IMG/VR virus record: IMGVR_UViG_3300020411_002770
Location: 1 to 40,643 of that record
Length of the DNA stretch: 40,643 nucleotides
Origin: a virus
Reading direction: 5' to 3' (one strand)
The position numbers were made by a program, and so were the translations under genes. This document shows positions 1 through 40,643 of this stretch, in pieces. Below the pieces are notes generated by a model, which did no database searches, had not been told where the DNA came from, and saw only the letters and a list, made by a program, of their open reading frames with translations. How positions within the stretch are numbered: position 1 is the stretch's first letter; each line of letters begins with the position of its first letter.

Positions 1-3000
1 TCATCTGTATAATACTTGTTAGTTGATCCCTCTGCTACATCATCTGTATCATGGTTGGATAGAGATGCGATAGTTGTTGGGATTGTGTATGAGATAACAC
101 CAGTAGAAGCATTGTATGCTAAGTCTCCACTTACACTGATGTGTCCACGAGTCCTTGCAGCAGTAGTAAAGAGATTAGTAGAACCTTCGGTTACGTTATC
201 AGTATTAATGTCTGACTGAGTAACAGAAAGTTCTCCACCACCCGACAACTCGACACCTGTTCCGTAGGTGAAGTGAGTCCTCGTTCTAGCTGCAGTGGTG
301 AAGAGGTTGGTAGATCCTTCAGTGAAGTTGTCAGTATTAAGATCTGACTGGACTGCACTTAAGGTGAGCATATTACCTGCATCATCATATGTTGCAGATA
401 TACCTGTTCCAGCATTGATTAGGTTGTTAACTCTATCATCTACCCTTTCGTTAGTGAAATACTTGTTAGATGACCCTTCTACCAAATCATCAGTATCATG
501 GTTAGCAATACTACCAACCTGTGACTGGAAGAATGTTAATGCTCCAGTAACGTTTAAGTTACCTTGTACCTCGAAGTCAGTAGTTGACTTGAAGTTATTA
601 ACTGTAAGAGTATTAGTTGAAGGATTATAAGTTAAGTTGCTTGAGTCTGTCCTGATTTCAGTGTTACCTGTGTTAGCAGAAACGAAAGTAGGATAGTATG
701 TCAAGTTTGATGTAGCAGTCTCAGTTACGTCAACCAACGATGCTGTGTCTGCATTACCTGTTAGGTCACCAGTTACATTACCAGTGATCTGTCCTGTTAC
801 ACCAAGTGTGCCACCTATGGTGGTGTTGTTTGTTACAGCAAGAGTGCCAAGAGTTGAAGTACCAGTTATCTCAGCATTACCAGATGTTGAGTGTAAGGTA
901 ATCTTATCTGTGCCAGATCCATTCTGAAGTTTTAATGTCTTACTACCACCTTTTAATGTAACACTATCTTTGAATAAAGAGGTTGTGTCAACAGTAAGTG
1001 TGCCATCTATCTGGGCATTACCATCTACATTAAGGTCAGAATCAAAGTCTACATTCTGTGTTACCTGTAAGGTATCATCGATGATTGTGCGTCCAGCAAC
1101 ATCAAGTGTGCCGTCTATAGTAGTATTACCAGTAGCACCTGCAACAATAAACTTGCTGGTGTTAACGATAATCGATCCAGAGATGTTAGCGTTGGATGAT
1201 AGGTTAAGTGTACCTACATCAGCAATACCTAGAGTAGTTGTACCAGTGACACCTAGTGTGCCTCCGATAAGAGTATTACCTGTTGTACCAACAATGGAGA
1301 ATGATGGAGCATTGTTTGGACCCATGTAGAAGTCTTCACCTAAGAAGACATCCTTATTAATTACCGCACCACCTGTAACCTGTAGTGCAGCAGCACCTAT
1401 AAGGTTAGAAGGATTAGTAGCATTAGTGATGGAGGTAATACCAGTAACACCAAGAGTATTAGTGATATTTGTAGCACCATTAACGTCGAGCGTTCCTTGA
1501 ATATCTGTGTTACCAGATGCCGATTGGACTGTAAACTTGTCTGTGCCATCATCTAACTGTATAGCGAATTCTTTATCGTCAGCATTCAATACAACATTGT
1601 TTTGGAATGTTGCAACACCATCTACATTCAGAGTGCTATCTAAATCAGTTGCACCTGTGACATTGAATGTATCATCAATAGTTGTAGCACCTTCTACGTT
1701 GAGAGTGCCTTGAATATCTGTATTACCATTGTCAGTATCAATGCTGACCTTGGTTAGTCCAGCAGCAGTCTGAATCTGGACAAGTTTGTTATCAGCCTTG
1801 ACTGTTAGACCGTCTGTAATAGTAGTAAGACCATCAATATCTGCTGTGCCATTAACAGTTACGTTATCATCAATAACTGTCTCACCAGTAGCAGAGTCAA
1901 GAGTTAAGTTACCTGATGCAGTATCAACTTCAGAAGCACCAGATACACCCAACTGCACGTTATCAGCAGTAATATCAGTAGATGTAATTGCCTGATTGAA
2001 TGTTACTGTACCTGTGAAGGCATGAGCATCACCAGAGTTGTTACCAATCTGTGTATTACCATCTACATCTAAGGTGCCAGTGACTGTGAGGTTATCATCG
2101 ACTTGAGTTTCTCCAGTTGCGGAGTCGAGTATGAGATTGACTCCAGTAGTAGTGCTAATTTCACCATCAGAATCCACGCCAATGGTAACAGAATCAGCTG
2201 TGATATCTGTGGAGGTGATTGCTTGGTTGAACTGAACTGTACCAGTAAAGCTATGAGCGTCACCAGAAGCATTGCCGATAGTAGTATTCCCGTCAACTGT
2301 AAGGGTACCATCGACCTTAGTATTTCCATCTACATTTAAGTTATTATCTACATCTAGATCATCTGTGACATTAACTGTGCCACCATCAGAGTCTAATATT
2401 AAGTTGCCAGAAGTAGTGCTAATTTCATTAGTGCCATCTACACCGATCTGGACGTTATCAGCAGTGATATCTGTTGATGTAATTGCTTGGTTAAACTGGA
2501 CTACACCTGTAATTACATGTGAGTCACCAGAGGCATTACCAATAGTTGCATTACCATCTACCTGTAATGTACCTTGGACAACTGTGTTACCAGTAGAAGC
2601 AGCAACTGTAAATTTCTGTGTGTTAACAGCAAAGTCATCTGTGACATCAAGTGTTCCTGTTATATCAGCATTACCACCGACAGAAGCATGTGATGTTACA
2701 TCAAGAATTGCTCCAACATATAAGTTAAGACCAATACCAGCACCACCACCTACGATTAATGTACCTGAAGATGCAGATGATGAATTAGTCGTATCAAATA
2801 GTTTTACAGATCCAGCATCAATACCTGATCTATTACCTGAGAATGCTTCAGAGCTATTAGTTGCATTATGATAGAAAGCAAATCTACTAGCAGAGTTATC
2901 CCATCCGAAGAATCCAAGTCTTGCTGAAGTGTCATAGTATCTGAATTCAATACCACGATCCTTAGCGTCATTACTACCTGGTGCTGTATCACCACCTAAA

Positions 3001-6000
3001 GTGAATACAGGGTCATCTACTGTAACTACGGTACTATTCACAGTAGTTGTAGTACCATTAACTGTGAGGTTACCTTCAACTAATGCGTTAGTGTTAACTG
3101 TCAGCGATCCATCAACTGTGACATCATCAGTAAACTGAGATACTGCATTGACTGTAAGTACGTCAGTGTTAGCATCACCAATGGTTGTTAGTGCACCAGT
3201 TATATTAACTTCACGATTTAATTCTACGTCACCATGGACAGTTAATGTACCAGCAGTACCGCTACCCTGACCAACACGACCAATAGTTGTATTACCACTC
3301 TCTCCTAATATTTCAAATTCAACCGTATCATTAGTAGCGACCTTACCAACATAGAAGTCGTCACCAACATATAGATCTTGTACAATACCTGCACCACCAG
3401 CAACCCTTAAGTTAGACGCAGGGTCATTAGCGAATGTTGGGTTATGTTGTGTAGTAGCACCAAAGTAACCATGATATAAAACATCAAGGTTATTCATTAA
3501 TGATGGACGGCCTCTTCCAGTGCCGTCATCCTTAACTACGATCCTATCGGCAACATATAGATCAGTCCCGATACGGACATCTTTATCGATATTAACGCCA
3601 CCAGCGAAAGTAGCATTACCAGCAGTGGAAAGGGTAATGTCTGATTCAGATGAAGACGCATCAACTGCAATATTGTTAGTACGCTCAAAAGTATTGAAGC
3701 CACCAATATTAAGACTACCCTCAATATCGGTATTTCCGTTAGTAGTGGAAATTGTGAACTTGGTAGCAGATCCATTTGTTATTGTAAAATTCTTACCAGT
3801 GACATCCATTAGGAAGTCATTATGGAATACTACGTCACCATCTACATCTAACTCAGCATTAAAGGTTACGTTATCATCAACATCAAGAGTGCTATTAAAC
3901 GTTACTCCACTATCTACATCCAGAGTACCATCTGTATGGACGTTACCATTGTCAGTATCTACATCGAATACACTGACACCAGCAGCAGTCTGGATATCAA
4001 ATTTCTTATTGTCTGCTTTAATAATGAGGTTGTCTGTGATCTCAGTCTCTAACTGAATATCAACTGTACCCTCAATGACTGTATTACCATTGTCGTAATC
4101 TACAGTAAACTTATCTACACCAGCATTATTCTGGATGTTAAATGATTTGTTATCTGCTTTAAAGATTACATTATTATTTACCTCTGTTTGTCCAGCAATA
4201 GTAGTGGTACCACCGACATGGACATTCTCACTTATACCAACACCACCCGTTACGACCAGAGTCCCCGTAGTGGTCGAGGTAGATCCTGTGTTTGTTGTGA
4301 GAGCGAGGTTTCCAGCAATGACAGGAGCATCAGTGCCAGAGAAAATTTCAGATGAGTTGGTGGCATCGACGAGGAACCTAAAGCCGCCAGTGCCTGACCA
4401 TATATTAGAGTTTGCATAACTTGAATCCCAACCAAAGAATCCTACTCTTGCAGAACTACTTTGGTAATATCTAAATTCTATACCACGATCAAGGTTATCT
4501 GCAACTGTAGGTGCTGTATCTCCACCTAATGTAATAATAGGATCGTCTACAGTTAATGTAGTACTGTTAACTGTGGTAGTTGTACCTTGTACTAAGAGGT
4601 CACCCCAGATCTCAACAACACCAGATGAGGAATCATTGGTATCATTAGGATCAAGGATCATGTTACCTACAGGATCACATGCTAAAACGTTTTGTTTAGT
4701 ATGGAAATTCTCGAAACAAACACGACCATGATTATATGCACCTGACGCATCAGTAGCATGAAGTGTTATACCATCCTCAGCACGTATGTTTAATCTAGAT
4801 GAACCTGCTCCAGCGTTAGTAATCTGAATATCAAGTATTCTATCATCATCTGAATTCTGAGTACTCTTAATCCATAGATCTCCATCACCAGTCTTATCAA
4901 CAGTCTGTGTCCATCCACCATCAAGTATAAGATCTGGATCACTGAATAATGTCTTTACATTAATATCAAGTTCACCTGCACCACCATCAGTAATAGCAAA
5001 ACTATCACCTTGACCTGTGTGATGATGACACCAATAGTATAATGTATTAGGTGCTTCAACCTGCACCTCCCATTCCATACTACGAGTAGTCGCTGCATTG
5101 AATCCAGTGGTGTATCCCATCATGTTGACGACAACACCATCCAACTTATAGGTGATGCCCTTCATATAATGGTCATTACCATTATGCTCACCATCACTAC
5201 CATCGGAAACCATTAGAGGATGATTTGCACCACCAAATGTTTCATTGGTAGAATCATCCTGATTAAAGATATACTTAACACCTCTCTTAAGAGAGAAGTT
5301 TGAAGGAGTCTCTACTCCATCTAAGTAGAATACACCTGTTGCTTGTCCACCTACTGTGTCTGTGCCTACAGTAACAGCAACTTCCTGTACCGCTAACTGA
5401 GTACCACCAGATCCATCTCCAGTATTATTAGCACCTACAAGAAGGTTACCTCCAGTATCATTTACCTTAGTATAATTAAGATAGTTAAATCCTCTATAAC
5501 CAGTAATAGGAGTTAATTCTTGGTCTAGCTCAAAATGCTCATGTGTATTACCATCAGCAAAAGAGACTCTATTATTTTGTAATTGTGTGTTATCTACACC
5601 TGCTTGTGCGATGGTTACAAAACCACCTTCTATACTGTTACCATTATCCCATGCGGTAACATCAAAATCTTCTTGGTTAAAGGATGCTAGTCCCTTCTGA
5701 GGTGCTAGTCCTGATCCTAAGTATCTCCAAGACCCTGTATCTGATGTATCACTATGTGATGGTTCACCACCTCCAGCAGCGATATCAGCAATTGCCTGAT
5801 AAAGTTTATCAGTACTATTCTTTACAGTATCGTATCTTGAATAGGTTGCTGCGTTATCATATGCAGCAGTTAATGTACCTTCTTTAGCAGTAGCAATAGC
5901 AGAGGTCTGAGCATAAGTCAGACGACCATATCTATCTACTGTGAAGTTAGTTGTGTTAACAGTCTCATCACCTGTAGTTGCAGATATTAAAGGTGTGTCT

Positions 6001-6722
6001 AAGTTACCTATTGGGTTATAGGTACCGACAACAACTGTAGTATCAGCAAGGTCAATGTATGGGTTAGATGACTGACCATTACCATTCTGTACAATAATAC
6101 GGTTCGCACCACCAGTAATAGATCTACTAACAATAGTACCTTCTGCTTGTCTTGATAAGAGACCAAAGGTGGTCATACTTGCAAGAGAAGTTAGATCTGT
6201 ATCTAATGGTTGTGCGTCAGCAATTCCATACGCAGCAAGAGTTGTTGGGTTAGAGGCATCAATAATTCTACCTCTGGAGTCAACTGTTACCTGACTGTAT
6301 GTACCTTGAGCATCTAGATCATTAGGATCATAATGAGGTAGAGCAACAACATAGTTCAATTCAGCAGTGATGGTTAAGTTCGAGGATCCATCGAACGTAC
6401 CACTACCCGACATATCACCACCAAGTGCGATAGATCGGGCATTTGCTAGTCGTGTTGCGGTTGCTGCGTTACCGATAATAGAAGCGGTGATAGCACCTGC
6501 TTCAAAGTTACCGTCAGCATCTCTCTTTACTAGAGTATTTGCAGTGTTTGATTCCGTTTCTAATGGTCTCTCATACTTTAGAGAGTTCCATGAGGTAACA
6601 CCATCTCCTATCTTCAGTCGAGAAGTATCTATTTCGATACCTAACTCACCCTGAGCTAAGATTGGGTTGACGTTCGCCCACTGCTGTGCACCGTCACGTC
6701 TTAATTGTATTCTATTTGCCAT
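1..6722 (-). CDS. Long tail-fibre-like protein, C-terminus cut by window edge
   Basis: The frame is open from the ATG at 6722 to the left edge (2240 whole codons), so the C-terminal tip is not visible. Residues 1-45 (MANRIQLRRDGAQQW..., then LAQGELGIEIDTSRLKIGDG) match the N-terminal domain common in phage fibres and related to the Mtd N-terminus; it usually anchors the fibre to the tail. Residues about 440-575 form a cupredoxin-like domain. A module with DDPxxTLGGDTAP, RGIEFRYY and FFGWD occurs twice (around 4430-4600 and 2870-3060). The rest is mostly beta repeats of the type NGNTxIxGTLDVxGxT, including three copies of a block of about 80 residues (about 1850-2570). The last visible part has repeated NHDTDDxxEGSxNKY and EGSTNLFTTAARTR motifs, typical of cyanophage fibres. 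Role inferred: adsorption fibre. It is the last gene seen in the cluster and follows its own late promoter. The Shine-Dalgarno signal is poor; the start is chosen because the conserved N-terminal domain begins exactly there. Confidence 0.93.
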   Translation of the reverse strand, partial: MANRIQLRRDGAQQWANVNPILAQGELGIEIDTSRLKIGDGVTSWNSLKYERPLETESNTANTLVKRDADGNFEAGAITASIIGNAATATRLANARSIALGGDMSGSGTFDGSSNLTITAELNYVVALPHYDPNDLDAQGTYSQVTVDSRGRIIDASNPTTLAAYGIADAQPLDTDLTSLASMTTFGLLSRQAEGTIVSRSITGGANRIIVQNGNGQSSNPYIDLADTTVVVGTYNPIGNLDTPLISATTGDETVNTTNFTVDRYGRLTYAQTSAIATAKEGTLTAAYDNAATYSRYDTVKNSTDKLYQAIADIAAGGGEPSHSDTSDTGSWRYLGSGLAPQKGLASFNQEDFDVTAWDNGNSIEGGFVTIAQAGVDNTQLQNNRVSFADGNTHEHFELDQELTPITGYRGFNYLNYTKVNDTGGNLLVGANNTGDGSGGTQLAVQEVAVTVGTDTVGGQATGVFYLDGVETPSNFSLKRGVKYIFNQDDSTNETFGGANHPLMVSDGSDGEHNGNDHYMKGITYKLDGVVVNMMGYTTGFNAATTRSMEWEVQVEAPNTLYYWCHHHTGQGDSFAITDGGAGELDINVKTLFSDPDLILDGGWTQTVDKTGDGDLWIKSTQNSDDDRILDIQITNAGAGSSRLNIRAEDGITLHATDASGAYNHGRVCFENFHTKQNVLACDPVGNMILDPNDTNDSSSGVVEIWGDLLVQGTTTTVNSTTLTVDDPIITLGGDTAPTVADNLDRGIEFRYYQSSSARVGFFGWDSSYANSNIWSGTGGFRFLVDATNSSEIFSGTDAPVIAGNLALTTNTGSTSTTTGTLVVTGGVGISENVHVGGTTTIAGQTEVNNNVIFKADNKSFNIQNNAGVDKFTVDYDNGNTVIEGTVDIQLETEITDNLIIKADNKKFDIQTAAGVSVFDVDTDNGNVHTDGTLDVDSGVTFNSTLDVDDNVTFNAELDVDGDVVFHNDFLMDVTGKNFTITNGSATKFTISTTNGNTDIEGSLNIGGFNTFERTNNIAVDASSSESDITLSTAGNATFAGGVNIDKDVRIGTDLYVADRIVVKDDGTGRGRPSLMNNLDVLYHGYFGATTQHNPTFANDPASNLRVAGGAGIVQDLYVGDDFYVGKVATNDTVEFEILGESGNTTIGRVGQGSGTAGTLTVHGDVELNREVNITGALTTIGDANTDVLTVNAVSQFTDDVTVDGSLTVNTNALVEGNLTVNGTTTTVNSTVVTVDDPVFTLGGDTAPGSNDAKDRGIEFRYYDTSARLGFFGWDNSASRFAFYHNATNSSEAFSGNRSGIDAGSVKLFDTTNSSSASSGTLIVGGGAGIGLNLYVGAILDVTSHASVGGNADITGTLDVTDDFAVNTQKFTVAASTGNTVVQGTLQVDGNATIGNASGDSHVITGVVQFNQAITSTDITADNVQIGVDGTNEISTTSGNLILDSDGGTVNVTDDLDVDNNLNVDGNTKVDGTLTVDGNTTIGNASGDAHSFTGTVQFNQAITSTDITADSVTIGVDSDGEISTTTGVNLILDSATGETQVDDNLTVTGTLDVDGNTQIGNNSGDAHAFTGTVTFNQAITSTDITADNVQLGVSGASEVDTASGNLTLDSATGETVIDDNVTVNGTADIDGLTTITDGLTVKADNKLVQIQTAAGLTKVSIDTDNGNTDIQGTLNVEGATTIDDTFNVTGATDLDSTLNVDGVATFQNNVVLNADDKEFAIQLDDGTDKFTVQSASGNTDIQGTLDVNGATNITNTLGVTGITSITNATNPSNLIGAAALQVTGGAVINKDVFLGEDFYMGPNNAPSFSIVGTTGNTLIGGTLGVTGTTTLGIADVGTLNLSSNANISGSIIVNTSKFIVAGATGNTTIDGTLDVAGRTIIDDTLQVTQNVDFDSDLNVDGNAQIDGTLTVDTTSLFKDSVTLKGGSKTLKLQNGSGTDKITLHSTSGNAEITGTSTLGTLAVTNNTTIGGTLGVTGQITGNVTGDLTGNADTASLVDVTETATSNLTYYPTFVSANTGNTEIRTDSSNLTYNPSTNTLTVNNFKSTTDFEVQGNLNVTGALTFFQSQVGSIANHDTDDLVEGSSNKYFTNERVDDRVNNLINAGTGISATYDDAGNMLTLSAVQSDLNTDNFTEGSTNLFTTAARTRTHFTYGTGVELSGGGELSVTQSDINTDNVTEGSTNLFTTAARTRGHISVSGDLAYNASTGVISYTIPTTIASLSNHDTDDVAEGSTNKYYTD
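1850..2570 (-). repeat. Three in-frame copies of a block of about 80 residues in the fibre gene
   Basis: Three consecutive blocks carry TIGNxSGDAHxFTGTVxFNQ, then AITSTDITAD, then LDSATGETxxDDN and GTLDVDGN. The same landmark in the DNA recurs at about 1987, 2217 and 2482, a spacing of about 230 to 265 bases. The copies have diverged at the nucleotide level. They are coding repeats of a fibrous beta structure, not a mobile or CRISPR repeat. Confidence 0.75.
2870..3075 (-). repeat. Second copy of the DDP/RGIEFRYY/FFGWD fibre module
   Basis: The translated segment has TTTTVNSTVVTVDDP, TLGGDTAP, DRGIEFRYY and GFFGWDNS in order. The same string of motifs is found nearer the N-terminus of this fibre around 4430-4600, so this is an internal duplication about 1.5 kb apart. 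Modules of this kind are common in T4-like cyanophage fibres; their function is not known to me. Confidence 0.7.
4425..4605 (-). repeat. First copy of the DDP/RGIEFRYY/FFGWD fibre module
   Basis: The segment encodes TTTTVNSTTLTVDDPIITL, GGDTAPTVADN, DRGIEFRYY and VGFFGWDSS. It pairs with the copy around 2870-3075. Between the copies lie NGNTxIEGT-type beta repeats, so the duplicated unit may be larger than the module itself. Confidence 0.7.
4980..5400 (-). other. Cupredoxin-like domain inside the long fibre gene
   Basis: Within the fibre the segment around residues 440-575 starts with a beta-rich stretch (GVFYLDGVETPSNFSLKRG), has an Asn-His-Pro at 500-502 and ends with YYWCHHHTGQGD. The layout His501, Cys565, His568 follows the type-1 copper pattern (first His on one strand, then Cys-x2-His on the last loop). 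The position that carries Met in amicyanin (Cys+6) is Gln571; stellacyanins use Gln as axial ligand. The fold call is by motif only, and copper binding is inference. The extra histidines 566 and 567 are unusual and could give a different metal site. Confidence 0.55.
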
Positions 6723-6763
6723 TGCTTATAAGGATCCTAGCACTGCATACAGTCTTACTGGTT

Positions 6764-6771
6764 TATTTATA
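6764..6771 (-). promoter_or_regulatory. T4-type late promoter of the long fibre gene
   Basis: On the minus strand the sequence is TATAAATA, an exact match to the T4 late promoter core, which sits about 6 to 13 bases before the transcript start and is read with the phage sigma gp55. It lies directly after the stop codon of the 73-aa gene and 41 bases before the fibre ATG, leaving a leader of roughly 36 bases. This suggests the fibre gene is transcribed late, at least partly independently of the upstream genes. Confidence 0.7.
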
Positions 6772-6993
6772 TCACTCAGCAGCAGTGGTAGTCTCCTCTT
6801 TAGTTCCTTCCTCCTCTGGGGGATTTAGATACTCTAGTGTCTCAATGGCACCAAGAAGTTTTAACGCTGTTGCTTCATTATCTTTGATCTTTTTTGATAA
6901 CTGATTGTTTTCATTTATCAAATTTTGATATCTTTCTTTGAATTCTCCTACTAGTACTGCAGGATCTTTTGTTTCGGTCACATCAGCTGGCAT
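6772..6993 (-). CDS. Small coiled-coil protein, 73 aa, function unknown
   Basis: The product is small and charged. Residues about 12-57 form a long predicted helix with heptad-like spacing (VGEFKERYQNLINENNQLSK, then IKDNEATALKLLGAIETLEY), followed by an acidic, disordered tail (PPEEEGTKEETTTAAE). There are no Cys residues or membrane segments. The start ATG has a good Shine-Dalgarno sequence 5 bases upstream and overlaps the end of the 94-aa gene by 11 bases, so translation is probably coupled. I do not recognise a named family. Its position among baseplate and fibre genes suggests a small virion or assembly factor, for example a fibre chaperone, but that is a guess. Confidence 0.85.
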   Translation of the reverse strand: MPADVTETKDPAVLVGEFKERYQNLINENNQLSKKIKDNEATALKLLGAIETLEYLNPPEEEGTKEETTTAAE

Positions 6994-7267
6994 TTTTTCT
7001 CTCCACTAAATTTTGTAATAATGATTTAATATCACTTATATCAGATTTTAATCCATCAACGTCATTTTGTAAAGTGTTGAAATCGTCTTCCTTCTTCTGT
7101 CTCTTGTTAAATGAAGCCATATACTCATCATATTGAGTTTGGTTACAATTTACAATAGCATTAGAATCGGGATCACGATACCAACCATCGTGGCCGTCAA
7201 CTGGGATTAGGTCATCCTTAAAGATTTTGATATGGTCTTCAGGATTTTGGGACTTGACATCTGTCAT
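6983..7267 (-). CDS. Small protein with WYRDPxSxAIVN motif and coiled coil, 94 aa
   Basis: The N-terminal half contains GWYRDPDSNAIVNCNQTQYD, a motif I associate with short conserved hypothetical proteins in the structural clusters of T4-like phages. The C-terminal half (about residues 50-90) is a coiled-coil-like helix (KKEDDFNTLQNDVDGLKSDI...). I start it at the ATG at 7267. A TTG 18 bases upstream would only add a Met plus five Ile residues encoded by an AT-rich leader. No strong Shine-Dalgarno sequence is visible for either start. The gene lies 43 bases after the 2441-aa gene and overlaps the next small gene. Function unknown; a small structural or assembly role is plausible from context. 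Confidence 0.85.
   Translation of the reverse strand: MTDVKSQNPEDHIKIFKDDLIPVDGHDGWYRDPDSNAIVNCNQTQYDEYMASFNKRQKKEDDFNTLQNDVDGLKSDISDIKSLLQNLVERKNAS
6999..7004 (-). promoter_or_regulatory. Ribosome binding site of the 73-aa gene
   Basis: On the minus strand the sequence GGAGAG lies 5 bases before the ATG at 6993, inside the last codons of the 94-aa gene. It is one of the few clear Shine-Dalgarno sequences in the window and fixes the start of the overlapping gene. Confidence 0.7.
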
Positions 7268-7310
7268 AATAATAATTATAATCAACCATGTAAGGGTTGG
7301 GGTTGAGGTT

Positions 7311-10300
7311 CTATGTAGCTAAGGCAATAGCACGTAGATCAGCAATCAGAGGCACACGTGCCTGATTCTTAGATCTCATAACAATCTTAACCTGGAAAGC
7401 ATTGAAATTTAAACCTCGCACTTCGTATGCATAGTCCTTCCAAAGAGGCTCATCTGAAGGAGTAGAGTCATATGCCTGTCCTTGTGAGTCATTAGATGGA
7501 GCACCGACATATGTCCAACCAATCGTATTAGGATCAGCAGTATCACCTGTCTTAAATGCACGATAATATACTTTAATTTCAGTACTTGGATGTCTAGTTA
7601 TCTGGAAGTCGATCTTAAGTGATCTGGCCTCAGAACCTAGGCGAGCGAGACGTGTTAGATACACGGCATCGTTTTGATCTCCTGTTGGTAGGACTGATAC
7701 ATCCATTGTCCTATCAATTTGTCCTTGCTGTCCATAAGGAGCAGGACCACCAGGCCACCAGTTGATTCGGTTGGTAGTTGTGATCAATGACAATCTATCC
7801 AAGTCAATACAAGGAGAGAATTTATCAGACTCAGAAGTTAAAGTCAGTGCCATAGTCAACGACTTATTACCATCCAATTTATTTTGCTCGTTGATCTTAG
7901 ACGCAATCATTTGAGGACTTGTGAAAGCATTTTCCTCATTTAATACGATGTCAAGATACTGACCATTGTTAACAAATGATGATTGGTCACGAGCAGATGA
8001 TGCACCCTCACCACCACCATCTCCAACAGAGGTAGCAGTAGTAGTATTAATACGAGCAGTTATCTCAGTATCTGGCAGTACCATAGTAGATACGGTAGGT
8101 GTCAGAGTTTCAAACTGGACGTTTTGAGATGACCATACATCAGCACCACCACCTCTAATACCATTAGTTGCAACATGCTCAACCTGTAACATGAATGTAT
8201 CCAACCATGGACACTCAATAGAACTATGGACTTTATTGATTTCTGTTAAAGGTATGCCATCTAGGTTATAGCATTCAACTATAGATCCAGAAGCATGCTC
8301 TACATCAGCAGTACCACTGTTACCTCTACCAGAGTTAGCAACTGTAATTACTTGTCCGTTAGCAGAGATGCTGCTGTACTGGATGATCTCATCATTAATC
8401 TTAAGATAACCTGGATTTAAGTTATCGATTGCAGCACCACCAATGATCTGGTGGAATTGAGATGCATCAGTAACCTGTATAGAAGTACCTGCTTGAGACA
8501 GAGTAGTTGTCAAGGTTGTATGAGGCACCTCAGATATTACACCCTCAATCTCTACGTTGTTGGTACGTTGATGCATACCATGGTTTCTACAAGAGATTGC
8601 GATTTCCTTATCGTCTGAAGGATATGAAGGAGTTGCAGTTGGATATGCAACATAAGAGTCACCACTATAAGAGATACTTGTAATGGTAGCACTTGTGCCT
8701 CCTGGCTCTGATAATGTATCACTAACATCAAATGCTTTAGTGATATAGTTTAGAGTCAATGTGCTAGTACCTGCATCATATTCTGTTACTATACCAGTAG
8801 CAGCAGATGTAGATCCACTAACTACGTCACCTACTTCAAATACACCGTTGTAGATAGCAGATAGTACTATAGTTGATACTGACTGAGATGAAGCAAGACC
8901 TTGGAATGGGTCACCGTTAGCATCTAAGAAACCTGCTGCGAATGCACCATCTATATCTGTAATGGTTATCTTCTCAGGGTCTGAGTTAGCATCAAATTCT
9001 TTAATGGTAGCAGATGCACCAGATGGACTCTGTGTGATTCTTGCACCGATAGTAAAGTTAAAGTTTTGACCAGCTGGAAGTGTTAGTAACTGAGTTGGTT
9101 TCAAGGTTAAGATAGGATTCTCAATAAGGTTGTGAATACCACCGTTACCTTTACCTAATTCTGCGTTATTAAGTATTGCAGTACCTGACAATTCAGTAAA
9201 CTTAGCACGATAGACAGTAAACTTCATGTCTTCATACTGGTCTGCTGTCCAAGTAGATGCGTTTTGTGACTTGAATAACACACCTGCATATGGCTGCTCA
9301 GATATTGTCCTAGTACCAGAGACATCAACGTCACCCATTCTGGAGATCCAGACTTGATATTCGTTAGAGTCAGATAGTAATACGAAACAATATTCAGTAG
9401 ATGCCTTAATGTATACAGGGGATCTGAATGTGAAACGAGATGCAATCGCTGCATTGTCTGACAATTCAATCTGATCAGGTGTAATTGTTACGTCAGAGAA
9501 AGGAAGAATATCCTTAGTAGGATAACCATTCTCCATAGTCCTGATCTGCATAGAGATAGGAATGTTAGTATCTTTGGTCTTGAAGAATACATCAATACCA
9601 GTTAAGAATACACCACCCTCATCATCAACAATGAATGATTGAGCAAGAGGGTCATACCAACCAATCTGTCTTGTCTCAGTCCTAGTTGTGATAACCTGTC
9701 TAGTATCTGAAACGGTATCTTTAACCAATTCAGCATTTCTAACTGCTAAGATATTCTCTCTAACAGTCTTCAATGTACCTTGTGCTGAGTATGTGGTATC
9801 AGCAGATGAATCTACCTCTCCACTCGCCTTACTGTTCGTCGATGACGTTGTGAATCGGAATGTCCTTGTACCTGTAGCCCAACGAGGGTTTGAATCGTTA
9901 CCTGGGTTAGGAATAAAGAATGATCCTTTGAAACTTCCAACATTGTCTGTAAGTAAACGACGGTCTTTAACAACTGCACGTGCACCAGATGTCTGTCCTA
10001 CCAATACTTCTCCGACATTCATATTGCCGTAGTAGTTAGGGTTGACACTCTCTGATAGAGATGCAGTATCAATATTAATATAAGGTGTCTGCGATGCATA
10101 AGACTCTGCTAATGTCGCAGTACCTGTTCCATATGGGTCAGTCTTGTATCCATCATTTGCTGGAGCAACCTTAAATCTACATCCTGAGATACTACCAACT
10201 ACAGTCTCACCTTCAACGAAAGGTGTCTCGTTAGTTTGTGGATCAGCAGTAGATGATTTAACAATCTCAATAACTTTAGGTGTGATATAAGTTGTAACAT

Positions 10301-13300
10301 TAACACCATCAAAGAATGCATAGATTCTTGTGCGTGGCTTCATCCTATCACAGTTGAATGAAACGTTACGAGATCTAATCCAAGGAATCGCTGTTTGTGA
10401 TAACTGTGTATCTCCTAAAGATTTCTTATCAATCTTAGCAACAACACGAGTCTTAATACCCTGTCTTGCTTGGTTATTAACAACCCTCCAAGTACGTCTT
10501 TCATGTACGAATAGAGGCTGTCTTCCTTGTCCGTGACCTAATCTACCGAGTCTACGACCACCTGCACTGAATGATCCAGATCTGTTTCTAAACTGTGAGG
10601 TAGATTGTAATGATTCACCTGTCCAGTTGGTCTTCCATGATCCCCACTGAATAGGAGCAAATCCATTCTGGTCAACTTGTAAGTCTCTTGATACAGCAGA
10701 GAAGTCACCTTCTACGTTCTCAACACGTGCTGGTAATCTCTTGATGTCAACCCAGTCATCAGATGCAGGAGTTAAGTCAATACGACCAATGAAAGTAAAC
10801 ACGTTAAATGGGTTTACATTCTCTACTCTAGATGCATATGGTTGTGTAATGATTGCTAGATCTTCCCATGGTAACAATGCCATGTTACCAGGAGTCTTAA
10901 CAATATTACTTGAAGCACCAAGGTTTAATTCAAGTGGGACGTTAGTTGTGTAGTGGGATGGTCTAAGGAATCCATTCTTGAAGTCGAGAGAGCATTTGTA
11001 GTCAACTGAGAAAACGTCACCAACGTTGTGATCGGTAAAGTCATCAACAACGTAACCATTCTTAAGACGGTCAAATCCGTTATCATCATAAGTCTTAGTA
11101 TTTTCTGCTTGTGATTCTAATAGAGATAGAGATGTGTAGTACTCTACATGCTCTAGTCTTGTCTCAAGATCACCGATATCCTTCATGGTATATCGTCTAA
11201 TAATCTCAGGACTGATTAGAATATCTCTTTCTACATCATATGTAAATGGACGGTATTCAATCTGTGCTAATAACATAGCATTCTGAATTCCATCAGGGGG
11301 TGGTAGATCCTCAGAGGATACACCCTTAACTATCTTAAGTTGGTTATCATGTGTCAAGTATAACTTGTCAGCACGAGGGAGATAGTATGAGTAATCCATA
11401 CGGATCTCAGTATTCACCTTCGGTATATCGAAGATGGTTGATCCTCCAGTACCTCCAGAGGTATCAAACTGTCTAGCAGCAAAGTCTAGTGATGCACAGT
11501 TAACATAGAAAGGAGCAGTAACTGTACCTGACCCAGATGCTAATTCACCTACACCTGGACGGAAATCTACTTGGTCTCTTAGGAAGTTAATAGATCCATC
11601 AAGTTTATAGGTTGGAATATCTTTGTAACTAATACCAGTATATGATTGTGATGAGAAGTAATCTCCAGATGATTCATGGATGAAGTAATCAAAGATGATT
11701 AACATCTTACGAATAGGTGGAGTATACTGTGGATACCTACTGATCTTACACACATCATAGTAGTGTGCTTTCTGACCTGGATCTAAAGTAAATTGTGTGG
11801 TAATAACTTTACTACCTCTGAATACTGATCCTTCAGCATCATCAACGAATGCTGATAGTGGAATTCCATCATCATCTACACCCTCAACAGTCTCACCAGC
11901 AGCAAATGGAATCTCATTTAACTGGACATAGTATAGTCTTAGAGTAGAGTTGATAAACTGAATAACTCTACCACGAGCACCAGATGTCTTACCTATAATA
12001 ACTGTGCCGTTATCAAAGAAGGTTGACTCTGTTAATACAATATAAGGAGGTGATGCATCGCTATCATTCTCTGACTCATATACAGCATGTACTTTGTATA
12101 CATCATTAAGAGCAAATGATATCTCTTCATCTTCAATACGTGTGCCATATAGGTTACCATATGCCAAACCATATTTTTGTTGGTCGTTGTTAATACGAGT
12201 GCGGATAACTTTCAACGCTCTCATCTTAGCAGCAGTCTTAATCTTCTTACTGACGATATTCTTAGATACCAATGCAGTTAGTTTGATAGTAGATACGTTA
12301 GCAAGACCATCAATAGTAATTGACTGTCTATCAGCACCAAAGGTAACTGTCAAAGTACCAGCAGTGTTAAGTGAATCTATATCTAAGTTTTCTCCAACTG
12401 ACCATGCAGATCCTGATTCTGCAATGATAGTTAGAATATAGTTTTCATCGTCAAGTGTTGCAAACTGCTCTGATTCTGGTAGTGATACAGTAACACCACC
12501 TGATACAACAGTCTTATTAGTGAATGTCCTGAATACAAAGAATGATTCGTCAGAGATTGACTTCATCGATGTACGTGGACAGTCAATAGATAGCTCACCA
12601 TTCTGGTAGTCTTTCTGGAAGATGAATGGTCTCATACGTGCAAGAGCACTTACTTCCCCATCATTAACAGTACCTTTCTTCAGACCAACTTCTAGTAATG
12701 CATACTGGTTTAAGTAGTCAAAAATATACGACGACTGACCTGTAGCAGCATTTGTAGCTGAAGTATTAATTGCAGTAACATCAACTGTTGCAATTCTAAG
12801 AGTATTCTCACCCTCTTCAGATGTATTAGTTGGTGTGACAACATCTCCTGGACGTAAGTCTTGTGCAAACTTAGATCTAAATCCTTCTAATCTACTATTA
12901 CCTGCTTGATCGATAGTAATAGTTGTGCCTTCAATGATTCTTACATCATTAAGCATTAAGTTAGCACCAAAGATAATAGCATTACCTGTGTTTCTACCAA
13001 CTACATGTCTACCATCAGTTAGGTTGAATGTATGTGCTGCCTCTAGAGTACCAATAACTCGGCCATCACGCTCGATAACCTCGCCATTTTGGAAGACCCC
13101 TGAGACTTGCTCTAGTCTACAGTTGGTACCTGATCCTTGCTCTGCAACGAAACCTGTTGCCTGAGATGTCCTTCCCTTGAGTAAATCACCCACCTGTACG
13201 GAGTTATTACCTGCTGCAAAGTTGATTGCAGTAAACATTTGGGCATCAAATATCCACAAATCCCAGACACCATTTATGTTAGTCTCTTGAATCTGGACTG

Positions 13301-14636
13301 TGCGACACCTACCAATGAGTGTACCTTGGACACTATTAGTAGTGTTTAATGTCCAATCATCATATATCTCTAAGGTTTGATATGCAGATGTAACACCTTC
13401 ACCAGTTAGGTCGGGCCATCCATACACATCATAAACTTTTACATACTGTCCTAATCTGAATGGTAGGATAGTATTTTGTACTGAAGCAAAGTCTCTTGGT
13501 TTAGGAGCATCCACATATTGTGGCACTAAGAATTCTGTCCTATAACCTTTAACATATGCACGTCCTGGAGATACCTCAAATGCTACTAAATCATCTGATG
13601 CTAACTGTCCACCAGAGGTAGTATCACCTGCACGGTATACACCATTGTTGAAACCATCATCAAGACTCTCTCTTGCCTTAACTGTGAAGGTATCAATTAC
13701 ATAGTCTCCACTTTCTTCAAAGGTTCTTCTTGCGAGTGATCGCTCAAGTTCTGAATAAGCAGTGTGCGTAACAAACTGTTCAACCTTTGAGTTGTTGATA
13801 CGAAGTAATTCAATGAAGTTCTTATCGGTCTCATCATTGATTGGCTTCTTAGTGAGAGTAGTTTTAATTCTAAATCTGTGACCACCTGGAGCAGAGTAAT
13901 TAGATGTACCTGCTGCATTATCATTAAGTGATGGATCGTCTTCTGGTGTAACGATTGACTCACTGACCTCAAGTCCAACTCTGTAAGATGGGTTGTTGTC
14001 GTATTGATCAAGGATAAGATATGAGCTTGGAACATCAACGAAATGACCTCTGATAAAGTACACACCAGCATTAATGTATGCAGTAGATGCTACCGCAGTT
14101 GCATTAACTGGCAATAACTGAGCAAATGGTGATCCGACTTCAATCAGTGTAGTCCCGAAGGTGATTTCATTTTCGGCCAATAATTGCTCGTTGGGCTGAA
14201 AAGTCTTGAGGGTAGTGTCACTTGTGGTGTCACCTGACTCAACATACTTAACGTACAGAGTAACATAACCCTTAGTAGACTCTGTAGAGGGGATAGAATA
14301 TAATACCTTTGCCTTAATACCTGTAGTAATACCCTCAATAATCTGTCCAGTTAACTGGGTACGATACGTCTCAACGTCTACCCCTAGGAATGATTGTTGG
14401 AGTACAATTGCTTGCACCTGAAGGTCATAACCCACCTGACCTGGTATAACCATACTTCCTTCTTTGAAGAAGTGTTGTCCGACAGACTCCAACTGGTTTT
14501 GCAGTATGGACTGCATGGTCGTGAGCTCACGTGCCTGTATCGGATATCCTGGTCTAAAGAGGACTCTGTAAAAATTCTTGTCCTTATCGAAGTCATCAAA
14601 GTAAGGACTAATGTTTAAATTAGTATTCTGTGGCAT
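7311..14636 (-). CDS. DUF4815-type giant baseplate/tail protein, 2441 aa
   Basis: The N-terminus (NISPYFDDFDKDKNFYRVLF, then PGYPIQARELTTMQSILQNQ) is the signature I know from DUF4815-type tail proteins of T4-like phages. Further family landmarks are YYLPRADKLYL (about residue 1080), RRYTMKDIGDLETRLEHVEY (about 1145) and the segment with MENGYPTKDILPFSDVTI and SPVYIKASTEYCFVLLSDSN (about 1680-1770). Scattered through it are VxGxTSGAxG modules, and at about 2035-2120 a DEIIQYSSI...GRGNSGT...EHASG module also seen in the 635-aa protein. There is no signal peptide or membrane segment. It starts 4 bases after the gp8 stop. In T4 the genes after 8 encode baseplate gp9 and gp10, so a baseplate-periphery or fibre-attachment role is likely, but I cannot equate it with a T4 gene. 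Confidence 0.95.
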   Translation of the reverse strand: MPQNTNLNISPYFDDFDKDKNFYRVLFRPGYPIQARELTTMQSILQNQLESVGQHFFKEGSMVIPGQVGYDLQVQAIVLQQSFLGVDVETYRTQLTGQIIEGITTGIKAKVLYSIPSTESTKGYVTLYVKYVESGDTTSDTTLKTFQPNEQLLAENEITFGTTLIEVGSPFAQLLPVNATAVASTAYINAGVYFIRGHFVDVPSSYLILDQYDNNPSYRVGLEVSESIVTPEDDPSLNDNAAGTSNYSAPGGHRFRIKTTLTKKPINDETDKNFIELLRINNSKVEQFVTHTAYSELERSLARRTFEESGDYVIDTFTVKARESLDDGFNNGVYRAGDTTSGGQLASDDLVAFEVSPGRAYVKGYRTEFLVPQYVDAPKPRDFASVQNTILPFRLGQYVKVYDVYGWPDLTGEGVTSAYQTLEIYDDWTLNTTNSVQGTLIGRCRTVQIQETNINGVWDLWIFDAQMFTAINFAAGNNSVQVGDLLKGRTSQATGFVAEQGSGTNCRLEQVSGVFQNGEVIERDGRVIGTLEAAHTFNLTDGRHVVGRNTGNAIIFGANLMLNDVRIIEGTTITIDQAGNSRLEGFRSKFAQDLRPGDVVTPTNTSEEGENTLRIATVDVTAINTSATNAATGQSSYIFDYLNQYALLEVGLKKGTVNDGEVSALARMRPFIFQKDYQNGELSIDCPRTSMKSISDESFFVFRTFTNKTVVSGGVTVSLPESEQFATLDDENYILTIIAESGSAWSVGENLDIDSLNTAGTLTVTFGADRQSITIDGLANVSTIKLTALVSKNIVSKKIKTAAKMRALKVIRTRINNDQQKYGLAYGNLYGTRIEDEEISFALNDVYKVHAVYESENDSDASPPYIVLTESTFFDNGTVIIGKTSGARGRVIQFINSTLRLYYVQLNEIPFAAGETVEGVDDDGIPLSAFVDDAEGSVFRGSKVITTQFTLDPGQKAHYYDVCKISRYPQYTPPIRKMLIIFDYFIHESSGDYFSSQSYTGISYKDIPTYKLDGSINFLRDQVDFRPGVGELASGSGTVTAPFYVNCASLDFAARQFDTSGGTGGSTIFDIPKVNTEIRMDYSYYLPRADKLYLTHDNQLKIVKGVSSEDLPPPDGIQNAMLLAQIEYRPFTYDVERDILISPEIIRRYTMKDIGDLETRLEHVEYYTSLSLLESQAENTKTYDDNGFDRLKNGYVVDDFTDHNVGDVFSVDYKCSLDFKNGFLRPSHYTTNVPLELNLGASSNIVKTPGNMALLPWEDLAIITQPYASRVENVNPFNVFTFIGRIDLTPASDDWVDIKRLPARVENVEGDFSAVSRDLQVDQNGFAPIQWGSWKTNWTGESLQSTSQFRNRSGSFSAGGRRLGRLGHGQGRQPLFVHERRTWRVVNNQARQGIKTRVVAKIDKKSLGDTQLSQTAIPWIRSRNVSFNCDRMKPRTRIYAFFDGVNVTTYITPKVIEIVKSSTADPQTNETPFVEGETVVGSISGCRFKVAPANDGYKTDPYGTGTATLAESYASQTPYINIDTASLSESVNPNYYGNMNVGEVLVGQTSGARAVVKDRRLLTDNVGSFKGSFFIPNPGNDSNPRWATGTRTFRFTTSSTNSKASGEVDSSADTTYSAQGTLKTVRENILAVRNAELVKDTVSDTRQVITTRTETRQIGWYDPLAQSFIVDDEGGVFLTGIDVFFKTKDTNIPISMQIRTMENGYPTKDILPFSDVTITPDQIELSDNAAIASRFTFRSPVYIKASTEYCFVLLSDSNEYQVWISRMGDVDVSGTRTISEQPYAGVLFKSQNASTWTADQYEDMKFTVYRAKFTELSGTAILNNAELGKGNGGIHNLIENPILTLKPTQLLTLPAGQNFNFTIGARITQSPSGASATIKEFDANSDPEKITITDIDGAFAAGFLDANGDPFQGLASSQSVSTIVLSAIYNGVFEVGDVVSGSTSAATGIVTEYDAGTSTLTLNYITKAFDVSDTLSEPGGTSATITSISYSGDSYVAYPTATPSYPSDDKEIAISCRNHGMHQRTNNVEIEGVISEVPHTTLTTTLSQAGTSIQVTDASQFHQIIGGAAIDNLNPGYLKINDEIIQYSSISANGQVITVANSGRGNSGTADVEHASGSIVECYNLDGIPLTEINKVHSSIECPWLDTFMLQVEHVATNGIRGGGADVWSSQNVQFETLTPTVSTMVLPDTEITARINTTTATSVGDGGGEGASSARDQSSFVNNGQYLDIVLNEENAFTSPQMIASKINEQNKLDGNKSLTMALTLTSESDKFSPCIDLDRLSLITTTNRINWWPGGPAPYGQQGQIDRTMDVSVLPTGDQNDAVYLTRLARLGSEARSLKIDFQITRHPSTEIKVYYRAFKTGDTADPNTIGWTYVGAPSNDSQGQAYDSTPSDEPLWKDYAYEVRGLNFNAFQVKIVMRSKNQARVPLIADLRAIALAT

Positions 14637-14640
14637 GTCT

Positions 14641-16176
14641 TTAGAACTCGATTACGATTTTGATGTCTTCAATTTGGTCTCCAGCACGAGTAATTGCTCC
14701 TCTGTTATCTATGTAGATGACATCGCCTGAGTTAGGATCAACTTCTGCTTTTGCATAACCATTAGTAAATGCCATACCTAGGTCATACTCAGCATTGTTA
14801 ATAACCCTCGTGGAGGATCCAGAAACAATGGGGAAGTTAATATCTGGGTCAGCAGATGCACCTGAGATAGCACCCACAATTGGGTTACCACCTTCAAACT
14901 CGATTAAGTTACCAGTGAATTCAGGGAAGATACCATCAATTCTATTCTGATAATACTTAAGCACTTTTGTAGTTGCATTCCATGATATAACACGTCCTCT
15001 TGCCGTTACCTGTTGACCACCAACAGTACGAGACTGGGTTATAATCTCGTCAGTCTGGAAGTTTCCAGTAAACGTAGGTGCAAATATTGCAGCCTTTGTG
15101 GCACTTAATGTCAGGTCAGACGTTAATTCCTGAGTACCAAACTTGTTAGGATTAATTACCAAACCAATACGACGATAGTCGTTATCAGTTGGGAAGTCAC
15201 CAGATCCTTCATCGTAGGTGAACTTAGTGTTAATCATTACACGGAAACCACCCAATTCAGTTGCAGGGGATTTACCATGTCCTCCTACTGGAGGTATGAC
15301 AACCTCAACGCTACCACCAGTACCTGTTCCAGCACCAATACCATTGACTTCATCGATGATTACTTTACCAAAGGTGTATCCAGATCCACCAGATGTAACA
15401 GTAGCAGATGCAATACGACCACCATCTACAACAAGTGAAACCCTACCACCAACTCCGTCTCCTTTAATAGGGACGTTTTCATAGGTACCGTTGTTATAAC
15501 CCGCACCAGATGATCCAATAACAATAGTATCAATCTCTCCACCGATAGCATCCGCCACAACAGCAGTGTCAAATAACACTGGCATGTATTCGTTGGAGAA
15601 GAATTTTAAGACTTGACCAACAGGGATCGTAAACATATACTTCCAACGGTAACCATCAGCAGTTGTGATAATTGAAGTGGAGGTGCCAGTAGGCTCAACA
15701 GTACTAGGTTTACCATTAGGATCACTAGGACTGGTGCCGTTGTATATGCACTTGTAAACTTGATAAGACGAGTTAACAACGTAGAAATCTGCGTCGTAAA
15801 GTTTGGTAGCACCCGACGATGCCGTTTTAGTCGAGGAGTAATCATGACGATACATATCATAAACATAACCCAGACCACCAGTGGTTTGCTCTGGGGGAAT
15901 CCAGTCAGTACGACGGATAACCTGAATGGTGTCATTTGCTAACACCCTCTTCAGGGAGATCATATCCGAATAGTCATCGGAAAATTCTTGGAATGAATCT
16001 ACTGGGTCTGGAGGTGCGTTTTCGTTATCCCATGGTTGTGGTCTACCGATAAACACATAAAGGCGATCCCGACTAGTACCCGCTTCCAGGTCAGACTGAG
16101 TAGGATTTGGCCCTTCAAGTGCCTTCCTGAACCTTTCGGCAGTAAATATTCTAAATTGGTCGGTAAGTAATGCCAT
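14641..16176 (-). CDS. gp8: Baseplate wedge subunit gp8 (T4-like), enlarged to 511 aa
   Basis: The product aligns by eye with T4 gp8 (334 aa), a dimeric wedge protein joining gp7, gp10 and gp6 in the baseplate. Matching landmarks in order are: FRIFTAERFRKAL near the start, YVFIGRPQPWDNENAPPDP, KRVLANDTIQVIRRTDW, YKCIYNG, TADGYRWKYMFTIP, FFSNEYMPV, RRIGLVINPN and the ending GDQIEDIKIVIEF. The extra length comes mainly from an insertion at about residues 210-295 with two GxGY beta repeats (GSSGAGYNNGTY and TSGGSGYTF) and from a longer C-terminal part. An AAGAAGG sequence lies 13 to 14 bases before the ATG, rather far for a ribosome site. A near-consensus late promoter is just upstream. The next gene starts 4 bases after its stop. 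Confidence 0.93.
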   Translation of the reverse strand: MALLTDQFRIFTAERFRKALEGPNPTQSDLEAGTSRDRLYVFIGRPQPWDNENAPPDPVDSFQEFSDDYSDMISLKRVLANDTIQVIRRTDWIPPEQTTGGLGYVYDMYRHDYSSTKTASSGATKLYDADFYVVNSSYQVYKCIYNGTSPSDPNGKPSTVEPTGTSTSIITTADGYRWKYMFTIPVGQVLKFFSNEYMPVLFDTAVVADAIGGEIDTIVIGSSGAGYNNGTYENVPIKGDGVGGRVSLVVDGGRIASATVTSGGSGYTFGKVIIDEVNGIGAGTGTGGSVEVVIPPVGGHGKSPATELGGFRVMINTKFTYDEGSGDFPTDNDYRRIGLVINPNKFGTQELTSDLTLSATKAAIFAPTFTGNFQTDEIITQSRTVGGQQVTARGRVISWNATTKVLKYYQNRIDGIFPEFTGNLIEFEGGNPIVGAISGASADPDINFPIVSGSSTRVINNAEYDLGMAFTNGYAKAEVDPNSGDVIYIDNRGAITRAGDQIEDIKIVIEF

Positions 16177-16198
16177 TACTATACAATTGCCTTCTTTT

Positions 16199-16206
16199 TA
16201 TTTATG
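16199..16206 (-). promoter_or_regulatory. Late-promoter-like CATAAATA upstream of gp8
   Basis: On the minus strand CATAAATA differs from the T4 late core TATAAATA at one position. It lies in the 34-base gap between the 635-aa gene and gp8, 22 bases before the gp8 ATG. The predicted transcript start would fall close to the GAAGG sequence, giving a very short leader, which lowers confidence. Confidence 0.4.
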
Positions 16207-16210
16207 TGGG

Positions 16211-18118
16211 TTATTCACCCTCGTTTCGGGAGAATGTATTATATTCAACAGCTTTGATGTTGGCTAATGCTCCAGAAGTATTACCTCTAAGCACTTCACC
16301 TACATTAAACTTGTAAGTGTCACCATTAGGTATTAAACTCTTAACACTAATAGTGTATTGACCTGTCTTAGGTCCAGATATCCTACTAACAGAAGTGCAC
16401 TTAACACCAGTTGTAACACCTTCTAATTGCTCTGCACCCGAAGGACTGCTCTCAACGGTATGTAGGTTCTGTGTAGTATATTCTATAATTATATCAGCAG
16501 TAGATGTATGAGTATCACCATCTCCTAATTGACCAGCAGACTGTACTGTTGCAACTAATGCATTCTGACTACCGTCATATATCTGATCCCCTATCTGTAA
16601 TAGGGTGGTGTTTTGTCCACCAAGAGTCTCCTCTATACCATATTTAGACGATGCAATACCACCATCTAGATTAATCTGGTTTTCAAAGTCTGTACCAGTG
16701 TTAACAAGGTCAATGATACCATCACCAAATCTTTGTACACCTTCACTATCAGTATACTCTTCATCATCATCTTCAAATGCTCTATTTAGGATGAGTCCTA
16801 GTGGTACAGTGAAAGTAACAATGTCACTTCCTTCCTTTTCAACTAAAACGTGAGGCTCAATACCTGTGCCAGATGATCCAGAAGTACCTGCAACGAATGC
16901 TATATTCTTTGCTTTCTCATTAGATCTACCAGCATCAATGAATGCTAATTCATCAACCTCAAAGGTTAAGTAGAGTGCTCTTTGAGCAACATCCCAGTCA
17001 TATACAATAGCAACTCGGTTGTTAGATGACTCTTCAACCCTTCTTACTTTGTCAGTAACACTAAAACTATAAGCAGATAACCCAGTATTAGGATCATCCT
17101 GTAAGTTATCTAATATAACCTTCTGGTCAAAACGGAAGTTAATACCTCTATCACATCCAGTGAAAGCATCGTATGTTGCACCGTCTACACCAGCTTCAAG
17201 TTTACCTGTATATCTAACTAACTCTCTACCAAGTAGGATTTTACCTGAACCTGGGAAAGGAGCAGTAGTTTCAACTGGTATTTCTGTTTGACTTGATGTT
17301 AGATCAGATGTTATACCTGTAAGGTTATATGTAACTGCATTTAACGACTGTCTAACTCTTGCTTCTCTAATAAGGTTAGTATCCCTAGTAAAGATAATCT
17401 CTGGAGGTGTGCTATATCCACCGCCACCTGCCAAGAGGTCAATGTTTGTAATCTTTCCGAGGTTGATAAACGCTTCGGCCGTTGCACCAGATCCACCGCC
17501 TTTTATTATCTGTATAAGAGGAGGATCTTCAAAGAATTCACCCTGATTTGTTAGAGTAATAGATGTAACCTGACCGAATGGATTAACAGCAGCAACACCA
17601 GTTGCACCCTGTCCTCCACCACCTGAAATGATAAGGTTAACGTCCTCTTCAGTGTAGTTTCTACCTTGCTCTTCAATAGAAAGACCAGTTATCAATCCTG
17701 TTACTGGTACTAATTCAGACCCTGATCCACCACCACCTTCAATACGAGCAGTAGCATTAAAATAACCATCACCAGGTGTGGTCATCTGAATGAAATCTAT
17801 ACTACCATCTTCCTTAAGGTAGACTATACCATCTGCATGGTTATCTGAACCATCATCTTCAATTACCAATTTCAATGGGTTATATCCTTCACCAGGATCT
17901 AACACCTCAACAGCAGTAATCTCCCCTGCTTCACCTTCTATGACAGGTCTCAATACAGCATCACGAATAGGTGTGCCACAATTTTCAATACGAAGTCTAG
18001 GTGGATCATTAGGATCATATCCACTCCCAGGATTAATCACATAGACATCCCTCACCCCTGATATACTATTAAATACAGGGAAGATTTGTGCTCCAGATCC
18101 AGGGACTGTTCTTGCCAT
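16211..18118 (-). CDS. GxGY-repeat virion structural protein, 635 aa
   Basis: Residues about 20-250 contain six related beta repeats, each with a strand, a turn such as PGSGY, PGEGY, PGDGY or GGGGY followed by P or N, and a second strand. Four end in Gly-rich spacers such as GGGGSGSE. Residues about 270-330 hold a module (SSQTEIPVETTAPFPGSG, IxLGRELVRYTG, GCDRGINF) also found near the end of the 2441-aa protein. The C-terminus has FNVGEVLRGNTSGALANIK, one of the VxGxTSGA modules shared with its neighbours. There is no signal peptide. Its ATG is one base after the stop of the 494-aa gene, so translation is probably coupled. I know similar proteins only as cyanophage virion structural proteins. 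A baseplate or fibre role is inferred from being next to gp8. Confidence 0.92.
   Translation of the reverse strand: MARTVPGSGAQIFPVFNSISGVRDVYVINPGSGYDPNDPPRLRIENCGTPIRDAVLRPVIEGEAGEITAVEVLDPGEGYNPLKLVIEDDGSDNHADGIVYLKEDGSIDFIQMTTPGDGYFNATARIEGGGGSGSELVPVTGLITGLSIEEQGRNYTEEDVNLIISGGGGQGATGVAAVNPFGQVTSITLTNQGEFFEDPPLIQIIKGGGSGATAEAFINLGKITNIDLLAGGGGYSTPPEIIFTRDTNLIREARVRQSLNAVTYNLTGITSDLTSSQTEIPVETTAPFPGSGKILLGRELVRYTGKLEAGVDGATYDAFTGCDRGINFRFDQKVILDNLQDDPNTGLSAYSFSVTDKVRRVEESSNNRVAIVYDWDVAQRALYLTFEVDELAFIDAGRSNEKAKNIAFVAGTSGSSGTGIEPHVLVEKEGSDIVTFTVPLGLILNRAFEDDDEEYTDSEGVQRFGDGIIDLVNTGTDFENQINLDGGIASSKYGIEETLGGQNTTLLQIGDQIYDGSQNALVATVQSAGQLGDGDTHTSTADIIIEYTTQNLHTVESSPSGAEQLEGVTTGVKCTSVSRISGPKTGQYTISVKSLIPNGDTYKFNVGEVLRGNTSGALANIKAVEYNTFSRNEGE
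17390..18080 (-). repeat. Six GxGY beta repeats in the 635-aa protein
   Basis: The repeat turns in order are PGSGYDPNDPP, PGEGYNPLK, PGDGYFNAT, QGRNYTEED, QGEFFEDPP and GGGGYSTPP, with a period of roughly 35 to 45 residues. Two of the six have lost the G-Y signature. The same repeat is inserted in gp8 and occurs as NSGDGYTSRP and PGIGYALP near the end of the giant gene. Confidence 0.75.
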
Positions 18119-18119
18119 A

Positions 18120-18390
18120 TTAGACGATTACTATATTACCAACCATTGCAGGATGGAGTGTGCATTGATAAACATAGGTTGTGCCAGCAGAAACATTTTG
18201 AGGCACAGTATAATATTGGACTCCTGTAGTAGATCCAGTAACACCAACAGATAGAGCAGCACCACCTGCTGACTGTCTTAATTCAAATGGGTGTGCTACA
18301 CCTGGACCTGAGTTGTCAAATCTGTATGTAAATCCTCTATAAACATAGATTGTTGGATTATTTGCGGATGAATCCATACCACCACCTGAG
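18120..18390 (-). other. Amicyanin-like type-1 copper-site domain at the C-terminus
   Basis: The last 90 residues read as a cupredoxin-type beta sandwich: a strand IYVYRGFTYRFDNSGPG, His438 in AHPFEL, a strand YYTVPQNVSAGTTYVYQC, then Cys481-x2-His484-x2-Met487 and a final strand VGNIVIV. The Cys-x2-His-x2-Met spacing is that of amicyanin; plastocyanin has Cys-x2-His-x4-Met. All four expected ligands are present. Known cupredoxins with this set bind one copper and transfer electrons. Copper binding in a virion protein is inference. Confidence 0.65.
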
Positions 18391-19604
18391 AATTGATAGT
18401 CAGACATGGTAGGTGCAGTAACTGTAAAACCAACTGTAGGACTCTCTACAGGATCCCATGAAGTACCATTGTATACGATATTATCATTATTGGATGGAGT
18501 AGAAGAGGTATAAAGATCTGCGTTTATAGTCAACGTGTCTGCTGTTGCAACAGTTGCAACTCCATTACCACCCGCTACGGTTAATGTAGTAGTTGCACTT
18601 CCAGCAGCAGTTGTACCACTATCACCAGCAATTGTCTGGAATATATTCTGTGATACGTTTGGAGCATCATTGGTGATTGTAAGGTTATCACCTGATATAG
18701 CAGTGCTTATACCAGTGCCACCAAGTAAATTAATAGTAGCAGTAGTGCTACTTGCTGTCTTATTTCCCGAATCACTTCCAATTACACCATAGGCATTTTG
18801 GTTTGCATCACCTAATGCCCCTGTCATGTTTATTGTGAGGGTGTCTCCTGTGATTGCAGTCGAGATATTAGTGCCTCCCGCAACTGTAAGAACATCAGTA
18901 GGAGCACTAGCAGTAGTACTGCCAGTGTCAGCAGTGATTCCTTCAAATAAGTTTTGAGTTGTACCACCGCCTCCACCAGATCCTGCCTCATCATTAGCAG
19001 GCTGCCATTTAAGATTTGAAGCGGACCATTTAAGAACTTGACCATCACTCGGACCTCCACCGACTGTCATATCTACATCATCAAGTAATCCAATACTATC
19101 TGTATTGTCAATTAACTTAGTCCATGCTGTGTTAGTTGCATAGTATGCAGCAGACTCATCAATAACAACACCAAACATTCCTTTATGATCAGTGAATGCT
19201 GGTAAATCACCAGATGTTGCAAAGTCATTAGACCATTTTAATTTTCCATCAGCACCATCAATATAGGTAAGTGCAGATCCAGTGTTTGCTGCCCAGAATT
19301 TGATATCACCACTACCATTTGGTTGTATAACTATGTCTCCATTGTTAGATGATACGATTTTCTGACCTGCTACGTCTACATCTGCTGTAAATGCAGCGAA
19401 ATGACCCTCAGTAAACTGAGCACCATTCCATACTAGAGTTTGTCCATTCGTAGGAGCACCTACGTTGACTTGTAGATTGGTATCGTTACCTAGATTGGTG
19501 TAAATCTCATCAATGACTTGATTCAATTTGATAGCACCATCTCTCAGACTGTCGCCAGTGCCGTCATTAGCGGTAGTACCAATACTGAGTGTTTGTTTAG
19601 CCAT
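18120..19604 (-). CDS. Fibre/baseplate protein with gp10-type N-terminus and C-terminal cupredoxin-like domain, 494 aa
   Basis: The N-terminus (SIGTTANDGTGDSLRDGAIK, then LNQVIDEIYTNLG) matches the start of T4 gp10 (IGNVVDDGTGDYLRKGGIK...) and the related starts of gp9. In T4 these proteins are baseplate-bound, so this end probably attaches the protein to the baseplate. Residues about 220-370 hold three repeats of about 50 residues ending in motifs like GDTLTIN. Residues about 405-494 form a cupredoxin-like domain at the very C-terminus: His438 (VAHPFELR), then Cys481, His484 and Met487 (YQCTLHPAMVGNIVIV). No clear Shine-Dalgarno sequence is visible. It sits between the YHYH gene and the 635-aa gene. 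The best guess is a baseplate-attached short fibre or spike with a metal-binding tip. Confidence 0.92.
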   Translation of the reverse strand: MAKQTLSIGTTANDGTGDSLRDGAIKLNQVIDEIYTNLGNDTNLQVNVGAPTNGQTLVWNGAQFTEGHFAAFTADVDVAGQKIVSSNNGDIVIQPNGSGDIKFWAANTGSALTYIDGADGKLKWSNDFATSGDLPAFTDHKGMFGVVIDESAAYYATNTAWTKLIDNTDSIGLLDDVDMTVGGGPSDGQVLKWSASNLKWQPANDEAGSGGGGGTTQNLFEGITADTGSTTASAPTDVLTVAGGTNISTAITGDTLTINMTGALGDANQNAYGVIGSDSGNKTASSTTATINLLGGTGISTAISGDNLTITNDAPNVSQNIFQTIAGDSGTTAAGSATTTLTVAGGNGVATVATADTLTINADLYTSSTPSNNDNIVYNGTSWDPVESPTVGFTVTAPTMSDYQFSGGGMDSSANNPTIYVYRGFTYRFDNSGPGVAHPFELRQSAGGAALSVGVTGSTTGVQYYTVPQNVSAGTTYVYQCTLHPAMVGNIVIV

Positions 19605-19628
19605 TTGAATACTTGATTACAGGATTAT

Positions 19629-21221
19629 TTAGGTACCATCATAAGATTGTAAGGTAGAATCCATAGTAGATGATGTACTATCGAATCTATTATCAGTGCT
19701 TCCACCATCACCAGCACCAGTTACTGTCAATATTGCTGCTTGTGAATCTAATGGTGAGTTAGAAGCAGGTACTGGTGCACCATTTGGACCAGTTATACGA
19801 CATCTAAAGCGATACCCAGTCATATAGGGTAGTGCAGTTAGAGAATAGGTATCTGCGGTAGCACCTGTGATGACAGCAAATGCGAAACCACCGTCAGTAG
19901 ATCTATACCACTGGTATGATACAGGTCCGTCCTCTGGTATTACTAACTTCTGTATATTGAAGGTAGCAGTTTGACCAGAATTGACAGTAACATTCTGTGG
20001 TTGTAATGTAAATTGTAAAGTTGGAGGGATTGGAGGGTCTCCACCGTCTCCACCATCACCACCAGATGATACAGGTGCTACAGTGAACGTGGTGTCAATA
20101 GTTTCTCTGGTTGTATTACCAATGATATAAGGGAATTTTGTTATATCATTGTCATCAGGGTCTACTGTTAGGAAATATGCGTAGGTTCCAGTGGGATATT
20201 CAGGTGTAAAGCAATATCTACCGTTATGAATATCTAAATCTCCACTACCTTCGACATATTCATAGTCTTCCATGAGTGCACCAGCAGGTGGATTGTCAGA
20301 ATCCGTGCCATAATCGGGTCTACCAGGTGCTTCTTGGTCTTTAATACCGTATTGAGTCCTCATTGTACGAGTACCACTCAAATTATCGAATGGATCATCA
20401 TATCCAAAAGGACCATAGATGGGAAATCCATCAAAACATATGCCAATTATCTTAGAATGACCGTCTGGATGACGAATATTATTACCATTAAACTGGGTAT
20501 TACCATAATAATCGTTATAACTTGCCATTGTTGAATTGGCTTTCCAACAATCTAAGAAATGTGGGTCGTGATAATGGTATTCACCTGATTGTGTAGGGTG
20601 TCCACCACAATTATCTTCTCCAGAATTAACAAAAGGTGCATCTCCAGCAGCAACCCAACTGAATCCAGCAGGAGGATTGAGTCCTGATCCAGCAGAAGGG
20701 TTAAAAATAGCAACTCCATTGCCAGCAATTCCTATGTTCCCCAGTGGAGTTTGAGTTCTTCCGTTTCTGCTATCCCAATACTCATATGTACCATTAACAG
20801 GAGTTATCTCCTGTGTATCCATGATCAAATCTAATCTATCATCTGCTGCCAACCAGCACTCACCAGCAATAGAAGTAAACTCAGTGCCCTTGTAAAGATA
20901 TCTTAAGTGTAATCCATCACTAAACTTAAACATTAAGTGGTCACCAGGTTGAATATTATTCCCAGTGAATACAGTAAGATCTGTTACTGACAATGTTATT
21001 GATCGAATGAATCCATCATGCGTATAGACATTGGAGTCAAACGTCCTAGCAGTGCCAAATGTGCCACCTCTATACAAGAAATCATGATCGAAATCTTGCT
21101 CAGTAGGTACATTAGGGTTGTGATCGTTAGGAAACGTGCCATGAGCCACTGGCGATGGTAATCCATTGGATGCCACCGTCAAGACTTTAGTCGCTTCGTT
21201 GTAAGTTGCTGTTGCACTCAT
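19629..21221 (-). CDS. YHYH-domain virion protein with Ig-like domain, 530 aa
   Basis: Residues about 140-355 match the YHYH domain (I recall Pfam PF14240): GEYHYHDPHFLDCW at 213-226, HSKIIGICFDGFPIYGPFGY, NPPAGALMEDYEYVEGSGDL and NGRYCFTPEYPTGTYAYFLT. The biochemical role of this domain is not known to me; the dense His residues (216, 218, 221 and others) could bind metal. A Gly-rich linker (about 375-392) leads to an Ig-like domain at about 395-500 (LQPQNVTVNSGQTATF, VSYQWYRS, GYRFRCRIT), related to the C-terminal domain of the giant protein encoded just upstream. The tail is Ser/Thr-rich. The ATG is 8 bases after the giant gene's stop. YHYH proteins are known among T4-like cyanophage structural genes. 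Role inferred: virion decoration or host contact. Confidence 0.93.
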   Translation of the reverse strand: MSATATYNEATKVLTVASNGLPSPVAHGTFPNDHNPNVPTEQDFDHDFLYRGGTFGTARTFDSNVYTHDGFIRSITLSVTDLTVFTGNNIQPGDHLMFKFSDGLHLRYLYKGTEFTSIAGECWLAADDRLDLIMDTQEITPVNGTYEYWDSRNGRTQTPLGNIGIAGNGVAIFNPSAGSGLNPPAGFSWVAAGDAPFVNSGEDNCGGHPTQSGEYHYHDPHFLDCWKANSTMASYNDYYGNTQFNGNNIRHPDGHSKIIGICFDGFPIYGPFGYDDPFDNLSGTRTMRTQYGIKDQEAPGRPDYGTDSDNPPAGALMEDYEYVEGSGDLDIHNGRYCFTPEYPTGTYAYFLTVDPDDNDITKFPYIIGNTTRETIDTTFTVAPVSSGGDGGDGGDPPIPPTLQFTLQPQNVTVNSGQTATFNIQKLVIPEDGPVSYQWYRSTDGGFAFAVITGATADTYSLTALPYMTGYRFRCRITGPNGAPVPASNSPLDSQAAILTVTGAGDGGSTDNRFDSTSSTMDSTLQSYDGT

Positions 21222-21229
21222 GGAGTTAT

Positions 21230-24200
21230 TTAGATGTCATCAAAGATTTGTGTTGGTAAGAAGTTGCTTAGGACTGTAGCACCAGTCTGGACGCTCAATA
21301 CAGCAGATAGTGAGTAAACTGGAGTTGCACCAGATGCAGTGATCGCAACACGATATTCGTCACTGTCGTCTGCCTGTGTAGTATTTGGAGTATTGTATGT
21401 TGACTGGTTAGCACCAATGATGTTGCTCCATGTCTGTGTGCCATACTCCTTCTTCTGCCACTGATAATTCATTGTCTGATCGTTAGTTACGGTAGAGACA
21501 ACTGTGAATGAAGCAGAGTAACCTTGGTTAACTGTTACGTTAACTGGGTCTTGTGATATGAAGATTGTGCCAGGATCGATATCTCCAGCACCACCTGTGT
21601 ATTCAGATCCTTCGCCAGCGAGTACGTCAAATCCACCGTTAATAGGAGCACCTTCAGGAGTTGTGAAACTATCAGGAACTTCATTATCGATAGCAACTGT
21701 TGGTAATGCGTATCCGATACCAGGAGTCTTAACATCAATTCTAGTAACACCCATCAATGCCTTGATACGAGCGTCAAATCCAGAAGAGGAGATAACGTCA
21801 ACGTTAGGACGTGAAGTATAACCATCACCAGAGTTGGTTAGGTTAGCATTTGTAATCTGTCCAGATGTGATATCAGCGATAGCAGCAGCGTTACGACCCT
21901 TAACAGATCCAGTGTACTCGAATGTGATTAGTGAGTTTGAAGACTCAATTAGAGCAACCTCACGAGCAAATTCTTCACCGTCTATTTCAAGTTTGTCACC
22001 AGCTTCGATTGGTGGGACAACGGTTGCTGCGATAACGTCTGCGTCAGATCCAATGTATGAGAAACCAACGAATGTTGATCCCGCACGTGGGACTTCAGCG
22101 AAGATTAATCGTGAACCAACGATCTCGTATGCGAGTCCAGGTTCCTGTATAACACCGTTAAGTGATACGATAATGTTATTCTCAGGACGGATAACGTTAG
22201 ATGAAACACCTTCAGTTAGAGTCAAGGAGTAGAATAATCCAGATCTCTTAAGGTTGAAGGAAGATCTCAATGAATCAAACTCATAACTGATATCGTCTAA
22301 CTGACGTAATTTACCAACGTAGTAACCAACGAATTGTGATCCGATTACAGGTGGCTCAGCAAACTGAATCTTGTCTGAGAATGCAACGTAAGAGTTGTTA
22401 CCGCCAGGAGGCTGTAGGATACCATTAACGAATGCTAGTAAGTGACCAGCTGGATCTGGGAAGTATGCTTCACCATTAGAGATGGTTAAATCAAACTGTG
22501 TTTGCTGACCATCAAATCCTCTGAAGTATCTGTCAACACGACCTTCGAGTGTGCGAGCAGATGAAACTGCACCACCCCATCCGTAGTCGGAAATGACTGA
22601 CATATTATCAACGAATGCCCCAGAAGCATCTTCTACCCAAATTTCAGCAGTGATACCAACTTGCTCGATTGATACGACCTTAGCGTATGATGAGTAAGTT
22701 GTTGTAGTTACGTTAGTAACGTTAGCATATATGCTTGGGAAGTTAGATCCAAGATCAATCTTACCAATGTTGTTTGTGCCTTGAGTTACAGCATCGATTG
22801 TCTCACCTGTGCCTACTGGAACTACGTTACCAACCCAAAGTTTGTGTATACCGTAGTTAGGATCAGTATTCTCAAGCTCTAATCCATTAATGTATTTTGT
22901 TACAGTTGCTTTGAATCCTGGATTCTTCTCAGTTGTACCTTGTAGGAGTGATACTTCATCACCAACACGGAAGGTATCATTAGTGCCGATATCAACGATT
23001 GCGACTCCAAGATCTAACTCATATACCGCAGTACCATGTATGTACTGGTTAAGTTGAATCTGTGTACCAGTTATACCCTTAACTGAAAGGATGTATGCAG
23101 TAACACTACCGTAGATAACGTCACCAGGATCCCACTGAGCATCAATGGTTTCAACATCAATCGTGATACGACCACCAGTATTACCTGTAAGTGATCCAGA
23201 CTTATTGACATAGTTGTCAATGTATCCTTCAGTATTTGATTCTTTAGAGAAGAACCAATCACCTGAAGCAAATGCACCTCTAGAGACATTAAGTAAGAAT
23301 CTATCAGTTGGGGCACCAGCAGTACCTGTTGCACCAGATGTCTGACCTTCTAATACATCATTCTGAGCTATAGTACCAGCGATAGTTTGTAGTTTAACTA
23401 ATGATGTGCCATCAGTAGACTTCTTAGTCTGCATTACAAAACCAGTATTTGATCCAGCACCTTGGACTTGGACAGTCTCACCATTCAAGAAGACTTCATA
23501 CTCACCACCCTGTGTGGTTGACATACCAGTGATAGGATAATGTGTAAAGATCTTACGGATAGTTGCTTCATTATCCTGAATTCTTCCTATCTCAGACTCA
23601 GCACCTGAAACACTACCGTAGATAACGTCAGCAGGATTGAATCCACCTTGGATTGGAGTATCAGAAGGATCGATAGCATATACTGGAGCGTTACGAGTAA
23701 TACCACTTCTCTGTACAACTGCCATGATTTGTGATCCAGAATTACTTGTATCAACTTGTAATACTCTGAATCTTCCATCGTGGATGTAAGAAGCACCAAT
23801 TTCAAACCACTCAGCAGTAGCAGTCAAACAATAGAAATAAGGTTGACCTGTCAATCCACTTAGGGATGTATCAGATGCAGGGATGTAACTTAATACATCA
23901 CCACGTCTGAAGTTGTTAGCACGATTAATTCTAATTCTATATTCAGCACGGTCAAATCCAACTTCAACTTCAGGAGTTAGTGTAACCAATGCAGGGTCAG
24001 TATTGTAATCCCAACCTACCTCATACTTGGTAACTCTGTTAACAGCATCAGTAGATGCAACGAATGTAACTCTTGCTTCTGTTGGGAAGGATGATCTTTC
24101 TAGAGCAAACTCAATTGGGTTAAGTGAAGAGTCAATTATAAACTCAACTGCTTCCTGATTCCACTCAAGTCTTCCAGCTGGTTGCCATACGTCATAGTTG

Positions 24201-27200
24201 TCCCAAACACTATCAGTACCAACAAGATACATGATACTCTTAATGTATTCTCTACATCTGGTTAGAGCAAATAGGATCTGAGATCTAACAACATCTTGGA
24301 ATGCAATGAAATTACCTTCACCATCAAACCAGTCTTGTGTCATTCTGAATGATCCAGCATTACCACCTGTAATCAAGTCATAACGGACTGCCTTAAGGAC
24401 ATCATTACAGAAGTCAATAGTTAAGTTAGTAGATGGGTAACTTGCTAGTGTATCTGAGAATGCTCTTCCAGCAATTGCTTGCTGATTGAAGAGAATCATG
24501 TTAGCGATAATCTTATTATTATATGTGCCAGCACCTAGAGTGGTTGACATACTATCGAATAATGTATCGATAGCAGACTGGACGTTATAACATGTACCTG
24601 ACTGGTATACGGTATTGGTATATGCAGATGGGAATGTCTTAGTTACACTGTTAACAAGATAGTTTTGATTGTTATTTGCTGCTTGAGATATAGTGTTGAT
24701 GTATATGTCAGCAAGTGTATTAATTGCAGAAGCAGTTTCATTACATGTGCCAACCCAGTTACCATTAGCATCTTGACCACCACCAGATACATCGTATGTA
24801 ATTGTTAGATCTCTAGCAACTACATCTGGAGTGTACTTGACGGGCCATACAGTTGGTAGTGTGTAACTTCTGTTTGCAATATTACTTGGGTTAGTAAATG
24901 CATCAGTTGCAAAGTTAACAAGAGTAGTAAGTTCGTTTTCTACATTTAGAGATTCATTTCCAGTGTATGCAGGATCAACTAGACGTGATCTATAGTAATC
25001 TAGATCAGATCTTGTAGGCCATGCCCATGACTTAACATGCTGTACTGGTAGTTTCTGACCATCAGCATAGTCTGTAACACGTGGATATGTGTGGTTAGTC
25101 TGGTTGCTATCCTGTGAGCATGTAAAGGTTAATGAATTGCTATCAATGATAACAGCATCATCAGTACCAAGAGTATGATTTGCAACAGTTAGAGTTAACT
25201 GACCACTTGTAGGCTCATAGTATGCGTCTGTAGGTGTTAATTGTGTACCATCATTGGCAACAGTAATACAGTTGGATAGAGCAGATACGAAAGTATGTCT
25301 ATAATTACCACCCTGTATTAACGCACCAGCATTAGCACTTACAAATGTATGCTGATATGTATTTCCAGCTGGTGACTTACCAACGTTAATAGTAATAGTG
25401 CCGTCTTGTTTCTTAAGACCCTTCTTCTTAGCAGATACGAATGTATGAGTACCAAGGAATGTAGAAGGAATCATATTGAATCCTAATACACCAACATCGA
25501 ATGTTGAGGTAGATACATTATGTACTGGTAACCACTGGTTACTTGCATGATCAGTAGGTCTTGGATATGTGTGAGGAGTTTCATCCTTATCCAGATCACA
25601 TGTAAATGCCAATGAGAAGTCATCAAACATTACATAATCATTTGCCTTAACAACTCCATTAGTATCAGCAGATACGAATGTGTGACGATAACTACCACCA
25701 CCTATTACAGCACCAGCAAGAGCACTTACGAATGTATGATCGTATAGATCAGCAGTAGCAGCAACATCTACATCAACAGTAATCTTACCAGACTGTCTAT
25801 GTAAACCGTTATGCTTCGCATCAGCAAATGTATGTGTGTAGTTACCACCAACGGTAACACCGTTTGTAGCAGCAGAGTGGAATGTATGAGTATACTCACC
25901 ACCAACAGTAACAATAGATCTCTGGACGTTAGATGCGTTAGCAGAAACAAATGTATGGACTGTTGTATTTGTAGAAGGAATGTCTGTTAATACTTGGACA
26001 TCGAATAGATCACAATTAACATTAGAGATCTTCAACCATCTTCCACTTGAAGGATCAGTAGATCTTGGATATGAATGATTAGTAACGTTGTTATCCTTAC
26101 CACATGTGAAGGTTAATGAATTGTCTGCAATCTTAACATACTCACCGTTAATGAATCCATTGCCCACTAGGATACCGTTTGCAGTAGCAGACTGGAATAC
26201 ATGAGCAGTAGTATCTGTGATAGCACCTTGACCACCGTTAACGTTAACAGTAATTGTTGTGCCAGATACAGCAGTGATGTCTAACTCTTGATTATATGCA
26301 TAATCAGCACCAGATGTTGTGGCAGCACCAGCAGCACGTGGATATGTCTTAGTAGTTACGTTTCCATCTCCACCATAATCACAAGTGAATGTTAGTGAGT
26401 TAGGTAACAATCTGATAGTATCATCAGTAGTCAGAGTATGTGCTCCGATTGTTAATTCTAAAGTACCAGATGTTGGGTTGTATGCAGCACCCGTAGCAGT
26501 CTTCTTATCTTTAGGTACAGAGAGTGTCATGAATCCAGTAGCAGGATTGTATGATGCAGTCTCTGTGGAGTATGTGTTATTAGCGTTTTGGAATACGTGA
26601 GTTGTAGTGTTAGAAGATGTACCAACATCAACTGTAATACCATCAGCAGTAACAGCAGTAATCTCAACTCTATTATTATATGCAGGGTCATTGCCTGTAG
26701 CACCACCCCATCCTGTAGGACGTGGATACCAGTGATCAGAATTTTGTGAATCTTGATCACAACGGAAGACCATTGATTTGTTTGCAATCTTAACGTAGTT
26801 ACCAACCTTAAGTTGATGGGTACCGATGGTCATTGTTAGAAGACCAGTATTAGGTACGTAAGATGCAGCACTTACTCCATAACCTTTAGCATGTGATTCT
26901 CCAACATCAAGTTTGATTGTTGAATTCTCCATCATGATGCCACCATCAGCAGCACTTACAAATGTGTGTGCATAAGATCCACCACCCTTAACTACACCTC
27001 TAATAATTGCACCTGTTGCAGCAGATTGGAAGTTATGAGTTGTTGTGTTAGATGATGTACCAACGTTAACTGAGAAGGAATTAGCATCAACATAAGTAAC
27101 ACTTAACCATGCATTATTAGATGCAGGATCTTGCTTTCTAGGATATGCATGATCGCTTCCAAAACTATCTTGCTGACATCTGAATACGATAGACTCATCC

Positions 27201-30200
27201 TTAATTTGAATCTTATCTCCAGTAACAAATGGATGACCAGCAACTGTCAATACCAACTCACCAGATCCAGGTGTGAATGTTGCACCTGTAGGTGTGAATG
27301 CATTTACAGATCTTACAAATGTATGCTGAGAAGTATTAGAAGAAATACCAACATTAACTACAACGCTATCAGCAGTAACTGATTGAATTGGAATAGAAGT
27401 ATCATAATATGGATCATCAGCAGTAGCACCACCTTGACCATTTGCACGAGGATAGAAGTGCTCAGTTGCGTTATTATCTAAAAGACACTTGAATACTAAT
27501 GACTGATTTTCAATCCACAATGATTCATGTGCAACCTTAAGTCCATTAGGAGCAGCAGTTACAAATGTATGTGCATATCCACCACCAGAAATTACAGCAC
27601 CAGCAGCAGTACCACCAGCCCAGTTGTGTGTAGTTTCATCAGTGATTGCTCCCTGATTTCCGTTAACGTTAACTGTGATTGTTGTAGCAGTCTTAGCAGT
27701 AATTGGTAGGGCAGTATCATATGCATAGTCCTTACCATTTGCGGTAGAAGCACCAGATGATCTTGGATATGTCTTCTGAGTTGTGTTACCATCACCATTG
27801 AAATCACAAGTGAATGTTAATGAATTAGGTTTGATCTTAATGCTATCACCAACATCTAATGTATGAGATCCAATGGTAAGTTCCATGTTACCTGATGTTG
27901 GATTATAATTAGCAGCCGTTACGTTATGTGTAGACTGAGGTGAAGTACCTACATTGACTTTAAATGTATCATAAGTGACATCACTGATTGGCATCCACTG
28001 ATTAAACTGAGGATCAGTTGTTCTAGGATAAGTCTTAGTGGATGTATTTCCATCCATTCCACAAGTGAATGATAATGAATCTTGAGCAATCTTAACTCTG
28101 TCACCAATAGTGAATCCATGAGCAGGAATTGTTACAAGTAAAGTACCAGCAATAGGATCGTAATCTGCATTAGTAATAGTATGAGTGGATCCACCTTTAT
28201 AACCATGTGGTCCAATCTTGAGTGTCATATCACCTGTAGTAGGCTCATATGTTGCATCAGAAACAAGATAATTAGCACGAGTTGTAGTACCGATCTGGAC
28301 GTTAAAGTTGTTACCAGCAACACCAGATACTTCTAACCACTTATCATATGCAGGATCAATTCCTTCACGAGGATAAGAATGATTAGTAGCATTGCCATCC
28401 ATATCACAAGACATTGTGAGTGAGTTTGGCTTCAACTTAATTCTATTACCATTACTGAATGGATTATTCAATACTGTTAATGTTAATACACCAGTCTCGG
28501 CATTATATGTTGCACCAGATGCTGTGTATTCTGCATGTCCTACATCCTTAATTTCTATAGAATGATCGTATGCTCTATCTCTCTTATGAGTTACACCACC
28601 ACCAACAGCAGAAACAAATGTATGACTGAATGATCCACCTTTTCTGATTGTACCTCTTAAGATTGAATTAACCTTAGCAGTTACAAATGTATGTGTGGAA
28701 GTATTTGTAGAAGGTACCTTATCAAGTACTTGGACTCTAAATGTATCTTGAGTTACATTAGAAATTGTTAACCACTTACCAGATGCAGGATCACCATGTC
28801 TAGGATAAGCATGCTCAGTTGCATGGTCATCTTTAGCACATGTGAAGATCAATGCATTATCTTCAATCAATACTTGCTCACCATCTAACATTCCATGATC
28901 AGGAATTGTGATGGTCATAACACCAGATGCACCACTATAAGTTACATTGGTTGGTGTCTTACCTACAGCAGGTTTGAAGATATGAGCATGATTAGAAGAT
29001 CCACTAGGTGAAGAATTAACGTTAACAGTTATAGTGCTATCATCAACAGCAGTAACATTAACAGCATCACGGAATGCAGGATCGTCAGCAGTTGCACCAC
29101 CAACACCATTTGCTCTTGGATATGTGTGGTCAGATCCATGACCATCTTGAGCACATGTAAATGTCATTGAGTACTCATTGATATAGATGCTATCGTTAAC
29201 TTCTATACCATGATCAGGACCAACAGTAATTACCATATTACCGTTAGAAGCATTATATTCTACATTCTGAGGATCGAAACTTACAAACTCAGACTTACCA
29301 ACAAAAATGTCAATAGTGTTTTCAGTTGCATTCTCTACAGGCTTCCACTTACCACTAATAGGATCAGAAGATCTTGGATATGTCTTAGTTGATGTATTAC
29401 CATCCATTGTGCAATTCAATGACAATGCATTGTCTGCAATCTTAATAAGAGATCCATTATCCATTCCATGATTAGTAATAGTAAGAGTTAGATAACCTGT
29501 CTCACCATTGAAATCTGCACCTGTAGGTGTGAATGAATCAATAGTTGTTCTTGGATAAGCATGTTGTGATCCATTCTGATCCATATCACATGTAAATGTG
29601 ACAGCACCATCAGCAAGTTTTACATGCTGACCTTGCTTCAATGAATGAGGACCAATATTAAGCTCAAGATGTCCTGTGTAAGGATCATAAGAAGCATCAG
29701 TAGGTGTGAATTGTGAAGCAGCAGTTGTGCCAACATTAAGCTCAAATGTATCTTGAGTTACGTTTTCAATTTGTATCCACTTACCACTGATAGGATCTGT
29801 ACCTCTAGGATATGCATGATCGGATGAATTATCATCCATTGTGCAATTCATATGAAGAGCATAATCATCTAACTTGATGAAGTCACCATTAGAGAATCCA
29901 TGCTTACTAACTGTTAGTGCCAATACACCTGTTGAAGGAGTATAAGTTGCTCCACTTGGAGTATGTCTTGTTACACCATCATCAATAATTCTTAGAGACT
30001 CATTGTATGCAGGATCAGTAATTCTAGGATATGTGTGCTCAGTAGAATTACCATCTTTAGAGCATGTGAATGTTAGAGAATTAGCAGCAATCTTAATGCT
30101 ATCGTTACCCTTCATCATTGTTGCAACAGTAATACTCTTAGGTACTGCTGATACAAATGTATGAGTAGAAGTGTTAGAAGAAGGTATGTTGAATAATACT

Positions 30201-33200
30201 TGAACGTCAAATGTATCTTCAGTGACGTTACTTACCTTCATCCACTCATCACTGAATGGATCATTCTTTCTAGGATAAGAGTGATTAGTTTGGTTACTAT
30301 CCTGTGTGCAGGTCATAGTAACAAATCCATCTTGTACCTTAATTCTGCCACCATTCTGTAGACCATGCTTCGCAGAAGTAATGGTCATAACACCTGTAGT
30401 TGGATTGTATGCAACGTTGGTTGGTGTTAGTTGTGCAGGAGCAACAAACTTATGACTGTAGTTACCACCAGTTACAACTTGTGCCCTGGTAATACCATTA
30501 GGAGTTGCAGACTTGAAGGTATGTAATGTTGTATTTGTAGATGGAATATTCTCTAATACTTGGACATCAAATGTGTCATCTGTGCAATTAGAAATTGTTA
30601 TCCACTTACCACTTACAGGGTCACTGCTTCTTGGATAAGCATGGTCGGATCCATTACTATCTTGTAAGCATGTGAATACAAGTGAATTGTTATTGATCTT
30701 AATGCTCTCTCCATCATGGAATCCATGATTAGGAACTGTGATCGTCATAACACCTGTAGCTGGTAGATAGTTTGCATCAGTAGCAGTATAAGTTTCAGTA
30801 CCAGGAATGAAGGTATGAGCATACTGACCACCAGCAACTAATGCACCACTTACTGCACTCTGGAATGTGTGAGTTGTTGGGTTAGTAATTTGTCCATTAC
30901 CAACGTCAAGAGTAACAGTACCATTTTGTCTGTGTAATGAATTAGATACAACAGAAACGAATGTATGATCGTATACATCATTAACAGCAGACTTACCAAC
31001 TTGGACAGAGAATCCAGTAGGACTTACATTACGGATTGGTAACCACTGTCTGTATGTTGGGTCAGATCTTCTTGGATAAGTATGGTTTGATTGATTGTTA
31101 TCCTTACTGCAAGTAAATGTAATTGCATTCTCATCAAATCTTACAAAGTCACGTGCATGATAAATTGCACCTGTAGCAATATTATTGCAAACGTGAGTTG
31201 TAGTATTAGAGATAGGTGAGTCACCATAAAGATTACCAACCTGTAGATCGTATGTGTTACTACCGATATTGAATGCCTTTAACCACTTACCAGAAACAGG
31301 ATCAGAAGGTCTTGGATATAAGTGATCAGTTGCCTGACTATCTTTATCACATCTGAATGTTAAGACGCTATCTCTGATCATCATCATGTCACCATTCTTC
31401 ACGCTGTGACCATTCTGAGTTAACCTTAATATACCTGTAGTAGGATAGAAGGTGCACATTGTAGGTGTAAGCTCATTAGGTCCTAAGAAACTATTAGCAA
31501 CCGTAATTTGCATACTACCCTCAGTTGGGTTGTATGTAATATCAGTAGGTGTATGATTGGTTTCACCAATTTCCCATACAGGAATATTACTATCGTAGAA
31601 GTGATCCTTCTTATGAGTTATGCAGTTATTAGTTGCAGATAAGAAGTTATGAGCTGTAACATGAGTAGAAGGTATTACATCAAGTACTTCAACGTTGAAA
31701 CTATTAGCAGTCGTATCTTGTATTTGTACCCACTTACCAGCAACAGGGTCTGTTGCTCTTGGATATAGATGAGCAGAAACAATAATACCAGTTACACATT
31801 CTGAATCAGCAGAGATAAAGTTATGAGTACTTGTATCTGTGATAGCACCTTGACCACCATTGAAGTTAACAAATACGCTGTCAGCAGATACTGAATCAAT
31901 TGGTAAGTATGTATTATATGCATAATCCTTACCGTTTGAAGTTGCAGCACCTGTTGCACGAGGATATTTCTTCTGAGTTGTATAACCATCACCATTAAAG
32001 TCACATGTAAATGTGAGAGACTCAGGTGAAATCTGAATCATATCATTGGTGGTTAAACCATGATATAAACCAAGAGTTAATTCTGCTACACCTGTTGTAG
32101 GATTGTAATCTATAGCAGTAGGAGTATGTCTTGAAATATCTTTCTTACAGCTGAATGATAGAGACTCATCAGCAATCTTCACATATGAATATGGTAAGAA
32201 TCCATGGTTAGCAACATGGAATGTAAGATGACCTGTATTAGGATCATAATCTACATGAGATGGAGTATGAGTAGTAACAGCAGATCTAGGATATGTGTGG
32301 TTGCTTGAATTGCCATCAGCAGCACATCTGAATGTTAATCCATCATCCTTAATTCTTACACTATCACCAGCATGTCTAACACAGTTAGCTACAGATGTTG
32401 AATAGGTATGATCATAAATTCCACCAGTTATAATAGCTGCTCTATGGACACAATTAGGTGTGCAACCAACAAATGTGTGTAGAGTTGTATTACTCTGAGG
32501 AATGTCCACTAGTACTTGGACATCAAAGCTTTGTGTAGTTACGTTAGTAACTTCAAACCAATTATCTGAGAATGGATCAGAAGGTCTTGGATAGGTATGT
32601 ACTGTAGCATGATTATCAAAACCACAAGTAAATTTCAAGGAGTTATTATCAATCTTGATCCTATCTCCATTTTCAAATCCATGACCATCGATAGTTAGAT
32701 TAAGAATACCTGTTGTTGGATTGTATACAGCACTTTCTGGAGTAAATCCTACATGTGGTATAAAGGTATGATCTGTAGTATCAGAAGATTGACCAACATC
32801 AAGAGTTATAGTTCCATCCTTCTTAGTAATTCCACCAACTGTTCCTTGGACAAATGTATGAGCAGTAGTGTTGGTTGAAGGAGCATAACTTAATACTTGG
32901 ACATCAAATGTGTAAGTACTTACATTAGATACTGCCAACCATCTATTTGCATATGGGTCAGTTGCTCTAGGATATGGATGATTAGATCCATTGTTATCTT
33001 CTAAGCAAGTGAATGTTACAGCACCCTCTTTAAACTTAACTTCATCACCATTACTCAATCCATGAGCAGCATCAGTGGTGATACTCATAATACCTGTTGT
33101 AGGATTATATGATGTACCTGTAGTTGCAGTTAAAGGTGATCCATCATGAATGATTGGACATGGCTTGTTATAGAATGGGTCAGCACCACCGTTACCAGAG

Positions 33201-36200
33201 AAGTTAGATCCTGAAGATCTAGGATATGGGTGTAGTGACTGATGAGCATCTAAGAAACAAGTAAATGTTAGAGACTCTTTTGCAAATCTTATGCTCTGAC
33301 CATTACGAAGATTGTGATCACCAATAGTGATCTTCATGTGTCCTGTTACAGGAGTAAATTCAGCAGCAGTAACTAAGAATGGAATTTCAGGTGTGCGTCC
33401 AACAAAGACATCAAACTCATCTTTAGATACATTCCTAATATCCATCCACTTATCACTCATTGGATCAGTAGAACGAGGATATGCATGGACTGTAGCATTG
33501 TTGTCCATTGAGCAAGTGAAACTTACTCCACCATCAGCAACCTTAACGAAGTCTCCAGCAGAGAATCCGTGGTCAGCAATCCTCAATCTCATTAATCCCT
33601 TCTTACCATCATATGATGCAGTGGATATACTATGAACTGAAGACTGACGAAGAGTTGTTTTTCTATCTGTTGTTAATACTAACTTACCATCAGCAGGAGT
33701 AAATGTAGCACCACTTACATCATATTGTTGCTCAGGTGTCTTACCTACGTTAACAACAATAGTGTCATTGGTAACTCCAACAATAGGTGTTGGCTCATTG
33801 TGTATTGGGTCAACGTGACGAGGATATGCATGGACAGAAGCATGATCATCCATTGCACAAGTAAATGCTAATGATTGAGATGCAATCTTAATGTTAGTAC
33901 CTACTGCCAAACCATGACCAGATCCAACTGTCAATTCTAATTGACCAGTAGTAGAGTTAAATGTAGCAGCAGTTGGATTCCAACCTACAGTTGGAGACTC
34001 TCCAACATTAACAGTAAATGTGCCACCAGGAATATCAGATTCAACAACATCTAACCACTTACCACTGCAAGGATCAGTAGATCTTGGATATACATGCTCA
34101 CTATAATAGTTGTCCATGGAGCATGTGAATGTCATGGAGTTATCAAAGATTTGTATCTGCTCACCCTTAGTGATCTTATGACCAGGAACTGTCAGAGTAA
34201 GTAGACCCTTAGTAGCAACATATTCTGCATGAGATGCAACGTGCATATCTGCACCAACAAATCTATGTTGACCGATATCTAATTCTAATTCACCATCATT
34301 CTGATTATAAGTTGCATCAGATACGTTATATTCAATCTTAGGTGTCTGACCAACGTTAACAGTGAAACTATTTGTAGTTACTGCTTCTACTAACATCCAA
34401 GCATCACCAGCAGGATCCTTTGCTCTAGGATATCCATGCTTAGTAGAATGATTATCTTGAGCACAAGTGAATATTATAGATCCATTCTTGATTTGTATTT
34501 GATCACCAGTTTGGAATCCATGTGCAGCAGACTGACATACTAATAATCCAGTATCAGGATCATATGTAGCATCAGATATAGTATGCATTGTAGAGTCAGT
34601 CATACCATGGTTAGGTAGAGTGATTGACATACTACCATTTTCAGGATTGTATGATGCATCCTCTACAGTATGAGCTGTTGCTCCAACTGCGATAACTTCT
34701 ACAGCAGCATTACCAGCTGGGTCACCAGATCTAGGATAAGAATGAGTTGAAGCATTATTATCTTGATCACATGTAAAGTTTATAGAGTTAGTTGCAAGTG
34801 ATAAGAAAGTACCAACAGTATGATTATGTGATCCAATATTGATCACCATATCTCCATTACTACTATCATAAGCAGCATGTGAAATATCATATGCAATCTT
34901 AGGTGCAGGACCAACATTAACTGTAAAGGTGTTAATAGCAGCAGACTCACCAGCAACTAGAGATCCACCACCAATAGCATATCCAGCGAAGTTAGAAGAA
35001 GCGAATATTCCACCGCCACCTGTCAAACCAGTATAGTTTGCACCAGGAGTTGTTGCTTCACCAACAGGTGTGCCATCAATCCAAAGTTTTACTCTACCAC
35101 TACCAGTACCTAAGTTACCACCAATACGAATCTCCCATACTAATTCATGGTCACCATCATCAAAGTATGTTGATAAGTTACTGATTTGTAAGTCAAGCAT
35201 TGCAAGACCATTATCATTATGGTTTGCACCACCACTGTAACTATTGGTACCATCACCAGCACGGAGTCTTAAATATGTGCCATTATCTCTAATACCAAAC
35301 CATGTTCCTGAAGTAGAATCACCTGCTTCAAATAAACAACAATCTATTGGGTTAGAAGGTAGTTTTGTAACACAACGGAATACTGCATCTTCATCAGTTA
35401 CAATTCCAGTGCCACTATCAGTTGTAGAAATCTTATCTTCACCAGCAATGAATGATCTAGTTACAAGACTATTAGGTTGTCCAACAATAATACCTGTATC
35501 AGCAATAGAATTGAATAGTGAATTATTAGGTCTTGGGACAGCATCATAGAATCTTTGATCAACATTATGACCAGCAGCATTAGTAATAACCTGACCCTTC
35601 ATGGCACGAATGGCATATTCTTTTGCCTTATTCATGATCCAGATGGTCTCAGTAGATTGAGCAGCAACGTGATCTAAAGCACCATTATAGGTTGTATAGA
35701 ATTCAGCAGCATACTGCATCCAGTTGTTACCACCATACTTAAGGTTAAACGCTAATGATCTAAGAATATCAGTAACGTCATGGACACAGTTAGCTGGACC
35801 TCCAGGAATTAGGAGATTCGGGAATTGTACAAGTCCCGCAGCAACCGCTTGCTCCGCAATATAGCGTATATTTCCATCAATAGCATCTCCACATTTTTGA
35901 TACATCACTTCACGTGGGTTTTGCTCATATGATTGTACTGGTGTTGTTTGTAAATCAGTACCTTCAATGTAGTCTCTACCGAATGCATTACGCATGGTAA
36001 GAGTCATGATATCTCTTAATATCTTAACTACAGTTATAGATGCTTCCCACTCACCCTCAATATGCTTAAGGGAATTATTTTCTGTCTCAACATATAATGC
36101 AGCAGCATCATATGTCTTCTCGTTACAATCAAAGCGAAGGTCATGAACCGCTGCCTCGATCATATCAAGTACGTCATCCTCACAGTTAACTGGACCTCCA

Positions 36201-39200
36201 GGAATCTGTAGATTTTCATACTTAGACAAGTCATTCATAATTGCTACGCATTCTTTAGCAATTATTCTTCTATTATTCCAAATAACATCAGCAGCGTCAA
36301 GGTATCTGTCGTTAGAGTTTCTACCAGTTGGACCTTGAGGATATGCTTCAGTATCAAGTACTATATTCTCATCTCTATATGCTGCTCTTGCAGTGTATAA
36401 AGGACTATAATATTCTTCCTGAATATATGAAGGAGCAATAGCACCTAACTCAGAAGCAGCTTCACCTGAAGATAACAATAAGTTGTTGATTGCCTTTAAG
36501 CAAAGAAGTTTAGTATGCTCAAATGCATCAAGCATTGGATTAAGCTCAGATTCAACATGAATCACATTTTGCTGACTATCAAGATACTTATCAATAACTG
36601 CTTCAGTCTGATATGTGCCACCTGTAGCAAGGTCAGCAATTACAGCAGGAAGTATAAAGTCCTTGATATCTCTTTCACAATATGGCTGACCATATCCAGG
36701 CATCTCTAGGAAGTCATATACGGTGCCATCGATATCTTTCTCATACTTATTCTGAATAAATCCAGCAACCTCTTCTGCGATATAATCTCTATTCTTCCAA
36801 AGTTGATAACCACCTTCTCTGAATCTCTGATCCATAGGAGCAACAACCTTAAGTAAATTACTACCTAAGAGGTTAATCTCATCAGTTGTATTAGATGAAG
36901 CAGGTGATGCAAAATTATTAGGTATTCTCAACCTAGTACTATATTCTCCATTAAGATCAGTAGATGTGGTTGTAACAACATCTATACAGATCTTGAATAC
37001 TTCATTCCATGTATAGAGAGATTGTAGAATCTCAGCAGCGATGTGATCTAACTTACCACTAGCAGTTAAGTAAGTTCTTGCTGTGTAGATTGTATGGAAG
37101 TCTCCACCTTCTTGAAGGTCTTTAATAAGTGCTCCAAGGATGTAATCCTTTGTATCTCTTATACAAAGGTTAGTACCACCATATACATTATTGCCAGGAT
37201 CATCACCACGAATAGTAAAGTCTGGGAATGCAACCTTCATTCTACCGACTGCTTCTTCAGCAATCCAAGCAGCGTTAAGGTCGATAATTTCAGCACATCT
37301 CTTCTGCTCTGCTCTACCAGTATCAACGTCTTCTACAATAATATCTCTTTCTGCATAATCAATAGACTTGGCAGTTGCAGATGAAGAATTCTGACCACAG
37401 AATGTAGCATAGGTATCAGTAGTTGAGCATACAAATGGTGCTTCACCATTTAGACCAAATACAATCTTTTCATCAGTATAATCAAGTGTATTAGGTGAAG
37501 TGAAGTTTGCTTGACGATCACCTACTCCTTTTTTAATTACGAAATTATCAATATGACCAGCCCAACTATTTGCTAAGTTAAAGTCTGCTCCAATATATGC
37601 ACCACCATATAGGTAATCATTAGTGTCAACGTAGTTAGATCCAACTTGTGATCCATTTACATATGCCTGAGTAACACCACTTGTCCTACAGACTGAAATA
37701 TGATACCAAGTACCTGTGGTAGCAAATACATCTGTACTAAGGATAGTATTGGTCGTGCCGTTATATACCTTTAATTTCTGTCCATCCATCAAGATATTCA
37801 AACCTTGAGCAGCAGTTAGTCTTCTGAAGTCTACAAGTACTTGTGTGCCGACATTAGAAGCAGGACGGATCCAACCTTCAATTGTGAAGTCTCCAAGTCC
37901 AAATTCAAAGTCTTTACTCTCTGTAGCAACTATATGACCGTTAGTTGGAATATAGATGGATTTTTCTCCTTCTAATTCAGCTTTCTTGATTATTACACTT
38001 TGAGAGCAATTTGTGTTTGTGAGAGTTGAGTTAGTAAGATATTCTCCATTTTGGAAGGTACCAGTAATTGGTCCTGCAAATAACCACTTAAGACCAGAAT
38101 TAACTCCAACTGCACTGAATACTGCACCAGAAGTGATACCTTTGATTTGATCGTTAGTTATGAATAATCCAGTTGACTTATCCTTATATGCAAGTTTTGT
38201 AGTCCTTACAGTCTCATTAGCAACGAATGTGCCGTCAGAAACAAGTGCAAGAGCATTAACGTTGGTTAGGTTACCAGCAGTCATTGCAGTTGTTGCAATA
38301 CCACTTAGAGTGTCAATATAAGATTTAACGTTAGCACAGTTGTTAACATCCTGATTATTACCAGATGCATAGTTTGCATCGTAAGTATTAGCAGGAGCAA
38401 CACCACCAGAGTAAGTAGTGGGATCATTAAGGTTATAACCAGGAGTATTGAGTTCCTTCCAATACATTAGGTTATTGATCGCTGAATACATCAACGTCCT
38501 TGCAGAGTTAAATGCCCAAACTGCTTCTGCTTCTTCACCAACAATACCGTTAGTTAGAGGGACACCAGCATCATCGAAGAATTTTTTAGTAAATTCAACG
38601 GTATTATAGTTACCACCAGATCCTACATCTTCAGCAATAGCATCGATGAAGTATCCAAGGTCACGACGACATTTCTCTTGATGAGGTGAATATGTACCTT
38701 CTTGCTCATCAGGTAGCTCAGTTAGAGAAGAAATATTTAATGCTTCGTCGATGAACTCCCAGAGTGTTGAAAGTGCCGATTGTACATCTGAGCAGTTCTC
38801 AGAATCAGTATTAGAGGTATTAGAGCCAGCAGTTCCATAAGGATCATTAGGTGATGGGTCAGCAGTAATTGTAAGGTCTTGATACGCAACCCAAGAGTCA
38901 CCAGAGTTTACAGCATTAATTGTGCCTGAATAACCGTTAGCAAGAGCAACTAAACAACGATCTTTAGCCTTTTCGTATGCAAAGCGAGTTTCGGCCGCTT
39001 GGGCATTAACGTAGGTTAAATTACCGTTACTATCGAAGAATTGTTGGATAAACTTACGAGCATAACGATTACCACCTGCATACATGTCAATAGTGATTGC
39101 ATCGATGAATAATCCGATATCTCTCTTACATTTGTCATCTGAAGGAATAGAAGATGAAGGATACTGAGTCTTCATGTCATCGAATGCCATTCCGATGATT

Positions 39201-40643
39201 AATGCTCTATTCTTCTGAATTAACCTGTATGCGTCCTTAAAGCGACTCCATGGGTTAGTAATAACGTCAGATGGGAAATAGTAGTCTTCAAACTGTATTG
39301 CAATACTTGCTTCAGCAAAATCAATGATTTCTTGCTTATTATTGGAAATATTGCGTTTTCCATCTAAGAATCTGTTTGCAGCGATTCCATGATAAGCAGA
39401 AACTGGATTTCCGTAAATAACCTTCTTATTTCGGATAATTTCGCCTTCTGCAAGAGTACCACCAGTAAGTTGAGAATATGTAATCTCAGTAGTCCTTACT
39501 TCTTCAAAATCAAGGAAATCAGCATTAATTCTGTTTGCAGAATCGTAAAGCTTAGTAGGAGTAATAGATGATTGTGAAATGTCGTCTAAGATGACATTAG
39601 GGTTAGTTAGACTAACTAAACGCTCAAATAGTAATCCGAAGAAGGTAGATCCTCTGTTAATGATCAATTCATCAACAGGGTCACCAGTTACAGGATCTGT
39701 GTAAGGTGCGATGTATGTAATCTGGCCTGCAATCTTAGATGAGGCAGAATAAATGTATTCGTTGAGTTTAAGGTCAAAGATACCAGTTTCAAACCTAGGA
39801 GTACCTGAAGTCTTACTTACAACGACTCTATCAGTAACAACACCTTGAGGGTCGATATTAGTCTCTTCAATGTAAGCAGTGTCACCATCGAGGTTAGTAA
39901 TTGCTTCTCCAAACTCAAAGATAGTATCTGAGTTGATTAGAGTAACAGATTCTACTAATGCAGCGAATATCTCACCTCTTACAATTTGCTCGTTAAGATC
40001 AAATGTACCACCAGTTACATTGATAACATCTAAGTGGTTAGTACCTGAATCAATAACGGTAGCAACAGTATCAGTAGTCTCACCCTGTATTTGCATACCT
40101 AGGGTTGGGAAGATACCATAGTTTGCAGTACCACCAGATTGGTAAAGTGCAATTCTGTAGATAGGTGTAGGAGTAACTCCTAAGATTCTATAGTTAACTT
40201 TAGAAGGTGGTTTAGGTGGCTCAGCAAATACTAAATTACCACCAACGATTGTGAATGATTCACCAGGAGACTGGATAACACCGTTAAGAGTTATCATCAA
40301 CTGATCTTGTTTAACAATTACCTGCTCACCCTCAACAGTAATTGGGAATTGCTTATCAATACCGTTAAACTGATCTGAGATATCATCAAGTTTCTTAACG
40401 ATAGAAGTTAAGATTTCCTCAGAAGAAGTTAGACGTTTCTTACGGAAAAGAACCTCAGTATTGTTGTAATCAGTATAGATTGGTTGAGCAGCACCGAATG
40501 ATGTAATCTGGTTTACATTACTATAGTTTTGTATGTTAACCTTCTTAGTAAACTCAGTACCAATTCTACGTCCAGATACGTCCTTACCACCAGTAAGTTG
40601 TAACTGACCAAACATATTGAAACCAGCAGGGTGGTTATTTTCT
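21230..40643 (-). CDS. Giant repeat-rich fibre/adhesin-like protein, at least 6461 aa, 5' end possibly outside window
   Basis: One uninterrupted frame of 19.4 kb. The first ATG in the window is at 40615, but the frame stays open to the edge (reading ENNHPAGFN before that Met) and no Shine-Dalgarno sequence precedes it, so the true start may lie outside. Positions below count from 40615. Order: an NGVIQ/FAEPP module (about 110-140); two helical Cys modules (about 496 and 647); a LamG-like domain (880-1055); four more helical modules (about 1151, 1312, 1478, 1607); a second LamG-like region (1710-1895); 31 YPR modules (1900-5200); a seventh helical module (about 5400); VxGxTSGA-type beta modules; two further NGVIQ modules; GxGY repeats; and a C-terminal Ig-like domain (about 6346-6448). 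No signal peptide or catalytic motif is seen. The LamG and Ig-like domains suggest sugar or surface binding. In T4 the gene before 8 is baseplate gene 7, but I see no gp7 similarity. Fibre or adhesin role is inferred. Confidence 0.94.
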   Translation of the reverse strand, partial: ENNHPAGFNMFGQLQLTGGKDVSGRRIGTEFTKKVNIQNYSNVNQITSFGAAQPIYTDYNNTEVLFRKKRLTSSEEILTSIVKKLDDISDQFNGIDKQFPITVEGEQVIVKQDQLMITLNGVIQSPGESFTIVGGNLVFAEPPKPPSKVNYRILGVTPTPIYRIALYQSGGTANYGIFPTLGMQIQGETTDTVATVIDSGTNHLDVINVTGGTFDLNEQIVRGEIFAALVESVTLINSDTIFEFGEAITNLDGDTAYIEETNIDPQGVVTDRVVVSKTSGTPRFETGIFDLKLNEYIYSASSKIAGQITYIAPYTDPVTGDPVDELIINRGSTFFGLLFERLVSLTNPNVILDDISQSSITPTKLYDSANRINADFLDFEEVRTTEITYSQLTGGTLAEGEIIRNKKVIYGNPVSAYHGIAANRFLDGKRNISNNKQEIIDFAEASIAIQFEDYYFPSDVITNPWSRFKDAYRLIQKNRALIIGMAFDDMKTQYPSSSIPSDDKCKRDIGLFIDAITIDMYAGGNRYARKFIQQFFDSNGNLTYVNAQAAETRFAYEKAKDRCLVALANGYSGTINAVNSGDSWVAYQDLTITADPSPNDPYGTAGSNTSNTDSENCSDVQSALSTLWEFIDEALNISSLTELPDEQEGTYSPHQEKCRRDLGYFIDAIAEDVGSGGNYNTVEFTKKFFDDAGVPLTNGIVGEEAEAVWAFNSARTLMYSAINNLMYWKELNTPGYNLNDPTTYSGGVAPANTYDANYASGNNQDVNNCANVKSYIDTLSGIATTAMTAGNLTNVNALALVSDGTFVANETVRTTKLAYKDKSTGLFITNDQIKGITSGAVFSAVGVNSGLKWLFAGPITGTFQNGEYLTNSTLTNTNCSQSVIIKKAELEGEKSIYIPTNGHIVATESKDFEFGLGDFTIEGWIRPASNVGTQVLVDFRRLTAAQGLNILMDGQKLKVYNGTTNTILSTDVFATTGTWYHISVCRTSGVTQAYVNGSQVGSNYVDTNDYLYGGAYIGADFNLANSWAGHIDNFVIKKGVGDRQANFTSPNTLDYTDEKIVFGLNGEAPFVCSTTDTYATFCGQNSSSATAKSIDYAERDIIVEDVDTGRAEQKRCAEIIDLNAAWIAEEAVGRMKVAFPDFTIRGDDPGNNVYGGTNLCIRDTKDYILGALIKDLQEGGDFHTIYTARTYLTASGKLDHIAAEILQSLYTWNEVFKICIDVVTTTSTDLNGEYSTRLRIPNNFASPASSNTTDEINLLGSNLLKVVAPMDQRFREGGYQLWKNRDYIAEEVAGFIQNKYEKDIDGTVYDFLEMPGYGQPYCERDIKDFILPAVIADLATGGTYQTEAVIDKYLDSQQNVIHVESELNPMLDAFEHTKLLCLKAINNLLLSSGEAASELGAIAPSYIQEEYYSPLYTARAAYRDENIVLDTEAYPQGPTGRNSNDRYLDAADVIWNNRRIIAKECVAIMNDLSKYENLQIPGGPVNCEDDVLDMIEAAVHDLRFDCNEKTYDAAALYVETENNSLKHIEGEWEASITVVKILRDIMTLTMRNAFGRDYIEGTDLQTTPVQSYEQNPREVMYQKCGDAIDGNIRYIAEQAVAAGLVQFPNLLIPGGPANCVHDVTDILRSLAFNLKYGGNNWMQYAAEFYTTYNGALDHVAAQSTETIWIMNKAKEYAIRAMKGQVITNAAGHNVDQRFYDAVPRPNNSLFNSIADTGIIVGQPNSLVTRSFIAGEDKISTTDSGTGIVTDEDAVFRCVTKLPSNPIDCCLFEAGDSTSGTWFGIRDNGTYLRLRAGDGTNSYSGGANHNDNGLAMLDLQISNLSTYFDDGDHELVWEIRIGGNLGTGSGRVKLWIDGTPVGEATTPGANYTGLTGGGGIFASSNFAGYAIGGGSLVAGESAAINTFTVNVGPAPKIAYDISHAAYDSSNGDMVINIGSHNHTVGTFLSLATNSINFTCDQDNNASTHSYPRSGDPAGNAAVEVIAVGATAHTVEDASYNPENGSMSITLPNHGMTDSTMHTISDATYDPDTGLLVCQSAAHGFQTGDQIQIKNGSIIFTCAQDNHSTKHGYPRAKDPAGDAWMLVEAVTTNSFTVNVGQTPKIEYNVSDATYNQNDGELELDIGQHRFVGADMHVASHAEYVATKGLLTLTVPGHKITKGEQIQIFDNSMTFTCSMDNYYSEHVYPRSTDPCSGKWLDVVESDIPGGTFTVNVGESPTVGWNPTAATFNSTTGQLELTVGSGHGLAVGTNIKIASQSLAFTCAMDDHASVHAYPRHVDPIHNEPTPIVGVTNDTIVVNVGKTPEQQYDVSGATFTPADGKLVLTTDRKTTLRQSSVHSISTASYDGKKGLMRLRIADHGFSAGDFVKVADGGVSFTCSMDNNATVHAYPRSTDPMSDKWMDIRNVSKDEFDVFVGRTPEIPFLVTAAEFTPVTGHMKITIGDHNLRNGQSIRFAKESLTFTCFLDAHQSLHPYPRSSGSNFSGNGGADPFYNKPCPIIHDGSPLTATTGTSYNPTTGIMSITTDAAHGLSNGDEVKFKEGAVTFTCLEDNNGSNHPYPRATDPYANRWLAVSNVSTYTFDVQVLSYAPSTNTTAHTFVQGTVGGITKKDGTITLDVGQSSDTTDHTFIPHVGFTPESAVYNPTTGILNLTIDGHGFENGDRIKIDNNSLKFTCGFDNHATVHTYPRPSDPFSDNWFEVTNVTTQSFDVQVLVDIPQSNTTLHTFVGCTPNCVHRAAIITGGIYDHTYSTSVANCVRHAGDSVRIKDDGLTFRCAADGNSSNHTYPRSAVTTHTPSHVDYDPNTGHLTFHVANHGFLPYSYVKIADESLSFSCKKDISRHTPTAIDYNPTTGVAELTLGLYHGLTTNDMIQISPESLTFTCDFNGDGYTTQKKYPRATGAATSNGKDYAYNTYLPIDSVSADSVFVNFNGGQGAITDTSTHNFISADSECVTGIIVSAHLYPRATDPVAGKWVQIQDTTANSFNVEVLDVIPSTHVTAHNFLSATNNCITHKKDHFYDSNIPVWEIGETNHTPTDITYNPTEGSMQITVANSFLGPNELTPTMCTFYPTTGILRLTQNGHSVKNGDMMMIRDSVLTFRCDKDSQATDHLYPRPSDPVSGKWLKAFNIGSNTYDLQVGNLYGDSPISNTTTHVCNNIATGAIYHARDFVRFDENAITFTCSKDNNQSNHTYPRRSDPTYRQWLPIRNVSPTGFSVQVGKSAVNDVYDHTFVSVVSNSLHRQNGTVTLDVGNGQITNPTTHTFQSAVSGALVAGGQYAHTFIPGTETYTATDANYLPATGVMTITVPNHGFHDGESIKINNNSLVFTCLQDSNGSDHAYPRSSDPVSGKWITISNCTDDTFDVQVLENIPSTNTTLHTFKSATPNGITRAQVVTGGNYSHKFVAPAQLTPTNVAYNPTTGVMTITSAKHGLQNGGRIKVQDGFVTMTCTQDSNQTNHSYPRKNDPFSDEWMKVSNVTEDTFDVQVLFNIPSSNTSTHTFVSAVPKSITVATMMKGNDSIKIAANSLTFTCSKDGNSTEHTYPRITDPAYNESLRIIDDGVTRHTPSGATYTPSTGVLALTVSKHGFSNGDFIKLDDYALHMNCTMDDNSSDHAYPRGTDPISGKWIQIENVTQDTFELNVGTTAASQFTPTDASYDPYTGHLELNIGPHSLKQGQHVKLADGAVTFTCDMDQNGSQHAYPRTTIDSFTPTGADFNGETGYLTLTITNHGMDNGSLIKIADNALSLNCTMDGNTSTKTYPRSSDPISGKWKPVENATENTIDIFVGKSEFVSFDPQNVEYNASNGNMVITVGPDHGIEVNDSIYINEYSMTFTCAQDGHGSDHTYPRANGVGGATADDPAFRDAVNVTAVDDSTITVNVNSSPSGSSNHAHIFKPAVGKTPTNVTYSGASGVMTITIPDHGMLDGEQVLIEDNALIFTCAKDDHATEHAYPRHGDPASGKWLTISNVTQDTFRVQVLDKVPSTNTSTHTFVTAKVNSILRGTIRKGGSFSHTFVSAVGGGVTHKRDRAYDHSIEIKDVGHAEYTASGATYNAETGVLTLTVLNNPFSNGNRIKLKPNSLTMSCDMDGNATNHSYPREGIDPAYDKWLEVSGVAGNNFNVQIGTTTRANYLVSDATYEPTTGDMTLKIGPHGYKGGSTHTITNADYDPIAGTLLVTIPAHGFTIGDRVKIAQDSLSFTCGMDGNTSTKTYPRTTDPQFNQWMPISDVTYDTFKVNVGTSPQSTHNVTAANYNPTSGNMELTIGSHTLDVGDSIKIKPNSLTFTCDFNGDGNTTQKTYPRSSGASTANGKDYAYDTALPITAKTATTITVNVNGNQGAITDETTHNWAGGTAAGAVISGGGYAHTFVTAAPNGLKVAHESLWIENQSLVFKCLLDNNATEHFYPRANGQGGATADDPYYDTSIPIQSVTADSVVVNVGISSNTSQHTFVRSVNAFTPTGATFTPGSGELVLTVAGHPFVTGDKIQIKDESIVFRCQQDSFGSDHAYPRKQDPASNNAWLSVTYVDANSFSVNVGTSSNTTTHNFQSAATGAIIRGVVKGGGSYAHTFVSAADGGIMMENSTIKLDVGESHAKGYGVSAASYVPNTGLLTMTIGTHQLKVGNYVKIANKSMVFRCDQDSQNSDHWYPRPTGWGGATGNDPAYNNRVEITAVTADGITVDVGTSSNTTTHVFQNANNTYSTETASYNPATGFMTLSVPKDKKTATGAAYNPTSGTLELTIGAHTLTTDDTIRLLPNSLTFTCDYGGDGNVTTKTYPRAAGAATTSGADYAYNQELDITAVSGTTITVNVNGGQGAITDTTAHVFQSATANGILVGNGFINGEYVKIADNSLTFTCGKDNNVTNHSYPRSTDPSSGRWLKISNVNCDLFDVQVLTDIPSTNTTVHTFVSANASNVQRSIVTVGGEYTHTFHSAATNGVTVGGNYTHTFADAKHNGLHRQSGKITVDVDVAATADLYDHTFVSALAGAVIGGGSYRHTFVSADTNGVVKANDYVMFDDFSLAFTCDLDKDETPHTYPRPTDHASNQWLPVHNVSTSTFDVGVLGFNMIPSTFLGTHTFVSAKKKGLKKQDGTITINVGKSPAGNTYQHTFVSANAGALIQGGNYRHTFVSALSNCITVANDGTQLTPTDAYYEPTSGQLTLTVANHTLGTDDAVIIDSNSLTFTCSQDSNQTNHTYPRVTDYADGQKLPVQHVKSWAWPTRSDLDYYRSRLVDPAYTGNESLNVENELTTLVNFATDAFTNPSNIANRSYTLPTVWPVKYTPDVVARDLTITYDVSGGGQDANGNWVGTCNETASAINTLADIYINTISQAANNNQNYLVNSVTKTFPSAYTNTVYQSGTCYNVQSAIDTLFDSMSTTLGAGTYNNKIIANMILFNQQAIAGRAFSDTLASYPSTNLTIDFCNDVLKAVRYDLITGGNAGSFRMTQDWFDGEGNFIAFQDVVRSQILFALTRCREYIKSIMYLVGTDSVWDNYDVWQPAGRLEWNQEAVEFIIDSSLNPIEFALERSSFPTEARVTFVASTDAVNRVTKYEVGWDYNTDPALVTLTPEVEVGFDRAEYRIRINRANNFRRGDVLSYIPASDTSLSGLTGQPYFYCLTATAEWFEIGASYIHDGRFRVLQVDTSNSGSQIMAVVQRSGITRNAPVYAIDPSDTPIQGGFNPADVIYGSVSGAESEIGRIQDNEATIRKIFTHYPITGMSTTQGGEYEVFLNGETVQVQGAGSNTGFVMQTKKSTDGTSLVKLQTIAGTIAQNDVLEGQTSGATGTAGAPTDRFLLNVSRGAFASGDWFFSKESNTEGYIDNYVNKSGSLTGNTGGRITIDVETIDAQWDPGDVIYGSVTAYILSVKGITGTQIQLNQYIHGTAVYELDLGVAIVDIGTNDTFRVGDEVSLLQGTTEKNPGFKATVTKYINGLELENTDPNYGIHKLWVGNVVPVGTGETIDAVTQGTNNIGKIDLGSNFPSIYANVTNVTTTTYSSYAKVVSIEQVGITAEIWVEDASGAFVDNMSVISDYGWGGAVSSARTLEGRVDRYFRGFDGQQTQFDLTISNGEAYFPDPAGHLLAFVNGILQPPGGNNSYVAFSDKIQFAEPPVIGSQFVGYYVGKLRQLDDISYEFDSLRSSFNLKRSGLFYSLTLTEGVSSNVIRPENNIIVSLNGVIQEPGLAYEIVGSRLIFAEVPRAGSTFVGFSYIGSDADVIAATVVPPIEAGDKLEIDGEEFAREVALIESSNSLITFEYTGSVKGRNAAAIADITSGQITNANLTNSGDGYTSRPNVDVISSSGFDARIKALMGVTRIDVKTPGIGYALPTVAIDNEVPDSFTTPEGAPINGGFDVLAGEGSEYTGGAGDIDPGTIFISQDPVNVTVNQGYSASFTVVSTVTNDQTMNYQWQKKEYGTQTWSNIIGANQSTYNTPNTTQADDSDEYRVAITASGATPVYSLSAVLSVQTGATVLSNFLPTQIFDDI
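21270..21585 (-). other. C-terminal Ig-like domain of the giant protein
   Basis: Residues about 6346-6448 contain ISQDPVNVTVNQGYSASFTV, then MNYQWQKK and DDSDEYRVAIT, the usual strand pattern of phage Ig-like domains but without the Cys pair. It resembles the Ig-like domain of the 530-aa protein encoded next (LQPQNVTVNSGQTATF, SYQWYRS). Such domains on phage virions are thought to bind weakly to cell-surface sugars. Confidence 0.75.
25060..34920 (-). repeat. Array of 31 YPR modules in the giant gene
   Basis: Reading the translation I count 31 YPR triplets, the first at residue 1960 and the last at 5177, a mean period of 107 residues (about 322 bases). A full module has: YNPTTGxMTITxxxHGxxxG, then DxIKIxxxSLTFTC, then xxDxxxSxHxYPRSxDP, KWLxIxNVTxDTFxVxVG, and a tail xxHTFVSA. 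Cys, Asp and His in FxCxxDxxxxxHxYPR are nearly constant. Some modules are cut short: one stops after CKKD (about residue 2820), and two run from YPR straight into the next module. Three have an EF-hand-like variant CDFNGDG or CDYGGDG. Function unknown. Confidence 0.9.
25640..25970 (-). repeat. Cluster of short HTF repeats between YPR modules
   Basis: A compact run of about 20- to 35-residue units ending in HTF: GGEYTHTFHSAATNG, GGNYTHTFADAKHNG, DLYDHTFVSALAGA, GGSYRHTFVSADTNG. The same unit appears singly between YPR modules elsewhere in the array (for example GGNYRHTFVSALSN near 25290). This is therefore a second, smaller repeat nested in the larger one, with its own copy-number changes. 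Confidence 0.7.
34930..35490 (-). other. Second, diverged LamG-like domain in the giant protein
   Basis: Residues about 1710-1895 contain AVFRCVTKLPS, CLFEAGDSTSGTWFGIRDNG, YLRLRAGDG, GDHELVWEIRIGG, GRVKLWIDGTPVGE and a Gly-rich end. The strand order resembles a concanavalin-like jelly roll (a WxWEIRI strand and a KLWIDG strand), but the match is weaker than for the first copy. It sits immediately before the first YPR module. Confidence 0.5.
35590..39170 (-). repeat. Six helical Cys/Asp modules in the N-terminal part of the giant protein
   Basis: Each module starts with Cys-x-(R/D/H)-Asp and continues as an amphipathic helix: CKRDIGLFIDAITIDMYAGG, CRRDLGYFIDAIAEDVGSGG, CIRDTKDYILGALIKDLQEG, CERDIKDFILPAVIADLATG, CEDDVLDMIEAAVHDLRFDC, CVHDVTDILRSLAFNLKYGG. 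A second helix of about 40 residues usually follows. A seventh copy (CNDVLKAVRYDLITGGN) lies after the YPR array near 24400. Shorter related helices of the form CxxVxSxIxTL occur near residue 605 (NCSDVQSALSTL), near 760 (NCANVKSYIDTL), and twice just before the seventh copy. Confidence 0.75.
37450..37980 (-). other. LamG/concanavalin-like domain in the giant protein
   Basis: Residues about 880-1055 read as a jelly-roll lectin-like domain: FGLGDFTIEGWIRPAS, LVDFRR, LKVYNGTTN, GTWYHISVCRTSG, AYVNGSQVG, AYIGADFN and WAGHIDNFVIKKGVG. This order (FTIEGWIR, WYHISVCR, YVNG, IDNFVI) is typical of the Laminin_G_3 family, which often binds sugars or cell surfaces. It is inserted between the second and third helical modules. 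Confidence 0.8.

Follow-up and report, generated by a model that had tools for sequence, protein, structure and literature searches.

The slot directly after gene 6, which in T4 holds gene 7, is occupied in several cyanophage isolates by a gene for a far larger protein. This family of giants is already known and annotated: it corresponds to PHROG family phrog_701, and its members in isolates are named "virion structural protein" or "baseplate wedge initiator." The four isolates closest to the locus described here encode giants of 8,573 aa (P-RSM6, YP_007675165.1), 7,351 aa (P-TIM40, YP_009188174.1), 6,737 aa (S-WAM1, YP_009325074.1), and 6,619 aa (S-SZBM1_208, YP_010656691.1), the last two being the "baseplate wedge initiator" entries of GenBank; the more distant P-SSM7 and S-SSM5 encode proteins of 7,124 aa (P-SSM7_090, T4-GC 643) and 6,171 aa (S-SSM5_094, T4-GC 969). 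The giant directly follows gp6 in all six isolates examined, as gene 7 follows gene 6 in T4, the preceding gene being named gp6 in P-TIM40, S-WAM1, S-SSM5, and P-SSM7 and "baseplate wedge subunit" in S-SZBM1 and P-RSM6. Our search of the open-licence full-text literature, by titles and abstract openings, found no paper on the giant gene as such, that is, on its size, its repeat array, or a link to gp7.

Evidence that the protein is part of the virion comes from two relatives, S-SZBM1 and S-SM1; the phage of the present locus is known from sequence. In CsCl-purified S-SZBM1 particles, 71 peptides covered 13.5% of the 6,619-aa S-SZBM1_208 (PMC9146016), and T4-GC969, the cluster label borne by the S-SSM5 gene in the giant's slot, was detected in S-SM1 virions (PMC3037559). 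S-SZBM1 is described as lacking long tail fibers, and S-WAM1, P-RSM6, and P-TIM40 are reported to lack long tail fibers or the related genes or proteins (PMC9146016). The giant bears on how cyanophages reported to be without long tail fibers find their hosts.

The window analyzed here is the whole of IMG/VR record IMGVR_UViG_3300020411_002770, a linear fragment of 40,643 bases, and for that reason no extension was possible inside the record itself. Its minus-strand frame from 40642 to 21230 comprises 6,470 sense codons with no internal stop, the 3′ stop occupying 21230–21232; counted from the first ATG, the ORF (21230..40615, minus strand) encodes 6,461 aa. The frame is truncated only by the contig edge, and the true start lies beyond the window. 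The original prediction of a single phage gene of at least 19.4 kb, unbroken and open at the edge, with a product that may be larger still, is borne out on both counts, and the extension to the right that it proposed as a check could be made through overlapping contigs. Contig 3300020470_000113 (G001, 32 kb) matches the window over 25,495 bp with five mismatches and no gaps and takes the frame to 8,645 codons, where it is still open at that contig's own edge. Contig 3300020411_000301 (L144) is identical to G001 throughout their 5,519-bp overlap and includes the start: an ATG that immediately follows an upstream stop and lies 4 bases beyond a 699-codon ORF, which occupies the place of gp6 in relatives. 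The deduced gene has 10,034 codons (30,105 bp including the stop), a length obtained from overlaps between contigs of different samples and not from one molecule, and encodes a protein of ~1.08 MDa (at 108 Da per residue). The window's first residue aligns to residue 3,565–3,590 in nearly all complete relatives (4,389 in G007 and G008). The features of the locus are collected in Table 1.

Table 1. Features of the giant gene and its neighbors; coordinates and residues are those of the window.
Feature	Window residues	Coordinates	Strand	Evidence and remarks
C-terminal 6,470 codons of giant gene		21230..40642	minus	~residues 3,565-10,034 of deduced 10,034 aa; phrog_701; 5′ end cut
Helical modules, "CxRD..." type	411-800	38243..39412	minus	phrog_4527, phrog_5342; motif at 505, 658
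LamG/pentraxin-like jelly-roll	892-1074	37421..37969	minus	PF13385, E 2.3e-14
Further helical modules	1101-1700	35543..37342	minus	motif at 1160, 1322
Domain X (181 aa)	1725-1905	34928..35470	minus	in 17 of 25 family sequences
Repeat array	1911-5233	24944..34912	minus	31 YPR units, 34 HMM matches, 59-168 residues apart
Conserved C-terminal region	5234-6470	21233..24943	minus	51-69% identity to relatives
Putative Ig-like domain	6362-6437	21332..21559	minus	PF13927 (Ig_3) E 0.011, PF07679 (I-set) E 0.015, below cut-off
530-aa virion structural protein, YHYH domain		19629..21221	minus	PF14240, E 1.3e-34; phrog_25852
494-aa gp9/gp10-like baseplate protein		18120..19604	minus	PF07880, E 6.8e-9; phrog_677
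635-aa baseplate wedge protein, modules common with giant		16211..18118	minus	phrog_22827, phrog_708
gp8 homologue, 511 aa		14641..16176	minus	PF09215, E 2.3e-18
2,240-aa protein, Mtd_N at its start, cut by contig edge		3-6722	minus	PF18454, E 3.6e-13

A chance open frame is ruled out by the length (6,470 codons at ~39% GC), by purifying selection, and by the existence of relatives. Relative to G014, a related IMG/VR contig, dN/dS lies between 0.125 and 0.275 in 13 of 13 blocks of ~500 codons, and relative to a second contig, G013, between 0.13 and 0.40, with the peak in residues 2500–2999. Among 57 related loci checked (from 66, with nine partial-match loci set aside), none has an in-frame stop upstream of the match; downstream, 42 are open to the locus edge and 15 stop 9.4–11.2 kb after the match start, as would be expected where the array is shorter or missing. 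Of 20 related IMG/VR records, 18 were examined (all but G010 and G012); apart from G001, whose 5′ end is cut, each has a complete gene, the 17 lengths being 9,922, 9,914 (three contigs), 9,792, 9,580 (two), 9,560, 9,559, 9,553, 9,461, 8,136, 7,523 (two), 7,295, 7,072, and 6,729 codons. Near-identical records are not independent, and lengths and tree place the 11 contigs of more than 9,400 codons in about eight genotypes. The phrog_701 profile matches G014 residues 7–3570 with its positions 3–3483, and its positions 3481–3738 and 5341–6122 (of 6136) match the N-terminal and C-terminal sides of the window, respectively. The open frame is real and constitutes the last two thirds of a ~30-kb gene for one giant virion protein, a new member of the family and the longest among the sequences compared, the longest of the six isolates having 8,573 residues. 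A gene of 30 kb is also a case for how such a gene is expressed within one infection.

The segment that connects the family to T4 gp7 lies outside the window and was tested in relatives. When a profile built from 15 giants (the region around residue 700) was aligned by hhalign with one of seven T4-type gp7 proteins, 30 residues matched residues 730–759 of T4 gp7 with a probability of 95.5, an E of 1.4e-8, and a score of 68.3; 60 column shuffles scored at most 23.3. A DFYxxKG motif is present at residue 689–706 in all 23 sequences having an N-terminus, P-SSM7 has the exact DFYSTKG of T4, and PF23786 "Baseplate_wedge" falls at the same ~700 spot in six of six giants and in G014, always below cut-off. 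The first 50 residues of the giants align, in the expected order, to the helical domain of gp7 with a score of 20.2, below the shuffle maximum of 24.6, and the C-terminal 1,270 residues gave nothing (best E 0.28). The Pfam domains Gp7_helical, Gp7_5th, and Gp7_6th match T4 gp7 but none of these six giants in their first 800 residues; no Pfam gp7 domain was found in the first 3,570 residues of G014, and a phmmer search of the PDB with its N-terminal 1,400 residues returned no match. T4 gp7 (1,032 aa) is like the giant in its slot and in the DFYSTKG...LFKVLYNEEVEI segment and unlike it in having a tenth of the size, no LamG domain, no array, and no overall sequence similarity. These comparisons support homology to gp7 for a short core of the giant, the 30 matching residues, and stop short of placing the whole protein in the gp7 family. 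The T4 gene 7 position and the gp7-type segment together suggest that the giant is probably a baseplate-wedge protein. What makes a one-to-one correspondence with gp7 less certain is the 615-aa S-SZBM1_205, which bears the annotation "baseplate wedge initiator" too (PMC9146016).

Downstream of the giant, the window encodes in order the 530-aa YHYH protein, the gp9/10-like protein, the 635-aa wedge protein, and gp8; these are followed by a DUF4815 protein of 2,441 aa, a pair of small genes, and the 2,240-aa Mtd_N protein. In the order gp25-gp6-giant-(530 aa)-gp10-like-gp8-DUF4815, the downstream part of the window agrees with P-TIM40, P-RSM6, S-WAM1, and S-SZBM1, and the window's gp8 is 84–86% identical to gp8 of these four phages. 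In these isolates the giant is preceded by gp25 and gp6, or by genes annotated "baseplate wedge subunit" that occupy their places. The upstream order for the window's gene is taken from contig L144 only, where ORFs of 137 and 699 codons are identified by position and size only. A tape-measure protein was set aside in view of the gene's place among the baseplate genes and of the β-rich array. The 2,240-aa protein, which begins with the N-terminal domain of a major tropism determinant, is a rival receptor-binding candidate in the window.

The isolates resemble the window's giant to different degrees. Those of P-RSM6 and P-TIM40 are like it in position, gene order, and repeat family, and their N- and C-terminal regions are colinear with it; they differ in having shorter arrays (20 and 5 repeat HMM matches, respectively), located also at other junctions, and in being ~35–59% identical in the segments compared. 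S-SZBM1 and S-WAM1 have the core in common with the window and, unlike it, have neither the repeat array nor domain X. More distant are S-SSM5_094 and P-SSM7_090, which occupy the same slot, have an N-terminus homologous to the family (~43–46% identity in this part), and have the LamG and C-terminal regions in common, with few repeats in S-SSM5.

Outside the array, the chain is built of helical and β modules. The helical modules at window residues 411–800, predicted as mostly helical by AF2 in support of the original prediction, appear to resemble cyanophage tail-fiber families, and the PHROG "tail fiber" families phrog_5342 and phrog_4527 match both helical modules and repeats of the giant. 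The LamG domain, likewise correctly anticipated, is found in 25 of 25 family sequences compared, the window and G001 included. Its AF2 model (pLDDT mostly ~80–94) aligns by VIA to 4dqa, a putative carbohydrate-binding protein, with Z 19.1 and rmsd 2.3 over 172 residues, a fold that occurs in other roles too. A toxin relation raised by Foldseek (botulinum and tetanus complexes) was dismissed: VIA places the jelly-roll only (model residues ~462–664) and ranks the carbohydrate-binding protein and pentraxins higher, so that the toxin likeness reflects a shared fold. On the helical modules at 1101–1700, Phycobilisome PF00502 gives a borderline match (22.8 bits with a cut-off of 22.2), intriguing in a cyanobacterial phage; it is probably generic helical likeness, and a PDB sequence search with the matching part gave nothing below E 0.38.

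Domain X is present in 17 of 25 family sequences and in none of the six isolates compared; it precedes the array in the window and follows it in G006, G011, and G015. Lectin-like by eye, it was rejected as a second lectin, with no Pfam match and a single PDB sequence match at E 0.79 that is not meaningful. The C-terminal region retains its identity over ~1,240–1,270 residues to S-WAM1, S-SZBM1, G006, G007, G008, G011, G015, and G016. The Ig-like domain of the original prediction can be placed tentatively near the C-terminus, where both Ig families match below cut-off.

The long array that had been predicted is confirmed and extends over ~3,300 residues, with the unit motif CxxDx(4-8)[HK]xYPR. 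The core CxxDx(4-8)[HK]xYPRxxDP is nearly invariant though the units are ~37% identical (median within one protein), and its conserved Cys, Asp, and His are a candidate metal site. The AF2 model of a unit pair (pLDDT 92.4, pTM 0.57) predicts barrel domains, for which Foldseek returned nothing from the PDB below E 0.001. The best VIA match, with Z 6.8 and rmsd 4.5 over 95 residues, is to 2v31, the FCCH half-domain of ubiquitin-activating enzyme; a Z below 8 may mean a common arrangement only, and that no match exceeds 6.8 is not evidence of a new fold. PF16190 (FCCH-like) matches the repeats below cut-off (E 1.6e-5), in agreement with 2v31. A PDB search with the repeat profile gave a best E of 0.0038, to iota-carbonic anhydrase, with no single stretch passing, and was set aside.

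The array varies greatly within the family. The repeat HMM matches 34 times in the window, 31 times in G014, 13 times in P-SSM7, and twice in S-SSM5, and not at all in S-WAM1, S-SZBM1, G016, G007, and G008. In G016 the flanks of the array are adjacent, window residues 1902 and 5205 corresponding to G016 residues 5465 and 5466. The window's array is colinear with that of G014 and largely with that of G013, ordered best matches being 45–94% identical and units 10 and 11 having no ordered counterpart in either; unit order is less well kept in G019, G003, G005, and P-RSM6. Because units are 37% identical within a protein and stand in mostly the same order in G014 and G013, many of the duplications predate the closest lineages. 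A further junction, close to window residue 800, carries repeats in P-TIM40, P-RSM6, G006, G011, and G015. P-RSM6 (14 motif units) and S-WAM1 (none) are sisters with tree support 0.99, and since they differ in this way the array was gained or lost more than once. The array is an optional add-on under purifying selection.

We propose that the gene most likely corresponds, in cyanophages, to T4 gene 7 and encodes a baseplate-wedge protein that has grown about tenfold. Judging from gene order and the gp7-type segment, its N-terminal part would pack into the wedge beside gp6, and the remaining ~9,000 residues would form a chain of β and helical modules that includes a single conserved LamG domain of lectin-like fold. 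This chain would probably project from the baseplate, contact the cyanobacterial surface, and do the work of the separate long tail fibers of T4. In the window's lineage, ~31 small-barrel repeats would have been inserted near the middle, most likely as a spacer or multivalent weak binder that lengthens the reach; related phages live without them. We assign this explanation as a whole a probability of about 0.6. Adhesion is a likely, putative role, given the lectin-like fold and the long tail fibers reported absent in relatives. The stronger version, in which gp7 itself became the fiber, with a single uninterrupted megadalton chain per wedge leading from the core of the baseplate to host-binding lectin and Ig modules and a reach tuned in evolution by gain and loss of repeats at several fixed junctions, is more tentative, and we would hold it somewhat doubtful. 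The original prediction of a giant adhesin rather than an ordinary T4 fiber stands in that the gene is giant, modular, and not an ordinary T4 fiber; a free-standing adhesin is at odds with the T4 gene 7 slot and the gp7-type segment. A span of well over 100 nm is plausible for strung-out modules only: given the general size of such domains, 31 barrels of ~4 nm would add ~120 nm if fully extended.

The giant could instead be purely structural, a scaffold of the baseplate or tail shell whose modules coat or brace the tail, with receptor binding left to other proteins such as the 2,240-aa Mtd_N or the DUF4815 protein. Most of the giant is conserved between genera (~41–70% identity over long segments), which is unusual for a receptor binder, and the Mtd_N match (E 3.6e-13) supplies another candidate in the same window. 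It would be odd, however, for a scaffold to have a lectin-like domain in every family sequence compared and an array that is both optional and variable, and the T4 gp7 position is the cell-facing end of the tail. We consider this reading unlikely. The size of the product would also suit a polyprotein, the 10,034 residues being processed into several virion proteins, and the virion proteomics of S-SZBM1 was peptide-based, without intact mass (PMC9146016). The S-SZBM1 giant is nevertheless listed as one entry of 724 kDa (a database value and not an observed mass), and no regular cleavage pattern is evident, because array units vary in spacing and number between relatives; cleavage therefore appears improbable.

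Least probable of all, to the point of being nearly dismissed, is an assembly artefact, with several strains joined into a chimeric array or frame. In one sample, contigs L143 and L183, whose N-terminal halves clearly differ, both end in the 77 bases with which G001 starts. This junction of strains in the assembly graph hints at strain mosaicism within the gene, so that the exact combination of N- and C-terminal halves may be a mosaic. Against a chimera stand the independent contig identical to the window over 25,495 bp but for 5 bases, the ~eight genotypes (11 contigs) of 9,461–9,922 codons, the repeats carried by isolates, and the low dN/dS along the whole window part of the gene. A collapsed or inflated repeat is likewise held unlikely: the longest exact DNA repeat inside the array is 26 bp, and Tandem Repeats Finder reported no array in this region. 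Misassembly of the array, which had been named beforehand as grounds for discarding the prediction, is not obvious as far as contigs can tell, the array being present without gaps in G001.

A virion protein of such size with an optional array is a test case for the lengthening of a phage baseplate appendage, and the question is testable, since isolates of both kinds are already described, P-RSM6 and P-TIM40 carrying the array and S-WAM1 and S-SZBM1 lacking it. Neighboring baseplate genes also seem to share modules with the giant. Parts of gp8 and of the 635-aa wedge protein are 24–35% identical to its N-terminal half (G014 residues 351–651, 1131–1312, 1438–1558, and 3109–3373), the YHYH domain is common to the 530-aa protein and the giant (52% identity), and window residues 6332–6452 are 32% identical to the C-terminus of the same 530-aa protein.

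Follow-up and report, generated by a model that had tools for sequence, protein, structure and literature searches.

A chain of about 31 predicted barrel modules in the gp7-position giant protein of a marine T4-like cyanophage, a candidate host-contacting arm

The repeat array analyzed in this study is best read as a chain of about 31 small barrels that lies toward the C-terminus of a baseplate-wedge protein of the gp7 type, encoded by a marine T4-like cyanophage, and probably forms an arm that contacts the host (probability of roughly 0.6). Cyanophages kill a large share of the photosynthesizers of the ocean and, to our knowledge, host attachment by those with contractile tails is poorly described. 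The present analysis supplies a hypothesis for the fold of this cyanophage-only building block, assigns it to a gene slot (gp7) and singles out one residue (Cys) for mutagenesis; function thereby becomes testable for a part of marine viral protein space that is abundant but unlabelled.

The stretch of DNA that was analyzed, termed the window, is the IMG/VR virus record IMGVR_UViG_3300020411_002770, with a length of 40,643 bases; it holds neither the N-terminus of the giant protein nor a host marker gene. Its genes form the baseplate cluster of a T4-like marine cyanophage, with the following features:

21230..40642, minus strand: giant virion protein in the gp7 position, at least 6470 aa with the 5' end off the contig; phrog_701 / 18802 "virion structural protein"; full-length relative 9914 aa
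37535..37768, minus strand: Laminin_G_3 / concanavalin-A-like domain, N-terminal to the array; Pfam PF13385, E 1.3e-8, above cut-off
25004..34891, minus strand: module array with 31 YPR sites and 36 profile matches; motif and profile search
21233..25045, minus strand: conserved C-terminal region after the array; phrog_701 positions 5178-6122 of 6136, E 8e-256
19629..21221, minus strand: YHYH-domain virion protein; PF14240, E 1e-34; phrog_25852
18120..19604, minus strand: gp9/gp10-like baseplate wedge tail-fibre connector; PF07880, E 7e-9; phrog_677, E 2e-139
16211..18118, minus strand: structural protein phrog_22827, similar to baseplate wedge phrog_708; PHROG match
14641..16176, minus strand: gp8-like baseplate wedge subunit; PF09215, E 2e-18; phrog_438
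7311..14636, minus strand: DUF4815 protein in the slot after gp8; PF16075; phrog_358
3..6722, minus strand: fibre protein with an Mtd_N domain, off the contig; phrog_697

The giant protein occupies the gp7 position and is a baseplate-wedge/virion protein of this phage. The same synteny was found in the Prochlorococcus phage P-RSM6, in which a 25.7 kb gene takes the place of the giant protein, and the DUF4815 slot after gp8 is annotated as VrlC in P-RSM4 and P-HM2. The slot directly after gp6, before which the window ends, is occupied by the whole gene in a relative, G001, which is a 199 kb contig with 88% identity to the window in the DUF4815 protein. In this relative, the product has 9914 aa and a mass of about 1.08 MDa; the giant protein of the window is likewise longer than the earlier note could see, as its open reading frame continues past the end of the contig. 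A photosystem reaction-centre gene lies on the G001 contig, and G001 is therefore a cyanophage. Moreover, the T4-gp7 signature DFYxSKGTxxSxxxLFKxLFGE is present in the N-terminal part of the full-length relative, and a segment such as DFYISKGTKLSTQYLFKILFGEDVD, found in this part of G001 and of isolates, aligns to T4 gp7 from residue 733. When the signature was compared with T4 gp7 by hhalign, the score was 45, whereas 20 shuffles of T4 gp7 scored no higher than 21; the alignment is limited to the 36-residue signature (P 1.3e-4), outside which no similarity to T4 gp7 was detected. A published comparison described the cyanomyophages as lacking T4 gp7 and possessing VrlC instead (PMC7029224). 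The "gp7" annotation in P-SSM2 and others is thus backed by the short signature and the gene position only. The full-length relative is also matched by phrog_701 from residue 7, near its N-terminus. T4 gp7 and the full-length relatives have in common the slot after gp6 and the pattern DFYxSKGxxxSxxxLFKxLFGE, but the T4 protein comprises 1032 aa and is devoid of any such module. The gp7 "baseplate wedge initiator" of P-SSM2, P-HM2 and S-SSM7 and the virion structural protein of P-RSM6 contain the same module and occupy a slot after or beside gp6. The gp7-slot proteins of the isolates have about 7-21 profile matches within 3001 to about 8570 aa, whereas the clade of the window has 31-36 modules within about 9900 aa.

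The array described in the earlier note was confirmed. There are 31 in-frame YPR sites on the minus strand, with first bases from window position 34738 down to 25087, and the motif C..D.....H.YPR is exact at 25 of them (27 if Lys is allowed for His), whereas the count was 0 in 1000 shuffles of the same 3325 residues. The longer form F.C..D.....H.YPR fits 22 of the 31 sites, and the replacement of His by Lys is seen in window modules such as CDFNGDGNTTQKTYPR and CGMDGNTSTKTYPR. The profile search of the array returned 36 matches, partial modules included, over about 25004-34891, and several of the units are half-modules. The spacing of the YPR sites in the window ranges from 59 to 168 residues, so that the previously given period of about 107 residues is a mean and not a period; in relatives, its distribution peaks near 80-90, 100-110 and 140. 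Two flanking motifs had been described as equally regular. However, HGxxxGDxIKI belongs to the module itself (beta2-beta3 of the putative barrel), and HTFVSA is a linker hairpin confined to the long-spaced modules.

The module is a cyanophage-specific unit. Its profile matched 325 of 50,697 phage records and, even at E 0.01, these were exclusively Synechococcus or Prochlorococcus phages, other cyanophages and marine single-cell viruses; a profile search of plasmids gave no match. A genome scan with a reach of close relatives returned one match, in a Red Sea metagenome bin called Euryarchaeota, which is most simply a mis-binned phage contig, and two scans of viral contigs returned 76 and 42 loci. 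Among isolates, the genes that contain the module are those of the gp7 slot and those for tail fibres and short tail fibres, and each of them gave 2 to 21 profile matches. The view that the module is not a named family was upheld in that no Pfam or NCBIfam entry matched the array above cut-off; furthermore, no credible PDB sequence match or solved homologue was found in searches with one segment and with the profile. It must be qualified in that, in addition to the 325 cyanophage records, four PHROGs contain the module, namely 5342 (tail fibre protein), 1276 (unknown), 701 and 18802 (both virion structural protein). The module is therefore already present in phage clustering, but as an unlabelled or "tail fibre / virion structural" protein, and none of the four PHROGs is defined as the module family or has a named function. 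The giant protein of the window falls within PHROGs 5342 and 701, with E values down to 4e-87 for array pieces and of 8e-256 for the C-terminal region. The array finds its best matches to the phrog_701 profile within a single stretch of ~130 positions, in contrast to the 31-36 units in the clade of the window. In the literature that was covered, nothing was found on the module, nor on the structure of a cyanomyovirus baseplate.

The chain is composed of colinear orthologues in a fixed order, each kept at the same place across phages. The best partner of 29 of the 31 modules lies at the corresponding place in G001, with a mean identity of 67%, whereas the median identity between modules of one array is 38%. 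The array is also under purifying selection, with a dN/dS of 0.16-0.30 for relatives at 67-97% identity. Colinear orthology together with purifying selection indicates that the chain is ancient and ordered, unlike a labile repeat. Recent tandem duplication was rejected, as no tandem repeats were found in the array at the DNA level and orthologues are closer than paralogues. These observations would also suit a pure spacer or ruler: modules without any binding role would merely determine how long and how stiff the arm is on which the flanking adhesion domains are positioned. Such a role is likewise favored by the fixed module order and the nearly constant number of modules in the closest relatives (34-36 profile matches per array), and by the adhesion-type LamG domain beside the array. 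We regard the pure spacer as possible but on balance improbable, because a spacer would seem not to require the invariant Cys, YPR, D58 and H/K, and because the tail-fibre genes of other cyanophages carry one to nine copies of the module, where length seems to be unimportant.

The fold was predicted with AlphaFold2 for two module pairs, with alignments of 57 and 76 sequences:

30077..30802, minus strand: long-spaced pair, modules 14-15; AlphaFold2, mean pLDDT 89.1
29471..29977, minus strand: short-spaced pair, modules 17-18; AlphaFold2, mean pLDDT 89.0, strand order as in modules 14-15

The module is predicted to be small and all-beta, with about seven strands. In the model of modules 14-15, the strands comprise residues 9-13, 18-22, 33-36, 41-45 (with Cys at the end), 53-56 (His54 and Tyr56), 67-71 and 77-81; residues 46-48 form a short turn containing Asp48, and the linker hairpin 94-99/104-106 is the HTF element. 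The Cys therefore ends strand 4, the Asp lies in a short turn, and His/Lys and Tyr lie in strand 5. The pTM values of 0.51-0.58 leave the relative placement of the two modules uncertain. A Foldseek search of the PDB returned no match with E < 0.001, flexible module pairs being expected to dilute the score. For the short-spaced pair, UBA6 reached a probability of 0.72-0.77 (three chains, E about 1) and the K1F endosialidase (1v0e) 0.60, and other chains, those of F1 ATP synthase and sialic acid esterase among them, reached similar scores. Against predicted viral structures, Foldseek led to cyanophage baseplate and fibre proteins.

The sequence searches pointed to the same two families. Weak matches to E1_FCCH (PF16190) were obtained for 8 of 76 and 10 of 57 alignment members, with a best E of 8e-7 for one relative, and the window reached at best 19.6 bits, below the cut-off of 29.5 bits. 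Similarly, End_beta_barrel (PF12195) gave weak matches in 14 of 76 and 13 of 57 members (best E 3e-5), with 13.1 bits for the modelled window pair, below the cut-off of 35 bits. When the module profile was aligned to the whole 1064-aa K1F tailspike, the best match fell at residues 441-465, inside End_beta_barrel (424-506), with a score of 26 (20 shuffles scored 16.6 or less), and it covers a 25-residue motif (Hgl..Gd.I) only. The FCCH and endosialidase matches span just part of the module, and what lends weight to the lead is solely the agreement of sequence with structure (E1_FCCH with UBA6, End_beta_barrel with K1F). As the K1F match is a 25-residue motif, the module was graded as probably a barrel of this kind and not as a member of the family. 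The earlier note had called the fold unknown. This stands in that no significant match to a solved structure was obtained, but a barrel of the FCCH/endosialidase type is now indicated, weakly but consistently. On this support, weak as it is, the core of the module may be the same kind of barrel as in the FCCH domains of E1 enzymes and in the K1F endosialidase, and the C..D..H/K.YPR part may be a cyanophage-specific hairpin added on the barrel. The endosialidase barrel (PF12195, phage K1F, PDB 1v0e) shares the HGL..GD.I motif and a weak fold match, but it is a single copy without the C..D..H.YPR hairpin at the aligned place, and its scores are weak. The E1 FCCH domain (PF16190, UBA6 structures) resembles the module in a sequence match to the first half of the profile and a weak fold match (rmsd 3.1 over 75 columns); however, it is an insert of a cellular enzyme without an array, and its scores are weak as well. 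An IPT/TIG or Ig-like fold was rejected, as TIG appeared in 1-3 members at E about 0.001-0.01, below cut-off, and the IPT chains of Met and plexin were found only at E 0.01-0.07 with a TM under 0.2 over the pair. Matches of 11-13 members to the carbohydrate-binding family Cthe_2159 (PF14262), with E values as low as 2e-6, were put down to composition; the alignment, where shown, covers one short stretch of ~40 residues of the 262-position profile and falls below cut-off.

T4 gp7 is a monomer present in 6 copies at the periphery, or rim, of the baseplate (PMC3004832), and in K1F the barrel is a sialic acid-binding domain that modulates discrimination between hosts (PMC12632334). From these two precedents and the LamG domain before the array, we infer that a long arm made of ~31 beads probably extends from each wedge. 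Its length would be of the order of 100 nm if each module contributed ~4 nm, which is an assumed value. The arm would hold out the LamG-type and other adhesion domains, and by analogy the beads, as putative glycan-binding-type barrels, could touch host surface glycans at many points. The hairpin, with Cys at the strand end, Asp in the turn and His/Lys and Tyr on the next strand, most likely locks a loop of the barrel and, most likely as well, shapes the contact surface. Catalysis by the module is unlikely, and a catalytic Cys-His-Asp triad was rejected, as the His is Lys in 21% of modules and no enzyme family was matched.

The modules had been said to show conservation beyond what a purely fibrous repeat would call for, and the motif Cys bears this out. 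After the entire core from C to D58 had been masked in the profile, 2873 modules were still recovered, 484 of them non-redundant; the Cys, to which this profile is blind, is present in 484 of 484 and YPR in 471, and the 13 modules without YPR all keep the Cys, and several of them the His too. Near constancy had been claimed for Cys, Asp and His alike, and it holds for Cys, but the His is often Lys: among the 431 non-redundant modules of the full-profile set, His stands at position 51 in 76% and Lys in another 21%, and Asp45, D58 and H23 are conserved in 91%, 99% and 95%, respectively. The earlier suggestion of a metal site, in which the Cys, Asp and His of each hairpin hold one ion, is in keeping with their position on one 10-residue hairpin in both AlphaFold2 models and with a DxNGDG loop in some modules that resembles calcium loops. 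It is nevertheless disfavored and, in our judgment, very unlikely, because Lys, which is not a usual metal ligand, stands at the His position in about a fifth of the modules, and the Asp is absent in about 9%, partly via changes in loop length.

Covalent cross-linking, in which the Cys of a module is bonded to a Cys on a different chain or to the opposite His/Lys or Tyr to give a shear-resistant arm, has a precedent in phage Milano, whose tail and baseplate are held together by disulfides (PMC10811340). We consider it unlikely here: each module has one Cys and thus lacks a disulfide partner inside the module, the alternation L38-x-F40-x-C42 suggests that the Cys faces the core, and T4 gp7 is monomeric (PMC3004832). 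It is quite unlikely, in particular, that the C..D..H/K.YPR hairpin constitutes a new self-made protein bond or an inter-chain lock via its Cys, repeated 31-36 times; if this were true, the Cys lock would covalently stiffen a megadalton baseplate protein into an arm that is peculiar to marine cyanophages. In favor of cross-linking are the presence of the Cys in all 484 modules, even after YPR loss, and its selective retention: in comparison with a relative at 69% identity, the motif Cys is kept at 29 of 29 positions, as against 6 of 13 for the other Cys residues.

Two half-modules, each consisting of strands 1-2 of the module only, were found between full modules in the array of the giant protein:
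~34595-34672 (-), half-module, ORF residues 1991-2016
~34256-34330 (-), half-module, ORF residues 2105-2129

Besides the module, the giant protein contained another repeated unit at ~35500-39150 and at ~24400 of the window. Approximately 6-8 copies were counted by eye, and the unit, which was helical in look, harbored its own Cys-x-x-Asp, as exemplified by CKRDIGLFIDAITIDMYAGGN, CRRDLGYFIDAIAEDVGSGGN, CIRDTKDYILGALIKDLQEGGD and CERDIKDFILPAVIADLATGGT. One stretch scored near the Pfam phycobilisome cut-off.

In the relative G001 (locus L120, 16433-19432), the giant protein carried an internal YHYH domain, and a separate gene followed the giant gene in the slot matching the YHYH gene of the window (19629-21221). 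The giant phage protein of the window was encoded, at 81% identity, by the Red Sea contig PBPH01000042.1 (L118), which was binned as a Euryarchaeota archaeon and is most simply explained as a mis-binned cyanophage.

Genes encoding 2OG-Fe(II) oxygenases were located close to module-bearing structural genes in P-SSM2 (L001), Sf-FP1 (L127), S-CAM4 (L129) and S-RIM44 (L130), and were accompanied in places at these loci by tryptophan halogenases. Virion proteins could be substrates modified by these neighboring enzymes.
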